DNA of 64,000 nucleotides from Pseudoalteromonas ulvae UL12 (lineage in GTDB: Bacteria > Pseudomonadota > Gammaproteobacteria > Enterobacterales > Alteromonadaceae). The notes beneath the pieces were generated by a model. It was not told the DNA's origin, ran no database searches, and saw only the letters and a program-made list of their open reading frames with translations. Below, piece by piece: positions 1 to 64,000 of the stretch. Positions within the stretch are counted from its first letter, which is position 1. Every line of letters starts with the position of its first letter. The DNA is taken from the NCBI RefSeq assembly GCF_014925405.1, contig NZ_AQHJ01000021.1, positions 6,468 to 70,467 of the forward strand, written 5' to 3'. The position numbers and the translations under genes are program-made.

Positions 1-1
1 T

Positions 2-475
2 AGAACTTGGTTGGCCAACGGGCTAACTAAAGAAGCTTTAAATCAAGCGATGAATGAAGAGGGGGAGTTGACTAGTCCTAGCTCTGCTATTGATGATAAA
101 TCAAGCGCTAATATTTCGCCAGGTAAGCAGAAAGACGAAGAACAGTTAGATATTGAAGATGCTATTAATTCAGATATTGAAGGTATACATAAAGGTGGTT
201 CTGGTGATGAGTATGAAGAAGAGCCTCAAGGTGATGATATAGGTGGGTCTGAAGATGACGACTTTGATGAGCATGAAGAAGATGTTGAAAGTGGAAGTCC
301 GGTTAAAAAACGAGCTTTATCCAAAGCGGAGATAAGCGTTCAATATGAAGGTGATAATTATTTTCTTGCCTTAGATCTTGTTGCCGATGAAGAAGATAAA
401 ATAGTCATACGTTCAGTTTCGGGAAAACTCAGCGTTGTTGATCCTGCTTTAGTCAAAATTAGCTATGTAAGTTAA
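2..475 (+). CDS. Acidic hypothetical protein, probably 5'-truncated
   Basis: The frame is open to the left edge of the window. The first usable start is a TTG at 11 with no visible ribosome site, so the gene probably begins upstream. The visible part (about 154 residues) has a very acidic, low-complexity middle rich in Asp, Glu, Gly and Ser, then a short basic patch (VKKRALSK) and a more ordered C-terminus of about 50 residues with beta-strand-like alternation. I do not recognise the family. An intrinsic terminator follows, so it closes a transcription unit. A disordered linker joined to a small binding domain is an inference from composition only. Confidence 0.6.
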   Translation, partial: RTWLANGLTKEALNQAMNEEGELTSPSSAIDDKSSANISPGKQKDEEQLDIEDAINSDIEGIHKGGSGDEYEEEPQGDDIGGSEDDDFDEHEEDVESGSPVKKRALSKAEISVQYEGDNYFLALDLVADEEDKIVIRSVSGKLSVVDPALVKISYVS

Positions 476-497
476 TTAACATCATCAATAACTGTTT

Positions 498-527
498 AGC
501 CCCGTCGGATTACGGGGCTTTTTTTTA
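498..527 (+). terminator. Intrinsic terminator
   Basis: AGCCCCG and CGGGGCT form a stem followed by eight T, directly after the acidic protein gene. Confidence 0.85.
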
Positions 528-602
528 TTTCTGGCTCCAACCTATTGAACTAAGCGGTCTATATTAGATCATTCTTAATTTATCGGTGGTAAAAAGGGGC
601 GC

Positions 603-1019
603 ATGTTAATTTCTAATCGTGACTTAGCTTTTGCAGTACTTGGTTATATTCGAGATATAGATGCATATCTACTTGGAGAACACGAAGTTGAGTTTAGTCG
701 GCTGATAAAAACATTACCGTATAGAAGTGATGTTAGCGCTAATCGTATTTCAAAATTAATTTCAGATAGCCCGTTGTCTAGGTATCGGTTCAAATTGTTA
801 AAAATGAATAAGGTTGTTGGTGAGTGGAAACCTTTTGTAAGTGAGCAAACCTTCAATAGCATTAGAGATAATTTTAATGTTGAAGTTTCTTATATGGGTG
901 ATAGTGGATGTGTTACAAATCAAAACATCATGGCTTTTAACTGTGTAAACTGGTGTAGAAAATATGTGGTTAGAGGTGTGAATAGTGATATTCAGGGGTT
1001 GGTAAATGTCGTGGGCTGA
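603..1019 (+). CDS. Hypothetical protein, 138 aa
   Basis: ATG start preceded by AAAAAGGGGC, a good ribosome site. It is a soluble protein with no signal peptide or membrane segment. The middle is basic and hydrophobic (SRYRFKLLKMNKVVGEWKPF) and the C-terminal half has four Cys. No family is recognised. The stop overlaps the next start by 14 nt, so the two genes are translationally coupled and probably cooperate. Position just before the transfer operon suggests regulation or DNA processing, which is inference only. Confidence 0.65.
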   Translation: MLISNRDLAFAVLGYIRDIDAYLLGEHEVEFSRLIKTLPYRSDVSANRISKLISDSPLSRYRFKLLKMNKVVGEWKPFVSEQTFNSIRDNFNVEVSYMGDSGCVTNQNIMAFNCVNWCRKYVVRGVNSDIQGLVNVVG

Positions 1020-1818
1020 TAAAGTATTTTGGCGTAAATCTAAAAAAGATATTAACGCTAATAAAGAAAAGTTAGTAAAGCTTAGAAGGCAGTTGTTGAA
1101 TTTAAGCGGTATATCTGATTCTACGTTTGATAAATTACTATCTGGTGTGCTCGAAGATATTATTGGCCATGTAGATTTAGATAACTTTCACCATATGCTT
1201 TCAGATATAATCGCTGATGAATATTTTTATAAAGAAAGCCGAAAAGCAAGTTTTTATCTCGCGGTGTGTTTAGTAGGTAGTGAAGCGGCTGCTAAATCCA
1301 AAATCGAAAAAGATGGTGTGAACGGGGTTAAACATCATGTTGAAATACTGACTATTTCTTTATTTCACACTATTATTTCGAAGACGCCCGAAGGTTACAA
1401 TTGGATTGGTCAATATACTGGGCTAATGAAAGAAGTCTGGTTATATCTAAAAGCAAAGCGCGGCAGGTTCGTGTCGTATATGGAAATTCTACATGTAGAA
1501 AGTGGCTCAACAATGGAAGTTGAGATCGATAAGGAAGTTAATCATGGAGGTGATGATAACGAAATAGATGACGATTTCAGCGCTGAAACAGATGATGAAA
1601 TCGGTTCTCTGTTGTCTGGTGGTGATGTTATGGCTGAAACCGATGAAGATGTTCTTAATCAAATTTATGACGATAGAGAAGATGTCGGTACTGAGTCAAA
1701 CATAGAGCCTGAACCAAGTGTAGAGCCGGAAGTAACTATTGATGAAGAAGAACAAGAAGATGACAAAACTGAAGGTGAAATACCTGATGTATTGGATGTG
1801 TCATCGCTGCTTAAATAA
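1006..1818 (+). CDS. Hypothetical protein with acidic C-terminal tail, 270 aa
   Basis: The ATG overlaps the end of the preceding gene. Residues 1-165 look helical and globular and begin strongly basic (many Lys in residues 7-30). Residues 170-260 are an Asp/Glu-rich disordered tail. The acidic tail resembles those of the first gene in the window and of the next protein, so three neighbours share this odd design. The 14-bp palindrome TTCTACATGTAGAA lies inside the coding sequence at 1487-1500. No family is recognised. Confidence 0.65.
   Translation: MSWADKVFWRKSKKDINANKEKLVKLRRQLLNLSGISDSTFDKLLSGVLEDIIGHVDLDNFHHMLSDIIADEYFYKESRKASFYLAVCLVGSEAAAKSKIEKDGVNGVKHHVEILTISLFHTIISKTPEGYNWIGQYTGLMKEVWLYLKAKRGRFVSYMEILHVESGSTMEVEIDKEVNHGGDDNEIDDDFSAETDDEIGSLLSGGDVMAETDEDVLNQIYDDREDVGTESNIEPEPSVEPEVTIDEEEQEDDKTEGEIPDVLDVSSLLK
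1487..1500. repeat. 14-bp palindrome TTCTACATGTAGAA (copy 1)
   Basis: Perfect copy, intragenic. It is one of ten perfect copies in the window and a candidate binding site for an element-encoded protein. Confidence 0.8.
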
Positions 1819-1885
1819 TCAAAATAATTATTTCCATTCCTCATCAAATTCATTATAATGAATTTGATAAAGATGGAGTGTAGCT

Positions 1886-2854
1886 ATGTCACATGCAAGT
1901 TATAGTAATTTAGATATTAAATTTGGAGCCGCAAGCCTTTTGGTTTCTGGTGTTCCTGAGCTTATATCCGAATATGGAAATAAAATCGATGAGGTAATAC
2001 AGACCCTTGGCATTAGTCGTCAAGCGGCTTTGGCTATTAGAGACATGTCTGCTTACGATATGCCTGATTTTTGCAAAAAGGTCGAGGGTAGGAAAGCGGC
2101 GTGGCTGGTTATCGATTACAAAACAACTATTGAAATTGCCGAGATACTTGCAAAATGTAGTGAAGGGCAACTGGATAAGCTTCGCAGTTCTACAGAAAAA
2201 TACATGAAGTCCCTAAGTGTAGGTGAGGCAACATACAAAACTATCATTGTAAGTAAATTTATTTCATATATATCACGAATGATGTATGAGGTTGAACAAA
2301 AGCCAGGTGATTCAAACATTGGTAATATTCCCCCTAAATTATTTTCTGCACTGCAAGAATTAAAGCAGGGTGTAATGCATCTTTATACTCGATTATTAGT
2401 TCAACGTAATGTTATTAATGTTGAAGTAGATAAAGTTGCGATGGATACTGTTATAGCTGGTTTTAAGGCGCATGTACGGGGCCGGAAATTGTTACATGAT
2501 TTGATTAAAGCGGGTGCTCATTTAACGTTTATAGAACAGTACAACAATGAGAGATATATAGATGTAGAGTACTATCGTCAATGGCGGCGATTTCATTCGG
2601 TTGGTAGAAATTCTGAGAAAATAACGCCTTCTGTTGGTGTGGATATTTATCAAATGTTTAATCAACTGATGGCAACGAATATTGAAGTAATTGACGTTTA
2701 TTTCGAACTTCATCGTAAATTTAGATTTCGTATTGAAACGCTCTATACCTATATTCAAAGCACCTTGACAGAAGTTTTAGATGATGACGACGATGATGAT
2801 GAAGAGTTGTTTGGTTCTGTAATGAACATAATCAATCATGTTAACGAGAAGTAA
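1886..2854 (+). CDS. Hypothetical protein, 322 aa
   Basis: ATG start with GATGGAGTG upstream as ribosome site. It is a mostly helical soluble protein. An N-terminal segment near residues 40-60 (LGISRQAALAIRDMSAYDMP) looks like a helix-turn-helix-type motif. The C-terminus has a run of seven Asp before the final helix. About 67 nt separate it from the previous gene. The family is not recognised. It is the last gene before the topB transfer operon, which has its own promoter, so it probably belongs to the upstream unit. A regulator of transfer is possible but unproven. Confidence 0.65.
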   Translation: MSHASYSNLDIKFGAASLLVSGVPELISEYGNKIDEVIQTLGISRQAALAIRDMSAYDMPDFCKKVEGRKAAWLVIDYKTTIEIAEILAKCSEGQLDKLRSSTEKYMKSLSVGEATYKTIIVSKFISYISRMMYEVEQKPGDSNIGNIPPKLFSALQELKQGVMHLYTRLLVQRNVINVEVDKVAMDTVIAGFKAHVRGRKLLHDLIKAGAHLTFIEQYNNERYIDVEYYRQWRRFHSVGRNSEKITPSVGVDIYQMFNQLMATNIEVIDVYFELHRKFRFRIETLYTYIQSTLTEVLDDDDDDDEELFGSVMNIINHVNEK

Positions 2855-2890
2855 TGTTTATTCATTACTAATGAGTAACCTATAAATTTA

Positions 2891-2930
2891 ATTTTTTCCT
2901 CGAAAAAATAGACCTCTAAGGTCTGATAAT
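2891..2930 (+). promoter_or_regulatory. Operon 1 promoter with A/T dyad operator
   Basis: ATTTTTTCCTCGAAAAAATA at 2891-2910 is a T6-core-A6 dyad, followed by a GATAAT -10 box near 2924. Near-identical dyads sit at the same relative place before the operons at 10995 and 18694. The dyad covers the -35 region, fitting a repressor or activator site. Confidence 0.6.
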
Positions 2931-2964
2931 ATTCTTGCCATCTATTTAAACCGAGAACGTAGTG

Positions 2965-4800
2965 ATGGCAGAGCGTAAACAAGTTCAAACACTTCTATTT
3001 GAGAAACCTTCTCAAGCCGCTGATTGGGCGCGGTTTCTGGGCTTTAAACCTGCAGATAAAAAGCGCAATTATTATTTCAGTAAAGAAAAAAACATCTATC
3101 TTATTAATGCTGTTGGCCATTTGTTTGGTTTGGCTGGCCCAGAGCACTATGTTCCTGAGTTGTCTAAGTCGTGGCAACTGAAACACCTTCCTGTTTTTCC
3201 TGAAAAGTACGAAGTAAGTCTTGCTGACGATAAAAAAGTAATTTTTAACACGATTAAAACAGTGTTAGGAAAAACTGATGTTCTTTATATAGCAACTGAT
3301 CCAGATAACGAGGGGGAGCTTATCGCGAGGGATATTATTCGGTTTGCAAATTATTGCGGACAGTTGAAGAGAGTTTTGTTTTCAGCTACCGATAACGGAT
3401 CTTTGAAAAAGGCTTGGGATAACCCCGTTTCAGAAAAAACGACACGTTTTATGGCTAAGGAAGCAGATTTAAGGCGTCGATTGGATTGGATGGTAGGGAT
3501 GAACCTTACTATGGCCATGACCACATTGCTTAGAAAAAACAATGAAATTAAAAAAGGTGCATTTTCGGTTGGTAGAGTAATAACTGCTGCCTCTTTAATT
3601 GTTTATCAAAACACAATGGCCAGAAAGAATTTTAAACCACAAACATTTTACAGTGTTAAGTTGAAATGCAGGAAAAGTTCAGGAGAAGAGTTTTTCGTTA
3701 CTTTGGATGTACCAGATGAATATCTGGATAAACAATCTGGAAGGTTATTGTCATCGAAAGTAGCAACATCTTTTGCTAGCCAATTGAAGGGCGTCGAATT
3801 TAAAGCAGATACCGTTGAAGTCAAGCGTAAAAAAGTTTCACCACCGCTGCCTTTTGATTTGTCAAAACTACAGGTGGCTGTTGACCGCTTTGATATTGGT
3901 GCTAAGGAGACTCTAACGCTTCTTCAAACTTTATATGATCAACCATTAAGTGCTGTTACATATCCAAGAACAGATAAGCGACACTTACCAGAAAGTATGC
4001 TTGATGATGTAAAAGTGATTGTAAATCACCTTAATGCATTAAGTCAGATAAAAAAACTTGATTTGGATTTAGATAAAAAGCCAAAAGCATTTGATGATAA
4101 AAAAGTTAATGTACACCACGGCATTATTCCATCACGTAAGCCTGTAAATTTACGCCGACTTACTGAAAAGCAAATTGCAGTTTATCTAACAATAGCACTG
4201 CGCTATGTAGCTCAATTTATGAAGGATTACGAGTACGATTCTCAGCAAGTTGTATTAAAAACACTTAACGGGAAAGTTAGTGCTGGAGTTCGTGCGACTA
4301 AGGTCGTGGAGCTTGGCTGGAAAGAAGCAGAGAGAGTGATTAGTGGCAAGGAGGATTCTGAAGACCCAGTTCTTGAGATTAAAGAGGGGGAAGTTGTAAA
4401 GGTCGTAGGTTCTGAGGTTGTTGAAGGTAAGACTAAAAAACCTGCATTAATGTCAGAAGCGAAGCTAGTAGAAGCTATGGAAAACCCATCACAATACGTT
4501 ACTGATCCTGATTTAAGAGCTTTGTTGGCTGAAGGGGATGGTATAGGTACTTCCGCTACGCGAAGTGACACTATTGATCGTGCAATCAAGAAAAATCTCA
4601 TCAAAAAAGCAGGAAAAGGCTTAGAGAGCACAAGGCTGTTTGAGCAGCATGTTAGCAAATTCAAAAATATGGATGCCGGTTTAACTGCCCTGCTTCAAAG
4701 AGCAGTTAAAGCAGCATCTGAAGGTCGGGTGGATGAACGGAACGTTATAGTTCAACACCAAAATTTTGTAACTAAAATGATGAGTGATTGGGCTGTATGA
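2965..4800 (+). CDS. topB: DNA topoisomerase III-like protein
   Basis: Type IA topoisomerase that passes one DNA strand through a transient break; conjugative elements of this class carry their own copy. The N-terminal Toprim domain has the conserved Glu in LLFEKPSQAAD and the metal site DPDNEGE near residues 112-118. The catalytic Tyr is in VTYPRTDKRHLPE near residue 333, close to its place in E. coli TopB. The HHGIIP motif is also present. At 611 aa it has no C-terminal zinc fingers. I chose ATG 2965; GTG 2962 is equally open. It is the first gene of transfer operon 1, and its stop overlaps the next start. Confidence 0.92.
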   Translation: MAERKQVQTLLFEKPSQAADWARFLGFKPADKKRNYYFSKEKNIYLINAVGHLFGLAGPEHYVPELSKSWQLKHLPVFPEKYEVSLADDKKVIFNTIKTVLGKTDVLYIATDPDNEGELIARDIIRFANYCGQLKRVLFSATDNGSLKKAWDNPVSEKTTRFMAKEADLRRRLDWMVGMNLTMAMTTLLRKNNEIKKGAFSVGRVITAASLIVYQNTMARKNFKPQTFYSVKLKCRKSSGEEFFVTLDVPDEYLDKQSGRLLSSKVATSFASQLKGVEFKADTVEVKRKKVSPPLPFDLSKLQVAVDRFDIGAKETLTLLQTLYDQPLSAVTYPRTDKRHLPESMLDDVKVIVNHLNALSQIKKLDLDLDKKPKAFDDKKVNVHHGIIPSRKPVNLRRLTEKQIAVYLTIALRYVAQFMKDYEYDSQQVVLKTLNGKVSAGVRATKVVELGWKEAERVISGKEDSEDPVLEIKEGEVVKVVGSEVVEGKTKKPALMSEAKLVEAMENPSQYVTDPDLRALLAEGDGIGTSATRSDTIDRAIKKNLIKKAGKGLESTRLFEQHVSKFKNMDAGLTALLQRAVKAASEGRVDERNVIVQHQNFVTKMMSDWAV

Positions 4801-5228
4801 AAAAATTAGTCATTTCTCTATTTTGGGTTGCTAGTTTAGGTGTGTCTGCTAGCGACTTCAAAACGATTGATACGGATAGGTACACTGAAGTTGTTCTAAA
4901 ACCTACTGTAGAGCAAGTAAATCCCCTAAAAGATGTTGTACAAATTAGGTTTCCTGTTCAGGTGTCTTCTGTATATGACGCAATTATTTACGTTCTCGAC
5001 GATAGTGGATTCGCATTAGTACCAGAAACTATTTGGACTGAAGAAATGAAAATTATGCTTGAGTCGAAGCTTCCCTTGGTGCAAAGAGACTTGGCTGATA
5101 ATCCAATGACTATTTTGAATGTCATTGAGGTTGTTGCAGGAGAGCCGTTTCGTGTCGTTATGGATCCATTAAGACGCCGCTTATCCTTTGAGTTGAAAGA
5201 TGAATACAAGGGGTTGATCAATGGCTGA
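4797..5228 (+). CDS. PilL-N-like conjugative transfer protein
   Basis: The ATG overlaps the topB stop (ATGA). A signal peptide (MKKLVISLFWVASLGVSAS) directs export. The mature part resembles the PilL N-terminal family of GI-type elements (conjugative region PilL, TIGR03748-like): a short beta-rich domain with QIRFPVQVSSVYDAIIYVLDDSGF and a C-terminal RVVMDPLRRRLSFEL. In relatives it lies beside topB and the PFL_4693 gene, as here. Family assignment is from memory of the pattern and context. It is probably a periplasmic or outer-membrane-associated part of the mating or pilus apparatus. Confidence 0.7.
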   Translation: MKKLVISLFWVASLGVSASDFKTIDTDRYTEVVLKPTVEQVNPLKDVVQIRFPVQVSSVYDAIIYVLDDSGFALVPETIWTEEMKIMLESKLPLVQRDLADNPMTILNVIEVVAGEPFRVVMDPLRRRLSFELKDEYKGLING

Positions 5229-6174
5229 TGAACAAATTATCGATGATGAAATTGAGACAGATGAGCCTCAATTTTCACTCCCTGAAAATAATGAAAATAA
5301 TGAAAATAATGAAAAAAACGAAGGTGAAAAGAAAAAGCCAGGATTGTTACCTGTCATCGTTATGTTGATTGTCGCGCTTAGTCTACTTGGTGGTGTTATA
5401 TATTTTATATTTACGGGTGGCTTTAGTGATCTATTAAACAAAAAACCTCAAGTTAACGGTGCTACTAGGGAAATTGTGGTTGATACACCGGATTCAATGA
5501 GTTCCGAGTTAAATGGAGATTTGCCGACAATTCCAACATTAACAGCACAGGAACAACAGCGAATTGATGACACTTATGATGTATTTGAAGCAGGTTCAAA
5601 TGTTGTTCAAGAATCAGGTGATTATGAAATAGCCCCAAATGATGAATCCCCTGATAATACTAAACCGGTTAACGATGGCCTAGCACAATCTACTGCTGCA
5701 GATGTAGGTGTAACAGCAACAGTGTTGCGTGAACTACAAAGCATTAAAGCTTCTCTATCTACAATTAATAGCGATGTTAATGCTTTGAAGGGGGAGTTGA
5801 TGTCGGTGCATCGAGCGCTGGGACAGCAAAATGTCGATACACAAGGAAAGATTAATGGCCTTGGCCAAGCCTTGAAAGGTGTTGATGTAGGGGTTGGTGA
5901 AAACGGTCGTAGATTGGAAGCTGTGCTTTCAGGAGTGTCAGGTTTTAAGAGTGAAGCAGAACAAAAAAGAAAAGCCTTCACATTTAAAGTACTTCACCAG
6001 GAAGTATATGGCGGTAAAAAAAGGTTAGTTGGGTTTGATGTTAATAGTCCATCTACACCAATGAAAGTATATGAAGGTGGTGAGATTGGATTCTGGCGTT
6101 TAGTAGAAATAAAGGGGAATGAAGCCGTTTTTAAGCATAGGGATGGGGAATCTCACGTAGAGTCACTGTTATGA
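5221..6174 (+). CDS. Single-pass membrane protein with coiled coil, 317 aa
   Basis: Starts inside the previous gene. The order is an acidic cytoplasmic N-terminus with an Asn/Glu repeat (NNENNENNEKNE), one transmembrane helix at about residues 41-65, a disordered Pro/Asp-rich periplasmic linker, a coiled coil at about 160-240, and a small C-terminal beta domain (VYEGGEIGFWRLVEIKGNEAVFKH). The C-terminal domain resembles the GspC/PilP-type domains that bind secretins. It is probably an envelope-spanning adaptor of the mating apparatus; this is inference. The stop overlaps the following lipoprotein start. Confidence 0.65.
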   Translation: MADEQIIDDEIETDEPQFSLPENNENNENNEKNEGEKKKPGLLPVIVMLIVALSLLGGVIYFIFTGGFSDLLNKKPQVNGATREIVVDTPDSMSSELNGDLPTIPTLTAQEQQRIDDTYDVFEAGSNVVQESGDYEIAPNDESPDNTKPVNDGLAQSTAADVGVTATVLRELQSIKASLSTINSDVNALKGELMSVHRALGQQNVDTQGKINGLGQALKGVDVGVGENGRRLEAVLSGVSGFKSEAEQKRKAFTFKVLHQEVYGGKKRLVGFDVNSPSTPMKVYEGGEIGFWRLVEIKGNEAVFKHRDGESHVESLL

Positions 6175-6413
6175 AAAATATATTAGTTAGTTTTTTATTG
6201 GTCGCAATATGCGGCTGCAGTACAACCAATAATGTTGATAGCGATAAAAGGTATTCAGTTATTCATACATCGGACGGAGTAAGAACCATACCTGCAGTTG
6301 TTGACAATCCTGCTCCGGACTGTTCGAAAGCAGTCAATATTGCTCGATTAGATAGAGCGCCTGAATTACAAGTTAAGGTTGATATTGAGAACGGGGGGAA
6401 TACATGCAAGTAA
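6171..6413 (+). CDS. Small lipoprotein, 80 aa
   Basis: ATG overlaps the preceding stop. The signal sequence MKNILVSFLLVAICGC ends in a lipobox (AICGC), so Cys16 would be lipidated. The mature protein is about 65 residues with two further Cys (PDCSKA near the middle and CK at the end) that could form a disulfide. No family recognised. It is tightly packed in operon 1 and overlaps the PFL_4693-type gene, which supports an outer-membrane role in mating-pair formation, perhaps VirB7-like by size. Confidence 0.65.
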   Translation: MKNILVSFLLVAICGCSTTNNVDSDKRYSVIHTSDGVRTIPAVVDNPAPDCSKAVNIARLDRAPELQVKVDIENGGNTCK

Positions 6414-7129
6414 TTATTTTCATTATAGGTTTGATGTTTTCCTGTGTAATTCAAGCTCAGGATATTAAACAAGATAACGTGGACTCTTTCGATGTTGAAG
6501 GTCTTCAAGTAGATAATGGTTTTTTAGAGGCGTGGGGTATAGATAAATCTGAGTATCGTCGGTTTATGTATCTAAAGGAGAATACACCTAGAGGTATATT
6601 AACCCCTTCAGCGAACCCTCTTTATTATCTTGGCATGGAAGCGAGAACTGATGTTGAACGAAAAAAATATGCAAAGCTTATTGCGAAAATGGAGTTCGAA
6701 AATGTGCAAAAAATGCAGATGTTAAATAGGGAAATATTGTTAGCTTCAAAGCAAATGTTCGGGGCTGGCCAAGCGGTTGATTTAAGTATTGGTGAGTCAT
6801 TGAAAAAAGAAATGGATCCGTTAGGTTCTATATTGGGGAATAAACAACAAAACCTTACGTTAGGCTCTGGAAGGGATCTGTTTGTTTCTCTGGACTGTGA
6901 CGATTGTATAAAGCAATTTAAAGGATTGATGGGTCAATTATCAGTTGGGACTATTAAGACAATTGATATTGTTTTCCCTGCTTCTGTTGATGATATTGAT
7001 ATTAAGCGCTGGGCTTTTAAAGCGGGTGTTAGTCCGGAATTAAATGACAGGAAAGTTATAGGTTTGCGTCGAGCTGGTGAAAATGAAACGGTTGATAAAT
7101 ATCCTACTGTTCGTATTAGTCGTTTGTAA
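6404..7129 (+). CDS. PFL_4693-family integrating conjugative element protein
   Basis: ATG at 6404 with a hydrophobic signal segment (IIFIIGLMFSCVIQAQ). Family hallmark visible: AWGIDKSEYRRFMYL, then PRGILTPSANPLYYLGMEARTDVERKKYA, a pattern I know from the PFL_4693 (TIGR03759) family of GI-type elements. A C-terminal domain contains SLDCDDCIKQFKGLM, a thioredoxin-like CxxC setting. It is likely an exported protein with a thiol-active or substrate-binding fold, in the usual place next to the transglycosylase. The next gene starts inside its 3' end. Confidence 0.85.
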   Translation: MQVIIFIIGLMFSCVIQAQDIKQDNVDSFDVEGLQVDNGFLEAWGIDKSEYRRFMYLKENTPRGILTPSANPLYYLGMEARTDVERKKYAKLIAKMEFENVQKMQMLNREILLASKQMFGAGQAVDLSIGESLKKEMDPLGSILGNKQQNLTLGSGRDLFVSLDCDDCIKQFKGLMGQLSVGTIKTIDIVFPASVDDIDIKRWAFKAGVSPELNDRKVIGLRRAGENETVDKYPTVRISRL

Positions 7130-7592
7130 CTCAAGAAATACTTTCGCTAATACGTTAAACGAGATCATAGAAGGGGAATGTGTTTCTGTTCCTGTGTGGG
7201 TAATTAAAAAGATAATAACTCACGAATCTAAATCATTTAAAAATGGTGAACCACAACCTTGGCCCTGGACTTTAAATATAGATGGTAAAGGGTGGTATTA
7301 CAGAACCTATAATGAAGCGTTAGTTGCGGCGACGTTTGCGTTTGAGAACGGTGCTGATAGGTTAGGTGTTGGGTTTGGTCAAATAGAGTGGAAATGGCAT
7401 TCAAAGCGCTTTGAAGGGAGCTTTGCAAAAGCTTTAAACCCAACTAAAAATATTAAAGTTGTTTGTGAAATTTTAAGGGAGTCCTGGCAATCCAAAAAGG
7501 TTAATAGCTGGGAAGATGCGATAGCCTACTATCACAGACCGGTCATGGATAAAAAAGCGAGGTTATATGCAGAAATTGTTCTTTCTTTGTAA
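7083..7592 (+). CDS. Lytic transglycosylase-like protein (SLT fold)
   Basis: It cuts peptidoglycan to let the transfer apparatus through the wall. A signal peptide (MKRLINILLFVLVVCNSRNTFA) is followed by VPVWVIKKIITHESKSF, with the catalytic Glu in HES, then WPWTLNIDGKGWYYRT, GVGFGQIEWKW and the AIAYYHRP segment typical of SLT/lysozyme-like domains. I placed the start at ATG 7083; GTG 7077 is in frame. It overlaps the previous gene by 47 nt and the next by 26 nt, so it is embedded in operon 1. Confidence 0.88.
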   Translation: MKRLINILLFVLVVCNSRNTFANTLNEIIEGECVSVPVWVIKKIITHESKSFKNGEPQPWPWTLNIDGKGWYYRTYNEALVAATFAFENGADRLGVGFGQIEWKWHSKRFEGSFAKALNPTKNIKVVCEILRESWQSKKVNSWEDAIAYYHRPVMDKKARLYAEIVLSL

Positions 7593-8070
7593 TTGCATTT
7601 TCTTGATGCTTGTTAGTTGTTTTGCTTCTGCTGAAACATTTGTTGTATTTGATAGTGGTAAAGCAAGGGATATTGAAGTTTATTATGGTAAAGGTGAGCA
7701 ATACGTGCCTAAAAAGCCTTTTACTAATGACGATGTAAAAAAAGCGTTGGACGCTCAATTTCCTCTGGTGTCTCATTTGCCTATGGAGTCCTTTAATTCT
7801 TACAAAATCGAAACTAAGCTTCCATACAACATTGCAGTTGTAGGTACTGATGAAACAAGTCAAAACTGGCTTCAAAGAAACTTTAAAAAGATTAAAGACT
7901 CAAGGGCTGTTGTATTAGTTATTGATGCAAAGACCTTGAGCGAGTTTACCGCATTTGAGAACGTTTTGCGTAGAGCAGGACTTTCAGTTGGTAAAGTGGA
8001 AAGTAAGATGTTTGATTCTGTATTAAACGCTTATCCGGCTCTAATTATTAATGGGGAAGTGTCGCAATGA
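7567..8070 (+). CDS. PFL_4695-family integrating conjugative element protein
   Basis: Signal peptide (LFFLCNCIFLMLVSCFASA) then TFVVFDSGKARDIEVYY. The core AVVLVIDAKTLSEF followed by a C-terminal YPALIINGEV matches what I know of the PFL_4695 (TIGR03765) family, an exported protein with a thioredoxin- or TrbC/TraW-like flavour. It starts within the transglycosylase gene and ends 4 nt into the coupling protein gene, the normal order in GI-type systems. Confidence 0.82.
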   Translation: MQKLFFLCNCIFLMLVSCFASAETFVVFDSGKARDIEVYYGKGEQYVPKKPFTNDDVKKALDAQFPLVSHLPMESFNSYKIETKLPYNIAVVGTDETSQNWLQRNFKKIKDSRAVVLVIDAKTLSEFTAFENVLRRAGLSVGKVESKMFDSVLNAYPALIINGEVSQ

Positions 8071-10175
8071 TTAGATCAGAAACACCTGCAGAGGGACTGT
8101 TGCGGCCTATTGGAGAATGGTATGTAGCATTCACCTGCTTTTTAGCTGCCTTCATATCTTGGGCTTGTTACGAATACTTATTTATGAGTAAGTCGCTTTC
8201 CTATGTGTCTGTAGCCGTATTTTCTTTTATGGGTGCTGTTTACATAAAAGACGGTAGGCGTTTAGCTCTCTATCAAAGAAATATAAAGCGGTTACGCTTT
8301 TATCAAATAAATCCTGCAGACATTCCTTTTGATCCTAGTTACGTACCGTTAGGGAAAGGTTTTCGTTGGCTACCAATCCACACACAACGCTTGCGCGATA
8401 CTTTTAAATCTCAGAATAAGGATTATATTGTTGATGGTGAGCTGTATACAAACGTTCGGCACTTTTGTATAAAAAATCAAAACACACCTGTTATAAAACA
8501 CTTGGTCAAATTATTAGAAAGTAATAACCCTCTAAATCCATTTAGACCTTTACCTGACATTGGTGGCAATCCTGCAATTCATGGTATTGAACCAAACGAA
8601 AAAACATTCCTTTGGCGCTATGATGAGCGTGTTGGCCATACTGGTATATTTGGTCAAAGCCGTGTTGGTAAGACAAGAGCTGCAGAACTAATTATTAGCT
8701 CTGATATTAGAGCTGGAGCTAAAAAGTTACGCGATAAAATTAACGATGGTAACGTTGTTATTGTTATTGATCCAAAGGGCGATGGTGAGTTATTGCGTCG
8801 TTGTGTTGTCGAATGTATTGAAGCAGACCGACTAGATGATTTTTATATGTTTCATCTTGGTTTTCCTGAACATAGTTGTGAGTACAACCCCGTTTCAGAT
8901 TTCCAGAAAATAACAGAGGTAGCTGGTCGAGCTACTAACCAGTTAGCCGGTGAGGGTAACAGTGCTGTATTTAAAGAGTTCTCATGGAGATTTGTAAACA
9001 TTGTTTCTCAAGCTGTTGAAATGGTTGGTGAAGAGGCTAGTTATGAACGCCTTAATGTATATATCAACAATCCTGAAGACATACTATCAAAGTACCTCGA
9101 TAAAATTCTACATGTAGAAGATCCGGATTGGGAACAAAGTATTGTTGATATGGAAGCGGAAATTGATGATAAAGACGCATCCTTCAAAGGGCGCAGTAAG
9201 AGAACGCTAGCAATGATTGACCTGGCTCGTGATCTACTTGCTAAAAAACATGATCCTATTATTCGTGGTTTGGTTAGTGCGCTTGAATATAATAAATCCC
9301 ACTATGACAAGATAGTAGCGTCACTCTTACCGTTCCTCGACAAAATGACAACTGGTAAAACAGCAGAACTGTTAAGTCCTGGGTTAAAACCAAAAAAAGG
9401 AAAAAAACGTTTACGCTGGCGCGATGTAATATCTCGAAGGGGGGTGGTTTATATTGGGCTTGATGCACTCACGGATCCCGTTGTTGCGGTAGCTGTGGCG
9501 AGTGCAGCTTTATCTGATTTGGTTTCTGTAGCGGGTGAGATATATAAAACAGGTAGTGATTTCGATGAACCTGAATTTAAGCAGCACAAGAAAAAGTTAG
9601 CTAAACCTTGGCGTGGTAATGTACCTATTTTGGTTCATCTTGACGAATTCAATGAGTTGATAACCGGTGATGAAATTATTCAGTTTTTAAATAAAGCCGG
9701 TGGTGCAGGTTTAATGGCGCATGTTTATTCTCAAACAGTTAAAGATATTGAAGCTAAAATAGGTAGTGCTGCAAAAGCCGCACAAATTATTGGTAACTTA
9801 CAAAATCTGATTATGATGCGTGTTGCTGAAGAAAGTACCGCTGAACTTTTGGTTAGTAAGCTCCCTATGGTAGAAATAGAAAGTAATACAGGAGTAAGTG
9901 GCAGTAAAGACTCAGGCGATTTATTGCAGAATATGACTGATAATCAAGACCGTTTAACGACTAAAGAAGATTTTATGCTAAGGCCTAATGACGTTATGAG
10001 TCTACCCAAGGGGCAAGCTTTCTTCCTTAAAAATGGTGGTGAGCTTTGGAAAGTAAGGTTCCCGCTTTTTGATAAAGATAGGGTTGAACTACCTGTGGAA
10101 GTTAACGATATGGTGGCTCAAATGAAAGCTAATTATCAAACTAGCGATGGATGGGCTGAAACACATGCCGCGTAA
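8067..10175 (+). CDS. traD: Conjugative coupling ATPase TraD (SXT/TOL type)
   Basis: Type IV coupling protein: an inner-membrane hexameric ATPase that links the relaxase-DNA complex to the secretion channel. Two N-terminal membrane helices (about residues 18-60) are followed by the P-loop GQSRVGKT near residue 195, VIVIDPKGDGE, and the Walker B region VHLDEFNE near residue 525. Length (702 aa) fits the family. The ATG overlaps the upstream stop. The 14-bp palindrome occurs inside the gene at 9106-9119. The matching relaxase is not in the window. Confidence 0.95.
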   Translation: MIRSETPAEGLLRPIGEWYVAFTCFLAAFISWACYEYLFMSKSLSYVSVAVFSFMGAVYIKDGRRLALYQRNIKRLRFYQINPADIPFDPSYVPLGKGFRWLPIHTQRLRDTFKSQNKDYIVDGELYTNVRHFCIKNQNTPVIKHLVKLLESNNPLNPFRPLPDIGGNPAIHGIEPNEKTFLWRYDERVGHTGIFGQSRVGKTRAAELIISSDIRAGAKKLRDKINDGNVVIVIDPKGDGELLRRCVVECIEADRLDDFYMFHLGFPEHSCEYNPVSDFQKITEVAGRATNQLAGEGNSAVFKEFSWRFVNIVSQAVEMVGEEASYERLNVYINNPEDILSKYLDKILHVEDPDWEQSIVDMEAEIDDKDASFKGRSKRTLAMIDLARDLLAKKHDPIIRGLVSALEYNKSHYDKIVASLLPFLDKMTTGKTAELLSPGLKPKKGKKRLRWRDVISRRGVVYIGLDALTDPVVAVAVASAALSDLVSVAGEIYKTGSDFDEPEFKQHKKKLAKPWRGNVPILVHLDEFNELITGDEIIQFLNKAGGAGLMAHVYSQTVKDIEAKIGSAAKAAQIIGNLQNLIMMRVAEESTAELLVSKLPMVEIESNTGVSGSKDSGDLLQNMTDNQDRLTTKEDFMLRPNDVMSLPKGQAFFLKNGGELWKVRFPLFDKDRVELPVEVNDMVAQMKANYQTSDGWAETHAA
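9106..9119. repeat. 14-bp palindrome TTCTACATGTAGAA (copy 2)
   Basis: Perfect copy inside traD. Confidence 0.8.
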
Positions 10176-10866
10176 TGATGATAAGAGAACTGAAAAAAAA
10201 GAAGAGGGGAGGAAAGGGGTCATTCATGCCCTTTTCGTATGGCCTATCGCAATAGTATCAGCGTTGTTTATAAGTGCTTTAATATCTTACTTGATCGAAG
10301 TGTTAGGTATGTTGTTCGATTGGTGGGATTTACCAGGTGTATTACATAGTCAACAAATGGTTGAACAAGAATTAGTACATCTTAATGACCGGTTAGATAA
10401 AAGTGTTATTGAGTGGGCTTCAGGAGTTACTGTTAAAGAAATATTCGACAATACTATTGGTTATGTTGAAGATGGGCTTTCTTGGCTTGGTTTAATGTCA
10501 TTCGCGAAAAGCAGTGCTACAGGAGGTTTTGGAGCATATCTTGGTGCAATGGCAAATATGATTCTATTGACTGCTATGCGTTTTATGGTTTTTGTCTTTG
10601 CTTTGCCGCTGTTTGCTATTTGGGGGTATGTTGGTTTTATCATTGGTGTTTTTGAGCGAGATAAACGTAGAGCAGGTGTAGGGCGGGAATCTGGTGCTAT
10701 TTTCCAGGCGAGTAGAAAATTGGTTCCTTTGAGTCTTGCTATACCGTTTTTTGCTTATTTGGCTTGGCCAAACAGTATTGACCCGTTGTTTATTATCTTC
10801 CCGTTCGCTGTGTTTTTGGGTATTGCATTAGCATATACAGCAGCAAGTTACAGGAAGTATATGTAA
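10165..10866 (+). CDS. PFL_4697-family membrane protein
   Basis: Polytopic inner-membrane protein following traD, as in GI-type systems (PFL_4697/TIGR03747 family, by context and layout). The N-terminus is charged (RNDDKRTEKKEEGRKG), then a helix near 25-50, an amphipathic periplasmic part, and three to four helices near 130-235. GFIIGVFERDKRRAGVGRESG with a following second membrane pair is typical of this family. I use ATG 10165 overlapping the traD end; ATG 10147 is in frame. A strong terminator follows, so it ends operon 1. Confidence 0.82.
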   Translation: MPRNDDKRTEKKEEGRKGVIHALFVWPIAIVSALFISALISYLIEVLGMLFDWWDLPGVLHSQQMVEQELVHLNDRLDKSVIEWASGVTVKEIFDNTIGYVEDGLSWLGLMSFAKSSATGGFGAYLGAMANMILLTAMRFMVFVFALPLFAIWGYVGFIIGVFERDKRRAGVGRESGAIFQASRKLVPLSLAIPFFAYLAWPNSIDPLFIIFPFAVFLGIALAYTAASYRKYM

Positions 10867-10880
10867 CGTCGTTCCTTTAT

Positions 10881-10908
10881 AAAAAGGGCCATGATTGGCC
10901 CTTTTTTT
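10881..10908 (+). terminator. Intrinsic terminator, end of operon 1
   Basis: AAAAAGGGCC, loop, GGCCCTTTTTTT. Confidence 0.88.
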
Positions 10909-10922
10909 GTGGCTGTAAATTA

Positions 10923-10968
10923 TTTTTTTTCGCGAAAAAAATAAAGCCTTTTAAATGGGTATTATAAG
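10923..10968 (+). promoter_or_regulatory. Operon 2 promoter with A/T dyad operator
   Basis: TTTTTTTTCGCGAAAAAAAT at 10923-10942 is a symmetrical dyad, with TATTAT near 10962 as -10. Same architecture as at 2891 and 18624. Confidence 0.62.
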
Positions 10969-10994
10969 CGCAGTGAATTTATGGGGGTTTTATT

Positions 10995-11282
10995 GTGCGT
11001 TTTAGAATATTGATACTTCTATCGCTTTTGTTTTCGCAAAATACTTTTGCTCTAACTGAGTTGGAAAAAGAGAAGCTTAAACAAGCATTAGATACTTTGG
11101 AAGTTGCTAAGCAAATAATCAGGGAGGCTAAGAAGGAGTCTTCAGAAACCGATCCTGTGCGTTTGAAGTATGAGCGACTGTTGTTCGATATAGGCGAAGT
11201 TCAGTCGGCGGTTAAAAGACATGTCGTGTCTCCGTCTAGAGTTCCGCGTGAATTGAAAGAACTTCACTTGGATTATAAGTAG
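10995..11282 (+). CDS. RAQPRD-family-type exported protein
   Basis: GTG start with GGGGG upstream. Signal peptide MRFRILILLSLLFSQNTFA is followed by a helical 75-residue mature protein (LTELEKEKLKQALDTLEVAKQIIREAKKE, read in two pieces) and DPVRLKYERLLFDIGEVQSAV. Size, place as first gene before the PFL_4701/4702 pair, and helical layout fit the RAQPRD family (TIGR01690), though the literal RAQPRD motif is not present. First gene of operon 2. Confidence 0.72.
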   Translation: MRFRILILLSLLFSQNTFALTELEKEKLKQALDTLEVAKQIIREAKKESSETDPVRLKYERLLFDIGEVQSAVKRHVVSPSRVPRELKELHLDYK

Positions 11283-11288
11283 GTTTAC

Positions 11289-11519
11289 GTGTCAGAAGGA
11301 GGGTTCGAACGCGGAGCAGGTATTAGTGAGTCGGCAGTAGCCGCCGGATTTGATTGGTTGCTTGTCATTATCATGATCGTTGCTGCGGTCATGATTATTT
11401 TAGGGGCTTGGGGGGCATGGTCTTCTGGGCAGTTGAAAACTGAGAAGTTGATGTTTTATTCAATTAGAGCGTTAGTGCTTTTAGTTGTAACGGTAGTTTT
11501 ATTTGGAGCTGTGGTGTGA
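11289..11519 (+). CDS. PFL_4701-family small membrane protein
   Basis: GTG start. 76 aa with two membrane helices (about residues 21-42 and 57-75) separated by a short loop, GAWSSGQLKTEKL. Size, two-helix topology and position between the RAQPRD-type and PFL_4702-type genes fit the PFL_4701 (TIGR03758) family of GI-type secretion systems. It is probably pilin-like or a pilin partner in the inner membrane. Confidence 0.8.
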   Translation: MSEGGFERGAGISESAVAAGFDWLLVIIMIVAAVMIILGAWGAWSSGQLKTEKLMFYSIRALVLLVVTVVLFGAVV

Positions 11520-11521
11520 TT

Positions 11522-11893
11522 ATGAAATTTAATATTAAGAAAAAAGTATCTTCGTTGTTATCAATGGTGACACTGATATTTGTTCAATTTCAAGTGTGGG
11601 CTGAAACTGATTTGCCTCTTGCTGATGAGGTAGCTGAACAGGCCGAAGATAAAAGTGTGTTTGAGTTTGCTGCATACATTATTGGTGGTGCTATTGGTGT
11701 TGTTCTTTTAGCGTTGACAGGCTTTGCATTTGTTCAATCGCTCAGTTCGACGTTAACTGCTTTTAAAGAGTGGCAAGACGGTAAGGGTAATCTTCAGGAA
11801 CTCGGTATGAAGGTTGGTGTATCTGTTCTGTTGCTCGTTATTTGTATTGTGATAATTGGCTTTGGTTACGCGGCGTTTGAAGAGTACCTTTAA
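11522..11893 (+). CDS. PFL_4702-family pilin-like membrane protein
   Basis: N-terminal signal segment (KKVSSLLSMVTLIFVQFQVWA) then a mature part with two helices (about 48-70 and 95-117) around a polar loop, VirB2-pilin-like. The family in this position is PFL_4702 (TIGR03745). ATG 11522 directly follows the upstream stop; GTG 11516 overlapping it is in frame. It ends with the start of the next gene. It is the best candidate here for the conjugative pilus subunit, by topology. Confidence 0.8.
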   Translation: MKFNIKKKVSSLLSMVTLIFVQFQVWAETDLPLADEVAEQAEDKSVFEFAAYIIGGAIGVVLLALTGFAFVQSLSSTLTAFKEWQDGKGNLQELGMKVGVSVLLLVICIVIIGFGYAAFEEYL

Positions 11894-12306
11894 TGGATGA
11901 AACTGATTTTACCGACCAGTTTGTACCTACCTTTGTAAATCAAGAGCCGGAGGTTATCAAAGGTCTAACCCAATTAGAACTAATGTTTTGCTTAGGTTTT
12001 GGATTTGTTTTTGGTGTGGTTTCAGCGGTGCTGATTGGTATTTTTGTTGGCTTGATTGCGGGTTTAATCTCAATGATATTCTTAGGAATTTTGTCGGGTT
12101 TTATTCTAGCTAAAAAAATCAAAAGTATTAAGGCTGGTAAACCTAAAGGGTATATGAGCGTTGCTTTAAGAAAAAGAGCAATTAGCTGGTTTGGTAATTC
12201 AGTTAATAAAGAAGGTTTTTACCTTTTCGATGAGCGTCTAACTATTGGGCGCTCGGATATTCCAATGTTTGAAGTTGTGGAGCGTAGGGAGGAAGATGAT
12301 GAGTAA
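11893..12306 (+). CDS. TIGR03750-type conjugative membrane protein (VirB3-like)
   Basis: 137 aa with a polar N-terminus containing KGLTQLELMF, then a Gly-rich double membrane segment (about residues 32-75) and a cytoplasmic tail with KGYMSVALRKRAI. This layout and position match the TIGR03750 family, which has VirB3-like topology. The stop overlaps the next start, giving tight coupling in operon 2. Confidence 0.8.
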   Translation: MDETDFTDQFVPTFVNQEPEVIKGLTQLELMFCLGFGFVFGVVSAVLIGIFVGLIAGLISMIFLGILSGFILAKKIKSIKAGKPKGYMSVALRKRAISWFGNSVNKEGFYLFDERLTIGRSDIPMFEVVERREEDDE

Positions 12307-12919
12307 ATCAGATAGGATGCTTGATGAAAAAAATAAAACTATCCGTTGGCTTACGATTATCATCGGTTTATTGATAGCTGGTTTGATCCATGCACATATG
12401 ATGGTCGCTAACATGCCTAAAGAGTGGTCTTTTTGGACTCCCCCGAACATCGATGCAGGGGGTAAGTCGAAAATAGGGCTTATTCCCGATGTGGAGGCAT
12501 ATAATTTTTCTTTTTTAATTTTCGCAAATATTAATACTTGGCTAAATGATGGAGATAAAGAATATCCCAAAAAGCTTCAGCAGTTTAAGTATTACATGTC
12601 TGAAACCTACGCTAGTAAGTTGAAGAAAGAGTATGAACAAGATCAAGGTAGTTATCGCAATCGCCTGCGTTCGGTTGAATTTGTGCCTAAAGCAGATGGT
12701 ACTCCAAAATATTCAGTGCGACCTATAGATAGAAATAAATTTGAAGTTGAAGCTGTATTAAGGGTTAAAGATAGTATCAGTGGTACTGTTATTTTTGACG
12801 AAGAACGACGCTATTTTTTCACTGTGAGAAGTGCTTATGTTCCACGCAGAAACAATCCTTGGCAGATGAAGATTGTTGGTGAGTATCAGCGTTATACTTT
12901 GGAGAAGAAGCGTGTTTAG
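12299..12919 (+). CDS. PFL_4703-family core-complex protein (VirB8-like)
   Basis: Single N-terminal membrane helix (WLTIIIGLLIAGLIHAHMM) followed by a periplasmic domain. Visible family pattern: WSFWTPPNIDAGG, YNFSFLIFANINTWLNDG, KKLQQFKYYMS and PWQMKIVGEYQR. It fits the PFL_4703 (TIGR03746) family, thought to play the VirB8 or TraE role of nucleating the inner-membrane complex. I chose ATG 12299 overlapping the upstream TAA, with AGGGAGGA as ribosome site; ATG 12296 is also possible. Confidence 0.85.
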   Translation: MSKSDRMLDEKNKTIRWLTIIIGLLIAGLIHAHMMVANMPKEWSFWTPPNIDAGGKSKIGLIPDVEAYNFSFLIFANINTWLNDGDKEYPKKLQQFKYYMSETYASKLKKEYEQDQGSYRNRLRSVEFVPKADGTPKYSVRPIDRNKFEVEAVLRVKDSISGTVIFDEERRYFFTVRSAYVPRRNNPWQMKIVGEYQRYTLEKKRV

Positions 12920-13691
12920 GTTGTTCATTGTTTTGATGATGTTTGTAAGTGTTGTAAATGCTGAAACATTTGTTGAGGCTAACGATGGTGATGAGATCCG
13001 CGTTGTTGTACCGTTTGTTAAGAACCTTGACAAAAAAATAATATTTGAAGAGCCAGTGGCTATTGGTGCTACTGGTGCTTTTAAAAATGTTATTAGAACG
13101 CAATCTATCGGTAATACAGTTTACTTTACAGCTAAGACTACTTCTGACAGAAGGTTCAGAATTGTAGGAAAGGGTCAACAATCCAAGAAAGTCTATACCC
13201 TTTTGGTTTCTATTAGCGAAAGAGCAGATGATGCAGATGGTATTAGAGTTGTTTCCCCTGGTAAATCATTTGGATTAACAAGAAGCGCCGGTAAAAGTGA
13301 AGTGACCCCTATTGAGTTAGTTCGTTTTGTCTCACAAACTCTGTTTTCCCCTTCGTATGCTATTGAACCTTTATCTGGGGTGAGAATGGTTGGTCATTCG
13401 TTACCAGATGATCTCGATTTTCTATATGAAGGAGCCAGTTTAGATATTGCACCAATAAGAGCATACAGGGCTGGTAAATGGACTGTTACGGCATTAAAAG
13501 TCATTAACAAAAGCCAATTTGAAGAACATTCATTAAGCCCTGATAACTTAATGAAGATATATCCCAGAGTTAATGCGGAGGGTGTTGTTGCTCAACATGA
13601 ATATTTAGGTGTAACCGAAGATGATAATTCTTCTGTTATATATGTTGTTTCTAAGGATGCTCTTGCAAAAAACTTAAAGGTGGGTCGTTAG
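12912..13691 (+). CDS. PFL_4704-family exported protein (VirB9/TraK-like)
   Basis: GTG start at 12912 with GGAG eight bases upstream, giving a clean signal peptide (MFRLFIVLMMFVSVVNA). The longer reading from 12873 would put non-signal residues in front. The mature protein is beta-rich (DGDEIRVVVPFVKNLDKKI, RFRIVGKG) as in TraK/VirB9 outer-membrane collar proteins. Its place between the PFL_4703 and PFL_4705 types supports PFL_4704 (TIGR03749). The next gene starts on the following base. Confidence 0.82.
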   Translation: MFRLFIVLMMFVSVVNAETFVEANDGDEIRVVVPFVKNLDKKIIFEEPVAIGATGAFKNVIRTQSIGNTVYFTAKTTSDRRFRIVGKGQQSKKVYTLLVSISERADDADGIRVVSPGKSFGLTRSAGKSEVTPIELVRFVSQTLFSPSYAIEPLSGVRMVGHSLPDDLDFLYEGASLDIAPIRAYRAGKWTVTALKVINKSQFEEHSLSPDNLMKIYPRVNAEGVVAQHEYLGVTEDDNSSVIYVVSKDALAKNLKVGR

Positions 13692-15143
13692 ATGGCAGGT
13701 AAATTATCAAGCTCACCTGCTTTAAAGTTGAGTGGGTATGTCGGCGCTGCTGTTTTGCTTTTTTTTGGCGGTAGTTATTTGTTTACCAGTGAGCCAGAAG
13801 TAGGTAAATCAACAAATGGTAGCCAGTCGAGCCAAAAAGATACTGATGTAGATCAAGGCCCGACTGCTGGTAGTGAACCTGGCGCTTTAACAAATGATGT
13901 TAGACAGCTCTATGCTCGTTTTAATGAGCTTCAATCTGAAAACAATCAATTAAAAGATGAACTAAAGGATTTTAAAAAAAATGGTGTTACTAACAATACA
14001 CCAGTAGAAGGACAAAATAATATCAGTGAAGAGCAGATAGAGAATATGGTAGCGAAGCTGGTAAGTGAACAAGTAAAAGGTGAACTTGGTACCAGCAATA
14101 TGAATGTAGATCAAACTACTGATGATGCATTATTGGATTTCGGTTCATTGAACGACGAAAATAAACGCAAAGGCGCGGGTGTCACCTTGAATGGTTATAA
14201 AGTTTCTACACAGTCAAATGGTGTTGGCCAAAAAAGTAGTAATGAAGATTCAATCGAATGGATTGTACCTGAAGGTGTGGAGAGTTCTGAAGAGGGTGGC
14301 TTGTCAGGATTTCTTTCTGAAGCAAAAGACACTATCCCTTTTAACAATGCCAAATCTGAAGAACAGCGGCGTAAAGAGCAACTAATTCAATACGCGACTA
14401 TCGATGCTGACGCGATCTTGTTCGGTGCTATATCATTAAATGCCTTAATTGGCGTAACACCTACAGATGGAAGCGTTCAGTCTCCATTTCAATTTAAAGT
14501 TGAGTTGGGTCAGGAAAACTTAGCTACATCTGGTGTATATATGCCAGATATTGCACTTATGCGTTTTTCAGGTTATGCGGTAGGTGAATGGGCTACCGGT
14601 TGCGTTGAAGGACGTATTACTAGCGCTACATTTGTTTTTAATGATGGTGCTATCGCTTCCATTACGCCCGTTGACCCAATGAAGGGAGGGGGTGGCGGTA
14701 AAAACAATTCCATCGGTTATCTAAGTGATCGTCATGGAACACCATGCATAAAAGGTGAGAAGCATTCAACACTGTTAGAGTACGCTTCAATCACTGGCTC
14801 ACTTTCTGGTTTGAGTGCTATTGGAGAAGGTTTGTCTAATGCACAATTTGATATCGATAAAACATCAACTGGTTTAACCCAAGCCTTTACAGGGAATCAA
14901 TTAGAACTTGCGGTAGGTGATGGTCTTAGCGGTGGTATTAACGCTATAAATCAAGTGGTAGCACAACGTTATGCAAACGTTAGGGATATCGTCGTAGCAC
15001 CTGCAGGTGAATATGTTTTAAATATGACAAAGCAATTAAATATTGATTATGACCCTAACGGTAGAAAACTGATTAATGATGATTTTGATTCTGAATTGGA
15101 GGCATATCGTGAAGAACAACGTATTGTTACTGCTACTAATTAG
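13692..15143 (+). CDS. PFL_4705-family protein (TraB/VirB10-like)
   Basis: One N-terminal membrane helix (LSGYVGAAVLLFFGGSYLF), a coiled coil near residues 75-95, a disordered linker, then a C-terminal beta-barrel-like domain of the TraB/VirB10 type, with DADAILFGAISLNALIGVTP and RFSGYAVGEWATGC. It spans the envelope and energises the outer-membrane pore in known systems. 483 aa is normal for the PFL_4705 (TIGR03752) family. The following lipoprotein gene starts within its last 35 bases. Confidence 0.9.
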   Translation: MAGKLSSSPALKLSGYVGAAVLLFFGGSYLFTSEPEVGKSTNGSQSSQKDTDVDQGPTAGSEPGALTNDVRQLYARFNELQSENNQLKDELKDFKKNGVTNNTPVEGQNNISEEQIENMVAKLVSEQVKGELGTSNMNVDQTTDDALLDFGSLNDENKRKGAGVTLNGYKVSTQSNGVGQKSSNEDSIEWIVPEGVESSEEGGLSGFLSEAKDTIPFNNAKSEEQRRKEQLIQYATIDADAILFGAISLNALIGVTPTDGSVQSPFQFKVELGQENLATSGVYMPDIALMRFSGYAVGEWATGCVEGRITSATFVFNDGAIASITPVDPMKGGGGGKNNSIGYLSDRHGTPCIKGEKHSTLLEYASITGSLSGLSAIGEGLSNAQFDIDKTSTGLTQAFTGNQLELAVGDGLSGGINAINQVVAQRYANVRDIVVAPAGEYVLNMTKQLNIDYDPNGRKLINDDFDSELEAYREEQRIVTATN

Positions 15144-15459
15144 TTCCATTGTTGGTTGCTCTAGTAGGTCGGATGACCTTTTCAATAATGAAGGTAAGCC
15201 GACAATGCTAGAAATGCATGAAAAACACAAACAAGGCCTCTACGGAAATCGTATCGAAGAAGCGCGTAAACAATTCAGTGTGATCGATAACTATAAAGAA
15301 CAGAAAAGAGTGACGTTTAATGATGACCTTCGTTTACCTAACCCAGAATTAGAATTTGTCGTTTTCCCTAAAAGAAATCCAGATGGTTCAGTTAGCCCAC
15401 AAACGGTAAAGCGTTTTAGTATGTATCGTCAAGTCCATTACCAGACTGGAGGTTATTAA
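15109..15459 (+). CDS. TIGR03751-type conjugative lipoprotein
   Basis: GTG start at 15109 preceded by GGAGG at a six-base spacing; this reading begins MKNNVLLLLLISSIVGCSS, a proper lipoprotein signal with Cys17. The upstream ATG at 15076 would add a non-signal extension. The mature part (about 100 aa) is charged, with a C-terminal ELEFVVFPKRNPDGSVSP. Lipid anchor, size and place between VirB10- and VirB4-like genes fit the TIGR03751 family, a VirB7-like outer-membrane component. Confidence 0.85.
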   Translation: MKNNVLLLLLISSIVGCSSRSDDLFNNEGKPTMLEMHEKHKQGLYGNRIEEARKQFSVIDNYKEQKRVTFNDDLRLPNPELEFVVFPKRNPDGSVSPQTVKRFSMYRQVHYQTGGY

Positions 15460-18400
15460 TGAAAGTGTTAGATCGCATTAATGTAGTAGCAGATAACTTT
15501 ATGGATGCATTTAGAATTCATGACACATCGCCTTCGGAAATGGTTACATCTGCAGATTTGAAAGCACAATATCAAAGGCCAACGTCTTTTACGGATAAAT
15601 TACCCTTTATTGAGTACCTGCCTTCAGAAGAAATGTTTTTAAAACATGACTGTTTTAGCGTAGCTGCTGGGTTTGAAATAAAAACCATAAATACAGAAGG
15701 TTTTCCATTAAAAACTAAAGCCGCATTTAGGGATCAGTTAATGCGTGTTTTAAGAGATAATGTCCCACAAGAAGCTGATAATCCGTGGGTGGTAGAAGTT
15801 TTTTTCTCAAATACATACAGCTTAGACAGAGTTGCAGATTCATTTGTTAATTTTTCAAGTAAAAGCACTATTAGGGATGCGGTAAAAGAGTCATTAGATC
15901 AGATCTATTCACGACACCTCAAAGGTGTTGCCGGTGAAAAAGGTATTTTTGTTGATGAGCAAGTAACCAAGTTACCGTTCGGTGGCAAAGAAACTGTTGG
16001 CCGTATGTTTCTTTATCGTCGTAGAAACCGTAAGCAGGTGCTCGATGAAACGCCTGTTGATGAGCTTAATATAGTAAGAGACAGACTTGTTCAATCCATT
16101 AAAGATATTGGCGATGGTGTGGCCATTACTAATATGACTGGCGAAAAATACTATGAATGGATGTTTAGATGGTTTAATCCTAACCCTGATATCACAGACG
16201 GTGATGTTGATAAAGCATTGAAAATGTTTGCCTATCCAGGCGATGATAATGTACCTGTTGGTCGCGATTTTTCTGGAATGCTTACTTTAACACCACCTAA
16301 GTCTGTTGTTGATAAAGGGATGTGGGAATTTGATGGTATTAAGCATAAATATATGCCGGTAAATGTTATTCGTGGTGCACCTAAAATCGGGGCCTTTAGC
16401 GCCCCGACGGAAGGAGTTTCACTTTTTGATAAGTTGCCATCCGGTACAACATTCGCAATGAAAATCACATTCATTGATAAAGATTCGGTGGAAACTGATA
16501 TTAGCCGTATTGAGAAGTCAGCTATTGGTGATGGTGCTGTTGCTCAAGAGGCAAGAGAAGAAGCCGCACATGTAAAAGAAATATTGCTAAAAGGTGGTAC
16601 GCTTTTACCTGTGGAAATGGGATTTTATGTTAGAGCAAAACATGAGAATGGATTGCGTCGAGTATGCAATAAAATTAAAGGAGCTGCTGCAGACGTCCAA
16701 TTGCAAGTGTTGGATGATAAATTTGATTTAAAAGCCTGTGATAATTATTTCAGAATGATGCCAGGTAACTACAGACCTGATTTGAATAAGACTAGAGCTA
16801 CTACGGTGAAGTGCTCATTAGAACATGTAGCCAATTATTTTCCTTTACTTGGTCGCGGTGTGGGTTCTGGAACGTGTGTTCAGATGCAGTTCAATCGCGG
16901 TGGTGAAGTGATGGCATTTGATACAATTGGAGATCGATTATCAAATTCACACAAGGTAATTATCGGGGGTTCAGGAGCCGGTAAATCTGTGAAACTTGTT
17001 GAAGAGTTGTTCGAGTATGTGGCCCAGTATAATGCGCAGGTTTTCATTATAGAAAAAGGCGACTCATTTAAACTTGCTGTTGAATACCTTGAGCGTTTAG
17101 GTAAATCAACTAATCAGATAAAACTTGACTCCAAAAGTAAAACTGTATTACCTCCTTACGCAAATGCTTATAGAGCACTTGATGCTGAAGAAGACTTCGA
17201 AGAGGCTATAAATAATCCTCGCGATGTATTCAAAGATACATACGCAGAAGTTGAAGCTATGGCAGACCCTAGTGTTCCACCTCCAGACGATCTTGAGCAA
17301 TTTGGTGTTGATGTTGAGGATGAAGATAAGGATTATCTGGGTGAAATGGAATTAATGACTCGAATTATAGTTACAGGTGGTAATGCTGCAGAAAATGCAA
17401 AGCTAAAACCTGCAGATCAGTCATTCATTCGGAGAGCAATTCTTAACGCTGCTAGAAAATGTTTAGCACAGTGCGAGTTTGTTTCGGTTAGCGACACTAA
17501 TCAATTGGTGGGTAAGTCTGGAGCTGTAATAAAGAACAAAGAGGGGGAGTTTTACTGGCTCGACAGGGAAAGCAATACAGTAATAACAGGTAAAGATAAG
17601 GAAAGCGCCGTCCCTTCGGTAAAGTTTTTCGCTAACAAAAGTGGTATTCAATTAAACGTTAATAAATTTAAAGGAGATAATGGTCAGCTAAAAGATTACA
17701 AAGGGAATATGGTCTTATTCCTAACCAAACCGCATCCATTAATTTCAGATGTTGCTTTAGAAATGAAGCAGCTTATGGAAGATGATAAGTTTATGCGGGA
17801 AGAACAAAAGAGCAGGGTTTATGAGTTTGGTGAAGGTATGAACAACTTCACTATGGGTCTTGCTGGTAAGCTTTTTAATAAACACGGCCAATTATTCCCT
17901 GATGTAGATATTACTCATATTGATATGGGTGATACAGTTAAAGCCGGTAAAGAGGCTGAGTTAGCTGTTGCGTACGCTTCTGTTCTAAACTCAGTTACAG
18001 ATTTAGCTGAAGCTAAACAATACTCAGGCCGTCCGATCCTTGTTATTACTGATGAGGGCCATAACTTTGTATCTAAAACCTCTAAAGCATCTGAAATTTT
18101 AGTACCTGCAATTGTTAAGATCGTAAAAATGATGCGGAAATTAGGTTGTTGGTATTGGATTGCTACGCAAAATATTAAAGATTTTAGTGATGAAGCTGCA
18201 GCCCTACTCAAGCTTGCTGAATGGTGGGAGGTGTTGTTAGTGCCTGAAGGTGAGGATGAGGATATAGCTAGGTTTAAACGACTTAGTGATGACCAAAAGG
18301 CAATATTATCTAGCGTAACAAAAGAACCCAGGAAATATACTGAAGGGTTCATTATGTGCGCGAATAAAAAGATTAATAATCAGATATTTAGGAATATTCC

Positions 18401-18554
18401 GCCTTCAATTATACTGGCTCTTGCAATGTCAGATCCAGATGAGAAGAGGGCTAGAGCATCTATAATGAAACAACATAACGTTTCAGAACTGGATGCAGCG
18501 CTGATTATGGCAGATGAGCTTGACCAGGCAAGGGGATTTGCTATGGCTGCTTAG
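15459..18554 (+). CDS. traC: Conjugative transfer ATPase TraC/VirB4 (PFL_4706 family)
   Basis: Large cytoplasmic ATPase that powers pilus assembly and transfer. P-loop GGSGAGKS near residue 503 and Walker B ILVITDEGHNF near residue 864; WYWIATQNIKDFS is the usual later motif. Length 1031 aa suits the PFL_4706 (TIGR03744) family. The ATG overlaps the upstream stop. It ends operon 2, followed by the palindrome and a terminator. Confidence 0.95.
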   Translation: MKVLDRINVVADNFMDAFRIHDTSPSEMVTSADLKAQYQRPTSFTDKLPFIEYLPSEEMFLKHDCFSVAAGFEIKTINTEGFPLKTKAAFRDQLMRVLRDNVPQEADNPWVVEVFFSNTYSLDRVADSFVNFSSKSTIRDAVKESLDQIYSRHLKGVAGEKGIFVDEQVTKLPFGGKETVGRMFLYRRRNRKQVLDETPVDELNIVRDRLVQSIKDIGDGVAITNMTGEKYYEWMFRWFNPNPDITDGDVDKALKMFAYPGDDNVPVGRDFSGMLTLTPPKSVVDKGMWEFDGIKHKYMPVNVIRGAPKIGAFSAPTEGVSLFDKLPSGTTFAMKITFIDKDSVETDISRIEKSAIGDGAVAQEAREEAAHVKEILLKGGTLLPVEMGFYVRAKHENGLRRVCNKIKGAAADVQLQVLDDKFDLKACDNYFRMMPGNYRPDLNKTRATTVKCSLEHVANYFPLLGRGVGSGTCVQMQFNRGGEVMAFDTIGDRLSNSHKVIIGGSGAGKSVKLVEELFEYVAQYNAQVFIIEKGDSFKLAVEYLERLGKSTNQIKLDSKSKTVLPPYANAYRALDAEEDFEEAINNPRDVFKDTYAEVEAMADPSVPPPDDLEQFGVDVEDEDKDYLGEMELMTRIIVTGGNAAENAKLKPADQSFIRRAILNAARKCLAQCEFVSVSDTNQLVGKSGAVIKNKEGEFYWLDRESNTVITGKDKESAVPSVKFFANKSGIQLNVNKFKGDNGQLKDYKGNMVLFLTKPHPLISDVALEMKQLMEDDKFMREEQKSRVYEFGEGMNNFTMGLAGKLFNKHGQLFPDVDITHIDMGDTVKAGKEAELAVAYASVLNSVTDLAEAKQYSGRPILVITDEGHNFVSKTSKASEILVPAIVKIVKMMRKLGCWYWIATQNIKDFSDEAAALLKLAEWWEVLLVPEGEDEDIARFKRLSDDQKAILSSVTKEPRKYTEGFIMCANKKINNQIFRNIPPSIILALAMSDPDEKRARASIMKQHNVSELDAALIMADELDQARGFAMAA

Positions 18555-18559
18555 ATAAT

Positions 18560-18573
18560 TTCTACATGTAGAA
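18560..18573. repeat. 14-bp palindrome TTCTACATGTAGAA (copy 3)
   Basis: Perfect copy between the traC stop and its terminator. Confidence 0.8.
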
Positions 18574-18601
18574 AAAGGCTGGCTTTGTGCTGGCCTTTTT
18601 T
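18572..18601 (+). terminator. Intrinsic terminator, end of operon 2
   Basis: AAAAAGGC and GCCTTTTTT flank a GGC/GTGC-rich loop. Confidence 0.82.
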
Positions 18602-18623
18602 CGTTTTTGTCACTTATAAACTT

Positions 18624-18666
18624 TATTTTTTTCGAGGAAAAAATATCGAAATTAAATCATTAGAAT
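18624..18666 (+). promoter_or_regulatory. Operon 3 promoter with A/T dyad operator
   Basis: TTTTTTTCGAGGAAAAAAT within 18624-18645 is the reverse complement of the 2891 element apart from one extra T. TAGAAT near 18661 is a likely -10. Confidence 0.6.
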
Positions 18667-18693
18667 AGCTTGCATAGATTAAGAGGCGATTTA

Positions 18694-19431
18694 ATGAAGC
18701 AGTTATTCACATTATTAACAATTGGTACTTTGTTGGCAGGTTGCCAATCTACGCTACCTGAACCTATCGAACATAAGCGTGAGCCTAATGCAGTAATTCA
18801 ATTTGCTGCTAATCATTCGTATTTCAATAATGCTGAAGGATTGAAGCAGGTTGTGGCAGGTAACCCAGCGTTGATAGTTGTTAATGCCACTGACAGTAAT
18901 GTAGGTGTGGCTAAAAGTCGTGCAGAACGTATTGTGAAGTTAATGGAAGCGCATGGTGATTTATACGCGGCCTATCGTTACACGGTTCATCCTGAAGATG
19001 CTGATTTGGCCGAAGTCTTTGTGCTTGATGAAAATGAATCACTTCAAAGTTTATTAGCGGTCGTTAATGGCCAGTCTCTTGATCGTACATTGGGTAAGTA
19101 TTTCTCTGAAGATAAAGTGCGTTTGTTGGAACGTGATATTTCAAGATCGAAGTTCGTTGTTGAAAAAGAAGATTCGTTAGACGTTCAGCTTAAAAAGTTA
19201 ATTAAACAATTTGGTTGGAGCGTTTCGGCGTTGCCTGATTTTAGAGGGGAAGATGGTGTCGTGGTTAAGTCTGTGGCATTTGAAATGGATTTGGTAGTTG
19301 GGGATGTTAGCCAGCTAACCGGTAGTGAAATCACTGAGGTTATCAATCGGTGGTTTGGTGTTTATTCAGCGGTTGAGGGTGATTACAAGGTTGCCGTGGA
19401 CTCTGTAAATAAAGGTGTGGTGATTTACTAA
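18694..19431 (+). CDS. Pilus lipoprotein, TcpQ/PilL-like
   Basis: I chose ATG 18694, which has AGAGG upstream and gives a lipoprotein signal (MKQLFTLLTIGTLLAGC). The C-terminal part (SLDVQLKKLIKQFGWSVSAL, then a beta hairpin ending VNKGVVIY) resembles the TcpQ-type domain of pilus outer-membrane assembly proteins. It is the first gene of the type IV pilus operon, just before the second TcpQ-like gene and the secretin. It probably helps insert or stabilise the secretin. Confidence 0.65.
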   Translation: MKQLFTLLTIGTLLAGCQSTLPEPIEHKREPNAVIQFAANHSYFNNAEGLKQVVAGNPALIVVNATDSNVGVAKSRAERIVKLMEAHGDLYAAYRYTVHPEDADLAEVFVLDENESLQSLLAVVNGQSLDRTLGKYFSEDKVRLLERDISRSKFVVEKEDSLDVQLKKLIKQFGWSVSALPDFRGEDGVVVKSVAFEMDLVVGDVSQLTGSEITEVINRWFGVYSAVEGDYKVAVDSVNKGVVIY

Positions 19432-19904
19432 TGAAAAAAACGTATTTAGCCCTGTTGTTGGCAGTGGCAACCAGTGTTTCGGCAGAGCAAAGTGCTGTGT
19501 TGGGGGTTCAAGTTTTAAGTGAGCCTACTTCAAAAGAGAAGGAGTTACTTGCGGAGCTTGAAGCTGAGCAGGAAAAAAGTGAACAGCAACAACAAGAGAG
19601 TCTTTTAGCTCAACGTTCTTATGTGTACCAGGGCGGTTTTAGAGAGAACTTTGAGAGACTTGCTACACAATGGGACTTTGCTCCTGTTATTTGGGATGAA
19701 AAAGTCAATAACTGTGTTTGGGAGCAAGTCACAGAGTATGAAATTAAGGACACTAAAACGGGTGAGCCATTTTTCGACTCGCGTGATGTGCTTTTTTTCT
19801 ATGCGGATACATTGGATTTCGTTCCACGTTTTAATGATATCGATAAGTCGGTGGTGATGATTTACCAAGGGCCGGAAAATAGGGTGAGTGATTGTGCATA
19901 TTAA
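19431..19904 (+). CDS. Exported TcpQ-like pilus protein
   Basis: ATG overlaps the upstream stop. Signal peptide MKKTYLALLLAVATSVSA. A Gln/Glu-rich coiled region (about residues 45-65) precedes a small domain with RENFERLATQWDFAPVIWD, close in pattern to TcpQ/PilL C-terminal domains. Two Cys (NNCVWE and SDCAY) may pair. It overlaps the secretin start, so it is probably a secretin-associated periplasmic factor. Confidence 0.65.
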   Translation: MKKTYLALLLAVATSVSAEQSAVLGVQVLSEPTSKEKELLAELEAEQEKSEQQQQESLLAQRSYVYQGGFRENFERLATQWDFAPVIWDEKVNNCVWEQVTEYEIKDTKTGEPFFDSRDVLFFYADTLDFVPRFNDIDKSVVMIYQGPENRVSDCAY

Positions 19905-21717
19905 ATTTATAACTGCAGCGTTAGCGGCTGCTTTAATGGTTGGATGTACTTCTATCGAGCTTAAAGGTGATCCTACGATAGATGAGTCATTGGCTAATGC
20001 AGAAAGAGAAAAAGCAGAAGCCATTAAAAAGCAAAAGTACATTGTTTCTCAAAAACCTTACGCGAAGGTAAAGCCTAAGAGTAAAGATGATGTTGCAGAA
20101 ACATGGTTGTCATCTATTAAGTTGTCATTAAACAACGATGTAGATAACCGCTATGGAGTTTCATTAAAAGAGATTCTTCGTAGCTTTAATGAGGCAGGTA
20201 TCAATATTGTTACTAACTTGCCGGTTAATGATTATTACTACCGTGGATTTCCTATTAAAGAGGGCACCGATGCACTTTCAGCACTCCATATTCTGACAGA
20301 GCAACTGGGTCTAGATTATATTGTTCGTCATGACGGTAATGATTCAGGTTATGTCTCGATCATTGAAATGGGTACCACTGAGTATCGTCTTTATGTGCCT
20401 GATGTTGTCGCTGCTTTATCTATCGTTTCACAAAGCGAAAGTAGCCAGGGCGGTCAAGGCAGTCAAGGTGGCTCTAGTAGTCAACAAGGTGGTCTTTCTG
20501 GTGGGCTAAATAGTTCTAATTCATCGTCTGGTGACAGTCCTGAAGGTGGATCTTCGCAGGTATCTTCAGGTGGATCTGGTAATTCTGGTCAGGGTAGTCA
20601 ACAAGGTAACGGTAGTACGATGTATTATCAAAATGCCTTTTGGTCTAAATTGGAAACTGAACTTGAAAGTATGATGACAGTTCTTATGCCTAAGCAGGAG
20701 CGTCTAGTTGGCCCAGATGGTTTAAACGGTGGGAATAACACTGCTGGAGAAAATGCTGATAACCCTTTTGAGAAGGTGGAAATTGGTCAAGTTACGGTAA
20801 ACAGTTTAACTGGTCATATTAGTATTTCCGCTCCACGTCATATTCGAGATCGTGTTGTTAAATATCTTGAGCACCTAGATGATGAAGTAAACACTAGAAT
20901 GGTGGTTGAAGCTAAGATTATTGCGGTTAATCGTAATAGTGAGAGTTCGCGAGGTCTAGATATACGTGCTTTTGCTGAAATAGGTTCAAAGTACGGTCTT
21001 AATTTGATGAATAATGGTCTTGGTAATCTAAGTTTTTCAGATGTTGATGGAGGTGGTTTCTTTGGTGTCGCTGCAGATAATGCTTTAGCGCAATCTTTGA
21101 TTGGGATTACAAAAGCAGATCGTACATTTTCAGCATTCGCTGCCTTCCTTGAAAGTTATGGTGAAACAAAGTCTGTTGGTGAGTTACGTGGTAGCTCAAG
21201 AAGCGGCAGAACATTAAATCTTTCTGTTACTTCAAATGATCCTCGACTTCGTTCAAGTGTGCAAACAGCTACCAACGAACAAGGCACTACAACTGGGGGA
21301 TCATCTTCGGAACGAGATGAGAACATTACAGGTACAGAAGCTAAAATAACGCCGTCATACGATGCTAAGCGTGGTGTCGTTCATAGTCTAATTGACATTC
21401 AGTTGGTTCTTGACGCTGGTGAGAATATTGATCAGGAAGTAATTGTTGCTGGCACTAATATCCAATTGCGTGATGTGCGTCTTCAAAGGACGGCACAGGT
21501 AACGGTTCAATCTGAAACTGTAACAAGAGCGGGTGAGGTCGTTTTAGCGGGTGGATTCAGAACCGTTACTGAAGTAAGTGACGAGTCTGGTGTAACTGAT
21601 TTACGCAATACTGCAATTGTTGGTGATGTTTTTGGTAATAAAGCCAAGCGCACAAAAATAACTGATTACTATGTTTTGTTGACTGTCGATAAGCGTAACT
21701 ATCGGGATCTCTACTAA
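19894..21717 (+). CDS. pilN: Type IV pilus secretin lipoprotein (PilN/BfpB type)
   Basis: Outer-membrane pore for the thin pilus. GTG 19894 with AGGGTGAG upstream gives the lipoprotein signal KFITAALAAALMVGC; GTG 19888 is in frame. N-domains are followed by a Ser/Gly/Gln-rich linker (about residues 180-245), an N3-like domain (VTVNSLTGHISISAPRHIRD) and a C-terminal secretin domain with VVEAKIIAVNRNSESSRG and the late motif ETVTRAGEVVLAGGF. Length of 607 aa is normal for R64 PilN relatives. It abuts the prepilin genes. Confidence 0.9.
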   Translation: MHIKFITAALAAALMVGCTSIELKGDPTIDESLANAEREKAEAIKKQKYIVSQKPYAKVKPKSKDDVAETWLSSIKLSLNNDVDNRYGVSLKEILRSFNEAGINIVTNLPVNDYYYRGFPIKEGTDALSALHILTEQLGLDYIVRHDGNDSGYVSIIEMGTTEYRLYVPDVVAALSIVSQSESSQGGQGSQGGSSSQQGGLSGGLNSSNSSSGDSPEGGSSQVSSGGSGNSGQGSQQGNGSTMYYQNAFWSKLETELESMMTVLMPKQERLVGPDGLNGGNNTAGENADNPFEKVEIGQVTVNSLTGHISISAPRHIRDRVVKYLEHLDDEVNTRMVVEAKIIAVNRNSESSRGLDIRAFAEIGSKYGLNLMNNGLGNLSFSDVDGGGFFGVAADNALAQSLIGITKADRTFSAFAAFLESYGETKSVGELRGSSRSGRTLNLSVTSNDPRLRSSVQTATNEQGTTTGGSSSERDENITGTEAKITPSYDAKRGVVHSLIDIQLVLDAGENIDQEVIVAGTNIQLRDVRLQRTAQVTVQSETVTRAGEVVLAGGFRTVTEVSDESGVTDLRNTAIVGDVFGNKAKRTKITDYYVLLTVDKRNYRDLY

Positions 21718-22733
21718 TGCGCAATATGAAAACTATCAAGGGACAAAAAGGGTTTACCCTTGCTGAACTGGTGATAGTAATGATCGTTATCGGCATTATG
21801 TCACCTGCACTCTACTCTTATTTTGCTGCTGCGAACGCAAAGTCTGAGCAAGTGTATCAACTTAATGTCATGAGCGAAAACCTGACAATCGCCCAGGCAC
21901 TCAGGGCTTTTGCAGGGCAAGAAAATAATGGTCTACTACCGGCTCCTTATACTGGTGGTGGCTATCAAAATGCTCCTGTTGATGTAGCTAATGCTACGTT
22001 AACTGAGTATTTATCGAGGGGTAATATTGGGTCAGATCGTTTTAATGATGACGGCTCAACTAACCAAAACGTTCGGTATTTAGAGTTATTAAACCCTAAG
22101 CCTACTTACCAAATGCCTATTGTGGGTAACGCTGCTGAAACAGTAGCATTGGTTTATGACAGAGGGGTTTTATATCAAACAGCATGTGGTTTAAGTGATG
22201 TTTGCAATGATGGTACACCTGGTACATCTGCTGCCTATGCTGCAGTTGGTTGGGAAGTTACCGGTACTGATGTGGCTCCTGTTCAAATTAGTACTTTGGA
22301 TATTCAACAAGGCCTATGGCGTGAAACGTGGCTTAGGCTATCGGAGGTTCGTACAAAAATAAGAAACGCATTTAATGCTCAGGTGGCCGCATCTGCTGCC
22401 GGTGATCCTACAAACTTTTTCTTTAGACCGGACTTAGGTACGTCTCCTGATTTATCAGGAGCTGACCCCGCAACAAATCAAGGGTGTCGTGATGGCTGGT
22501 ATCAGCTTAATAGTAACGATGTCAATGTACTTCAATTTTATGGACTTGAGCCTGTCAGTATCTATGCGGAAACGTCATGGGGTGGCAGGGTAGAGTATTG
22601 TCCGGACTACGACCCTAATGATGGAGGTGTTGATGCACTTCCACATATAGGGGCTATCAGAATCAATCGTCAAGTGACGACTGGTAATGCGCCAGGTGGT
22701 GCAATAGCGGGAAATTTAATTCTCGTTATCTAA
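21717..22733 (+). CDS. Type IV prepilin-like protein, 338 aa (minor pilin)
   Basis: The prepilin cleavage site is visible as KG before FTLAELVIVMIVIGIM, with Glu5 of the mature form present. Mature protein about 325 aa, large for a pilin, with several Cys. ATG at 21717 overlaps the secretin stop; the basic leader is about 13 residues. Size and place point to a minor or PilV-like pilin, but no shufflon repeats or Rci-type recombinase lie nearby. No prepilin peptidase gene was found in this cluster. Confidence 0.8.
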   Translation: MRNMKTIKGQKGFTLAELVIVMIVIGIMSPALYSYFAAANAKSEQVYQLNVMSENLTIAQALRAFAGQENNGLLPAPYTGGGYQNAPVDVANATLTEYLSRGNIGSDRFNDDGSTNQNVRYLELLNPKPTYQMPIVGNAAETVALVYDRGVLYQTACGLSDVCNDGTPGTSAAYAAVGWEVTGTDVAPVQISTLDIQQGLWRETWLRLSEVRTKIRNAFNAQVAASAAGDPTNFFFRPDLGTSPDLSGADPATNQGCRDGWYQLNSNDVNVLQFYGLEPVSIYAETSWGGRVEYCPDYDPNDGGVDALPHIGAIRINRQVTTGNAPGGAIAGNLILVI

Positions 22734-22772
22734 GTAAATAAAAAACTCATAGTAAAGAGGAATATAAAGCTT

Positions 22773-23381
22773 ATGAATAAGCAAACAGTAAATAAAATGG
22801 GCGGTTTTACTTTGGTAGAGCTTATCGTTGTAATCGCAATTCTTGGTGTTCTGGCTGCATGGGGTGCTCCTAAACTTAAAGGTTATCTTGAATCGGCAAA
22901 AGGTACTGCTATGGGTGAAGCAATTCAAACAGTCGATGAAGAAATAACGTCATTAGCTAACACTCACCGTATATCTAACTGTGCAACTAATACTCGATTA
23001 GTTGCTGCAGGTAATAACTATTTAGACGTTATTTATAATGGCTCTGCATTTGTTCTTGCTGCAGAACAAGGGTCTTATGAGCGTCTGCCTCATGCTATTA
23101 ACACGAATGCATTTTCTGAAATTACGGCTGCTGGAGCGGGTGCTGCTGGTACTTATGAAGTGCAAGGTATGCCCTTCACTATTCAGCCTTGCACAGCGAC
23201 TGAGAATGTTTATCGCTTGCAAAGCGTAACATCAGATACGTTGGGTGCTTATTTGGATACATATCACCCTGCAATTGCCGCTGCATTTGACCCTGCAGTT
23301 GCTGTAAATGCGGGTGCTGTACGTTATACGGCTGCAGATGCGAACGACGAACATCAAGTTGATATTTATATTCGTCGCTAA
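22773..23381 (+). CDS. pilS: Type IV prepilin (PilS-like, probable major pilin)
   Basis: AGAGG ribosome site 11 bases before the ATG, the strongest in this operon, as expected for a major subunit. Leader MNKQTVNKMG is cut before GFTLVELIVVIAILGVL, or one residue later, with Glu5. The mature form of about 190 aa has two Cys late in the chain (NCATN and QPCTA). It sits between the large prepilin and the third pilin-like gene. Confidence 0.85.
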   Translation: MNKQTVNKMGGFTLVELIVVIAILGVLAAWGAPKLKGYLESAKGTAMGEAIQTVDEEITSLANTHRISNCATNTRLVAAGNNYLDVIYNGSAFVLAAEQGSYERLPHAINTNAFSEITAAGAGAAGTYEVQGMPFTIQPCTATENVYRLQSVTSDTLGAYLDTYHPAIAAAFDPAVAVNAGAVRYTAADANDEHQVDIYIRR

Positions 23382-23405
23382 TCATTAGAAGGTTTTAGAT
23401 TAACT

Positions 23406-24203
23406 ATGGGTTATGTGGTCTTTATATTCGCAATGGTTGGGATCAGTTTAGCTGCCACTCAGGTTGATATTTACAACGTGAGTGCAGATAGGTTAATGCT
23501 TGACGAAGACCAAGCAAGGATCACAGCGGTAGGGAATGCTCTAAACCGTCACTTGATGGTTCGAGGCACCCTACCTGTCTCGCTCAATGCGTTAATTGGA
23601 ACTTCTGGGTTTGAAGATGTCACCTGGGCTGTAACTGACGATATGGGTTACAGCGTGACTACGTTGAATGATGCAACAATGGATGCACGTTTTGATAGAG
23701 GTGTAGTTTTCTATAAATCCAATAGGGATGAAACGGATGCTGATTGGTTGGCTAACAATGACTGCGGTGCAGGAACATTTGCTAATGGCCTTCAATGGTG
23801 CAAGGAAGATCAATCTGTTTATGCAGTGGTAAACACTTTGGAGTATCAGCGATATCTAGCTAATGAATCGATATATAAACTGGATATTTTGGCTCAACAA
23901 ATATTTGCTAGTAGAGCAAATACTGGTGATTTTCCTAATGAACACGCTGCAGGTACTTTGGCTGAAGGAGAGTTAATTACTATACCAGATGCTGTTGGTT
24001 ATGTTGGAACACCAGAAGCTTGTAATGGGGTATTCAACTTTGATGGTGCAATTATTACCTGTGAAATGATGTTCAATATAGACGGCTCTGCAGTTCGATA
24101 TATTTATGAAAATTCAACGAACGCTGTTATTTACGTGAATCAGCCATATTCAAATACGGCTGGTGTTACCTATCGTGTTGCAAGGCCATTGAGAGATTTA
24201 TAA
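23406..24203 (+). CDS. Pilin-like membrane-anchored protein, 265 aa
   Basis: It begins MGYVVFIFAMVGISLAATQ, a hydrophobic N-terminal helix without a basic leader or the GFTLxE site, followed by a globular part similar in layout to the two neighbouring prepilins (RITAVGNALNRHLMVRGTLP). AGAAGG lies upstream. It may be a non-canonical minor pilin that needs no processing. A start farther upstream with a normal leader is not visible. Confidence 0.65.
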   Translation: MGYVVFIFAMVGISLAATQVDIYNVSADRLMLDEDQARITAVGNALNRHLMVRGTLPVSLNALIGTSGFEDVTWAVTDDMGYSVTTLNDATMDARFDRGVVFYKSNRDETDADWLANNDCGAGTFANGLQWCKEDQSVYAVVNTLEYQRYLANESIYKLDILAQQIFASRANTGDFPNEHAAGTLAEGELITIPDAVGYVGTPEACNGVFNFDGAIITCEMMFNIDGSAVRYIYENSTNAVIYVNQPYSNTAGVTYRVARPLRDL

Positions 24204-24205
24204 AA

Positions 24206-26101
24206 ATGAATGTAATTGATTTAGTAAAAGCTTGGGGCTGGGAAGAGCCAGACGATGCGCCTAATTGGTTAAATACCTTGGCCGATGAGTACACGGATTT
24301 CACTGAACGAAAATTAAGAATGGGTGAAATATTAGTTGAACGCGGTCTTGCAAAAAAAGCAGATATTGAACATTGGTTGAGAAAGAAAAGTGATAGAGAG
24401 CAAATGGGAACGTTTTTACAGAATGATAAAAATGTACCGGCTCGTGTAAGAAATAATGTTGTACCGGCAATAGCCGCTACAGAAAGTTATCTGTTACCTT
24501 TTTTTGATAGTTTGATAGATAAAGAAGGGGTGCAAATAGCCCCGCCTTTATATGCCAATGATAGCATTCAAAAAGAGTGTATTGATATCAATGCTGTCCT
24601 ACTTAAAATTGCGTCGAATGATAATTATATCCTTGTATTTGCTACGCTTGATGGGTATGAGAAATACAAACATCGACCTATGGTGGAGCGTGTTGAAAGT
24701 GCTATTGAGAAGGAAGTTGGAAGAGTTTATTTCGGTGTTTCCAATAACCAGATTGTTGCTGATGTTCTTCGTGATATTAATAGTGGAAAGCAAGTAAGTG
24801 AAGTTGACTCATTTGATTTGATTGAATCTGAAATGATGTCAAGCGGGGATCCGATTCAAAACGCAATAGCATTGATGTTCAATGCCATCATTCAAAATGG
24901 TGGCTCAGATTTGCATATTGCCCCTCAATTAAAAAATGACACTGTGCATGTTAAAGGACGATTTAAAACCCGTCTTAAAATGCTAGGTACTGAACATCAA
25001 ATTGACAGACAATTATATTATGGTGTTCGGGATTATTTGGTTGCAAAAACACAAGCAACCCAGCATAGAGCGCCTGTTTTCGTGCCTGTTGATGGTGCTG
25101 CATTAACATATCATCGTAAAAATGGTGAGAAAGTGCGCCTCCGTCCTAGTTTTATGCCCGTTGGTATAGACACGATCCCAGAAAAAAATGCTGTCAGAAC
25201 CGTTTTTCGTTTTTCAGCGCTTGACGCTGATGTGCGTCGTATCCGTGATTTAAACCTGCATCCAAAAGCTAAAGAGTTGTTCATGGCTATGTGCTCTAGT
25301 AAAGGAAAAATGGCTGTTATGGTTGGCCCAATGGGATCAGGAAAAACTACAACAATGTACGCCGGTTTACAGGCAATTTTAGATCTTTCTCAAGGTAGTC
25401 AGTTAATCGCTTCAGTAGAAGACCCTATTGAAGCGGTTATTGAGGGGGTAGACCAGATACAAATCAGTTACCAAGCAAGACAAAATAAATTGGGATATGA
25501 CCATTATTTGAAAAGTTTCGTGCGTCAGGATACGAACGTACTTTATCTAGGGGAAATTCGTGATAGGGAAACTGCAGAAACTGCAGGGCAGTTTTCAGCT
25601 ATCGGTAATAAAATTCTTACTACTATTCATGGTGCAAACGAAATGGAGGGACTTTCGCGACTGATGACTATGTTGCGACGCAAAGATGATCAGTTCCTAT
25701 TGGCAAGTAATCTAAGTTACGTTTTTACACAGCGTATTGTTCCGGTGTTATGTGATCACTGTAAAAATGAAATAGAAGTTACTCCAGATATGAGAGACAG
25801 CATAATGAAAGTTGTTGGCCCTAAAGCTGGTGTAGAGTTTGAAAAGATTCAAAAAAATATACCAGGGAAAGCCTTCGCTGCAGGTGAAGGCGAGTGTGGT
25901 CATTGCAGTGGTGATCGGTATACGTCAGTAAGGCCTGTTCTGGGAGTTTTGACAATCACTCCAGAAGTGAGAAAGTTGATGCTATCAGATGATGTTAATC
26001 GAGAGGAAGAGATTGCTAAGCTCCGCGACATTACTATGTACGATCAGGTATTAGAAATGATCGTAGAGGGGGAAACTGATATTAAGGCGTTGGATTTATG
26101 A
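24206..26101 (+). CDS. pilQ: Type IV pilus assembly ATPase (PilQ/GspE type)
   Basis: Cytoplasmic hexameric motor for pilus extension. Residues 1-200 form an N-terminal GspE-like domain. P-loop GPMGSGKTTT near 375-384, Asp box SVEDPIE, Walker B LYLGEIRDRE, His box LTTIHGANE near 472, and a zinc-binding tetracysteine (CDHC near 516 and CGHC near 564). Length of 631 aa is somewhat above R64 PilQ. The stop overlaps the next start. Confidence 0.93.
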   Translation: MNVIDLVKAWGWEEPDDAPNWLNTLADEYTDFTERKLRMGEILVERGLAKKADIEHWLRKKSDREQMGTFLQNDKNVPARVRNNVVPAIAATESYLLPFFDSLIDKEGVQIAPPLYANDSIQKECIDINAVLLKIASNDNYILVFATLDGYEKYKHRPMVERVESAIEKEVGRVYFGVSNNQIVADVLRDINSGKQVSEVDSFDLIESEMMSSGDPIQNAIALMFNAIIQNGGSDLHIAPQLKNDTVHVKGRFKTRLKMLGTEHQIDRQLYYGVRDYLVAKTQATQHRAPVFVPVDGAALTYHRKNGEKVRLRPSFMPVGIDTIPEKNAVRTVFRFSALDADVRRIRDLNLHPKAKELFMAMCSSKGKMAVMVGPMGSGKTTTMYAGLQAILDLSQGSQLIASVEDPIEAVIEGVDQIQISYQARQNKLGYDHYLKSFVRQDTNVLYLGEIRDRETAETAGQFSAIGNKILTTIHGANEMEGLSRLMTMLRRKDDQFLLASNLSYVFTQRIVPVLCDHCKNEIEVTPDMRDSIMKVVGPKAGVEFEKIQKNIPGKAFAAGEGECGHCSGDRYTSVRPVLGVLTITPEVRKLMLSDDVNREEEIAKLRDITMYDQVLEMIVEGETDIKALDL

Positions 26102-27096
26102 GTAAGGTTAAATCAAAAGATGTTCCTAGTGTTTTAGATTTGTTTCTCGCGTATATGGGTAGCACTGGCAATATTGCTATGTCACTAAGAGAGACAGGTG
26201 AAACATTTAAATCCTATAAGTCTGCATTTGATGCCGCAGCACAGGATGTTGAACAGAACGGTACGAGTCTTAAAAATGCATTGGAAAAGCAAGATATTTT
26301 CTCTGAAGAAGTTATTTCACTATTAAACGCTGGTAGCGTCGGTGGAAAATTAGAAACGGTGATCCCAGAAGTTTCTAAATCATTAAAATACATGCAAGAA
26401 GTTGGCTCGGGTATTCGTGGAGTCTTAATATTTCAAGGGGGTTTATTGCTTCTAATGGCTATTGCCGCCCCTTATTTGATACACCTTGTTAGTGGTCAAG
26501 TAAAAGACCCAAATAGCAGTGTAGCTATTGCAAACGCCTATATCGTGCAAATGGTTGATACATTTCCTTATATCGAATATTGGTATCCAATTGCTTTGGT
26601 TGTCGGGATTGTTGGTGCTTTTGTTAATAGCGCCATAAGAATGAAATTAGTTTCATTGTTTGCATCTTTACCTGGTCTTAAAAGTGCGATTGTTAACTTT
26701 CAAACTGGTACTTGGTGCCGCTACATGGCCTTAACTACAAGTGCCGGTATTGGTTTAGAAGATTCAGAGCGTTTACTTAGAAAATCATTAGTACCACAAA
26801 TAAGTGAACCCTTTGAGATATTAATCAAATCATCTGCAAGTGGTTGGACTAAAGCTTTTAATTTTGAAAATGAAGATCCAAGAACTCGCATTCCAAGAGT
26901 TGTACTTGCTTTTATTCGGTCAGGTGCTCAAACAGGGCGTTTAGAGGAACAATTAAATCTAGCAGCTGATTATCAATTGGTGTTGGCAAAAAAACAATTT
27001 GAAGCAATGACCAAAATTATCAGCTTAATGGTTATGTTAATCACAGCAAGTGGAGTCCTAGCATTGGGCGCACAAGTATATGGGTCGAGGTTGTAA
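26098..27096 (+). CDS. pilR: Pilus inner-membrane platform protein (PilR/GspF type)
   Basis: Polytopic platform that couples the ATPase to pilin polymerisation. Two GspF repeats are visible, each with NAGSVGGKLE- or RSGAQTGRLEEQL-type motifs (near residues 78-88 and 271-282). Membrane helices lie at about 106-130, 160-180 and 305-325. 332 aa is the usual size. ATG overlaps the pilQ stop. Confidence 0.9.
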   Translation: MSKVKSKDVPSVLDLFLAYMGSTGNIAMSLRETGETFKSYKSAFDAAAQDVEQNGTSLKNALEKQDIFSEEVISLLNAGSVGGKLETVIPEVSKSLKYMQEVGSGIRGVLIFQGGLLLLMAIAAPYLIHLVSGQVKDPNSSVAIANAYIVQMVDTFPYIEYWYPIALVVGIVGAFVNSAIRMKLVSLFASLPGLKSAIVNFQTGTWCRYMALTTSAGIGLEDSERLLRKSLVPQISEPFEILIKSSASGWTKAFNFENEDPRTRIPRVVLAFIRSGAQTGRLEEQLNLAADYQLVLAKKQFEAMTKIISLMVMLITASGVLALGAQVYGSRL

Positions 27097-27098
27097 GA

Positions 27099-28349
27099 AT
27101 GGAAAAGTTTAAATTCATCGGTGCTCCTACAGATGCTGAAGGCCTTCAGAAAAACCAACAAGCGGTTTTAACAGGTAGAGCAGCATTCGTTAAAATACAA
27201 AAAAAAGGTGAAGTTGCTAAAGATTATGAAGGTTATTTAAGGCAAACAAAGATTGCTTTACGTGGTAGTAAAAACGCTATGGTGTCGTATATTAACCAAG
27301 CGGTAGCTTCTAATTTACGTAATAGACAAGTCCTTATAAGTACTTATGCGTTGATGAAATTCTTCACCAACGAAGTGTATCGTCGAAAAATCAAAGCGCC
27401 GGTTATTTTCTTGTATGTTTATAAACTTTTAGACACTGACGGTCGCTGTCGAGAAATTAATGTTGAGCACTTCGCGTTTAAAAATGGGAAGTTGGAAACA
27501 CTTGGTGAGAGTCTTGGCCTATCTGAAGGTCTTTTTCAGCAACATTTCATGAAAAAAATAGACGATTCGCGTACTGGTGATTACGTTGATTCGCAAGTCT
27601 ATGTTTATAGTGCAGAGCCTTTAAAATTTAACCTTGAATCTACATACGTCACTGTGAAAGGTAATGAGCCTTTTGAATTAAGTAATAATGTATTTAAAAA
27701 AACAAGTGATGAATGGTTTGGCCGGTTCGTAACTGACAGCATTATCGGAGTTGAAAAAAAAGGGACTGTTTTACCTATTAAGGAGGTGTTCTTGCCTGTT
27801 GCTCTTTCTACTATTTGTGTTGCTGCGTTGTTTGGATATGCCGAGCTGAAAGAAAGTGAGTTTAAGAGTCTTCAGAAGAAGTACCATGCTTTCGAACAGC
27901 AAGTCGATGGATTGCCTGACCAGGGCCTTTTGAAGCGCTGGGATGATCGCCGCCTATTTTGGAATAAAATGGCATCAAAACCGAATCCAGTTATAGTTCA
28001 ACGTGATGTAATTGGTTCTTTGAGTATGGTTTCTAAATCTGACCCTTCACTTGGACTTAATCTTGAACGCATGGAAGTAAAAATGACTACCCCTTTGGTT
28101 GTTCAAGAGCAAGAATTTAACGTTGAGCTAGAGCTAGCTGTATTGCCTTCAATTTATGACACTCCTGAAGAACAAGCTTCAAGAGTAGCTTCTATGTTCA
28201 CTCAAGCATTGGGAACAAAACTTCAAGGGCATCTTGATGTTTGGGATGACATTGTTAGCAGGACTATCAATGGGAAGAGATTTAATATAGTAAAAATATA
28301 TTTTAACCATATTGAATCTACTCAAGGCCAAAAAGGAGATCAGTTATGA
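27099..28349 (+). CDS. PilO-like pilin accessory protein, 416 aa
   Basis: It has a cytoplasmic N-terminal half (about 225 residues), one membrane helix at about 227-248 (EVFLPVALSTICVAALFGYA), then a periplasmic coiled coil and ferredoxin-like domain. This bipartite layout and length match R64 PilO and BfpC-like proteins, which connect the ATPase to the envelope complex. The assignment rests on topology and place, not on a clear motif. It follows pilR by 2 nt and overlaps the next gene. Confidence 0.68.
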   Translation: MEKFKFIGAPTDAEGLQKNQQAVLTGRAAFVKIQKKGEVAKDYEGYLRQTKIALRGSKNAMVSYINQAVASNLRNRQVLISTYALMKFFTNEVYRRKIKAPVIFLYVYKLLDTDGRCREINVEHFAFKNGKLETLGESLGLSEGLFQQHFMKKIDDSRTGDYVDSQVYVYSAEPLKFNLESTYVTVKGNEPFELSNNVFKKTSDEWFGRFVTDSIIGVEKKGTVLPIKEVFLPVALSTICVAALFGYAELKESEFKSLQKKYHAFEQQVDGLPDQGLLKRWDDRRLFWNKMASKPNPVIVQRDVIGSLSMVSKSDPSLGLNLERMEVKMTTPLVVQEQEFNVELELAVLPSIYDTPEEQASRVASMFTQALGTKLQGHLDVWDDIVSRTINGKRFNIVKIYFNHIESTQGQKGDQL

Positions 28350-28891
28350 AATTAGATATAAAGGCCTACGCATGGATTTTGTTTGCAGTGATTGCATACA
28401 TTACATTTAGTGCATACGTTGATATTTCTAAGCAATGGGAAAGTAAAATTAAAAATCAGCGTCAGAACAACTACCAGGTTACAACAAGCCAAAATCATTG
28501 GGAAGAATTAGCCTTATTTCGCGAGGATTGGGAAAAGTTTTTTACTGTGGAAGGTGATGCTTCTGCGTCTAGGCATGAACTTTTTAAACAATTAAAGCTT
28601 AATCAAATAGGGTTAGAACCTACGCAAAGTAAAATTGTAAAAAGTGATACATCAGTCGTTGTACATGAAGGAAAGCAAATAGGCCTTTCTAAAACATGTG
28701 TGAAGAATATGCCGTCAGGATTCGGATTTAAAGGAACGTCGGTGAGTCAATTGTTGGCTTCACTTAACAGTTTGCATAAACGAAAAAGCGTTGCATTTGG
28801 CGATTTAAAATTAATCAATAAAAACGGTAAAGCAGAAGTTAGTATTGATGATTTATGTGTTTATATGCGAATTAGTGAGGTATCAGCATGA
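28346..28891 (+). CDS. Pilus alignment-complex-type protein, 181 aa
   Basis: N-terminal membrane helix (AYAWILFAVIAYITFSAYV), then a mostly periplasmic part with a helical stretch and a small alpha/beta domain (SVSQLLASLNSLHKRKSVAF). It resembles the PilO/GspM type of alignment protein in size and topology. It contains two Cys that could pair (KTCVKN and DLCVYM). Overlaps on both sides place it firmly in the pilus operon. Confidence 0.62.
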   Translation: MKLDIKAYAWILFAVIAYITFSAYVDISKQWESKIKNQRQNNYQVTTSQNHWEELALFREDWEKFFTVEGDASASRHELFKQLKLNQIGLEPTQSKIVKSDTSVVVHEGKQIGLSKTCVKNMPSGFGFKGTSVSQLLASLNSLHKRKSVAFGDLKLINKNGKAEVSIDDLCVYMRISEVSA

Positions 28892-29418
28892 GTGCTTTAA
28901 GTAAATATCAAAAGTATGTGCCGTTAATTGGTATTCTTGTGATTTTTATCATTTCACAGATTATCAGCGACATTTATACAGGTATAGAGAAAGACGCAAA
29001 AAGGGCAAAGGTACTTGGTCAAGCAGAAGCTGTTAGCAATGAATCACAATTAGCTATTTCTGATAGTTTGCCATTGGTTCGCTATGAAGCGGCAGACAAT
29101 GAAACTGACACCGAACAGTTTGATGAAGGATTATTTTCAGCAAGGGTAGTTCAGCAAACCTATGTAGCTCCAGAAATAGATGAGGCTCCTTCATTTAATG
29201 TTAATAGCGAAATTAATCGTTATTTAACGCTGGTAGGTACAGACAAGCGTGGTGCTTATATTAATGGGCGTTTCTTTATGATTGGTCAAAATATTGATGA
29301 ATTTAAGGTAAAGAATAAAGAGGGGGAATTAGTATCTCCAAAGTTAGTTTCTGTTGAAAAAAAGAGTGCAAAGGTATCCGTTAGCGGTGAAATAGCAATT
29401 ATTAGGTTTGGCTCATGA
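28888..29418 (+). CDS. PilP/GspC-like pilus protein, 176 aa
   Basis: N-terminal helix (YVPLIGILVIFIISQIISDIYTG) followed by a disordered linker and a C-terminal beta domain, LVGTDKRGAYINGRFFMIGQ, typical of the homology region of GspC/PilP proteins that contact the secretin. Overlaps both neighbours. The family match is by pattern and position. Confidence 0.68.
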   Translation: MSALSKYQKYVPLIGILVIFIISQIISDIYTGIEKDAKRAKVLGQAEAVSNESQLAISDSLPLVRYEAADNETDTEQFDEGLFSARVVQQTYVAPEIDEAPSFNVNSEINRYLTLVGTDKRGAYINGRFFMIGQNIDEFKVKNKEGELVSPKLVSVEKKSAKVSVSGEIAIIRFGS

Positions 29419-29984
29419 TTGCGAGTATTAGGCATAATTTTCCGTTCCTATATAGATTTATTTTATTTGCTCTAATTTTAACCGTCATCACAGTGTTATC
29501 GTATATAGCGTTAATTGTTATTAGTCAAACGAATAACAAAATCAGCTCTTTAGCTAGTGCAATATATTGGGAAAGTAGAGCTGTTTTGTATGATGGCCCA
29601 GACAAAGTTTCTGTAACACCTGCAGAGCATTTTGTAGCAGAAATTAAAGGTCTTAGATCTGATCGTCAAGTTGTCTTTAGTAAGTGGGGGGATGGTGGTT
29701 TCGTTCTCATCGAAGCTGAACTAGCTGACCTTGATATTGTTAACTTTCAAGGCGCTAAATCTATCGTTGATAGATATAAAGGCAAAAAAATATTCGTTGA
29801 TTATTACCAATATAGCGATGATGGTAAGGTCAAAGATGCAGTAGTGTTGTGGGATGAGTTCGATGCACCTATTAACGCAGAAATAGTTGAAAGACATTTT
29901 GCAAAGCCGGTTGAAACACCTCCCACAAACATAGTTAATACGTTAATGGCTAAGCATTTTTGGAAGTTATTTAAAGAAGGGTGA
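29415..29984 (+). CDS. Membrane-anchored protein with possible SNase-like OB fold, 189 aa
   Basis: One N-terminal helix (FILFALILTVITVLSYIALIV), then an exported domain of about 150 residues. The segment VKDAVVLWDEFDAPINAEIVE looks like the strand-turn-helix (DGxSLNxxLL) of staphylococcal-nuclease-like OB folds, without clear catalytic residues. This is a weak resemblance. It is the last gene of the overlapping pilus run, only 7 nt from the next gene. Confidence 0.55.
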   Translation: MIASIRHNFPFLYRFILFALILTVITVLSYIALIVISQTNNKISSLASAIYWESRAVLYDGPDKVSVTPAEHFVAEIKGLRSDRQVVFSKWGDGGFVLIEAELADLDIVNFQGAKSIVDRYKGKKIFVDYYQYSDDGKVKDAVVLWDEFDAPINAEIVERHFAKPVETPPTNIVNTLMAKHFWKLFKEG

Positions 29985-29991
29985 AATTGAA

Positions 29992-30840
29992 ATGAAGACT
30001 ATTTCTTCTATGTTGGCCGTGTGTATTATCGGATTGTCAGGTTCTGCTTTAAGTGCTGAATGGGCGCATAAAAAGGACACGTTTGACCAACGTGGTCAAG
30101 TAACCTTAAAGGATGCTGCAGGTAATACCTGGGGCCAGAATAATGACGAGGCCTATAGGGGGCTTTCATCTACATCATCCCCTACCGTTTTGAATGTTAC
30201 AGTTAATATTGGTGAGGTAACTATTCCTGCTGCTAAAGAGGAAGAGGTTACTTTCAGTTCACCTGCTTCAGATAGTAATACTCTTAGAGCAAATTTATCA
30301 GAGAGCTTTATTAGCAATAAAACACTAATTGAAATAGTAAGTATGTCTGGGGGTGCTCAAAGTGATTGGTGTGATAAGCCTTATAATTCACCTGATTATA
30401 CAGTAAATGGCATTTTGGCCAGGTTAGATGTTAGCGGCGGATATAGTGGGGGAAATACTACTGGTGTGGTATCTACTGCGGGAGGTGGTGTTAGGAGGTG
30501 CCATACTAATGCTGGTAGTATAAATGTTACAGCTAAAGTTATTGAAGTGGAAAGTGGAACGGTTCAGCGGTATCAGTGGACGATTGGCGCTGGTACCACG
30601 CAAACATTTAATGTAACTGGTAGTACAGACCAAAGTAAAATGGTGGCACATGCCAGTAATGGCGTTAGATGTCAGTGGAGCGCTCACCCATATAATAGCC
30701 CCACATCATATAGTGTCTATGTTGTGAATGATATGTCGTTTGACGGTTCTACCGGCGAAGCAACATTCACTACTAACTCCGCTTATGGAGGTTACAATTG
30801 TAGCAGCGCCGTTATTGTTGCGTATATATGGACTCCATAG
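29992..30840 (+). CDS. Secreted two-repeat protein, candidate pilus adhesin
   Basis: Signal peptide (MLAVCIIGLSGSALSA) and a Ser/Thr/Gly-rich mature protein of about 260 aa with no membrane anchor. Two related halves each contain a Cys-Trp-x-PYNSP segment: DWCDKPYNSPDYTV near residue 124 and CQWSAHPYNSPTSY near residue 226, each followed by a Gly-rich strand region and another Cys. Duplicated disulfide-bonded domains at the end of a pilus operon fit a tip adhesin or PilV-like role, which is inference. A terminator follows. Confidence 0.62.
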   Translation: MKTISSMLAVCIIGLSGSALSAEWAHKKDTFDQRGQVTLKDAAGNTWGQNNDEAYRGLSSTSSPTVLNVTVNIGEVTIPAAKEEEVTFSSPASDSNTLRANLSESFISNKTLIEIVSMSGGAQSDWCDKPYNSPDYTVNGILARLDVSGGYSGGNTTGVVSTAGGGVRRCHTNAGSINVTAKVIEVESGTVQRYQWTIGAGTTQTFNVTGSTDQSKMVAHASNGVRCQWSAHPYNSPTSYSVYVVNDMSFDGSTGEATFTTNSAYGGYNCSSAVIVAYIWTP

Positions 30841-30866
30841 AAAACTAAGATAGAAAAATATTTATC

Positions 30867-30888
30867 AAGCCCCATTAGGGGCTTTTTT
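30867..30888 (+). terminator. Intrinsic terminator, end of pilus operon
   Basis: AAGCCCC and GGGGCTT with a T tract. Confidence 0.85.
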
Positions 30889-30935
30889 GTTGGGATAATA
30901 GTGATAGCTATTAAAGTGGAACTTGAAGGACTGAT

Positions 30936-31655
30936 ATGAAAATCAATAAATTAATTAAAGCTATGAGTGTAGCAGGGGTTTTAGCGTTAAGCGGTTGTGC
31001 GGCAACTGATGGGACAGGTTTAGCAGATTCGTTGGAAGTGTCAACCAAGATGAGTAGTACTATCTGGCTTGATCCAGTGGGTTCGGATAAGAGAACGATA
31101 TTCCTATCCCTTCGAAATACTAGCGATAAAGATATGAATATTGCTAATCAAATTAGTGAAGCTATCGTTAGCAAGGGTTACAAAGTGGTTACTAACCCAG
31201 ATGAAGCCCATTATTGGATCCAGGGAAATATCCTGAAGGTTGGAAAATCTACTGACGAAGAAACTGACTCATTCCTAGATACCGGCTTCGGTGGTGGTGT
31301 AGTCGGTGGTGTCCTTGGTTCAACGATTGGTGGTGGCAATGGTAAAACGGCTGCTACTGTGGGGGGAGCATTGGCAGGTTATTTAATTGACAAGGCATTT
31401 GAAGATACTATGTATACGATGGTTACTGACTTGCAGATATCAGAAGCTTCAGATGAGACTGTGTTATCTAAATCTAATCACCAATTATCTCAAGGTAATT
31501 CTGGTTCAACTGTGCAAGTGTCAGAAAAAAGCGGTAATCGCAAAAAATACCAGACTCGAATTGTATCTACAGCGAGTCAATCCAATCTTGCCTTTGATCA
31601 AGCTAGACCTGAATTGGAATCCGGTTTAATACGTTCTATCTCTGGCCTTTTGTAA
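30936..31655 (+). CDS. traT: TraT surface-exclusion lipoprotein
   Basis: Outer-membrane lipoprotein that blocks redundant mating with like donors and can give serum resistance. Lipobox LALSGCAA (Cys22). Strong family pattern: SSTIWLDPVGSDKRTIFLSLRNTSDKDM, given here in parts, then YKVVTNPDEAHYWIQGNIL, and a Gly-rich double hydrophobic stretch (about 120-160), DTMYTMVTDLQISE. Length (239 aa) is normal. It has its own promoter region and terminator and sits between the pilus and the last mating genes. Its presence supports a self-transmissible element. Confidence 0.95.
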   Translation: MKINKLIKAMSVAGVLALSGCAATDGTGLADSLEVSTKMSSTIWLDPVGSDKRTIFLSLRNTSDKDMNIANQISEAIVSKGYKVVTNPDEAHYWIQGNILKVGKSTDEETDSFLDTGFGGGVVGGVLGSTIGGGNGKTAATVGGALAGYLIDKAFEDTMYTMVTDLQISEASDETVLSKSNHQLSQGNSGSTVQVSEKSGNRKKYQTRIVSTASQSNLAFDQARPELESGLIRSISGLL

Positions 31656-31664
31656 TGAGGTTTT

Positions 31665-31688
31665 GGGTCGTTTTACGGCCCTTTTTTT
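31665..31688 (+). terminator. Intrinsic terminator after traT
   Basis: GGGTCG, loop, CGGCCC and seven T, with one G-T pair. Confidence 0.78.
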
Positions 31689-31696
31689 AAAAAATA

Positions 31697-31710
31697 TTCT
31701 ACATGTAGAA
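31697..31710. repeat. 14-bp palindrome TTCTACATGTAGAA (copy 4)
   Basis: Perfect copy in the promoter region of the gene at 31750, 40 nt before its start. A position suited to repression of the last mating-gene operon. Confidence 0.82.
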
Positions 31711-31749
31711 ATTAGATCTGTTAGTAATTGATTAAATACGTTTAAAATA

Positions 31750-32244
31750 ATGACAAAAGAAACTATACGGAAAAACGAAGTGGTAGGGATTGGTAGAAAT
31801 CCTCGATGGTGGCAACCCTTCGAAAAAGCTTTTATATGTGAACACATTACTCTTAACCAAGAGAAGCTAGGTTTATCTGACGAAAAAATGGTTGCCGCCA
31901 AAAAGCGAGTTAATGACGCTGATAAAGAAGACTTCCAAGATGTAGTCAATGACCTTTATTGGGAAAAAAATGTACGTACTACATTAATAAAATATTTAGC
32001 TCGTAAAAATAGGGAAGAGCTTGGCTGCAATAGTCAAAAAAAATATAAAACAATTGGTGTCGTTGAAAAAACGAAAGAGCATTTTGATGAACAGAAGAAG
32101 GAGCTTGGGTATTCAGGTGTGAGTCATAGCGAATTTGTTGTTGATCTTATTGCAGCTAGAGCTGTAATAAAGGAGGTGATGAATAGTAAAAACCTTTCAT
32201 TTGATGATGCTATAGCGTATCTAAGTGAGTTAGCAGATGAATAA
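31750..32244 (+). CDS. Hypothetical protein, 164 aa
   Basis: Soluble, charged protein. The N-terminus RNPRWWQPFEKAFICEHI is followed by helices, and the C-terminal part has a repeat-free helical pair (HSEFVVDLIAARAVIKEVM). Weak ribosome site. No family recognised. It is the first gene of the operon that carries the PFL_4709-4711 mating genes, overlaps the next start, and has the 14-bp palindrome in its promoter. It may be a regulator or a cytoplasmic partner; unproven. Confidence 0.62.
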   Translation: MTKETIRKNEVVGIGRNPRWWQPFEKAFICEHITLNQEKLGLSDEKMVAAKKRVNDADKEDFQDVVNDLYWEKNVRTTLIKYLARKNREELGCNSQKKYKTIGVVEKTKEHFDEQKKELGYSGVSHSEFVVDLIAARAVIKEVMNSKNLSFDDAIAYLSELADE

Positions 32245-32683
32245 ACTGTTAGTGTTAATGCTAGTGTTTTTATCCTTAGATGTTTATTCTGCGGAGTATT
32301 TAACGATTATTTACGATGCAAGATATGACAAAATAACTGGTGTTCCAAAAAATATTTACGTACACCACTATGACGTCTCTGAAGTGAGTAAAATAGAAAC
32401 TCAAATTAATAGGCGTCTGGTATTTAAAGGTCAAGCTAAAAGTCAAAGTGATGTTGAAGTTTGGGCTATGAATAAAGTCAATAAAGATCCTGAAATTAAG
32501 GCTCTAATCGATAAGCTACCGCTTGCGTATGACTATCTTACTGCAGTTGACGAATTCGGGTTAACTAAAGTACCAGCCGTCGTTTACAGTGATGGTGATA
32601 AAAATTTTGTTGTATACGGCGAAACTAACATTTCTAAAGCGATTCAAAAAGTCAACGCTTACCGCTATGGTACTAAGCGCTAG
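32237..32683 (+). CDS. PFL_4709-family exported protein (TraW/TrbC-like)
   Basis: Signal peptide MNKLLVLMLVFLSLDVYSAE, then ITGVPKNIYVHHYDVSEV and a C-terminal AVDEFGLTKVPAVVYSDG that matches the thioredoxin-like end of the PFL_4709 (TIGR03757) family. It functions in mating-pair stabilisation in known relatives. Its 3' end overlaps the next gene by at least 17 nt. Confidence 0.83.
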   Translation: MNKLLVLMLVFLSLDVYSAEYLTIIYDARYDKITGVPKNIYVHHYDVSEVSKIETQINRRLVFKGQAKSQSDVEVWAMNKVNKDPEIKALIDKLPLAYDYLTAVDEFGLTKVPAVVYSDGDKNFVVYGETNISKAIQKVNAYRYGTKR

Positions 32684-33653
32684 CCTTTTTGCTAGCGCCC
32701 CTTCAGTACAAGCTGATTTTTCATTCGATACATTTATTAAAGCTGGCTCTATAGATACATTGAGTTGTGCTGCATTTACAGTTAAAGGTGCATGTTTTTG
32801 GATTAAATGTACCTTGATTGCGTGTAATTTCGATACAACAGCAATTATTGAGCACTATACCCCAGATGTTTTCGTTTCTGTCTATGATTCAAAATCCCCT
32901 GAGAAAATTAGCAGATCTATTACCAATACTATGACAGGAATACTTCCTTGGCATTCTGACGGTGCTGAGCAAACAAGGATGCGTGACAACAAGCGTATGG
33001 CGATCAATTACAGGATTGCTGATGTGTATGGTAGCCCTTCAGCTCAACTACTTATAAATATCCTTAAAGAGCTTCCTCTAGGATTGGCATGTGATCCTGG
33101 TAGTACTCCGTATAAACCGTATTTTGTTAGCCGCTCGAATCCTTTTTTCTGGAATACTGGGTTGATTGACGGAATTAGTAATCTAGCCGGTAGGGATAGA
33201 TACATAGGTGAGAGAAAGGATGGTACTAGGAATGCGTTCATTAATAAAAATCTCTGGGGTTATTTATATCCTAGAACGGGGGTTGTTTTAAATCAAGATC
33301 ACTATAAAGCAAGTGCGGTAATTGCACAGCGCTCAATCGATATAGTTTTTAATGGAGCGTTTGGTATTTATAGCGATGAACTTGATGGCTCAGAAGGCCA
33401 GTGGTATCGGCCATCAATGAGTGTTGAAGAGTGGTCTACAAAAGAGGGTAAATGGCAAATGCTTTACCCTAAATATGAAAGTGGATGTCACATATTGGGT
33501 GAAGAAAGATTGAAAAGGCCCAGTGATGCTGACATGGAAGGTTGGGGTGATAGGCGTTCAGATGACGGTGATTACATATGGCATTACTGGAGAAGATATG
33601 AGTGTTGCCAGAAACCTAGTGGGTATTCGTTTATAGGAAAAGTACGATGGTAA
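32667..33653 (+). CDS. PFL_4710-family exported protein (TraU-like)
   Basis: Beta-rich secreted protein of the TIGR03756/TraU type: DTLSCAAFTVKGACFWIKCT, with Cys residues early in the chain as in the family, and a Cys-containing end YECCQKPSGYSF. The start is uncertain. ATG 32667 gives a short signal (VLSASLFASAPSVQA) lacking basic residues; upstream in-frame starts (to ATG 32589) would add KRFKK and a better signal but overlap the previous gene deeply. The stop overlaps the next start. Confidence 0.85.
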   Translation: MVLSASLFASAPSVQADFSFDTFIKAGSIDTLSCAAFTVKGACFWIKCTLIACNFDTTAIIEHYTPDVFVSVYDSKSPEKISRSITNTMTGILPWHSDGAEQTRMRDNKRMAINYRIADVYGSPSAQLLINILKELPLGLACDPGSTPYKPYFVSRSNPFFWNTGLIDGISNLAGRDRYIGERKDGTRNAFINKNLWGYLYPRTGVVLNQDHYKASAVIAQRSIDIVFNGAFGIYSDELDGSEGQWYRPSMSVEEWSTKEGKWQMLYPKYESGCHILGEERLKRPSDADMEGWGDRRSDDGDYIWHYWRRYECCQKPSGYSFIGKVRW

Positions 33654-35014
33654 AAATTTCTAAAATATTTGGTGTAATGCTGTTGGTTTCTGCGTTGCCT
33701 GTTTTGGCTGAAGATGAGGGTAAAGTTGATACTGTGCTCGATAAAATGGATCCGGTATTAGATTATAAGATAGGCGGCACTAGCAGTATAGGTCGTCGTA
33801 GACTTACTCCAACTGTAGATGTCAATTATCCCGAGTTCGGGTGGAATGTTGGTGCAAGTTGTTCTGGGTGGGATGCAGGTATTTCTGTATCTGGTTTGAT
33901 GAACGATGCAAAGAGTAAGTTTCAGCGTCTTCAAAAAGACGTAGTATCTTCAATTACTGGGTTTATAACTCAATATCCCATGCTTCTTATTCAGCGTGAA
34001 GATCCAGGTTTATATGAAATGCTTAATAACTCTATTTTGAATGGCGAAGATATATTTGATGTGTCTGCAGCAAGTTGTAGAGATATGTCTAAGCGATATA
34101 TGGAAGGGTCTAACGGCCTTGGTGATGTTGTTGAAACAAGTGGATGGTTAGAATTTAGTTCTAACGCTTCAGAAGATAAAGAAAACAAAGATTTGATTTC
34201 TGAGGTTGAAAATGCTGATGAAAACAAAGGTGATGCAGGTGTCATCGGCATGAACGGTGAAAAGTGTGGCGGTAAAGACAGTGAGCGTTGTAAGCCTGTT
34301 AAAGACGTTATCAAAGAAGGGTTTGACAGGACTGCAGATAAAGTTACCACTAATGCTAATGGAGAGCCTGTGGTTAGTTGGATACAGCAAATATGGGATG
34401 ACTACGAAGCTGCTGAAGATTGGATTGTTGATGTTGTTGGTGACACTCAATATGCCACATGCCAAGACTGTACGAAATTGATAGAAATACCTGGCTACGG
34501 TGTTTATAGCTTTATTGCAGATGAAGCAACCGAAATTCGTGATGCGTTAGCATTGATTGTAGAGGGGGATAGCGTTCCTTCGTTAGATCAACTTCGGGAT
34601 ATTAGCTCTAACGATGTTTTGATTAACGAGAGTGTTATTTATGCACTTCGTGATGAAATAGCGCAACGGCATTTATTTATTACTCGAATCGCTCAGGATG
34701 TCGCTTTATTAAGAACTGTAGATATGCTGCTAGCAGCTCGACGGATAATGATTGCTGGTAAGGGGGATGCGAACTTTACATCCGTTCCTAAAAACCTTGA
34801 AATTGTAGATTCTAAGATAAAAATGCTTGCTGAAGAGGTGGGTATGATCAAGGAAGAGTTGGAGCTTAAAAGGGTTGCAAGGGGGGACGCTGTGGCCTTG
34901 TTGCTTGGAAGATTCGAAAGCCGCCGTAACTTGAGACAAGACAGTAGTATTGATGGTGAAATACAACGTCGTGCAGTAGAAGGTCTTCAAAAAGTTACCG
35001 GTAGGGGTCAGTGA
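33647..35014 (+). CDS. PFL_4711-family exported protein (TraH-like)
   Basis: Signal peptide (IFGVMLLVSALPVLA) then the family patterns DYKIGG, GWNVGASCSGWDAGISVSGLM (in parts) and LLIQREDPGLYEML, known from the PFL_4711 (TIGR03755) family. The middle has an acidic linker with several Cys (GEKCGG, ERCKP, CQDC). The C-terminal third is helical. 455 aa is normal. It overlaps both neighbours and is a periplasmic part of the F-like mating-pair stabilisation set. Confidence 0.88.
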   Translation: MVKISKIFGVMLLVSALPVLAEDEGKVDTVLDKMDPVLDYKIGGTSSIGRRRLTPTVDVNYPEFGWNVGASCSGWDAGISVSGLMNDAKSKFQRLQKDVVSSITGFITQYPMLLIQREDPGLYEMLNNSILNGEDIFDVSAASCRDMSKRYMEGSNGLGDVVETSGWLEFSSNASEDKENKDLISEVENADENKGDAGVIGMNGEKCGGKDSERCKPVKDVIKEGFDRTADKVTTNANGEPVVSWIQQIWDDYEAAEDWIVDVVGDTQYATCQDCTKLIEIPGYGVYSFIADEATEIRDALALIVEGDSVPSLDQLRDISSNDVLINESVIYALRDEIAQRHLFITRIAQDVALLRTVDMLLAARRIMIAGKGDANFTSVPKNLEIVDSKIKMLAEEVGMIKEELELKRVARGDAVALLLGRFESRRNLRQDSSIDGEIQRRAVEGLQKVTGRGQ

Positions 35015-35019
35015 AAATC

Positions 35020-35358
35020 ATGATTAAAATTGTTTTGAAGTGGGTCTTAATATCTATAGCCGTTTTAATTGGATTATCATTGCTTGGTGCTGTGCTTGCT
35101 TCTATTGGCATCGATGGTTGGAAATCTATTGACAGTACATGGAATAACTTGGGTATATATGCTTCAGCGGCAACTTACGGATTATACGCGTATGTTGCAT
35201 TTCATTGGCGTGAATCGTGTCATTGGCTGGCCAATAGGGTAACAGAAGGAGAAAAAGCGGAACAGCTCGGTAATGCTCTAGTAGAGAAAAAAATATTGGC
35301 CATAAGTATTGTCCTTTTTGTTGAGGTGATCAGTTGGACGTCGAGGTATAGTTTATGA
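35020..35358 (+). CDS. Small inner-membrane protein, 112 aa
   Basis: Three predicted membrane helices (about residues 5-27, 40-60 and 92-108) with a charged loop, NRVTEGEKAEQLGN. ATG 35020 follows the upstream stop; GTG 35011 is in frame. It lies between the PFL_4711- and TraG-type genes, where GI-type systems usually carry such a small membrane gene. No finer function assigned. Confidence 0.75.
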   Translation: MIKIVLKWVLISIAVLIGLSLLGAVLASIGIDGWKSIDSTWNNLGIYASAATYGLYAYVAFHWRESCHWLANRVTEGEKAEQLGNALVEKKILAISIVLFVEVISWTSRYSL

Positions 35359-37094
35359 CGTTTACCAGTTTATCTGACCTATATTTCATGAGTATTGGCC
35401 TATATGCGTTAAATACGCTATGGGCCATTATCGTTGATACTAAATTGATAATATTGCCGATTATCATGATAGTCCTTGAAGTCATGAAAGAAAGTACTGA
35501 ATCCGGAAAGGCATTTAGTGACTCTGGATTTATGCTTAAAAAATTGGAAACCAGAATATATATCGGTATTTTTACGATCATATTTTTTGCTTGGCCAATG
35601 GTTCCTTTTGAAATTGACAATATGACGCAATACACGAAGCAATGTGAAGCAGGTGAAGAAGTTTATATCGAAGACGATATAGGGATTGGGGAAATAATTA
35701 ATAGTAGTCCCAGATTGGTTGATCAAGTAAAAATAAAACCTAATAACCTTTTGGTTGAGGTATCCGGAAGCAAATTGAGAGTACCTTTGGCTATGCAGCT
35801 TGTTATGTCATACATGTCAGGTTATAGCGTTGAATCAGTAGACAAACTGCCTTGCTCCATCAATGTCGTAGCTGTTAGTAAGCAATTATTAGATACTCAA
35901 ATTAAAGATACTGATTTATTGATAGAAACGAAAGAGTTCGTTAAGCAGTGTTTTGAACCGGCGCGTTCATTAGCTGTTAGAAACAAAGATAGTAACATGC
36001 CTTGGTTGGAGAATCCTGATACTGCAGATTTAGCTTGGCCAGGTCATCGATCATTTATGAACGATGCCTACTACGGAGCAGTAGGTAGAGGGTTTTATTC
36101 TCAGGTATTGCTTGAAGGTTGGCAAGGAGCTAAAACTAATCAGCAAGTACCTAAATGGATGCAAAGCAAAGAAGCTGAACAAAATGGTGAAATAGACTGT
36201 AGTAGCGGGTCTTGCCTACATCAAGTAGGTGGTTTTCCATCATGTAGAGAGTGGTGGCAGGGTATAGGTGCTGGGTATAGTGGTGTGAGTGTAAGTTCAA
36301 ATGACATATCGCTTAGAAGCCGGTTAATAAAAAACCTGCCAGAAAATACCGGTAGTAACTACGGATCATTCGTCGCAATGCTGAAGGAATACAATATATT
36401 TGAAAATACTGAGTCAGAAAACGATACCCTATTAAGAATGGCCTATTTTAACCCTGTGGCGATTAACAGAATTAAAGGTGCAGAGATTAAAGATTATGCT
36501 TGGGATAGCGAAACTAACGCGATACAGGGCGTTATATCGAGAACGTTGGGTACCATAGGTACGGCGGGAGCAGCAATCGGTAATTTTGCTGGTGCTAGTA
36601 TGATTCAATTAGCAGCGCCTTTGGCTAAAAGTATGGTGTTTTTGATTTTACTGACGGCCTATCCTATGGCTGTGATCGTTTCAAAGTTTGGTTATAAATT
36701 TATTATTCCATTCCATTTTTTTGTGGGTTCAGTATTTTTTTGGCCTTTTCTTTGGGATTTGGCTTTATTAGCACAACAAAGTTTAATAGAAAGTACGATG
36801 GCTAATGGCGATTTATGGATAGGGGATATAACTCGAACGAATACTATGTTGCTTGGCCAATATCTAACAGACGCATTGTTTTTGGCGTTTCCAACTTTGT
36901 TTACTGGTGTTATGACAGCGGCTGGAATGACGGTCGGTTCCCACATGAGCGGAATTTCGAGTGACCCAGGTGGAAGTGCTGGTAGCCCTGCTAGACAAGA
37001 GGGTAATAAGCAATCTGGTAATGTACGAAAAGGTGCTGAAAACGGAATTAAATCGGGAGCTAAAAGAGTGGCGTCAAAAGGAGCGAAAGGGTAG
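35355..37094 (+). CDS. traG: TraG N-terminal-domain conjugation protein
   Basis: 579-aa inner-membrane protein with several N-terminal helices (residues 5-85), a large periplasmic domain with paired Cys (TKQCEAG, LPCSIN, KQCFEP, IDCSSGSCLHQ), and more helices near 415-520, ending in a basic Gly/Ala tail. It fits the TraG-N family that ends the mating operon in GI-type systems and acts in pilus assembly or mating stabilisation. A bidirectional terminator follows. Confidence 0.87.
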   Translation: MTFTSLSDLYFMSIGLYALNTLWAIIVDTKLIILPIIMIVLEVMKESTESGKAFSDSGFMLKKLETRIYIGIFTIIFFAWPMVPFEIDNMTQYTKQCEAGEEVYIEDDIGIGEIINSSPRLVDQVKIKPNNLLVEVSGSKLRVPLAMQLVMSYMSGYSVESVDKLPCSINVVAVSKQLLDTQIKDTDLLIETKEFVKQCFEPARSLAVRNKDSNMPWLENPDTADLAWPGHRSFMNDAYYGAVGRGFYSQVLLEGWQGAKTNQQVPKWMQSKEAEQNGEIDCSSGSCLHQVGGFPSCREWWQGIGAGYSGVSVSSNDISLRSRLIKNLPENTGSNYGSFVAMLKEYNIFENTESENDTLLRMAYFNPVAINRIKGAEIKDYAWDSETNAIQGVISRTLGTIGTAGAAIGNFAGASMIQLAAPLAKSMVFLILLTAYPMAVIVSKFGYKFIIPFHFFVGSVFFWPFLWDLALLAQQSLIESTMANGDLWIGDITRTNTMLLGQYLTDALFLAFPTLFTGVMTAAGMTVGSHMSGISSDPGGSAGSPARQEGNKQSGNVRKGAENGIKSGAKRVASKGAKG

Positions 37095-37096
37095 TT

Positions 37097-37130
37097 AAAA
37101 AAAAGGAGGATTTTTTAAATCCTCCTTTTT
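37097..37130. terminator. Bidirectional intrinsic terminator
   Basis: AAAGGAGGATTT and AAATCCTCCTTT with A and T tracts. It serves traG and the convergent 49-aa gene. Confidence 0.88.
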
Positions 37131-37278
37131 ATTTATTTTCATAAACTTGAATCATTTCACCGTTTGGGCCTTTTGGCTTATATGAAACAACTGGCTTAGA
37201 TTCAGTTTCATCTGCTGTGCCATTACCACCAACTAATGAAGCAATGACGTTTAGTGTTAAAGATAGTAGTGTGTTCAT
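37129..37278 (-). CDS. Small exported or membrane protein, 49 aa
   Basis: Convergent ORF with AGAGGGG seven to eight bases before its ATG (37278). Translation begins MNTLLSLTLNVIASLVGG and ends PKGPNGEMIQVYENK. The N-terminal 18 residues are hydrophobic; the rest is polar. The stop lies on the bidirectional terminator, which supports it as a real gene. The ribosome site pairs with a distant inverted repeat at 37403-37411, so translation may be controlled. No family recognised. Confidence 0.6.
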   Translation of the reverse strand: MNTLLSLTLNVIASLVGGNGTADETESKPVVSYKPKGPNGEMIQVYENK

Positions 37279-37286
37279 TTTAAATC

Positions 37287-37411
37287 CCCTCTGTCTGATT
37301 GCTCACTTAACATTGGCCGACGTGCAATATGGATGAAGCAATGCGAAGCAGCATTTCTTCCATATTGATTAGCGTCTGCCGATATATTGTACCTCATTAG
37401 ATAGACAGAGG
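37287..37411 (-). promoter_or_regulatory. Nested inverted repeat upstream of the 49-aa gene
   Basis: Three nested stems: CCTCTGTCT with AGACAGAGG (outer, 9 bp), GGC.GACG with CGTC.GCC (middle) and CAATATGGA with TCCATATTG (inner, 9 bp), then ATGC with GCAT near the loop. TACAAT on the minus strand (37386-37391) could be a -10 box. Candidate structured leader, antisense RNA or single-strand DNA signal. Confidence 0.55.
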
Positions 37412-37446
37412 ATTGTGATGCAACATAAAAGCTACTAATACTAAAA

Positions 37447-37460
37447 TTCTACATGAAGAA
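37447..37460. repeat. Degenerate 14-bp palindrome TTCTACATGAAGAA
   Basis: One mismatch to TTCTACATGTAGAA, in the intergenic region. Confidence 0.55.
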
Positions 37461-37556
37461 TTAATTTAGATGGTAGCACAGCAAGATCAAAAAGAAAGTG
37501 AATAGTCAGTTAAAAATATTATAGAGTCAAAAAATGGCTCTAAAACGATGTATTAT

Positions 37557-37718
37557 AGTGTTGTTAAGTAAGATAAGGATTTTTAAGTAAATGGAATTTT
37601 TACACCGTGGGGTGGGGTAGAAGCAACCTGTAAATGCTAGTCGTAACTTGTTACGCATGCTGCTTTATAGCAGTGTTTTCTTACGCAACGGAATGACCGC
37701 TCTTATGAGCGGTTTTTT
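37557..37718 (+). ncRNA. Candidate small RNA with terminal intrinsic terminator
   Basis: TATTATAGT at 37551 resembles a -10 box. The following 160 nt hold no plausible gene but contain hairpins CGTAA-cttg-TTACG and CTGCT-ttat-AGCAG, and end in a terminator ACCGCTC-ttat-GAGCGGT plus T tract (37696-37718). A nine-codon ORF starts at 37591 and could instead make this a leader. The downstream gene has its own ribosome site. Confidence 0.45.
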
Positions 37719-37751
37719 CTTTTAGGTTATCTAAGAATGTAGAGGGGAGTT

Positions 37752-37943
37752 GTGGTGGTGGTTAGTATTAAGTCACTTGTTGAGAAAGGTGATGTTAGGG
37801 CCGTCATGGAGAAGGTTTCAAAAATGGAATTACCGGATATTGTCACCGCTGCAGGTGATGCAGGTATAATTTTAAGCGGTCAACGAAAGTACGACGTTGT
37901 TATAGGGTTATATAAACAGCTTATTTCTCAAGGCGCTTATTAG
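37752..37943 (+). CDS. Hypothetical protein, 63 aa
   Basis: GTG start with GAGGGGAG upstream. Small helical protein (SIKSLVEKGDVRAVMEKVSK, then YDVVIGLYKQLIS) with no Cys or membrane segment. No hairpin leader precedes it. The pattern looks like a helical-repeat or four-helix fold. No family recognised. First gene of the accessory array. Confidence 0.55.
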   Translation: MVVVSIKSLVEKGDVRAVMEKVSKMELPDIVTAAGDAGIILSGQRKYDVVIGLYKQLISQGAY

Positions 37944-37983
37944 CGTTTTTTTTGTGCAATAATGATTTTGATAAACAGTAAAT

Positions 37984-38002
37984 ACGAGGCATTGGCCATC
38001 GT
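37984..38002 (+). promoter_or_regulatory. Leader hairpin (copy 1)
   Basis: ACGAGGCATTGGCCATCGT: ACGA/TCGT and GGC/GCC stems, loop ATTG, unpaired A. Ends 17 nt before the start codon. Confidence 0.85.
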
Positions 38003-38019
38003 GAATATAGGTGAAAAAT

Positions 38020-38436
38020 ATGGAATCAAAATCATTCTGCGAACAGGAGGTGTTGGCATTAATTGCTGATGCTGAAAATACGTTCTTATCTGAAGAATAT
38101 GATCGCTTAAACGGTATGTGTGAGTCGTTCCTAAAGCCGCTTGATAGGTTGAGAAACGAAAGACTTTCAGATACTAGCGATTCATTGTTAAGAGTTAGTA
38201 CTTATCTGAAAAAGTTGTCCTGTAACATTAATGGCCGAATCAAAGGCTTTAAAGGAAAGGATGAAGAGGCTTTTCAGCTTGGTAGCTGGTTTATGTTTTG
38301 GTGTGATAGTAAATCCGGAGAATTATCGACTGTTGGTCGGGTTAATCTCTTCCGATATTTGAACTCTAAAAGACAACCGGTAGAAATAACTAACAACGTG
38401 GTGGCGTTAGATGGTTGGAATAAAAAGGTCGCATAG
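38020..38436 (+). CDS. Hypothetical protein, 138 aa
   Basis: ATG 38020 preceded by ATAGGTG; an in-frame GTG at 38011 overlaps the ribosome site and is less likely. Soluble protein with Cys residues spaced along the chain and a mostly helical first half; the end FRYLNSKRQPVEITNNVVAL looks beta. It has its own leader hairpin and terminator, so it is a one-gene unit of the array. No family recognised. Confidence 0.65.
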   Translation: MESKSFCEQEVLALIADAENTFLSEEYDRLNGMCESFLKPLDRLRNERLSDTSDSLLRVSTYLKKLSCNINGRIKGFKGKDEEAFQLGSWFMFWCDSKSGELSTVGRVNLFRYLNSKRQPVEITNNVVALDGWNKKVA

Positions 38437-38447
38437 CGGCCTTTTTT
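38422..38447 (+). terminator. Intrinsic terminator
   Basis: AAAAAGGTCGC, GCGGCCTTTTTT. Confidence 0.85.
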
Positions 38448-38524
38448 ATTGGCTTAAATTATTTTTTGATAGATAAGGTTAGGTTGGCATTATATTGGGT
38501 AATATGATCCAGTTGAACGTAAAT

Positions 38525-38545
38525 ACGGGGCAATTGGGCCATCGT
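38525..38545 (+). promoter_or_regulatory. Leader hairpin (copy 2, divergent)
   Basis: ACGGGGCAATTGGGCCATCGT: ACGG pairs TCGT with a G-U, GGC pairs GCC around a six-base loop, unpaired A kept. Confidence 0.7.
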
Positions 38546-38569
38546 GTTAATATTTATAAGGTGTTTAAT

Positions 38570-38914
38570 GTGAATGAATATAAAGAATGTCCTCGATGTC
38601 ACTCTAGCGTCGAAGCGCGTGTAACTGTATGTGGTAACTGTAAAGCAGTGGAACACGTTGGATGGACTGATAAAGAGTTTGGGCTGTACAGAAATAAGGT
38701 TTGGGGCAGTATTGTATTGCTTTCAATCTTAGGCATGTTCTTTGTGCCATCTTACCTAAATAAAAACTTTGATCTGGAAATTGGTAATTTCTTCAGTATT
38801 GGGCCAATTGGCGTTTTGGTATTGGGTGCAGTCGCTTTTGCAATCGCACACATGGCAGCAAAATCAAAAGAAGCAAAGAATAGCAACCTGGTCAGATGGT
38901 TCTGGAATGAGTAG
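38570..38914 (+). CDS. Zinc-ribbon membrane protein, 114 aa
   Basis: I place the start at GTG 38570 (AAGG eight bases upstream) because the leader hairpin at 38525-38545 lies inside the longer frame that opens at 38495. The N-terminus CPRCHSSVEARVTVCGNC is a four-Cys zinc ribbon. Two membrane helices follow (about residues 48-65 and 77-99), then a basic tail. The fold type is a cytoplasmic zinc ribbon on a membrane hairpin. Function unknown. Its terminator overlaps the start of the next unit. Confidence 0.7.
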   Translation: MNEYKECPRCHSSVEARVTVCGNCKAVEHVGWTDKEFGLYRNKVWGSIVLLSILGMFFVPSYLNKNFDLEIGNFFSIGPIGVLVLGAVAFAIAHMAAKSKEAKNSNLVRWFWNE

Positions 38915-38936
38915 GTTTTCTACTTATTAATAAAAC

Positions 38937-38960
38937 AACCGGCTAATGCCGGTTTTTTTT
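38937..38960 (+). terminator. Intrinsic terminator
   Basis: AACCGGC-taat-GCCGGTT plus T tract. Confidence 0.88.
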
Positions 38961-39019
38961 ATGTATGTATCACTATTCAAAGAGCAGTAATGGCAAAATA
39001 TGGAGGTTGATTAGTAAAT

Positions 39020-39038
39020 ACGAGGCATTGGCCATCGT
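39020..39038 (+). promoter_or_regulatory. Leader hairpin (copy 3)
   Basis: ACGAGGCATTGGCCATCGT, 18 nt before ATG 39056 and followed by TTGAGG. Confidence 0.88.
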
Positions 39039-39055
39039 GAAATTGAGGAATAATT

Positions 39056-40024
39056 ATGACTTTGGATATGTTTGCTTGTAGTGATGACTCAGCAAAGTTA
39101 ACAGTGTTATCTATGGGATTAGGGCAGGATAGTACAGCGCTTCTTTATAAGTATGTTTATGATGAGCACTTTAAAAAGCAGTACGCACCAAATGATTTTT
39201 TGGTGATTTTTTCTGATACAGGGAACGAATTCCCCCAGACCTATGAACATTTAGAAAGCATTAAGATATTTTGTGAAACTCACGGTATTGAATTTGTTCA
39301 TCTAATACCTGAGATGGGATATCACACTGGAGATTGGCAATCTCTTGAGCACTTCTATGAAGTAAAAGAAGCTGTTGGATCAAAAGCCTACCCTAAAATT
39401 TGTAGTCAACGACTGAAAATTGAGCCTATTTATCGTTATTTAGAAGATTATTTAGGTCAAAAATACGGTGTTAAAGTTGGTAAGAAAAAAGGGTTTCGAC
39501 AATTTGCTGTTGAGTTCGGAAAAGTACAGATGATGATCGGTATTGCAAAGAACGAAGAAAAGCGAATGAGTGATGCGGCTGATAGAAAAGAGCGCTGGTA
39601 TCGTGAATCTATCGAACATATTTACCCTTTGGTTGATATGAACATGGATCGCAAAGGTTGTCAGACGTATATAAAGTCTGTTGGCCATAAGATACCAATT
39701 CCTAGTAACTGCATGATGTGTCCGTTTTTGTCTGAGGAAGAATTGGAGTATCTGCGTAGATTCGAACCTAAAGCTTTAGAAAATTGGATTTACTACGAAA
39801 AGCGTAAGCTTAATCGTTGGAGCCATTTAGAAGCTGTGCCGGTTAATAAAGGCACTGATGATGAACCGCGAATTGTATACGTCAATAAAAACCTGGGCGT
39901 ATGGGGCAAACGTCGATTACCGGAAATGGTAAGTATCGTTCAAGAAAAGTTTAAAAACTGGACTGATGATATGATCATCGATTACCGAATGTCACATGGT
40001 CACTGTGTTGCTTCGGCATACTAA
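39056..40024 (+). CDS. PAPS reductase-like PP-loop protein, 322 aa
   Basis: The N-terminus has a nucleotide-binding PP-loop, LSMGLGQDSTALLY, then VIFSDTGNEFPQTY, the usual second motif of the PAPS-reductase/adenine-nucleotide alpha-hydrolase family. KICSQRLKIEPI and the late SNCMMCPFLSEEE supply Cys residues that could bind a metal cluster. Phage and plasmid relatives are common and some act in DNA modification, but this one lacks partner dnd genes here, so its substrate is unknown. It has its own leader hairpin and terminator. Confidence 0.85.
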   Translation: MTLDMFACSDDSAKLTVLSMGLGQDSTALLYKYVYDEHFKKQYAPNDFLVIFSDTGNEFPQTYEHLESIKIFCETHGIEFVHLIPEMGYHTGDWQSLEHFYEVKEAVGSKAYPKICSQRLKIEPIYRYLEDYLGQKYGVKVGKKKGFRQFAVEFGKVQMMIGIAKNEEKRMSDAADRKERWYRESIEHIYPLVDMNMDRKGCQTYIKSVGHKIPIPSNCMMCPFLSEEELEYLRRFEPKALENWIYYEKRKLNRWSHLEAVPVNKGTDDEPRIVYVNKNLGVWGKRRLPEMVSIVQEKFKNWTDDMIIDYRMSHGHCVASAY

Positions 40025-40027
40025 AAA

Positions 40028-40053
40028 AATCCGGCATTAGCCGGTTTTTTTTT
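40028..40053 (+). terminator. Intrinsic terminator
   Basis: ATCCGGC-atta-GCCGGT plus T tract. Confidence 0.88.
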
Positions 40054-40109
40054 GCCCTCTCTCCTTAATGCTTATAAGCATGGCAAAATATAGAGGTTGA
40101 TTAGTAAAT

Positions 40110-40128
40110 ACGAGGCATTGGCCATCGT
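40110..40128 (+). promoter_or_regulatory. Leader hairpin (copy 4)
   Basis: ACGAGGCATTGGCCATCGT, 15 nt before ATG 40143. Confidence 0.88.
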
Positions 40129-40142
40129 GATAAGGAATAAAT

Positions 40143-40577
40143 ATGAAAAAGGTAGAGGTTTATCTTAACCGTAAAGCTATGGGTAAAAGTCCTAAGCGAA
40201 TTTACTCTATTAGAGACACTATAACGGATACCGTTGTTGCTTCTAATAGTTGTGTTCTGCTTGAGAATGTTGAGCTTGTCGTTCAACCCAGCGGTCGTAG
40301 AGATACGTTATCGCGTATCGAGCGAGGTGCCAAAATAACGAAAACAGTTCATGCGTTCCTTCGTGGCAATATTGTCTATCGAGGAAGAAATGCTAAGAAA
40401 GTGAGTAAAGAACGAGGTTTATTTTGTGCCGGTAAAGCCGTTGGTTATGATCCGATTAAAACGGATTCATGGCTAGAGCTGAATGGGTTAAAAATGCCTG
40501 AAATTGTCGAAGGTCTTAAATCGATAACAAGAGCTAAATATGCTGTTTTGTTTGAAGATGGGATCTACGTTTTATAA
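40143..40577 (+). CDS. Hypothetical protein, 144 aa
   Basis: ATG with AAGGAATAA upstream. Basic, beta-rich N-terminal half (KKVEVYLNRKAMGKSPKRIY; IRDTITDTVVASNS) with RRDTLSR-type basic patches that could bind nucleic acid, then an alpha/beta end (ITRAKYAVLFEDGIYVL). No family recognised. Single-gene unit of the array. Confidence 0.68.
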   Translation: MKKVEVYLNRKAMGKSPKRIYSIRDTITDTVVASNSCVLLENVELVVQPSGRRDTLSRIERGAKITKTVHAFLRGNIVYRGRNAKKVSKERGLFCAGKAVGYDPIKTDSWLELNGLKMPEIVEGLKSITRAKYAVLFEDGIYVL

Positions 40578-40598
40578 AAGCCCTTCTGGGCTTTTTTT
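40576..40598 (+). terminator. Intrinsic terminator
   Basis: AAAAGCCC-ttct-GGGCTTTTTTT. Confidence 0.88.
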
Positions 40599-40657
40599 AT
40601 TTTGAAGCAAATTCAGGGTTAATTATCACGATAAACTAGAGTTGTAATTAAGTAATA

Positions 40658-40676
40658 ACGAGGCACTGGCCATCGT
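40658..40676 (+). promoter_or_regulatory. Leader hairpin (copy 5)
   Basis: ACGAGGCACTGGCCATCGT; the loop is ACTG instead of ATTG, the stem unchanged. 18 nt before ATG 40695. Confidence 0.88.
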
Positions 40677-40694
40677 GAAATTGAGGAAAATATT

Positions 40695-41000
40695 ATGCAA
40701 ACTTTAGTTAATGTAGAAAAAATCGATCCTAGTATTGCTGCTTGGATGGCTGCCCTTGAAGCTGACTTTGAATATGTTGAGTTACAAGAGCTATTTTCTG
40801 GTGAATTCGGAATTGCCTTTCAAGATGTATATTCTGTCATTACAGGAAATTTTCAACATTTAGATGATGTGTTATCTAAATGTTTATTAGCGAATGAACG
40901 TAGTGATGTAGATCATGTTATTAATACGCTTGCTGAAATAGGTGCAATAGAAACTGTTGGTGACTTTGTTGCGTTAGCACCAAGCAAAAACCTGTCGTAA
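40695..41000 (+). CDS. Acidic hypothetical protein, 101 aa
   Basis: ATG with TTGAGGAAAA upstream. Small, acidic, mostly helical (SIAAWMAALEADFEYVELQE, ITGNFQHLDDVLSK). No Cys beyond one and no membrane segment. DNA-mimic-like acidity is compatible with anti-restriction type proteins, but that is a guess. Own leader hairpin; the terminator overlaps the last codons. Confidence 0.66.
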   Translation: MQTLVNVEKIDPSIAAWMAALEADFEYVELQELFSGEFGIAFQDVYSVITGNFQHLDDVLSKCLLANERSDVDHVINTLAEIGAIETVGDFVALAPSKNLS

Positions 41001-41015
41001 GACGGGTTTTTTTTT
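40986..41015 (+). terminator. Intrinsic terminator
   Basis: AACCTGTC-gtaa-GACGGGTT plus T tract, overlapping the stop. Confidence 0.82.
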
Positions 41016-41070
41016 GCTTGTCACTTCTATGTTAAAGGAGCTGATAAGCTAGAGGGGAATTTAAGTAGAT

Positions 41071-41089
41071 ACGAGGCATTGGCCATCGT
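41071..41089 (+). promoter_or_regulatory. Leader hairpin (copy 6)
   Basis: ACGAGGCATTGGCCATCGT, 14 nt before ATG 41104. Confidence 0.88.
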
Positions 41090-41103
41090 GAATAGGAGTT
41101 AAT

Positions 41104-41553
41104 ATGAAACTGATTATGTGGACTAATGGTGACAAGCTTATACGTGGCGCTGTCGTTGAAAGGCGAGAGAGTCGAAATAAGTATGCAGTAGACATCATAC
41201 TTGAAGATGGACGTTGGTTTAACAACGCTCCGGAACGAGCGTTAATGCTTAACATTAATTGGATCCTTACTGATCAGGATGTTGATACTAATGAGGTAAA
41301 TACCTGGTTAGAGCTAAGTAAAGTACGCGAACAGTATGTGTTTAGTGCGGTAGTAACACTTCAATCTAATGGTGAGAAGGCTGGTGTAAATATTTATCGT
41401 AGAGCACCGGTTATCAAAGCAAAGAATATTGAAGAGGCTGAGTTATCAATTCGTCGTCACTATGGCGATGATTGTGTCTTAGAAATATCAGATTTAAAAT
41501 TATCTGACTGCCAAATCGGGCCTATCTGGTGCGATACAATAGAAGCCTCTTAA
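41104..41553 (+). CDS. Hypothetical protein, 149 aa
   Basis: ATG with AGGAG upstream. The first 50 residues are beta-rich (LIMWTNGDKLIRGAVVERRESRN, in part); the second half has ANNRRAP-like VNIYRRAPVIKAKNIEEAEL and RRHYGDDCVLEISDL, an alpha/beta pattern. The end of the gene overlaps the terminator. No family recognised. Own leader hairpin. Confidence 0.66.
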   Translation: MKLIMWTNGDKLIRGAVVERRESRNKYAVDIILEDGRWFNNAPERALMLNINWILTDQDVDTNEVNTWLELSKVREQYVFSAVVTLQSNGEKAGVNIYRRAPVIKAKNIEEAELSIRRHYGDDCVLEISDLKLSDCQIGPIWCDTIEAS

Positions 41554-41569
41554 AGAGGCTTTTATTTTT
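41542..41569 (+). terminator. Intrinsic terminator
   Basis: GAAGCCTCT-taa-AGAGGCTTTT. Confidence 0.82.
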
Positions 41570-41584
41570 CGTGAGGTGTAATTG

Positions 41585-41866
41585 ATGGAGCAGAACGGAC
41601 AAGCTGTAATTTTGTTTTCATTTAAAGTTCAGGGAGTGGATTTCGAACAGTACTGTTACTGTAAAGAAAATGACTTTGATGTTTATGGTGTACGGCTTGT
41701 AACAATGCCGGAAGTCATCAAAGGTGTTTCTGATGATAAGTGGGAAGCTAAGGAAGATTTTAAGTTCAATTTGCTGCTTAGTAATAACAGCGAGTTACAT
41801 TCTGCAGTTAGTAGTTCTACATGTAGAATTATCGAAAAAGAAGGCGGAACTATCGCCTTGAATTAA
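41585..41866 (+). CDS. Hypothetical protein, 93 aa
   Basis: ATG 41585 with GTGAGGTG upstream. It has no leader hairpin and starts only 32 nt after the previous stop, so it may rely on read-through. Content: QAVILFSFKVQGVDFEQYCY (beta), then a mixed segment. The palindrome lies inside the gene at 41815-41828. No family recognised. Confidence 0.58.
   Translation: MEQNGQAVILFSFKVQGVDFEQYCYCKENDFDVYGVRLVTMPEVIKGVSDDKWEAKEDFKFNLLLSNNSELHSAVSSSTCRIIEKEGGTIALN
41815..41828. repeat. 14-bp palindrome TTCTACATGTAGAA (copy 5)
   Basis: Perfect copy inside the 93-aa gene. Confidence 0.8.
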
Positions 41867-41902
41867 ATAATTATTATAACGATATACTGCCCCCAACCAT
41901 TT

Positions 41903-41926
41903 ACCCCGCACTGCGGGGTTTTTTTT
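41903..41926 (+). terminator. Intrinsic terminator
   Basis: ACCCCGC-ac-TGCGGGGT plus T tract. Confidence 0.87.
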
Positions 41927-41983
41927 ATTCAACGGCTCTACAAATGCCTGTTTGTGGCAAAATAATCATGATTTTTAGTAAAT

Positions 41984-42002
41984 ACGAGGCATTGGCCATC
42001 GT
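41984..42002 (+). promoter_or_regulatory. Leader hairpin (copy 7)
   Basis: ACGAGGCATTGGCCATCGT, 17 nt before ATG 42020; leader after the hairpin nearly identical to copy 1. Confidence 0.88.
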
Positions 42003-42019
42003 GAATAAAGGTGAAAAAT

Positions 42020-43135
42020 ATGAAAACATTAAAGCAAGCAGTAGAGTGTCTAACGTCTTTTGGTAATGCAGTAGACTTTAAAGGTTTGAAAAAACTGTAT
42101 AAAAAAGCTGCGTTATTGGTGCATTCAGATCGAGCGAAAGAGCATGGTTGTTCTTACAATATGGTTGATTTGAATAATGCCTGGGGCATGATCAGCAATA
42201 ACGTTGAATCAGCGTTGATGCTAATTGAAGGTAGTGAAGTTCTAGAAAAGGCTCGCGTTTTTGCGAACTCTTGGAAAGACGATCCTCTTCATGAAGCGTC
42301 AGTTCCAAGTTTTTACACTGTAGAAACTATGGCTAAGAAAGCTTGGAACATTGTTGAGGATGGTGAAGACGGTAACTTCGTCTGGTTTAATCCTAGTAAG
42401 CATGTTACTTACATTAAGGATTCTAATCTGGAGTATCGCTACTATTACGGTGGTGATGTTATCAGCTTTTATGATCTTGAAAACTCATTTAAAACGGGCA
42501 AAGAGTGTACCGGCTTTCGTGTATGCCATGACCGTTTAACTGATCGTAGTTTTATGGAGATTTGGAGTGAAATTCTGAATGAGTATTGCGAGACTCCAAC
42601 ACCCAAAGGTGTGTGGACTTGGCTTACAAGTTTAGAAATGGTTGATAATGGTCGTTATCACGGTAAATGCGCTGAAATTAAAGTGGGTGATAGTTCAGTA
42701 CGGGTATATGAAGACAATGTATCCGGCAACAAAAACTTCTCGCCATTTGTGATTAATCGCGTTAAGCCAGTTGCATCGATGCCAAAAAAATGGACGGTAG
42801 TACAGCTTAGAAAAATATTGGCTAATGGTCAATTTTCAAAGTATAAGCAGGACTACTATATGACCGATGATTATGCTGGAGATGCGGCAAGTAACTTTCG
42901 CAAAGGGTATTACCAAAATCCTCTTGATAGTTATGCTGATATCCTTACGTGTAATCACATGCGGGTTTGGAGTAACCAAAATGAAGACGGTACAGTAGTT
43001 CTACATTTGGGTGCTCATAGCAATGACGGTCGCTCTTTAATTGTTGATTTAAATAATCGGTATCCAATAGTTGATATGGAAGCGGAAGAGGCTCAATACC
43101 TTACCGGTGATATAAAGCTTATAGATGCTGCCTAA
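42020..43135 (+). CDS. J-domain-like protein, 371 aa
   Basis: ATG 42020 with AAAGGTG upstream; GTG 42011 is in frame. Residues 15-65 resemble a DnaJ J-domain: LKKLYKKAALLVHSDRAKEHG then MVDLNNAWGMI, with HSD in place of the canonical HPD that activates Hsp70. The remainder (about 300 aa) contains many aromatic residues and no zinc finger, and is unrecognised. Plasmid J-domain-like proteins can recruit host chaperones, but the HSD change may abolish this. Own leader hairpin and terminator. Confidence 0.72.
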   Translation: MKTLKQAVECLTSFGNAVDFKGLKKLYKKAALLVHSDRAKEHGCSYNMVDLNNAWGMISNNVESALMLIEGSEVLEKARVFANSWKDDPLHEASVPSFYTVETMAKKAWNIVEDGEDGNFVWFNPSKHVTYIKDSNLEYRYYYGGDVISFYDLENSFKTGKECTGFRVCHDRLTDRSFMEIWSEILNEYCETPTPKGVWTWLTSLEMVDNGRYHGKCAEIKVGDSSVRVYEDNVSGNKNFSPFVINRVKPVASMPKKWTVVQLRKILANGQFSKYKQDYYMTDDYAGDAASNFRKGYYQNPLDSYADILTCNHMRVWSNQNEDGTVVLHLGAHSNDGRSLIVDLNNRYPIVDMEAEEAQYLTGDIKLIDAA

Positions 43136-43140
43136 AATAG

Positions 43141-43167
43141 AAAACCTCGCTTAGCGGGGTTTTTTTA
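43141..43167 (+). terminator. Intrinsic terminator
   Basis: AAAACCTCGC-tta-GCGGGGTTTTTTT. Confidence 0.85.
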
Positions 43168-43224
43168 TGTCTGTCGTAAAATTCATTGCGTTAAATGGTA
43201 TATTGATCCGGATTTTAAGTAATA

Positions 43225-43243
43225 ACGAGGCATTGGCCATCGT
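43225..43243 (+). promoter_or_regulatory. Leader hairpin (copy 8)
   Basis: ACGAGGCATTGGCCATCGT, 19 nt before ATG 43262. TATATT near 43200 may be the -10. Confidence 0.88.
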
Positions 43244-43261
43244 GTAAATGAGGAAAATAAT

Positions 43262-44629
43262 ATGACTATTGTACGTGCAACATACAGCCCAGAAGACAAC
43301 AAATTGCGTATCTACACTAACGGTGAACGTGTTAGTGATGATGTTTATGCTTTGTTAAAAGAGAAAGGGTTTAAGTGGGCACCGGTTCAAAAGCTTTTTG
43401 TTAAACCAAGATGGACGCCAAGTTGTGAAGACTTGTGTATTCAATTGGCCGGTAACATTGTAGCTGAAGAAACTACCTTACTTGAACGTGCTGAAGTGAA
43501 AGCTGAGCGACTTGACTCTTTAGCTGAAAAGCGTTCGTCACAGTCAGATGCATTTGTTTCTGCAGCTATTCGTTTAGCGGAAAGAATGAGTTTTGGCCAA
43601 CCTATATTGGTAGGACATCATTCAGAACGTCGAGCGAGAAAAGATGCAGAGCAGGTAGAGCGATTACATGAAAAAGCGGTAGAAGCTGCTGACGCGGTAT
43701 CTTATTGGCTATACAGAGCTGAAGGGGTAGAACGTCACGCTAACTACAAAAACGATCCAGATGTTCGAGCAAGAAGGATTAAAACACTACTTGCTGAACT
43801 ACGTGATGATCAAAGAACGCTTAATCATGCTCAGATATGCATTAAGCTTTGGAGCGACATCGATGCAATTGAAGATGCAGAGAAGAAGCCTAAGTATGTT
43901 CGTCATTATGCCGGTTCGATGTTAAAGACTGGCTCCACTACACCTTCGGGTTTTTGGAGTGCTTTGGATCGAGCTGAAATGACTGAACAAGAGGTGATTG
44001 ATAAATCACTTCAATGGGCTAACGGTATTGCTAACAGTGTTTTTTATGCAAGACGTATTCAACATACATTGAATCGACTTGGTTATGAACGCTTCATGTT
44101 GGGTGATACTGTTCGTTTCGAAGATGCGCTGACGGCAACCATAATCAAGGCATTTGCTCGTGATAATGGTGCTCATAAACCAGAGTGCAAGAAAGTAGAG
44201 GGGAATTGGAAGTTAACTTCTAGTGTTCCGTTACCTCTGCATATTGGAGAAGGTGAAGTGTTGTCGTTGTCTGATGTTGAATGGAAAGACCTGATGCAAT
44301 CGTGTGGTTATGAAGTACCTATTAAGAAACCGGCTAAGCCGCCGATTCTTAACTTCAGAGCTGAATCGATTAAAGGGGTTGTTTTTCGCAATGTGACTAC
44401 GTTGCGCCAAGTGGTGATGACTAAAGCTGAGTATTCAGATATTTATTCTGATTATCGCGGTGTAAAAGATTCATCATGTGGCCAATTCCGTTTTAAGATG
44501 TGCAAGGATCCTAATCACAAGGGGCCAGGTTATTCAGCTGAATGGGTAGCTGTTTTCTTGTCGGATTCTAAAGAACATCCTATGCCGGAAAGTGACGCAA
44601 TTATCAAGGTAGAACAGGATGCAGCCTAA
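43262..44629 (+). CDS. DUF3560-type plasmid protein, 455 aa
   Basis: ATG with GAGGAAAA upstream. The N-terminus (RATYSPEDNKLRIYTNGERV, then GFKWAPVQKLFVKPRWTP) and a long helical middle rich in Arg/Glu with FGQPILVGHHSERRARKD are hallmarks I know from the DUF3560 family, common on plasmids and next to methyltransferase genes. The function of DUF3560 is not established. The stop shares a base with the start of the methyltransferase gene, giving a two-gene unit under one leader hairpin. Confidence 0.82.
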   Translation: MTIVRATYSPEDNKLRIYTNGERVSDDVYALLKEKGFKWAPVQKLFVKPRWTPSCEDLCIQLAGNIVAEETTLLERAEVKAERLDSLAEKRSSQSDAFVSAAIRLAERMSFGQPILVGHHSERRARKDAEQVERLHEKAVEAADAVSYWLYRAEGVERHANYKNDPDVRARRIKTLLAELRDDQRTLNHAQICIKLWSDIDAIEDAEKKPKYVRHYAGSMLKTGSTTPSGFWSALDRAEMTEQEVIDKSLQWANGIANSVFYARRIQHTLNRLGYERFMLGDTVRFEDALTATIIKAFARDNGAHKPECKKVEGNWKLTSSVPLPLHIGEGEVLSLSDVEWKDLMQSCGYEVPIKKPAKPPILNFRAESIKGVVFRNVTTLRQVVMTKAEYSDIYSDYRGVKDSSCGQFRFKMCKDPNHKGPGYSAEWVAVFLSDSKEHPMPESDAIIKVEQDAA

Positions 44630-45225
44630 TGGATGCATCTATTTACGTTAGACCCGATAAGCCATTGCGAAAACCCGTTCAACGTCGTAACTGGATAGAT
44701 GTAAAAAGGCCTAGCTTTGATACACCTAAACCAGTGGTTGTTGATTCTGCAACTGAGTGTCATGTATCACCGCCTAATGTGGCTAGTAGAATGGTTGATT
44801 ACCTTGAACCAGGTAACTGCTCCATTCTTGAACCTCATGGTGGTACAGGCGCTTTAATACAGGCGTTGTTAGATCATGGTGTTTGCATTGAGCAAATAAC
44901 AGCGGTCGAAAGGCATGTAGCATTAAGCCAACATATTGAAGGGCGTTTTGATCACCGGTTAAAGGTGATTAACAATTGTTTTCTTGAATTTGGTTTAAAT
45001 ACTAAAGATAGGTTCAAGCATATAATCTTGAACCCGCCATTTAAGACATGGAAAAAACATGTGTTAATGGCAAAATCTTTGCTTTGTGATAGTTCAGGTA
45101 GCAGCTTGGTTGCACTGGTTCCTGCTTCGTTCGATTTGGAAGGTTTTGAGGTGATGGAAACATTACCAATTGATACGTTTCAGTGGGCGAAAGTGAGGAC
45201 TAAGATAGTGCTTTTCCAACGATAG
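44629..45225 (+). CDS. SAM-dependent DNA methyltransferase-like protein, 198 aa
   Basis: Motif I SILEPHGGTGALIQAL (AdoMet pocket), an acidic residue in ITAVERH, and the catalytic NPPF of N6-adenine methyltransferases in HIILNPPFKTW. It is short and has no obvious target-recognition domain, and no restriction endonuclease lies beside it. It could methylate incoming or plasmid DNA as an orphan enzyme protecting against host restriction (inference). Coupled to the DUF3560 gene. Confidence 0.83.
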   Translation: MDASIYVRPDKPLRKPVQRRNWIDVKRPSFDTPKPVVVDSATECHVSPPNVASRMVDYLEPGNCSILEPHGGTGALIQALLDHGVCIEQITAVERHVALSQHIEGRFDHRLKVINNCFLEFGLNTKDRFKHIILNPPFKTWKKHVLMAKSLLCDSSGSSLVALVPASFDLEGFEVMETLPIDTFQWAKVRTKIVLFQR

Positions 45226-45248
45226 AAAAGGCCGTAAGGCCTTTTTTT
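45226..45248 (+). terminator. Intrinsic terminator
   Basis: AAAAGGCC-gtaa-GGCCTTTTTTT. Confidence 0.88.
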
Positions 45249-45305
45249 ATGCCCGTAACTAAATTAAGTGCCATCTTGTTATACTTATTAAGAATTTTAG
45301 AAAGA

Positions 45306-45324
45306 GCGAAGCATAGGCTATCGC
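45306..45324 (+). promoter_or_regulatory. Leader hairpin (copy 9)
   Basis: GCGAAGCATAGGCTATCGC: GCGA/TCGC and AGC/GCT stems, loop ATAG, unpaired A. First copy of the G-C/A-U stem subtype. Confidence 0.88.
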
Positions 45325-45341
45325 GTATATTGGAGATAATT

Positions 45342-45764
45342 ATGGCTATTACAAATATTATGAACCTACAGCGTATTTCTGGTACCGGTGAGGGAGAAAT
45401 TCAGCCTTCAGAAATAGTGGTTGGTTTTGAAGTTTATGGGCCAGCAGTAACAGCAGGTGTATGGCGTTATAAGTGTGAATATCGTGATTCAGAAAAAGCG
45501 ATATTCAAATGTTTGGATCCAGAATGGAAAGGACACACTTGGGATTTGGTAATTGAATTCGACGCTCCTGATTTCAGTGACGAAGATATGTTCGCATTAT
45601 CAGATGCTTTAAAAGCGTTTGATAGCATGTCAAAAACACCTTCGGCTGAAGATAGGGCTTTGGTGATATCTGCAGAAAAATATGGACTGGCTGTGTTAAG
45701 AAGTTTTACCCAAGCTCATTGGACTGAACGAGGGATAGAACGTATAAGAGCACTTAGAGCATAA
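45342..45764 (+). CDS. Hypothetical protein, 140 aa
   Basis: Start set at ATG 45342 (TTGGAGATAATT upstream) because the leader hairpin lies inside the longer frame opening at 45249. Beta-rich first half (PSEIVVGFEVYGPAVTAGVW) and a helical second half ending with Arg-rich RGIERIRALRA. No family recognised. Own terminator. Confidence 0.68.
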   Translation: MAITNIMNLQRISGTGEGEIQPSEIVVGFEVYGPAVTAGVWRYKCEYRDSEKAIFKCLDPEWKGHTWDLVIEFDAPDFSDEDMFALSDALKAFDSMSKTPSAEDRALVISAEKYGLAVLRSFTQAHWTERGIERIRALRA

Positions 45765-45774
45765 GTCATAGAAA

Positions 45775-45798
45775 AGAGCCTCCTTAGAGGCTTTTTTT
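45775..45798 (+). terminator. Intrinsic terminator
   Basis: AGAGCCTC-ct-tAGAGGCTTTTTTT. Confidence 0.83.
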
Positions 45799-45881
45799 AT
45801 GGCTGTAATTTCAACTGGTGTTTTGAGGTATAGTTGTAATACAAAATCAATTACTGAAAAAAGAAGATTAAAGGCCATTGT

Positions 45882-46424
45882 ATGACTATGTACCAAGTGG
45901 GGCAAAGAGCTTTTGTTAAACATCTGCACCATCAACACAGCATTGACAAAAAGCAGACGTTCTTAGGCCGTGTAGTTATAGTTGTTAGTAGTAATACTTA
46001 TAAAGCTGGTACTAGATATTTCCTACGTTTAGCTGCTTCACCGAACCGAACCATTTTCTTAAATGAGCAATATTTAGAAGCGTTGGATGATCAACCACTT
46101 CACATAAGTGATGCTCATTATTTCGATGTTGATTCTGCTAATGATCTTAATAATTTTGAGCCACAATTAAAGGTTATTCACTCAATACCTTTGCACTTGG
46201 GTAAAGTAGAAGCGATTGAGATTGACAAAGGTGAAGATTTTAAATCTTGTGAGTGGAGATATCTAGATGATGAAGGGATTTTAGTTTATCAGTCAAAAAA
46301 CCAGTATGGAAATCCTATGGCGGCGATACGGGACGGTTTAGTAACGGTTATTGGTTTGCCAAATGAATTTCGGATGCGTGAAATTGAGCGGGTTCGTGAC
46401 AAAATTACCACCCATTTTAGATAG
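45882..46424 (+). CDS. Hypothetical protein, 180 aa
   Basis: ATG preceded by AAAGGCCATTGT, which looks like the remains of a leader hairpin 3' half, and by a GGTATAGTT promoter-like box near 45829 as in hairpin-bearing units. SH3-like beta N-terminus (YQVGQRAFVKHLHHQHS; FLGRVVIVVSSNTYKAGTRY), then a domain ending ERVRDKITTHFR. No family recognised. First gene of a run of closely spaced genes to 49.4 kb. Confidence 0.64.
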   Translation: MTMYQVGQRAFVKHLHHQHSIDKKQTFLGRVVIVVSSNTYKAGTRYFLRLAASPNRTIFLNEQYLEALDDQPLHISDAHYFDVDSANDLNNFEPQLKVIHSIPLHLGKVEAIEIDKGEDFKSCEWRYLDDEGILVYQSKNQYGNPMAAIRDGLVTVIGLPNEFRMREIERVRDKITTHFR

Positions 46425-46471
46425 TTGGGATGCGTGGTTCTAAAACAACTTTACCAGGCGAGGAATTAATT

Positions 46472-46651
46472 ATGGAAAATGAATGTATTGGCTGTGGCTG
46501 CACAGACTCTAAGGCTTGCACTCATAGTGATGAACCTTGTCACTGGTTGTTGTTAGATCAAACATTAGGTTTAGGTGTGTGTTCAAATTGCAATGAACAC
46601 ATTGAAGCTTTTAAAAAGCATCAAAAAGAAATGGCCGAAGCCTTTTCTTAG
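46472..46651 (+). CDS. Cys-rich small protein, 59 aa
   Basis: ATG 46472 with GCGAGGAA upstream; an in-frame ATG at 46430 lacks a ribosome site. Six or more Cys in a compact pattern: CIGCGCTDSKACTH, EPCHW and VCSNCNEH, which suits a zinc or iron-sulfur cluster. The first half resembles the cluster-like fingers on phage-encoded small proteins, but no family is certain. Only 3 nt plus a spacer before the next gene. Confidence 0.66.
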   Translation: MENECIGCGCTDSKACTHSDEPCHWLLLDQTLGLGVCSNCNEHIEAFKKHQKEMAEAFS

Positions 46652-46675
46652 TAATTGGAAATCACAGGAAATATC

Positions 46676-47080
46676 ATGAGTCGTATATTAAGTAAAATTG
46701 CCTATGCTATCGGGGTTGGTGGAAAGATAGAAGATGCCGATACTACATATATTGGTCAAGGCTTTAATAAAGGTTTGGTTGATAATGCTCGTCTAACTCC
46801 AGAGTACGAATACTTTGAGCTAATTACAGAAGGCGATCATAAGGGTAAATATAAGCCCGTATTTACCTTTGGTTATCAAAGCGACCTGCGCAATAAAAAA
46901 CAAGAAGCTGAGATGGTTGTTATTTATAAATCAGGTAAAGAAATTTACGCGCCAGATCCGAAGGCTGATCCGCAAGATTATACTGAAGAGGCATTAGCTA
47001 AAAGAGTGCAATTTATAAAAGAACAAGGTCGGGATAATGACTTTATGCTCATAGGTTCTCACCGTAACCCTAATCATTAA
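46676..47080 (+). CDS. Hypothetical protein, 134 aa
   Basis: ATG 46676 with CAGGAAAT upstream. Soluble; PEYEYFELITEGDHKGKYKPVF followed by EAEMVVIYKSGKEIYAPDPKADP, in pieces, suggests a compact alpha/beta fold. C-terminus basic. No family recognised. Same run as the Cys-rich gene. Confidence 0.6.
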   Translation: MSRILSKIAYAIGVGGKIEDADTTYIGQGFNKGLVDNARLTPEYEYFELITEGDHKGKYKPVFTFGYQSDLRNKKQEAEMVVIYKSGKEIYAPDPKADPQDYTEEALAKRVQFIKEQGRDNDFMLIGSHRNPNH

Positions 47081-47103
47081 TCAGGTATTGGAATAAGTTT
47101 GTA

Positions 47104-47325
47104 ATGAACACGAACGCATTGTCAAAAGAAGGTTTTACTCTAATTAGAAATGCTTTGGAAGTACGTAATAGCGGTGGTCAACAATTGGCTATCGATATTG
47201 CTGAAGCATTGCATAATTTACCAGATGATAATAGCAATACATTTTTGATAGATATGACTGAGGAAAGAGTTAAAGAATTGGCATCTAAATATTCAGAATG
47301 TGAGAAGCTATTGGCTTACCTTTAA
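47104..47325 (+). CDS. Hypothetical helical protein, 73 aa
   Basis: ATG with GGAATAAG upstream. Small, acidic and helical (LIRNALEVRNSGGQQLAIDI; NLPDDNSNTFLIDM). No family recognised. Confidence 0.58.
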   Translation: MNTNALSKEGFTLIRNALEVRNSGGQQLAIDIAEALHNLPDDNSNTFLIDMTEERVKELASKYSECEKLLAYL

Positions 47326-47379
47326 TTAGTACAAAATATGCCCTATCGGACATCATAAATATTATGGGATAAATAAGTA

Positions 47380-47640
47380 ATGGAATTAAGCGTTGATTTT
47401 ACAGATTTACGCCTATCTGCAGCGAAAATGGAAGGGCTAGATGCCTTTCTCCTCGCATTAAGAAACGCGGGTGAAACCTATCATTCAGGATTAATGAAGG
47501 CGAAGAAGTATGTCATTGATAATGGTGGAAGCGTACTTGACGAAGGTCAGGATGGGGTTACTGTGCTTAAATTGTTTGATGATGAAGCTCATTGTTTTCA
47601 GCCTTACGCTGATATAGATATGTTTTATTTTGAGATTTAA
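47380..47640 (+). CDS. Hypothetical protein, 86 aa
   Basis: ATG 47380 with a weak GGGATAAATA site. Acidic; ELSVDFTDLRLSAAKMEGLD then a beta end, VTVLKLFDDEAHCF. No family recognised. It is followed 11 nt later by the next gene, so probably co-transcribed. Confidence 0.55.
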   Translation: MELSVDFTDLRLSAAKMEGLDAFLLALRNAGETYHSGLMKAKKYVIDNGGSVLDEGQDGVTVLKLFDDEAHCFQPYADIDMFYFEI

Positions 47641-47651
47641 CCGGAGGAAAA

Positions 47652-47951
47652 ATGGAGCAAAAACACAATGTTAAATATATGGGAGAGGCTTTACGCCTCG
47701 ATGTCACTGGTAGGTATAAACTAAATCCTTCCCAAGTGATAATTCAAGCCTTTGATTCAAATAATGAGCCATTTGCTACGTTGACTAAGTGCCTTCCTGA
47801 TTATCAAATACTAAATGATGAAACAATTATAGATGAGCCTAATATTCCAGGTATTTTAGAAATATTAGTGAATTCGGGCTTTGTTGAAAAAACCGAACAT
47901 GTAGTTGAAATGGGCTTTAATATTTATCCAATTGTAAAGTTAAGAATTTGA
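47652..47951 (+). CDS. Hypothetical protein, 99 aa
   Basis: ATG with CCGGAGGAAAA, one of the best ribosome sites in the run. Mixed alpha/beta (YKLNPSQVIIQAFDSNNEPF). No family recognised. Followed closely by the exported coiled-coil protein. Confidence 0.58.
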   Translation: MEQKHNVKYMGEALRLDVTGRYKLNPSQVIIQAFDSNNEPFATLTKCLPDYQILNDETIIDEPNIPGILEILVNSGFVEKTEHVVEMGFNIYPIVKLRI

Positions 47952-47964
47952 GGGAATGTTAGTA

Positions 47965-49188
47965 ATGAAAAAAGTAGTTATTTTTGCAGGACTCAGTTTG
48001 TTAATGTCCTCAATTGCTATGGGCGATGAGGTTAAATTGTCCTCTAGTAAGTTTAATATGCAAGCGTTTACCACTGAAGCGTCGTTAATAGGGATAGATA
48101 AAAGTGACTTTAATGACTGGAAAAACAAGATAAATCGTTTTGGTAATCACAATGGCGATATAGGTGTATTACTTGAGGTTCAACAAGAGATAGCCCGTTT
48201 TTCATCAGGTGTTAGTAAGTATGAGCTACAAGATTATGATTTTGATAAAAGCGTAGATGACGCTATTAGAAATGGAAAAATAAAGGTTGAGACTGTTGAG
48301 TCTGAGTTGCTAAAAGTGACCGCTGAACTGAACGATGTCAATAGTGCTATTAATGACTATGAAACCAAGCAGAAAGAAAATGATGATGCCATTGCTCAAG
48401 CAAAAGCAGATTATGAAAAATCGAAAGTGACTTTTAGGGAGCAATTTTCTCCTACAGATCTAAAAGCTAAAAAGAAATTTGAAAAAAGCTTGGGAAAAGA
48501 CTCTATTTTTAAAGTGGTAAAGGTAAAAGAGGCTCAAAGTACAGATTGCAGTAATGCGCTCTATCTGGATGCAGGAACATCTAAATCTAAACTGAAAAAA
48601 TTGAACGAAATGTTTATTGGCCAAGGGAAGCAATTCGATAAGTATTTATATTGCCCCACGTTGGAATTCAAGTGGATAAGATCAAAAGACAGGAGTGCGT
48701 ATAAGTCGCACCTTTCTAAAGGGCAGGTAGAGTTGGCTAATTCGATACTTACTCATTACCTCAGAGCTGAATACTCTAAACTTGCCAAAGTTCATCTTGA
48801 TGTTGATGATAAAGAGGACAAAGGACAGTATGCGAAAAGCAAGCGTTCTGCAGGTGAGCTACAAAGAAAAATTGATCAACTTAATAGGGATAAGCTTTAT
48901 TTAAGTAATCTTAGTCGTGATGATCTGGTTGTTGCCGAAAAAAAGAAGTTAATAAAGGTCGTTAATAATGCGTTATTCACACTAGCAGAGCTAACCTTTT
49001 CAGAGTTAGATAGAACTACTTCTGCTATTTCTGCTGATGGCCATATTAAATATGAAAGAGAAAAAGATCTTTATTTCGTTGTGTATAAGAGTGGCGCATA
49101 TCCAGCATATTATGCCAAGTTGCATGAAGATATGACAGATATTAATATCGATAACTCTGTAGATGTCATTGGTTTGTTGAGATTGTGA
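47965..49188 (+). CDS. Exported coiled-coil protein, 407 aa
   Basis: ATG 47965 with GAGGGAATG upstream gives a signal peptide MKKVVIFAGLSLLMSSIAMG. The mature protein has a long coiled coil at about residues 95-165 (VESELLKVTAELNDVNSAIN, NDDAIAQAKADYEKSK) and another near 275-330, plus Cys at TDCSNAL and LYCPTLE. A periplasmic or surface protein of unknown role; a structural or exclusion-like function is possible. The next small gene begins near its stop. Confidence 0.66.
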   Translation: MKKVVIFAGLSLLMSSIAMGDEVKLSSSKFNMQAFTTEASLIGIDKSDFNDWKNKINRFGNHNGDIGVLLEVQQEIARFSSGVSKYELQDYDFDKSVDDAIRNGKIKVETVESELLKVTAELNDVNSAINDYETKQKENDDAIAQAKADYEKSKVTFREQFSPTDLKAKKKFEKSLGKDSIFKVVKVKEAQSTDCSNALYLDAGTSKSKLKKLNEMFIGQGKQFDKYLYCPTLEFKWIRSKDRSAYKSHLSKGQVELANSILTHYLRAEYSKLAKVHLDVDDKEDKGQYAKSKRSAGELQRKIDQLNRDKLYLSNLSRDDLVVAEKKKLIKVVNNALFTLAELTFSELDRTTSAISADGHIKYEREKDLYFVVYKSGAYPAYYAKLHEDMTDINIDNSVDVIGLLRL

Positions 49189-49205
49189 ATAAAGGAATAA
49201 GTAAC

Positions 49206-49394
49206 ATGGATAAGCTTCCATTTGATGAAGGACGTGAGGCTTTTATGCAAATGAAATCACCAGACAGTAATCCATACGAGGAAGGTGACTGGCGGCATGA
49301 TGAATGGTATCTGGGTTGGTCGCATGAGGAAGAGTGTGATACTACTGATTCGTGGGATTGGTCTACGGACTCTTTTAAAAATAAAGCAGTATGA
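49206..49394 (+). CDS. RMF/CrpP-like small protein, 62 aa
   Basis: ATG 49206 with AAAGGAATAAG upstream; GTG 49185 overlaps the previous stop. The sequence FDEGREAFMQM, NPYEEGDWRHDEWYLGWSHE follows the GR-AF ... NPY-xxG-xxxH-xxW-xxGW pattern of ribosome modulation factor and CrpP-like plasmid proteins. RMF dimerises ribosomes; CrpP-like proteins are small, often plasmid-borne. The acidic C-terminal tail is unusual for RMF, which is basic. The role here is unknown. Confidence 0.7.
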   Translation: MDKLPFDEGREAFMQMKSPDSNPYEEGDWRHDEWYLGWSHEEECDTTDSWDWSTDSFKNKAV

Positions 49395-49407
49395 ATATTA
49401 TCTAGGC

Positions 49408-49472
49408 GAGTTATCCATCATGCAGCCACTACAGACCGGAGGAACAATCTGTCGTGGCAATTGTGGGTAACT
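49408..49472. repeat. 65-bp imperfect hairpin element (copy A)
   Basis: GAGTTATCC and GGGTAACT arms outside, CCACTACAGA and TCTGTCGTGG arms inside, loop CCGGAGGAACAA. It lies just beyond the 3' end of the recombinase gene. Two further copies at 56715 and 59567 differ at only a few bases. Confidence 0.75.
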
Positions 49473-49479
49473 TGCTCAC

Positions 49480-50178
49480 TCACCTAAATTTAACCCCGTC
49501 TAATAAAAACGCCATATCAATATCCAAAAGCTGCATGTAGATCAGTGTGGACTCGATACGCTTATGGCCCATTAAGCGCTGAATTAAAAATACATCCCGC
49601 CGATGCAGTACCAGGTTACAGGCGAATGAGTGCCTTAATACATGGGCGCTGGTTGGCATTAAATTCAATTTGTCTGCAGTCGAACGAATGGCATTATCAA
49701 AAGCTTGCCGAGAACAAGGAATAAAGAGGGGCGTTTCTCTTGATCGACCTGGCATTGTATCGATGCGTCTTTTAAGTGTCAGTGCATAATCATGATCACG
49801 AATGGGAATGTCTCGGGTTCTATCTATATCGGTGGCTTTGGGTTTACCCCGTTGTTTTAATGTCCGCAGCGTCACAATGGCCCGTTGTTCGCCACGTTCT
49901 TCATAAAAGGTCAGTGCTTGTTTTTTGATGGCCAGTGCTTCAGAAATTCTTGCACCGGTGCGCCAGATAAATTCGGCTCTGGCAAAATGCTCCCCACTCA
50001 TTGCATCGAGTAATTTATTCACTTCCGGAAGCAATAAGTAATTAGGTAGATTTTTCTCGGTGATCAGGGTTTGACGATATTGTTGGTGAAAGTGCCAATC
50101 AATACCGTCATCGAGGGTGAGGCTCGGTCGATGAGGTTCCTCGTATTGATGTAATGCTAAAGCGTGATCTGTTTGCAT
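49480..50178 (-). CDS. Tyrosine recombinase, 232 aa
   Basis: Catalytic residues visible: Arg in TGARISEAL, HxxR in HVLRHSFA, His in MGHKRIESTLIYMQ and Tyr in the same motif. At 232 aa it keeps the catalytic domain but has a short N-terminal core-binding region (LTLDDGIDWHFHQQYRQTL). Base composition looks richer in G+C than its neighbours, a sign of separate acquisition. The only minus-strand gene in the array; the 65-bp hairpin lies at its 3' end. It may be a resolvase, invertase or cassette integrase. Confidence 0.85.
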   Translation of the reverse strand: MQTDHALALHQYEEPHRPSLTLDDGIDWHFHQQYRQTLITEKNLPNYLLLPEVNKLLDAMSGEHFARAEFIWRTGARISEALAIKKQALTFYEERGEQRAIVTLRTLKQRGKPKATDIDRTRDIPIRDHDYALTLKRRIDTMPGRSRETPLFIPCSRQAFDNAIRSTADKLNLMPTSAHVLRHSFACNLVLHRRDVFLIQRLMGHKRIESTLIYMQLLDIDMAFLLDGVKFR

Positions 50179-50456
50179 GAAAATGACCTGGTATGTTGCT
50201 TGTTGATTTAGGGCTAAATGATCCGGACTTGTTGTTATAGATTGACAAAACCCTATGATAAACGCAAGTTCAAGGTGTGTTTAAAACACCTGCCGGTCGC
50301 AGCACAAAGCCAAGCCGTGAAAGGGGCTAAGGGGGGATTGACAAAATAGCGGTAAATGACAATGGGATGTGTAAATTAGATAAAAACAAAGGGAATTATA
50401 TGGCGAGAGCATTAGAATTTCATTAAATGATATAGTAAATATGAATGTATGTAAAA
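50179..50456. other. Intergenic region between recombinase and next array unit
   Basis: About 280 bp. It contains the recombinase promoter side, an AGGTGT/ACACCT inverted repeat at 50272-50291, a G-run GGGGCTAAGGGGGG and, at the right end, the promoter for the next unit. No gene supported. Confidence 0.5.
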
Positions 50457-50475
50457 ACGAGGCATTGGCCATCGT
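50457..50475 (+). promoter_or_regulatory. Leader hairpin (copy 10)
   Basis: ACGAGGCATTGGCCATCGT, 17 nt before ATG 50493. Confidence 0.88.
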
Positions 50476-50492
50476 GTTATAGGAGTTTAAAA

Positions 50493-50852
50493 ATGTTGGT
50501 TTCAGATATTGAAAATCCATTTACAGTTGAAATGTTATCAGAAATAGTTGCTAGTCAATTATGTTGTTTTGGAGATCATCTGCTCATCGTTGAGCCGGTA
50601 CCTGGAGAGTTTGAAGCAGGTATAGAGATAACGGCTGAAGATAACGTAATTTTAGTTTGTGAACGTCCTCAAGTGATGGAGCAAAAAAAGGTTACACTTA
50701 GTTCGTTGTTATTATTCTTAGATCAATGTTCACCTAAATCGCTTATTGACACTCAATATAGTGTCAGTGACTCGTTTAAGGTGGGGTTTTATGAAAAAGA
50801 CGAAGGTTTTATCGAAGTCTTTCATATTAATGATCTGGTAGGGAGTGAATAA
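50493..50852 (+). CDS. Hypothetical protein, 119 aa
   Basis: Start at ATG 50493 (AGGAG upstream); the longer frame at 50445 would run through the leader hairpin. Acidic, with helical and beta segments (FTVEMLSEIVASQLC; LLIVEPVPGEFEAGI). Similar in size and acidity to the 131-aa protein at 51229. No family recognised. The next gene starts 1 nt after its stop. Confidence 0.66.
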   Translation: MLVSDIENPFTVEMLSEIVASQLCCFGDHLLIVEPVPGEFEAGIEITAEDNVILVCERPQVMEQKKVTLSSLLLFLDQCSPKSLIDTQYSVSDSFKVGFYEKDEGFIEVFHINDLVGSE

Positions 50853-50853
50853 A

Positions 50854-51108
50854 ATGCCTACTCAAAAACAACATATAACCGGTATTACAAGAGCGCAATA
50901 TGACATGTTGCAAGGGTTTTATGCTCATTGCTTTACGGTCTATCATGATGATGGAAAAGCTCACTTTGGATTCTGGGCTGAAGAACTCGATAAAAGTGAC
51001 ATACCTTGGCGAGTTCAGAACAGTGTAGCTGTTATCGCTGAGAGTAAAGAATCTATCGCGCTTTATTTAAGTACACACCTTAAAGAACGTGCTATACAGA
51101 TTCTCTAA
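50854..51108 (+). CDS. Hypothetical protein, 84 aa
   Basis: ATG 50854 with AGGGAGTG upstream; GTG 50845 overlaps the previous stop. QYDMLQGFYAHCFTVYHDDG then WRVQNSVAVIAESKESIALY, alpha/beta. Second gene of a two-gene unit under hairpin copy 10. No family recognised. Confidence 0.64.
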   Translation: MPTQKQHITGITRAQYDMLQGFYAHCFTVYHDDGKAHFGFWAEELDKSDIPWRVQNSVAVIAESKESIALYLSTHLKERAIQIL

Positions 51109-51111
51109 AAA

Positions 51112-51138
51112 ATGCCGCATTTATTGCGGCTTTTTTTT
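51112..51138 (+). terminator. Intrinsic terminator
   Basis: AATGCCGC-attta-TTGCGGCTTTTTTTT region. Confidence 0.85.
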
Positions 51139-51193
51139 GCTTAACTTAAAGTTTATCGGTTTAGTGGTATAGTTATCTTGATTATTAGCAAAA

Positions 51194-51212
51194 GCGAAGC
51201 ATAGGCTATCGC
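51194..51212 (+). promoter_or_regulatory. Leader hairpin (copy 11)
   Basis: GCGAAGCATAGGCTATCGC, 16 nt before ATG 51229. GGTATAGTT at about 51167 is the likely -10. Confidence 0.9.
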
Positions 51213-51228
51213 GTAAAAGGAAAAAATT

Positions 51229-51624
51229 ATGAAAAACTCGGTTCTTAATATTGGACTATTAAAACAGTTAGCTATGTGGTTAGACGATAACGTAGATCAA
51301 GGAACAGAATTGGTGTTTGGTGAATCAGAGGGGATTGAAATTAATTCTGAATCAGTCTTACCTTCGATTGAATCAGCTATAAATGTTTTAGGTTGTTTTG
51401 TTGTTGTAGGTCGTGTTGCTGAACAAGAAAACATCATGTTATTCATTAAAGCCGATAATATTGATTCAGCACATGCGATTTTTCTCAAGAAAGTTAAACT
51501 TGAACATGATTGGAATGGTCATGATGATATTTATGTTGACTTTTGTATCAAGTTATCTGATTTAGCTATAGACCATGTTTATAGCGAACCCGATACATGT
51601 GAGGTTTTTTGTTTTAACTCTTAA
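51229..51624 (+). CDS. Acidic hypothetical protein, 131 aa
   Basis: ATG with AAAAGGAAAA upstream. Very acidic throughout (FGESEGIEINSESVLP; YVDFCIKLSDLAIDHVYSEPD). Acidity and small size are reminiscent of DNA-mimic anti-restriction proteins, but no motif confirms this. Own leader hairpin and terminator. Confidence 0.66.
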   Translation: MKNSVLNIGLLKQLAMWLDDNVDQGTELVFGESEGIEINSESVLPSIESAINVLGCFVVVGRVAEQENIMLFIKADNIDSAHAIFLKKVKLEHDWNGHDDIYVDFCIKLSDLAIDHVYSEPDTCEVFCFNS

Positions 51625-51651
51625 TGACAGATGAATACAGATTCACTAAAA

Positions 51652-51678
51652 AATGCCGCTCTATAGCGGCTTTTTTTT
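51652..51678 (+). terminator. Intrinsic terminator
   Basis: AATGCCGCT-cta-tAGCGGCTTTTTTTT. Confidence 0.87.
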
Positions 51679-51733
51679 GCTTAATCTAAAGTCTATTAAG
51701 TAAGTGGTATAGTTAGTTTGATTTTTAACAAAA

Positions 51734-51752
51734 GCGAAGCTGCAGCTATCGC
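51734..51752 (+). promoter_or_regulatory. Leader hairpin (copy 12)
   Basis: GCGAAGCTGCAGCTATCGC: same stems, loop TGCA, unpaired A. 18 nt before ATG 51771. Confidence 0.88.
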
Positions 51753-51770
51753 GCATAAAAGGTTTGTACT

Positions 51771-52202
51771 ATGGAAAACTCAAGTAAAGTTATTACAGAA
51801 TTGAAACTGGGCCGTAACATTCATCAAATTACAAAAGCTGATCGTTTTTTAGATAACGGCTTATGTGTTCAACTTTTAAAGGCTAAGCCTATGAAGGTTA
51901 GGTATGGTGAAAAAGATACGATGACATTAAAGGAAGGTGATTTGGAGCATCTTGCTAAGTTTGGCCAAATTACTCATGGCCATCATGAGTATCGAGGCTG
52001 TAAAGTGTTTAGCTTAGTTCATCCGGAAGAAAAATTTTACGTGATGGGTTATTGTAACCAGGTTGATATCGATAATAAGGAAGGTCGCTTTTTAGGAGCT
52101 GAAGGTTATTATCATAATGCTCGTAAAACAAAAAATGAAAATGTTAACAGCTTTTTTGCTGTAAAGATTTTCGATTCAGATATGGAAGAAGTCAATTATT
52201 AG
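51771..52202 (+). CDS. Hypothetical protein, 143 aa
   Basis: ATG with AAAGGTTTG upstream. Basic, His-rich middle (FGQITHGHHEYRGCKVFSL) and KVRYGEKDTMTLKEGDLEHL; beta-rich overall. No family recognised. Own leader hairpin and terminator. Confidence 0.66.
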   Translation: MENSSKVITELKLGRNIHQITKADRFLDNGLCVQLLKAKPMKVRYGEKDTMTLKEGDLEHLAKFGQITHGHHEYRGCKVFSLVHPEEKFYVMGYCNQVDIDNKEGRFLGAEGYYHNARKTKNENVNSFFAVKIFDSDMEEVNY

Positions 52203-52207
52203 GATAT

Positions 52208-52233
52208 AAAAAGGTCGCTTAGCGGCCTTTTTT
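52208..52233 (+). terminator. Intrinsic terminator
   Basis: AAAAGGTCGC-tta-GCGGCCTTTTTT. Confidence 0.86.
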
Positions 52234-52293
52234 ATTTTTACTTAAAAATTCAGCCAATAGGCTGGTATATTTAGTGTTGAAATATTAGCAAAA

Positions 52294-52312
52294 GCGAAGC
52301 ATTAGCTATCGC
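52294..52312 (+). promoter_or_regulatory. Leader hairpin (copy 13)
   Basis: GCGAAGCATTAGCTATCGC, loop ATTA; 16 nt before ATG 52329. Confidence 0.88.
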
Positions 52313-52328
52313 ATATAGGAAGATTATT

Positions 52329-52697
52329 ATGAAATTTGCAACGCAAAAATGTTTAGACGGTGAAACCCTTATTGTCGGCCCAGGTTTATTAAGTCAAGAA
52401 GTAAAAATGGTTGTTACACTTCTGTCAAAATGTCGATTTAGTGATGTTGACGATATTTTGTGTGCTTCTAATGCTGTTGATGAAGAGATCTGGTCTTTAA
52501 TATGTGAAAGGGATCGTAAAGTCATCTACTCGATAATTGCCAATACGTACAGTATTTATATTGATGATATTGATAAATTTATCGATATTCTTTGCAGTGA
52601 TGGCATTGAGCTTTGTTTTGACGATGGTACCTTTATTCCAGATGGTGAATATCTGTTAGGTTTAGAGAACACGATTGTTAAGAATAAGGTCGCGTAA
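52329..52697 (+). CDS. Acidic hypothetical protein, 122 aa
   Basis: ATG with TAGGAAG upstream. Strongly acidic helical protein (RFSDVDDILCASNAVDEEIW; IYIDDIDKFIDILCSDGIEL). Similar acidic style to the 101-aa and 131-aa products of the array. No family recognised. Own leader hairpin. Confidence 0.66.
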   Translation: MKFATQKCLDGETLIVGPGLLSQEVKMVVTLLSKCRFSDVDDILCASNAVDEEIWSLICERDRKVIYSIIANTYSIYIDDIDKFIDILCSDGIELCFDDGTFIPDGEYLLGLENTIVKNKVA

Positions 52698-52710
52698 AGT
52701 AGTTAAAACG

Positions 52711-52739
52711 CCCTTGGGGAAAATGTTCCCCTGTAGGGT
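52711..52739 (+). promoter_or_regulatory. GC-rich hairpin between two array genes
   Basis: CCCT-GGGGAA-aatg-TTCCCC-AGGG with a small bulge. It lacks a T tract, so it may be a leader element of the next gene or a weak terminator. Confidence 0.45.
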
Positions 52740-52771
52740 CATTTCCCTGCATTCTATTAAGAGGAAATGTG

Positions 52772-53242
52772 ATGTCTACGGAGTCAAATGGACTAAAAGA
52801 GTCTATGTTTGTCGATGGTGCTTTTGAATCTAAAGTTGGTAAAGTAACTAGGATTTGCAAGCATTTGATGAGGGTTAGAGTGTATCGAAACCTTAATAAG
52901 CCTGAGTTTTATTCTATTCTAGCTATTGAAGGTGAAAATAAGGGAAAGGTAATTGGATATGCTCGTTCTGTCTTGATTAAAGATTGTAAGTTTAAGGTAA
53001 GTGAAGCGTCGAGGCAAAGAGTTCTTAGAGAGCAGCGTCGAAACGTACATGCTTTCTGTGAAGGCTATATCGTTGATGCGTCTGAGTCGGCCCAGTCTCT
53101 AAAAGGTGATGAGATAGTGATTACATATAATCCTTACAAGTTACCTACCTTTTATAAAAGGTCTGACGAAACTGCTCAAACTGACAACTGTGCTCAAGCG
53201 CTCCTCCAGGGAAGTGATGTGCATATCATTGATAACATTTAA
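52772..53242 (+). CDS. Hypothetical basic protein, 156 aa
   Basis: ATG 52772 with AGAGGAAAT upstream; GTG 52769 is adjacent. It has no standard leader hairpin, but the GC-rich hairpin at 52711 precedes it. Basic middle (KVTRICKHLMRVRVYRNLNK; SRQRVLREQRRNVHAFCEG) suggests nucleic-acid binding. No family recognised. Confidence 0.64.
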   Translation: MSTESNGLKESMFVDGAFESKVGKVTRICKHLMRVRVYRNLNKPEFYSILAIEGENKGKVIGYARSVLIKDCKFKVSEASRQRVLREQRRNVHAFCEGYIVDASESAQSLKGDEIVITYNPYKLPTFYKRSDETAQTDNCAQALLQGSDVHIIDNI

Positions 53243-53255
53243 GGTTGTATTCAAT

Positions 53256-53281
53256 AAGGTCGCTTTGCGGCCTTTTTTTTT
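53256..53281 (+). terminator. Intrinsic terminator
   Basis: AAGGTCGC-ttt-GCGGCCTTTTTTTT. Confidence 0.86.
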
Positions 53282-53335
53282 GGTTTAAAAAAAGATTCGG
53301 AGAAAGTGTTAAAATTACCGTGATTTTTAACAACA

Positions 53336-53354
53336 GCGAAGCAATAGCTATCGC
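53336..53354 (+). promoter_or_regulatory. Leader hairpin (copy 14)
   Basis: GCGAAGCAATAGCTATCGC, loop AATA; 16 nt before ATG 53371. Confidence 0.88.
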
Positions 53355-53370
53355 GTATTAGGTAAATAAT

Positions 53371-53700
53371 ATGAGTAATGAAAAACACTATTTAATTACA
53401 ACAGAATTTAGAATTGGCGAAATAGTTGAATCTATCACAAGAGTTTGTAAATCGGCTATGCGGCCTGAAGCGTGTCAAGCTGAAGTTGCTCAAGGTATGA
53501 ATTGTGGTAGCTTTGATAAGGATATGTATAGTAGACCATGTTTCGATATTGATGGCTTTATTACATACCCTTCGTCTATCAAAGAGATAGATGAAAGCAC
53601 ATTTGATCTATTGATGTCACATATTGAGTTCTATCCTTTAGAACAAAACGAAAGTGAGTTAAGTCAAGATGTAAAAGAGTTTTTAGAAGCAACGGTATGA
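53371..53700 (+). CDS. Acidic hypothetical protein, 109 aa
   Basis: ATG with TTAGGTAAAT upstream. Acidic with three Cys in the first half (RVCKSAM, EACQAEV, MNCGSF). No family recognised. Own leader hairpin and terminator. Confidence 0.65.
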   Translation: MSNEKHYLITTEFRIGEIVESITRVCKSAMRPEACQAEVAQGMNCGSFDKDMYSRPCFDIDGFITYPSSIKEIDESTFDLLMSHIEFYPLEQNESELSQDVKEFLEATV

Positions 53701-53718
53701 TGACTTTTACTTACATTA

Positions 53719-53746
53719 AAAAGTACCTTTCTGGTGCTTTTTTTTT
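53719..53746 (+). terminator. Intrinsic terminator
   Basis: AAAAGTACC-tttct-GGTGCTTTTTTTTT. Confidence 0.82.
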
Positions 53747-53801
53747 ACGTGAAGAATATGAAAACCATTACGATGTATAGTTAACATGACTTTTAACAAA
53801 A

Positions 53802-53820
53802 GCGAAGCAGAAGCTATCGC
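53802..53820 (+). promoter_or_regulatory. Leader hairpin (copy 15)
   Basis: GCGAAGCAGAAGCTATCGC, loop AGAA. TATAGT near 53777 is the likely -10. Confidence 0.88.
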
Positions 53821-53839
53821 GTATAAGGAAAATATAACA

Positions 53840-54166
53840 ATGTATCCTAAAAATGTATCTGGATTCTCAATCACTATGGTAGAGATTATTTCAGCAAATA
53901 TATCTGGACAAGTAATTGGCCATTCACAATTATCTTCAGGCTCTGATTGGCTTGGTAGCTTTATCTGTGATGTGTTAGATGGTATCGATGCAAGCGATAT
54001 TAAGCTTTCAGTACTTGACCGACTGTTGGAGAAAAATAGTCCTGAACTTAAAGGTTACATTTATACGTTGTATAAAGAAACTGTTGATTTCAGGCCTACA
54101 ATGCGATTGATTGAAGCTTCTGAAGCTAGGGCATGTGATCCAGATTTTTTGGCACAACAATTCTAA
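53840..54166 (+). CDS. Hypothetical protein, 108 aa
   Basis: Start at ATG 53840 with AAGGAAAA upstream; the longer frame from 53786 would translate the leader hairpin itself. Segments: GFSITMVEIISANISGQVIG, SDWLGSFICDVLDGIDASDI, and a helical C-terminus. No family recognised. Own terminator. Confidence 0.67.
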   Translation: MYPKNVSGFSITMVEIISANISGQVIGHSQLSSGSDWLGSFICDVLDGIDASDIKLSVLDRLLEKNSPELKGYIYTLYKETVDFRPTMRLIEASEARACDPDFLAQQF

Positions 54167-54198
54167 GAACGATATTCGGCGTAGCCGATATCTACAGT

Positions 54199-54226
54199 AA
54201 AAGGTACCTTTAGGTGCCTTTTTTTT
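54199..54226 (+). terminator. Intrinsic terminator
   Basis: AAAAGGTACCT-tt-AGGTGCCTTTTTTTT. Confidence 0.86.
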
Positions 54227-54273
54227 GGGCGTAATATATTCGTTATAAGCTGTTAAAATTCTTTTAGCGAAAT

Positions 54274-54993
54274 ATGGAGGTAATGTTGGGTAAAAAGCAA
54301 AAACTAAGATACTCATTAAAAAGAATGTTGAGCTATAACGGTGCTGGTTTTTCTAACCTTGTTAGGGATAAAGATAGAATAATAGACTTTATTGTTGATA
54401 CGCTTTTAGAAGGAGGGTATAGAGGAATGTCACCTTATTCAATTAAACCGAAGCATATTAAATATATGACAACAAAGTGGAGAGAAGAAAAAATAGGTGA
54501 AAGTCAATTTTCTGATGCCATGCGATTAGTTTATTGGTGGGTTGTTTTGGTAGGAAAAACAAACATCTTAGTAGAGTATAAACAATATTGTTTAACCATA
54601 TATTGCTGCAAATGTGAAATAGATGTTGAAGCTAGGCTAACTAATGGCCGTGAAATTTATCCACATAGCAAAGGGGTATCTAATTTACCGTTTTGGATTT
54701 GTGATGGTTGTAGTAATTATGTAGGGTGTCATCACAAAACTAAAACTAGAATAAAGCCTTTGGGTCACATTCCTTCTAAAGAGTTACGCAACGCACGTAA
54801 ACATATTCATATCTTATTAGACCCAATATGGAAAGACGGGTTAGTGAGTAGAAGTCAAATTTATGCGGATTTAAGTAAAGAGTTGGGATGGTCATTTCAT
54901 ATAGCATTAATAAGAAGTATTGAAGAAGCACGAAATGTTTATAGAGTTATTAGAACAATGAAACATAAATACATAACTAAAGGGGTGCCTTGA
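54274..54993 (+). CDS. Zinc-finger protein with DUF3268-like C-terminus, 239 aa
   Basis: Start unclear: ATG 54274 lacks a ribosome site, ATG 54283 or TTG 54286 follow GGAGGT. The first 90 residues are basic and helical (RYSLKRMLSYNGAGFSNLVRD), unrecognised. The C-terminal part has CCKCEIDVEARL, FWICDGCSNYVGCHHKT and PLGHIPSKELRNARKHIHILLDPIW, in parts, which match the DUF3268 zinc-finger pattern (two CxxC-like pairs, then an H and P-L-G ... ELR ... DPLW). No leader hairpin. It probably binds nucleic acid. Confidence 0.7.
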   Translation: MEVMLGKKQKLRYSLKRMLSYNGAGFSNLVRDKDRIIDFIVDTLLEGGYRGMSPYSIKPKHIKYMTTKWREEKIGESQFSDAMRLVYWWVVLVGKTNILVEYKQYCLTIYCCKCEIDVEARLTNGREIYPHSKGVSNLPFWICDGCSNYVGCHHKTKTRIKPLGHIPSKELRNARKHIHILLDPIWKDGLVSRSQIYADLSKELGWSFHIALIRSIEEARNVYRVIRTMKHKYITKGVP

Positions 54994-55002
54994 TTAACTA
55001 CA

Positions 55003-55033
55003 AGATATCCACAAATTTTGTGGATATCTTTAT
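55003..55033. terminator. Bidirectional intrinsic terminator
   Basis: AGATATCCACAAA-tt-TTGTGGATATCT, shared by the converging DUF3268-like and integrase genes. Confidence 0.82.
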
Positions 55034-55034
55034 T

Positions 55035-55985
55035 TTACCTTAAATATACACCGGTTATCGAAGCCCTGAAGTGTCCCAGTTCTTGAGAGACTATTAACTT
55101 AGCTTGTTTATCCGAATAGCCTTTACCTGTTAAGTGTGCCATTCTGGATTGAGCGTACTGGTGACGCAAACCATGTGCGCCATTACTCATGCCTAATGCT
55201 CTTTTGCTTGCAGTTGAGAATGATTTTGAAAATGAGTTTCCACCACCAATGTCATAGTGGGATGTATATTTAACCTTACGATCCATTATTTCAACTGGGG
55301 TTTCATATCGCCTTGCTTCAAGCTCTTTCGCTAAATCAGACGGTATTCTTATTTCGCGTACTAGCCCTCCCTTCCCTGCTACTACATACCTTTCACCATC
55401 TAAGCCATTAAAGCGCTCTTTACTCCACTGCCTATTTGATGTGATTTGTAATTCGTCAGCTTTTCTTATTTGCAATAATTCGTGAGCACGTAAACCTGCA
55501 GCATGAGCTATTTTTGTTGCCAAAGCATTACGTGTAGTTTGAGCTTCAGATATTGCTTTAACCTGAAAGTCAGTATATGACCTAGATTTTGCAGCATTGG
55601 ATGCTGCTGAATATACTCTAGCAATTGGTAATCCCAGTAGTATAGAGAGCGCTTTGCGCTCAGCGTCCAAAGTTTTTTGGGTCAAAAGCCTTTGGTTAGA
55701 TCTATCCTTAATTTCTACATGTAGAACATTTTGCCCTGCTCGTTCGGCTTCTCTTCTTGAAATTAAAAATTCTTGAGCTTCTTCTATATTAATATGCTTT
55801 AACCGTGATACACCCATAGACTCGGCAATCCTAGCCAATGTCGAAGCTGATTCTTTATAGCTTCTCATCGAAGTAAATTGCTTGTATGGTGTTTTACCAA
55901 TATTTCCAACATTGGATTTAGATTTACCCATAGCCAAATGTTTTTTCAGTAGAGCTTCAGATTGCTCAAGTAGTGATTTAGCCAT
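55035..55985 (-). CDS. Tyrosine integrase, 316 aa
   Basis: Catalytic Arg in HAAGLRAHELLQI, HxxR in GAHGLRHQYAQ, His in QELGHFRAS and Tyr in TGVYLR at the extreme C-terminus. The N-terminal half is a helical core-binding region. It belongs to the integrase family used for site-specific insertion, excision or dimer resolution. It overlaps the upstream 96-aa gene by 8 nt. The 14-bp palindrome lies inside the gene at 55713-55726. Confidence 0.9.
   Translation of the reverse strand: MAKSLLEQSEALLKKHLAMGKSKSNVGNIGKTPYKQFTSMRSYKESASTLARIAESMGVSRLKHINIEEAQEFLISRREAERAGQNVLHVEIKDRSNQRLLTQKTLDAERKALSILLGLPIARVYSAASNAAKSRSYTDFQVKAISEAQTTRNALATKIAHAAGLRAHELLQIRKADELQITSNRQWSKERFNGLDGERYVVAGKGGLVREIRIPSDLAKELEARRYETPVEIMDRKVKYTSHYDIGGGNSFSKSFSTASKRALGMSNGAHGLRHQYAQSRMAHLTGKGYSDKQAKLIVSQELGHFRASITGVYLR
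55713..55726. repeat. 14-bp palindrome TTCTACATGTAGAA (copy 6)
   Basis: Perfect copy inside the integrase gene. Confidence 0.8.
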
Positions 55986-56268
55986 TTATACCTATCTCTT
56001 TATCTACAGTATCAAGGTGCTTTTTTGTGAATTGTTGCACTGCTTGTTTAGTTACTCTTATACGTTTGTTTTGGCGTAGCCAAAGAGCAATATCGGCATA
56101 GCTTGCTTCTTCAACCATGCGCAAATATAGAATGTCGTTAAGATAACGATTGAGTCTGCTTGAGCTTAGTCGTCTTCTTTTTCTACGACGCTTAATGTCA
56201 TCAATTTGCGTTTCAAGCAATTCATACCGTTCGATTCCTGCTTGTTTTTTATCTTTGTCACTGGTCAT
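55978..56268 (-). CDS. Small HTH-type protein upstream of integrase, 96 aa
   Basis: ATG 56268 with AGAAAAAA only, a weak site. The N-terminal half is very basic (DDIKRRRKRRRLSSSRLNRY); the second half has an HTH-like pattern (ASYADIALWLRQNKRIRVTK QAV region). Its stop overlaps the integrase start, so the two are one operon. It could be the recombination directionality factor or a repressor; unproven. Confidence 0.72.
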   Translation of the reverse strand: MTSDKDKKQAGIERYELLETQIDDIKRRRKRRRLSSSRLNRYLNDILYLRMVEEASYADIALWLRQNKRIRVTKQAVQQFTKKHLDTVDKEIGING

Positions 56269-56363
56269 TTTTTTCTGTTTTGAACTTCAAAAAGTTTTAA
56301 AATTGTCATAGATCATATCAAAAAATTTGCTCAAAAAAGGCGTCAAGATAAAACGTAAAGCAA

Positions 56364-56486
56364 ATTTGTCTGGGGGCCAACGGTAGCGCGCGCTCTAGGT
56401 GAGTGTGAAACGCTCACCTAGAGCGCGCGCGCCCTACGACACAATTGCTTGTGATGTGTCGGAGGGGCCGTGGCCCCCAGGCAAAT
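56364..56486. repeat. Branched inverted-repeat structure (two hairpins inside an outer stem)
   Basis: Outer stem: ATTTG-T-CTGGGGGCCA-CGG (56364-56383) pairs with 56468-56486 with one G-T pair and one bulge. Inside: an 18-bp perfect stem, 56386-56403 with 56413-56430 (GCGCGCGCTCTAGGTGAG), and a second hairpin CGACACA/TGTGTCG at 56437-56461. Likely a DNA-level recognition site such as an origin of replication, oriT or attachment site. Confidence 0.75.
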
Positions 56487-56714
56487 GTTGAGGCGCTGAA
56501 AGCCCGAGCAATTTGACTTTAGAGGGGGAGTGAAACGACCACCATTACCCCGCCGCGACTTTGGAGCGGTGGCAAAAATAGGCTTTGCTTGTGATGTGAC
56601 ATAGCTAGATCGTCAGATCATTTTAATATCGATTTAGATCAAAAGTTCGAATAATTTTTTTGTTGTCATGTGTTGAAATCGAAGTAGCACGATAGTCGTT
56701 CAAGTTCGAATATT

Positions 56715-56780
56715 GAGTTATCCATCATGCGCCCACTACAGACCGGAGGAATAATCTGTCGTGGCAATTGTGGGTAACTC
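56715..56780. repeat. 65-bp imperfect hairpin element (copy B)
   Basis: Same arms as copy A, loop CCGGAGGAATAA; GAGTTATCC with GGGTAACTC. Confidence 0.75.
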
Positions 56781-56783
56781 TGC

Positions 56784-56797
56784 TTCTACATGTAGAA
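56784..56797. repeat. 14-bp palindrome TTCTACATGTAGAA (copy 7)
   Basis: Perfect copy 3 nt after the 65-bp hairpin and in the promoter region of the DUF3577-like gene. Confidence 0.8.
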
Positions 56798-56880
56798 TAC
56801 AAAGCTGGATAGATTAAATATTTTTAGTCCCCCTTTATTCAAAAATAGATAGGTATACTGTTTGTGATTGTTAAGTAATA

Positions 56881-56899
56881 ACGAAATTTTGATTATCGT
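56881..56899 (+). promoter_or_regulatory. Leader hairpin (copy 16)
   Basis: ACGAAATTTTGATTATCGT: ACGA/TCGT and AAT/ATT stems, loop TTTG, unpaired A. The stem changes on both sides relative to other copies. 15 nt before ATG 56915. GGTATACTG near 56852 is the likely -10. Confidence 0.85.
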
Positions 56900-56914
56900 A
56901 AAGAGGAAAATATC

Positions 56915-57280
56915 ATGACTGATTCAAATACATCTAAAGACTTTATCGGCACAACTGCTTTTGGTTATTTCAAAAAACTTTCAGTATTACCTAGTGGTAC
57001 TGAAGTTGCAGAAATTTCATTAATGGCTGGTGAAGACAAAGGCGGTAAAACACGTTACTTAAATGGTAGTTTTATCGTTTCTGATAAAACAGAAGGTCTT
57101 CGTGGTGCTGAGCGTCAACTTAAGGAAGCTCAAGCTGCTAAAGCTGACGCGGCAGTTCTTGTTGTAGTCCAAGTTAAGGATTTACACGGAGAGCCGTCTA
57201 AAGCCAAAAAGTCAGATGCGCTTTATGTTAACTATCGTGGTTTGTTGCAAAGTGTTCGCGTACACACCAAGAAAAGCTAA
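56915..57280 (+). CDS. DUF3577/STY4534-like ICE protein, 121 aa (first copy)
   Basis: ATG with AGAGGAAAATA upstream. FIGTTAFGYFKKLSVLPSGT then KTRYLNGSFIVSDKTEGLRG and LVVVQVKDLHGEPSKAKKSD resemble in layout the DUF3577 (STY4534-type ICE replication) family, single-strand-binding-like in fold. The match is moderate and from memory. Controlled by its own leader hairpin, unlike the minus-strand genes next to it. An identical copy lies at 59767. Confidence 0.65.
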   Translation: MTDSNTSKDFIGTTAFGYFKKLSVLPSGTEVAEISLMAGEDKGGKTRYLNGSFIVSDKTEGLRGAERQLKEAQAAKADAAVLVVVQVKDLHGEPSKAKKSDALYVNYRGLLQSVRVHTKKS

Positions 57281-57300
57281 TTAAAGTAACCTGAATAAAG

Positions 57301-57325
57301 AAACCGGCTTATGCCGGTTTTTTTC
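57301..57325 (+). terminator. Intrinsic terminator
   Basis: AAACCGGC-ttat-GCCGGTTTTTTT. A second copy lies at 60153-60177. Confidence 0.87.
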
Positions 57326-57336
57326 TGTCTAAAATG

Positions 57337-58425
57337 TTATTGTTGGTATTGCATTAGCTGCCCTTCAAGTTTGGCGCAAACCTTATGAGAGTCACTTAAC
57401 TCTGACTGGGCTTTGTTTAAGAATGTTTCGCACTTATCTAATTCTTTAGTTAAGGTGTCTACGCGGCTCTGTGTACGAATATTTAATGAATTAATTTCGT
57501 CTAGCTTAGCCTGAAGCTCAGAGGCTTCTGATGATTTCAAATCTACTTGTTCAATGAGTGATTCAATTTTGGCGTCTGCCTTAGCGCTTGCTTGTTGTAG
57601 CTGCTCGTTCTTAGCTGCTGCAGCTTCAATTGCCTGACTTTGTTTCTCTACCTGCTTGGTAAGAGATTCTATTGTTGAACCGGCTTTTGTGTTTGTTTTC
57701 TGAAGCTGTTCAATATTTGCTTTTGAGGTCGATATTTCTTTGTTTTTCTGATCTAACTGTTGAGTTAAAGACTCGACATGCCCCAGGGCTTTTGCTTTTT
57801 CAGATTCAGCCAGGTTCAATGCTTTTTGCATTTCTGATATTTGAACTTGTTGTTTTGCTAATCGTTCATCACGCTCAGCTACAGAGGATAGAGCTGCCTT
57901 TGTTTCGCTATTAGCTACATCTAGCGAGGCTTTTAGTTGACTCCCAATTTTGTTTGCGTGAGTAAGCTCTTCCTGCTTCTCAGATATTACCTCCAATGCA
58001 TCTTCAAGTTGCTCAAAGGCTTTGTCCTGCTCTTCAATAGAATCTGCCTCACGCTTGGCCGCATTTGCCGCGTGTTCGTTTGCTTCAATTATTGCCTTAT
58101 TAAGTCTTTGTTCAACAGTGTGGTGAGCATGGTCGTTAATCTGGTGAACTAACTTTTCAACATCGCCAAGGATTACAGATAACATTTCAGACACTTCAGG
58201 AGGTAATTCCTGATGAATAATAGTTTGTTCAAGTAATTCAGGAACTGTAGGGGCCAAAATCCTTCCATCCGACTCAAGTGCTTTATATACGTCCATCAAT
58301 GCTGATGGACGGCCTGTACCCACTTTATTGCGTAAGGATGTGCCGTTTATGTTCTTGCCTTCGGCTAATAAGTTGTTGGCTGCATCAATTACCTGCTGAT
58401 CTGTAAAAGCTCTTTCTCTGGCCAT
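57337..58425 (-). CDS. kfrA: KfrA-like DNA-binding coiled-coil protein (first copy)
   Basis: The N-terminal KfrA domain (residues about 1-100: FTDQQVIDAANNLLAEGKNI, GTGRPSALMDVYKAL) is followed by a very long coiled coil to residue 350. KfrA proteins help plasmid segregation and regulate their own gene. The start has GAGGGG upstream, and the 60 bp before it are packed with GTTTGT repeats, its likely operator. An identical copy lies at 60189-61277. No parA or parB is near. Confidence 0.88.
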   Translation of the reverse strand: MARERAFTDQQVIDAANNLLAEGKNINGTSLRNKVGTGRPSALMDVYKALESDGRILAPTVPELLEQTIIHQELPPEVSEMLSVILGDVEKLVHQINDHAHHTVEQRLNKAIIEANEHAANAAKREADSIEEQDKAFEQLEDALEVISEKQEELTHANKIGSQLKASLDVANSETKAALSSVAERDERLAKQQVQISEMQKALNLAESEKAKALGHVESLTQQLDQKNKEISTSKANIEQLQKTNTKAGSTIESLTKQVEKQSQAIEAAAAKNEQLQQASAKADAKIESLIEQVDLKSSEASELQAKLDEINSLNIRTQSRVDTLTKELDKCETFLNKAQSELSDSHKVCAKLEGQLMQYQQ

Positions 58426-58450
58426 GTTGCCCCTCGTTCATAGAATAGTA

Positions 58451-58508
58451 ATGTTTGTATGTTTGTAATATAACAAACAAACAAATGAAAAACAAACAAA
58501 CAAACAAT
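58451..58508. promoter_or_regulatory. KfrA operator repeats (first copy)
   Basis: TGTTTGT motifs on both strands (TGTTTGTATGTTTGTAATA then ACAAACAAACAAA and ACAAACAAACAAACA) immediately upstream of kfrA. Likely autoregulatory sites, by analogy with known KfrA. Confidence 0.7.
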
Positions 58509-58740
58509 AAATATGAGTGAAATTTAATCATTAATTTCTTTCAATTAACACCATCTTTTATTAGGGAAATAAATTATTAAATTACAATGGGTTACACGTA
58601 AATGAATTTGTTTAGTAATTATTTGTGTTGATTGGATATAAATCCTAGTCGATATATGTAATAGGGTTGTGGCGTTTGGTTCAGGTGTTTTTTGTAAAAC
58701 AGAAATAAGAGGGGGAGTTGTCTTGCAGAAAGAGGTAGGT
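58509..58740. other. Intergenic region
   Basis: About 230 bp between the kfrA operator and the end of the RHH gene. AT-rich. A G-run near 58711 (AGAGGGGGAGTTG) is the only notable feature. No gene supported. Confidence 0.5.
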
Positions 58741-58759
58741 TTCTACATGTAGAAACCTA
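58736..58759. repeat. Extended palindrome containing TTCTACATGTAGAA (copy 8)
   Basis: The 14-bp core at 58741-58754 lies in a 24-bp perfect palindrome (58736-58759) at the end of the RHH gene. It is the most symmetrical copy. Confidence 0.82.
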
Positions 58760-58984
58760 ATGTGTATCTGTGTTTTTTTTGTTTGGTGGATTTACGACCT
58801 GAATTGACGCTTGAACTACTGCTTCTCTGGCAAATAAAGAGCGCTTTTTACCTGTGAGTTTAACCGCATCTTCGAATATTTGGTTTTGTTCGTCATTAAG
58901 GTTTAATGTGAAACGCGGGTGTAATTTATCTTCGTCTGATTTTTGCGGAGCACCCCGACCTTTCTTTACTTCATCGTCTGTCAT
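58757..58984 (-). CDS. Ribbon-helix-helix-type protein, 75 aa (first copy)
   Basis: ATG start. LHPRFTLNLNDEQNQIFEDA (strand then helix) and KKRSLFAREAVVQASIQV (helix) fit a ribbon-helix-helix DNA-binding domain, with a charged disordered N-terminus (KGRGAPQKSDEDK). Such proteins act as plasmid partition or copy regulators and could bind the palindromes. An identical copy lies at 61609. Confidence 0.75.
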   Translation of the reverse strand: MTDDEVKKGRGAPQKSDEDKLHPRFTLNLNDEQNQIFEDAVKLTGKKRSLFAREAVVQASIQVVNPPNKKNTDTH

Positions 58985-59068
58985 AGCCTTCTTTACCGAT
59001 AAATTAGTGAATTAAAACTGTGCTTATTTTAACACTGGTAAGGAAGGCTATTTGGTATATAAAATAAT

Positions 59069-59303
59069 TTAGTCTATACCACCTGCTCTGCGAATTTGCT
59101 TTTGATGCACCAGGTTGAATACTTCGAGGAACCTACGCCAATTGCTATATCTCAAGGTTTTAGTCCTGGGTTTTCCTTTTTTACCTGTTTTGGGGTTATG
59201 GGATACGTGGTCGATTGCTCTTGAACTTGCAAGAAACTTTAATGTTTCTGTGTTAATTCCTAGCAGCATACTTAACTCGCCAAAAGTAAAACCAGTCCAA
59301 AAT
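59069..59303 (-). pseudogene. 3' fragment of the HTH-repeat gene (from duplication)
   Basis: The coding frame matches the last 78 or so codons of the gene at 61921-63090 exactly (FTFGELSMLLGINTETLKFL and onward) and then runs into unrelated duplicated DNA at 59304. No start or ribosome site belongs to it. It is the truncated leftover at the duplication boundary. A short internal ATG at 59269 is open but unlikely to be used. Confidence 0.82.
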
Positions 59304-59566
59304 TGATGTGTCGGAGGGGCCGTGGCCCCCAGGCAAATGTTGAGGCGCTGAAAGCCCGAGCAATTTGACTTTAGAGGGGGAGTGAAACGACCACCATTAC
59401 CCCGCCGCGACTTTGGAGCGGTGGCAAAAATAGGCTTTGCTTGTGATGTGACATAGCTAGATCGTCAGATCATTTTAATATCGATTTAGATCAAAAGTTC
59501 GAATAATTTTTTTGTTGTCATGTGTTGAAATCGAAGTAGCACGATAGTCGTTCAAGTTCGAATATT

Positions 59567-59632
59567 GAGTTATCCATCATGCGCCCACTACAGACCGGAG
59601 GAATAATCTGTCGTGGCAATTGTGGGTAACTC
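59567..59632. repeat. 65-bp imperfect hairpin element (copy C)
   Basis: Identical to copy B. Confidence 0.75.
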
Positions 59633-59635
59633 TGC

Positions 59636-59649
59636 TTCTACATGTAGAA
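59636..59649. repeat. 14-bp palindrome TTCTACATGTAGAA (copy 9)
   Basis: Identical to copy 7 by duplication. Confidence 0.8.
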
Positions 59650-59732
59650 TACAAAGCTGGATAGATTAAATATTTTTAGTCCCCCTTTATTCAAAAATAG
59701 ATAGGTATACTGTTTGTGATTGTTAAGTAATA

Positions 59733-59751
59733 ACGAAATTTTGATTATCGT
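59733..59751 (+). promoter_or_regulatory. Leader hairpin (copy 16, duplicated)
   Basis: Identical to the hairpin at 56881. Confidence 0.85.
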
Positions 59752-59766
59752 AAAGAGGAAAATATC

Positions 59767-60132
59767 ATGACTGATTCAAATACATCTAAAGACTTTATCG
59801 GCACAACTGCTTTTGGTTATTTCAAAAAACTTTCAGTATTACCTAGTGGTACTGAAGTTGCAGAAATTTCATTAATGGCTGGTGAAGACAAAGGCGGTAA
59901 AACACGTTACTTAAATGGTAGTTTTATCGTTTCTGATAAAACAGAAGGTCTTCGTGGTGCTGAGCGTCAACTTAAGGAAGCTCAAGCTGCTAAAGCTGAC
60001 GCGGCAGTTCTTGTTGTAGTCCAAGTTAAGGATTTACACGGAGAGCCGTCTAAAGCCAAAAAGTCAGATGCGCTTTATGTTAACTATCGTGGTTTGTTGC
60101 AAAGTGTTCGCGTACACACCAAGAAAAGCTAA
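59767..60132 (+). CDS. DUF3577/STY4534-like ICE protein (second copy)
   Basis: Identical in sequence to 56915-57280, including its leader hairpin and terminator at 60153-60177. If real, the duplication doubles its gene dosage. Confidence 0.65.
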   Translation: MTDSNTSKDFIGTTAFGYFKKLSVLPSGTEVAEISLMAGEDKGGKTRYLNGSFIVSDKTEGLRGAERQLKEAQAAKADAAVLVVVQVKDLHGEPSKAKKSDALYVNYRGLLQSVRVHTKKS

Positions 60133-60188
60133 TTAAAGTAACCTGAATAAAGAAACCGGCTTATGCCGGTTTTTTTCTGTCTAAAATG

Positions 60189-61277
60189 TTATTGTTGGTA
60201 TTGCATTAGCTGCCCTTCAAGTTTGGCGCAAACCTTATGAGAGTCACTTAACTCTGACTGGGCTTTGTTTAAGAATGTTTCGCACTTATCTAATTCTTTA
60301 GTTAAGGTGTCTACGCGGCTCTGTGTACGAATATTTAATGAATTAATTTCGTCTAGCTTAGCCTGAAGCTCAGAGGCTTCTGATGATTTCAAATCTACTT
60401 GTTCAATGAGTGATTCAATTTTGGCGTCTGCCTTAGCGCTTGCTTGTTGTAGCTGCTCGTTCTTAGCTGCTGCAGCTTCAATTGCCTGACTTTGTTTCTC
60501 TACCTGCTTGGTAAGAGATTCTATTGTTGAACCGGCTTTTGTGTTTGTTTTCTGAAGCTGTTCAATATTTGCTTTTGAGGTCGATATTTCTTTGTTTTTC
60601 TGATCTAACTGTTGAGTTAAAGACTCGACATGCCCCAGGGCTTTTGCTTTTTCAGATTCAGCCAGGTTCAATGCTTTTTGCATTTCTGATATTTGAACTT
60701 GTTGTTTTGCTAATCGTTCATCACGCTCAGCTACAGAGGATAGAGCTGCCTTTGTTTCGCTATTAGCTACATCTAGCGAGGCTTTTAGTTGACTCCCAAT
60801 TTTGTTTGCGTGAGTAAGCTCTTCCTGCTTCTCAGATATTACCTCCAATGCATCTTCAAGTTGCTCAAAGGCTTTGTCCTGCTCTTCAATAGAATCTGCC
60901 TCACGCTTGGCCGCATTTGCCGCGTGTTCGTTTGCTTCAATTATTGCCTTATTAAGTCTTTGTTCAACAGTGTGGTGAGCATGGTCGTTAATCTGGTGAA
61001 CTAACTTTTCAACATCGCCAAGGATTACAGATAACATTTCAGACACTTCAGGAGGTAATTCCTGATGAATAATAGTTTGTTCAAGTAATTCAGGAACTGT
61101 AGGGGCCAAAATCCTTCCATCCGACTCAAGTGCTTTATATACGTCCATCAATGCTGATGGACGGCCTGTACCCACTTTATTGCGTAAGGATGTGCCGTTT
61201 ATGTTCTTGCCTTCGGCTAATAAGTTGTTGGCTGCATCAATTACCTGCTGATCTGTAAAAGCTCTTTCTCTGGCCAT
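60189..61277 (-). CDS. kfrA: KfrA-like protein (second copy)
   Basis: Identical to 57337-58425. Its operator repeats are at 61303-61360. Two identical copies would probably titrate the same operators. Confidence 0.88.
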   Translation of the reverse strand: MARERAFTDQQVIDAANNLLAEGKNINGTSLRNKVGTGRPSALMDVYKALESDGRILAPTVPELLEQTIIHQELPPEVSEMLSVILGDVEKLVHQINDHAHHTVEQRLNKAIIEANEHAANAAKREADSIEEQDKAFEQLEDALEVISEKQEELTHANKIGSQLKASLDVANSETKAALSSVAERDERLAKQQVQISEMQKALNLAESEKAKALGHVESLTQQLDQKNKEISTSKANIEQLQKTNTKAGSTIESLTKQVEKQSQAIEAAAAKNEQLQQASAKADAKIESLIEQVDLKSSEASELQAKLDEINSLNIRTQSRVDTLTKELDKCETFLNKAQSELSDSHKVCAKLEGQLMQYQQ

Positions 61278-61302
61278 GTTGCCCCTCGTTCATAGAATAG
61301 TA

Positions 61303-61360
61303 ATGTTTGTATGTTTGTAATATAACAAACAAACAAATGAAAAACAAACAAACAAACAAT
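61303..61360. promoter_or_regulatory. KfrA operator repeats (second copy)
   Basis: Same GTTTGT/ACAAAC clusters as at 58451-58508. Confidence 0.7.
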
Positions 61361-61587
61361 AAATATGAGTGAAATTTAATCATTAATTTCTTTCAATTAA
61401 CACCATCTTTTATTAGGGAAATAAATTATTAAATTACAATGGGTTACACGTAAATGAATTTGTTTAGTAATTATTTGTGTTGATTGGATATAAATCCTAG
61501 TCGATATATGTAATAGGGTTGTGGCGTTTGGTTCAGGTGTTTTTTGTAAAACAGAAATAAGAGGGGGAGTTGTCTTGCAGAAAGAGG

Positions 61588-61611
61588 TAGGTTTCTACAT
61601 GTAGAAACCTA
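61588..61611. repeat. Extended palindrome containing TTCTACATGTAGAA (copy 10)
   Basis: Duplicate of 58736-58759. Confidence 0.82.
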
Positions 61612-61836
61612 ATGTGTATCTGTGTTTTTTTTGTTTGGTGGATTTACGACCTGAATTGACGCTTGAACTACTGCTTCTCTGGCAAATAAAGAGCGCTTTT
61701 TACCTGTGAGTTTAACCGCATCTTCGAATATTTGGTTTTGTTCGTCATTAAGGTTTAATGTGAAACGCGGGTGTAATTTATCTTCGTCTGATTTTTGCGG
61801 AGCACCCCGACCTTTCTTTACTTCATCGTCTGTCAT
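61609..61836 (-). CDS. Ribbon-helix-helix-type protein (second copy)
   Basis: Identical to 58757-58984; lies just downstream of the intact HTH-repeat gene, 84 nt away, and may be co-transcribed with it. This is the arrangement expected before the duplication. Confidence 0.75.
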   Translation of the reverse strand: MTDDEVKKGRGAPQKSDEDKLHPRFTLNLNDEQNQIFEDAVKLTGKKRSLFAREAVVQASIQVVNPPNKKNTDTH

Positions 61837-61920
61837 AGCCTTCTTTACCGATAAATTAGTGAATTAAAACTGTGCTTATTTTAACACTGGTAAGGAAGGC
61901 TATTTGGTATATAAAATAAT

Positions 61921-63090
61921 TTAGTCTATACCACCTGCTCTGCGAATTTGCTTTTGATGCACCAGGTTGAATACTTCGAGGAACCTACGCCAATTGCTAT
62001 ATCTCAAGGTTTTAGTCCTGGGTTTTCCTTTTTTACCTGTTTTGGGGTTATGGGATACGTGGTCGATTGCTCTTGAACTTGCAAGAAACTTTAATGTTTC
62101 TGTGTTAATTCCTAGCAGCATACTTAACTCGCCAAAAGTAAAACCAGTCCAAAATAACATCGCTCTTAATTCTAGCGGTTCAGGTGGTGCGTATTCTACT
62201 GTGGTGATAGGATAATGAGGCTTAGCTTTGTTTCTAAAAACCCTAGAACGCATATCTCCGCTTAGTTCATCTTCGTAATCAGCCGCGTAAAATTGGCGTA
62301 ATTCTTCAAGTGGCGGTTTTTCATCTTCGTAACCACCTTCTTTTGCTTTATCACGCCATTCCTTGTATGGGGAACGATAGGTGAATTCAGGGCTTAAAGC
62401 AGACTCTTTAATAGATGGAACCTTTGTAATATATGTGGAGTCTTTTATGCCTAGAGCTTTTCTTATTGCTTGCCATTCACCTACATCGAGTGACACCTGG
62501 GCTGAGTGAATATTAGTTAAAGAAAAGTCATGCTTAGGGGTAACATATTCCAAATCATCATTGATGATCGTATCCCCTCTATGAACATTATCAATAAGCT
62601 TATTAAGATTTACACCGGACTCTTCTGAAACACTTTCAACACTACGCCCAGACAAGCCGATTAATAAGTAAAGCTCATGTTTTGTAGGTAGAATAACGGA
62701 TGTTTCTAACACCTCTTCTCGCACATCTGCAAAACGAGGCTTAATGATCAAGCGTTCTATAATACCTGCTGACTCAACTAACATCCCCCACATATTGCTA
62801 GGAACTCTAGCGCCATTCTCATACGCAGTTTGTGAGATCATGCCATTGAAGTTACGGTTATCAATTGATAGCCACCGGCATATATCACCTGTACTCATAC
62901 CGGTTACTTCTTTGAAGTGGCCGTAATCGTATGGTGTGGGAGCTTCGTACTTAGGGTTTTGTTTTAAAAAACCTTTAGGGTTTGTATAGAAGGGTTGCTG
63001 TAAGCATTCGGGTCTGAAGCTTTGGAAAGCAGTGCTATCTCGGCCAAGACCAAAATGTTGCTGTAAGAATTCTGAAATTGAACTATTCAT
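61921..63090 (-). CDS. HTH-repeat protein, 389 aa, possible replication or regulatory protein
   Basis: Start at ATG 63090 with TTGGAGATAC upstream; an upstream start at 63144 has no ribosome site. At least three similar helix-rich segments: GMSTGDICRWLSIDNRNFNG, LIGLSGRSVESVSEESGVNL and FTFGELSMLLGINTETLKFL, each like the HTH of regulators. The C-terminus is basic (KTGKKGKPRTKTLRY). I do not recognise a known replication initiator family, yet place beside tandem repeats and KfrA fits a maintenance role. Confidence 0.7.
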   Translation of the reverse strand: MNSSISEFLQQHFGLGRDSTAFQSFRPECLQQPFYTNPKGFLKQNPKYEAPTPYDYGHFKEVTGMSTGDICRWLSIDNRNFNGMISQTAYENGARVPSNMWGMLVESAGIIERLIIKPRFADVREEVLETSVILPTKHELYLLIGLSGRSVESVSEESGVNLNKLIDNVHRGDTIINDDLEYVTPKHDFSLTNIHSAQVSLDVGEWQAIRKALGIKDSTYITKVPSIKESALSPEFTYRSPYKEWRDKAKEGGYEDEKPPLEELRQFYAADYEDELSGDMRSRVFRNKAKPHYPITTVEYAPPEPLELRAMLFWTGFTFGELSMLLGINTETLKFLASSRAIDHVSHNPKTGKKGKPRTKTLRYSNWRRFLEVFNLVHQKQIRRAGGID

Positions 63091-63184
63091 AATGTATCTC
63101 CAATATATGCGATGAACTTTTTTTCTCGCTACGTGATGAATCATACATTATTTTCGGTATACTGGTGTCGTTGATATAAAAAAA

Positions 63185-63203
63185 GCGAAGCATTAGCTAT
63201 CGC
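63185..63203 (+). promoter_or_regulatory. Leader hairpin (copy 17)
   Basis: GCGAAGCATTAGCTATCGC, loop ATTA. GGTATACTGG at about 63156 is the likely -10. Here 110 nt, containing a second hairpin, separate it from the start codon. Confidence 0.88.
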
Positions 63204-63239
63204 GAATTAGATATTACTTAGCACGACATAGTGTTTGCT

Positions 63240-63296
63240 GGCTAATACACCACGAAAGAGCCTTATTGGAAAAGGGTTTTTTCGGGTGTATTAGTC
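63240..63296 (+). promoter_or_regulatory. Long leader hairpin
   Basis: CTAATACACC (63242-63251) pairs with GGTGTATTAG (63285-63294); inside, CGAAA/TTTCG and CCTT/AAGG continue the stem with small internal loops. It sits 17 nt before ATG 63314 and may control its translation. Confidence 0.65.
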
Positions 63297-63313
63297 AAAT
63301 AAAGGTGAATATT

Positions 63314-63490
63314 ATGTACGAACTAGGACTTATAACTGCTGATTTCATCAGCACAATTGTTTTTCAATGCGCTTTGCCTATTGGCATTCTTACATGGAAA
63401 TGGATGCGTATTAGGGCAAATCGAACAGTTGATTACACAAAAGTTAAGCGAGCTAATTTAGCATCGCAAATGAGGAGCAACTATGTGTAA
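63314..63490 (+). CDS. Small membrane protein, 58 aa
   Basis: ATG 63314 with AAAGGTGAAT upstream; the longer frame from 63266 runs through the hairpin. One or two membrane helices (ELGLITADFISTIVFQCALP; PIGILTWKWM) with a basic C-terminal tail (RIRANRTVDYTKVKRA). No family recognised. The next small gene overlaps its stop. Confidence 0.66.
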   Translation: MYELGLITADFISTIVFQCALPIGILTWKWMRIRANRTVDYTKVKRANLASQMRSNYV

Positions 63491-63614
63491 CTTCTGCAAG
63501 TGTTTTAATGACGGTATTTGCTCGAACTTTTGTCTGAAGACAAAAGCCCAAAAGAGAGAGTACTTAACAAAGCTCATTGCGGAAGTTAAGTTAAACAAAG
63601 AAGTGAGAGGTTGA
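63483..63614 (+). CDS. Cys-rich small protein, 43 aa
   Basis: ATG 63483 overlaps the previous stop, with AGGAG five bases upstream. Sequence begins MCNFCKCFNDGICSNFC (six Cys in 17 residues, suited to a metal site) and continues with a basic helix, KTKAQKREYLTKLIAEVKLN. Translationally coupled to the membrane protein, with a terminator right after it. No family recognised. Confidence 0.7.
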   Translation: MCNFCKCFNDGICSNFCLKTKAQKREYLTKLIAEVKLNKEVRG

Positions 63615-63640
63615 TTTTTATCAACACTCACTTTTTTTTT
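63602..63640 (+). terminator. Intrinsic terminator
   Basis: AGTGAG-a-GGTTGAT and ATCAAC-a-CTCACT with ten T following, overlapping the last codons. Confidence 0.85.
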
Positions 63641-63651
63641 GTGGGTTATTG

Positions 63652-64000
63652 CTACAAATCGCCCACGCTGTAGCTTTGCAAGCGTCCGGATTCAATTACT
63701 ACAAATCGCCCACGTTGTAGCTCTGCAAGCGTCCGGATTCAATTACTACAAATCGCCCACGTTGCAGCCTTGCAAGCGTCCGGATTCAATTACTACAAAT
63801 CGCCCACGTTGTAGCTATGCAAACGTCCTGATTCAATTACCACAAATCGCCCACGTTGTAGCTCTGCAAGCGTCCTGATTCAATTGCTACATATCGCCCA
63901 CGTTGTAGCTATGCAAACGTCCTGATTCAATTGCTACATATCGCCCACGTTGTAGCTCTGCAAGCGTCCTGATTCAATTGCTACATATCGCCCACGTTGT
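63652..64000. repeat. 47-bp tandem repeats (7.4 copies, running off the window)
   Basis: Unit starts CTACAAATCGCCCACG. Each unit has CTACAA and TTGTAG arms around ten bases, plus GCAAGCGTCC and GATTCAATT. Units start at 63652, 63699, 63746, 63793, 63840, 63887, 63934 and 63981, with a few base differences. They have no spacers. Candidate iterons or a partition site. Confidence 0.85.

Follow-up and report, generated by a model that had tools for sequence, protein, structure and literature searches.

A covarying bulged hairpin in some 20 predicted leaders of a Pseudoalteromonas ulvae plasmid-type element

A short bulged hairpin recurs ahead of genes in a 64,000-nt stretch of Pseudoalteromonas ulvae UL12 DNA (the window), and this shared, covarying, gene-oriented signal is well supported as one that fits RNA and recognition in trans. 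Copies, orientation, covariation, placement after a -10-like box and recurrence on four plasmid-type elements (the window and three further ones) and in three island-like regions can all be read from the sequence. The hairpin comprises an outer stem of 4 bp, one unpaired base on the 3' side, an inner stem of 3 bp and a variable loop.

Hairpin copies and their placement

The window holds 20 copies, where shuffled sequences predict 0.2-0.8, and the pattern RCGANNYNNNNRNNATCGY has 17 matches, all on the plus strand, for a shuffled expectation of 0.23. Every one of the 18 positions listed in the initial annotation holds a hairpin; the two further copies lie at 63109-63129 on the minus strand (GCGAGAAAAAAAGTTCATCGC) and at 63448-63467 on the plus strand (GCGAGCTAATTTAGCATCGC), the former overturning the claim that all copies are on the plus strand. 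The uniform length of 19 nt breaks down at copy 38525 (21 nt, ACGGGGCAATTGGGCCATCGT), whose loop measures 6 nt and which contains a single G-U pair.

Along the plus strand, hairpins precede ORF 38020-38436 (37984..38002, ACGAGGCATTGGCCATCGT), a GTG ORF at 38570 (38525..38545), the PAPS-reductase-domain gene 39056-40024 (39020..39038), the Phage_L5_gp82-family gene 40143-40577 (40110..40128), ORFs 40695-41000 (40658..40676) and 41104-41553 (41071..41089), ORF 42020-43135, which is related to the annotated J-domain protein of pVPUCMV (41984..42002), the DUF3560 gene 43262-44629 (43225..43243) and ORF 45342-45764 (45306..45324, GCGAAGCATAGGCTATCGC). Further downstream they lead ORFs 50493-50852 (50457..50475), 51229-51624 (51194..51212), 51771-52202 (51734..51752), 52329-52697 (52294..52312), 53371-53700 (53336..53354), 53840-54166 (53802..53820) and 56915-57280 (56881..56899, ACGAAATTTTGATTATCGT). 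The copy at 59733..59751, ahead of ORF 59767-60132, is identical to the 56881 copy through tandem duplication and is no independent unit. At 63185..63203, the hairpin opens an extended leader in which a large second stem-loop precedes a small gene. The additional plus-strand copy lies 15 nt upstream of the ATG of a 43-codon ORF, overlaps the end of the ORF before it and is without a good -10 box nearby. Its minus-strand counterpart lies 18 nt upstream of the ATG of a gene for a 389-aa triple-HTH protein (61921..63090, minus strand), the candidate trans-acting factor.

With duplicate 59733 left out, the start codon follows the hairpin by 14-24 nt in 18 of 19 window leaders, a wider range than the 14-19 nt first given, and by 110 nt at copy 63185. 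The best -10 box lies 16-22 nt upstream of the hairpin in 19 of 19 when sought at 12-26 nt. Across 67 leaders, the median gap between best box and hairpin is 19 nt, and a search free of distance limits returned the box 16-22 nt upstream in 37 of 49 leaders from three plasmids. Under a wider motif filter, with pKD03 treated as a circle, the start codon falls 12-24 nt after the hairpin in 55 of the 67 leaders and elsewhere in 12, where the hairpin is still placed normally after the -10 box. Six leaders (five from KUL42, one from another plasmid) have a strong stem and then a U-run between the hairpin and the likely start. The five from KUL42 also carry a second ATG 37 nt past the hairpin, in frame with the gene, so that the downstream stem could be inside a coding stretch; whole-leader folds often prefer another structure. 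In most units, no terminator separates the hairpin from its gene. The hairpin sites are predicted leaders.

Covariation and recurrence

The 67 copies comprise 53 distinct hairpins. Ten 5' triplets are found in their inner stems, with pairing kept; loops measure 3-8 nt, and six copies contain G-U pairs. Double changes occur at five of the seven pairs (covariation score 0.453 versus 0.179 for shuffled sequences), and a hold-out plasmid covaries at four of seven (0.522 versus 0.253; reached in 0 of 500 shuffles). The scans that yielded the 67 copies and A2 accepted only paired sites, which makes the 100% pairing in both a product of the search, and A5 came from a fit to the model; a fairer test uses sites chosen for their outer stem only. 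Of such sites, those that precede genes have a paired inner stem in 18/18, 12/12 and 20/22 cases, and those elsewhere in 1/32, 6/36 and 4/50.

Individual genes illustrate the same behavior. A PAPS-like gene present on three plasmids has the 5' inner triplets GGC, AAC and GCC, each paired, and among the five KUL42 leaders with a downstream stem the hairpin stem reads AGC/GCU, AGU/GCU or AGU/ACU. The side of the bulge matches gene direction, including that of a minus-strand gene in elements W and K. The unpaired A, said never to change, is constant within the window and replaced by G, C or T in relatives; with A at 48 of 52 gene-leading sites, it is preferred rather than invariant. Rfam covariance models at gathering score gave no match in the window, L048-L050, L066, L067, L146, L148 or L149.

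Beyond the plasmids, the island-like region I2 lies on a 3.7-Mb contig and encodes DUF4224, Phage_integrase and TraG_N (Pfam) proteins, of which we take DUF4224 to mark an excisionase; the outermost pair of its excision-gene copy is an A-C mismatch. A hairpin pattern had matches in 58 of the 295 family genomes, the genome of origin included, and 15 of 394 order genomes gave a single weak model match under stricter filters. The surroundings of seven pattern-match places were examined, and scattered genome matches were taken as chance or coding sequence, save the regions in G099, G231 and G288. A structure before a small gene (K 7263 and G 73176), with an inverted outer stem and, in element G, a U bulge, was not counted.

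Vibrio plasmids with related cargo carry a different hairpin. On V. harveyi pVH3, the Vibrio stem is found at 4 of the 11 CGTT sites that precede genes, and a word count ahead of genes (41,349 of 114,494 bases) gave no hairpin-like words above control. Likewise, no hairpin-readable words stood clearly above control in word counts ahead of genes on V. campbellii pIFL1_2 or the Stutzerimonas plasmid, or on Microbulbifer pTHAF38_a (all but 2,668 bases), V. tubiashii p123 (50,000 of 122,808 bases) or the Marinobacter plasmid stretch (31,787 of 138,349 bases). Coverage of pXMM117-2 was 41,356 of 87,025 bases.

Candidate reader and competing explanations

The 389-aa triple-HTH protein is the leading predicted factor. 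A clear hairpin precedes its gene on two plasmids, W and K, and a less clear one on two others: in G, two of three inner pairs are formed (model E 0.44), and in KUL42 the hairpin is seen by eye, the model search reporting none. Profile relatives of the protein occur on 7/7 hairpin-bearing plasmids, the Vibrio ones being weak (E 1e-7, 0.002 and 0.002); at E up to 1e-3, a relative is kept in one of the three Vibrio plasmids. The profile found no relative in five other plasmids at E up to 1, nor in the stretches read of the islands, which bear the tag themselves. The protein did not turn up in viral-contig scans. A plasmid search with the protein returned pKD03 only. Its structure model, of modest confidence (pLDDT 68.6), resembles DNA-binding HTH proteins.

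Other candidates were set aside. Phage_L5_gp82-like basic proteins occur in W, K and G, with no relative on the hairpin-bearing fourth plasmid, and a 96-aa basic protein encoded next to the recombinase has profile relatives on pVPUCMV, which bears the other hairpin, and on pIFL1_2, where no hairpin family was seen. A 322-aa protein (1886..2854, plus strand) is common to all four plasmids and all three island-like regions. It is weakly DUF2857-like (E 0.001, under the Pfam cut-off) and encoded near ParA/ParB-type genes, and its known relative acts at promoters: BisC of ICEclc has a DUF2857 domain, BisDC activates promoters, and the accessible text of that report draws no link between BisDC and a hairpin (PMC7423338). 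As for a NusG paralogue, PF02357 was run against four genomes or records; it found one NusG each in three genomes, on other contigs, and none on pKD03.

We tentatively propose that the hairpin is an address tag on nascent RNA, read by a plasmid regulator, predicted to be the 389-aa protein, that lets RNA polymerase continue. The hairpin would be transcribed, fold in the RNA and be bound in trans by this plasmid-encoded protein, with a positive, antitermination-like effect at transcription elongation. The protein might read the conserved outer stem (RCGA/UCGY) and the bulge, whose widened groove could admit an HTH helix, the inner stem and loop merely holding the shape. The tag would then co-regulate small cargo genes, and islands bearing it before recombinase, TraG and excision genes may respond to a resident or incoming plasmid.

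The strongest competitor, which we regard as possible though doubtful, is a translational operator in which a plasmid protein on the hairpin, just upstream of the Shine-Dalgarno sequence, blocks or helps ribosome entry; genes would stay repressed as long as the host is an established one and switch on in a burst in a new host. The 55 start codons at 12-24 nt would also be explained in this way, which counts against the nascent-RNA tag, as do copy 63448 with no good promoter and the general lack of intervening terminators. However, leaders keep the hairpin and its compensatory changes even with the likely ribosome site at a distance of 65-117 nt or enclosed in another stem, and islands devoid of the repressor would express the excision gene constantly, unless the promoter needs another activator. 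Because 12 of the 67 start codons are not near the hairpin and its placement after the -10 box is nonetheless kept, we favor, with low certainty, a tag on nascent RNA, which perhaps acts in an antitermination-like way, rather than a translational operator of the coat-protein kind.

Reading by a host protein or RNA, with the plasmid just displaying the tag, seems improbable. Among the plasmid proteins shared with the islands, no single one is an obvious binder of RNA, and no relative of the 389-aa protein was found in the island stretches read, as such reading would have it; however, the tag is multi-copy in its own genome on this contig only, and Vibrio plasmids have another hairpin for related cargo genes, which suggests a code tied to the element, with the caveat that the host differs too. 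A DNA operator, i.e., an inverted repeat serving as a repressor or activator site just past the transcription start, would suit the HTH fold of the candidate, the usual targets of HTH proteins being inverted repeats near promoters. We consider it very unlikely, since an extra base makes the arms unequal, the distance between them ranges over 3-8 nt, the bulge side tracks gene direction, and inner triplets vary yet remain complementary, whereas a DNA-binding dimer needs consensus identity. Hardly more credible is a 5' stem just protecting mRNA or insulating it from neighboring transcripts, spread by duplication of leader cassettes. Units are indeed short and arranged head to tail, with 36 terminator-like sites on both strands of 37900-54300 against 8.6 expected, and hairpin flanks are similar among copies within the window; yet protection requires neither a fixed RCGA/UCGY nor a bulge, and so many distinct hairpins exceed the diversity expected from recent duplication.

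Relation to known systems and significance

The analogy with coat protein operators made in the initial annotation fits the spacing of most leaders and is less well supported in view of the 12 with start codons outside 12-24 nt, six of which have the stem and U-run. MS2-type coat operators carry their bulged A in the 5' arm of the stem and place the hairpin at the start codon; here, the bulge is on the 3' side, the opposite side as already remarked, and the start codon lies 13-24 nt on or further. In lambda N/nut and HK022 put, a promoter-proximal hairpin in early transcripts is read element-specifically. Unlike these, the present signal has no general boxA and no fixed loop, about 20 sites per element and a very short hairpin: lambda-type boxA (CGCTCTTA, up to 2 mismatches) occurs in 1 of 67 leaders versus 0.86 in shuffled sequences, rrn boxA (up to 3 mismatches) in 3 of 67 versus 0.26, and the variable loops show no fixed GNRA-like boxB form. 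The ops sequence of RfaH is found in 0 of 67 leaders at up to 2 mismatches. LoaP is a NusG paralogue, a class with no member on the four plasmids by PF02357, and we rejected such a factor here. The accessible part of its description links LoaP to leader RNA and antitermination (PMC12691694).

SAS and ESAS elements of cluster K mycobacteriophages are, as far as the available text goes, likewise repeated before many genes of one mobile genome, with unknown function; ESAS are inverted repeats with 17-bp arms, a spacer of mostly 4-13 bp and a consensus differing between related genomes, next to a 13-mer SAS at the start codon (PMC3203893; PMC12699233). Unlike ESAS so described, the hairpin here has a stem of 4+3 bp with a bulge and keeps its spacing to the -10 box, and the SAS 13-mer GGGATAGGAGCCC matches 0 of 67 leaders at up to 3 mismatches, the best leader having 5. 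In the excerpted account of IncN plasmids, ArdK binds CUP DNA sites in gel shifts (PMC6289460); as there, one plasmid regulator (here predicted) would act through conserved sites that precede several plasmid genes, its own among them, whereas covariation here points to RNA. SGI1 carries its own TraG, and I2, if DUF4224 is an excisionase, similarly combines int/xis and TraG on a chromosomal island. SGI1 excision answers to a helper IncC plasmid, AcaCD being a transcriptional activator, in the available portion of that work (PMC4605294). The regions described here, by contrast, carry the plasmid's leader hairpin.

The plasmid-wide regulons compared act via promoters or DNA sites; the shared signal here looks like RNA structure in some 20 leaders, and no RNA-level plasmid-wide regulon of this kind was found in the open-access literature searched. 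Because Vibrio plasmids with related cargo bear a different hairpin, the principle is suggested to be wider than this lineage. A more general scheme, speculative and on balance unlikely, is that element-specific RNA hairpins are address codes of conjugative plasmids: each lineage would label its cargo-gene leaders with a hairpin of its own, read on nascent RNA by a plasmid-made multi-HTH protein, cassettes that move from one plasmid to another would be re-coded and satellite islands would copy the code to eavesdrop. If a plasmid protein does read the hairpin, it would be a new protein-RNA pair, giving mobile DNA a compact means to switch whole gene sets together and satellites a route to sense their helpers.

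Hairpin copies in the window

All 18 hairpin copies listed in the initial annotation were recovered in the window (G000:C20:6468-70467; a 64,000-base stretch of a contig of 70,467 bases in a 4.74-Mb genome), where a single pattern matched 17 copies versus 0.23 expected and a structure-aware scan returned 20 hairpins versus 0.8 in resampled sequence. Two copies were added, one at 63448-63467 (plus strand) and one at 63109-63129 that corrects the view that all copies lie on the plus strand: it is on the minus strand and precedes the gene for a 389-aa triple-HTH protein, the candidate trans-acting factor. Genome-wide, 15/17 matches of a related pattern fall on this contig. ParA- and ParB-type genes, an ICE-type T4SS, and pilus genes were assigned to the window via relatives, and ~26 kb of short, mostly plus-strand genes follow its T4SS/pilus part.

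A tandem duplication of ~2.85 kb (approximately 56458-62158) takes in one gene with a leader hairpin, another encoding a coiled coil, and a portion of the 389-aa gene, of which a 66-aa remnant lies at 59069-59269. Direct repeats of ~47 bp, possible iterons, form an array at the contig end (63640-64000), with similar arrays after the same genes in the Alteromonas macleodii plasmid pKD03 and the G168 contig. A large GC-rich inverted repeat at approximately 56384-56440, a possible origin of transfer, separates a hairpin-led 121-aa gene from a tyrosine-recombinase gene whose family recurs across plasmids and islands; among the genes scanned, none was recognized as a relaxase. A ~60-bp repeat (GAGTTATCCATCATGC...GTGGGTAAC) at 49410, 56715, and 59575, with one copy near an integrase gene, is a possible recombination site.

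Distribution among plasmids and islands

Beyond the window, the hairpin was recovered in pKD03 (14 strict matches), the 73.6-kb G168 contig (25, of which four, the one at 31648 and three far-strand matches, were taken as chance), Alteromonas sp. KUL42, and island-like regions. A covariance model was built from 63 copies of the window's contig, pKD03, G168, and islands. KUL42 was located via the 389-aa protein and then scanned with this model; all 13 matches in its 5-Mb genome (E up to 0.1) fell on one 75-kb contig, which, searched alone, gave 14 matches on a single strand (E up to 0.05). In a 394-genome sample of the order, under stricter filters, several copies occurred only in the own genome and G168, and 15 other genomes had one weak model match apiece; the family therefore looks rare.

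Island regions carry three copies (G231), two plus a third with an A-C mismatch (G288, 3.7-Mb contig), or two (G099, 21.8-kb contig). These precede a recombinase-like gene and TraG_N and, in G231 and G288, also a DUF4224 gene adjoining an integrase gene. A weakly DUF2857-like protein and TraG are common to islands and plasmids. The layout is similar to that of SGI1, which responds to a helper plasmid (PMC4605294). The TraG-bearing G288 island also encodes a reverse transcriptase domain protein (L084, 11362-13191, minus strand).

The Vibrio plasmids pVPUCMV and pXMM117-2 have genes related to those for the DUF3560, methyltransferase, and J-domain proteins, yet neither plasmid matched the model up to E 0.5. 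Ahead of genes, their CGTT sites show another hairpin, a 5-bp stem enclosing a CGUU loop (7/24 and 12/23, respectively, versus 5/780 and 6/415 elsewhere), as do 4/11 such sites of pVH3; control counts were 0/19, 0/10, and 0/30 in three other plasmids, 0/8 in the window's contig, and 1/17 in pKD03. The stems differ (ACACC, ATGGC, ATAGT, ATCCC). The source table types pKD03, pVPUCMV, and pXMM117-2 as non-mobilizable.

Pairing and covariation

Because the scans demand pairing, the 100% pairing of alignment A2, which has 63 rows of which 55 are distinct, follows from the selection itself. A fair test took all RCGA...TCGY sites of 18-24 nt upstream of a start codon, disregarding the inner stem. This stem was paired at 18/18 (window's contig), 12/12 (pKD03), and 20/22 (G168) sites ahead of genes versus 1/32, 6/36, and 4/50 elsewhere. 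The unpaired base, previously described as an unchanging A, is predominantly but not invariantly A (48/52 sites ahead of genes). Covariation also appears in the hold-out plasmid: KUL42 (12 distinct rows) showed 100% pairing, double changes at 4/7 pairs, and a score of 0.522 versus 0.253 shuffled (0/500 shuffles), in an alignment that had been fitted to the model. After removal of the duplicate and of chance-like matches, the window's contig, pKD03, G168, and KUL42 yielded 67 copies. These comprise 53 distinct hairpins and use 10 inner triplets; their loops span 3-8 nt, and six contain a G-U pair. Complementarity persists while base identity changes, spacing varies, and the bulge tracks gene direction, which together suggest a signal at the RNA level; the hairpin is very probably an RNA structure under selection.

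Leader position and a possible transcription-level role

As to the proposed placement 15-25 nt after a likely -10 box, the best box ended a median of 19 nt upstream in the 67 leaders (search limited to 12-26 nt) and, sought without a distance limit, 16-22 nt upstream in 37/49. Proximity to the start codon, put at usually 14-19 nt, applies to 55/67 leaders (12-24 nt); the other 12 differ. Their start codons lie 110 nt (window's contig), 69 and 105 nt (pKD03), 117 and ~65 nt (G168, the latter read from sequence; script figure 278), and 70 and 112 nt (KUL42) after the hairpin, and five more KUL42 leaders have a likely start at 112 nt with the usual ribosome site.

These five and the G168 leader at 117 nt share an insert that has no Rfam match and holds a strong stem followed by a U-run (AAAGGG(G)CA/UGCCC(C)UUU; -14 to -26 kcal/mol when constrained). 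This stem with its U-run looks like a terminator; whole-leader folds often favor another structure. In the six leaders (L148 of KUL42, L067 of G168) the insert also has an alternative hairpin, its ribosome site is enclosed, and in KUL42 it additionally has an open frame joined to the gene. Separately, a large conserved stem-loop lies between the hairpin and a small hydrophobic protein gene (window 63185-63320; L048 7011-7135; G168 and KUL42 equivalents), enclosing the ribosome site in some folds.

Among the five KUL42 leaders the hairpin stem varies (AGC/GCU, AGU/GCU, AGU/ACU) and, judged from these sequences, seems to remain under selection even where the likely ribosome site is far away. Mainly because the stem stays paired there, we prefer a putative transcription-level role, a reading weakened by an in-frame ATG 37 nt past the hairpin in the same leaders. 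On the features tested, the hairpin falls outside the nut, ops, SAS/ESAS, and MS2 families.

To conclude, the leader hairpins are a real, covarying, element-specific family and most closely resemble a site recognized on nascent RNA; that a plasmid-encoded regulator would read them on nascent RNA, perhaps in an antitermination-like manner, is a tentative proposal with somewhat less than even chances.
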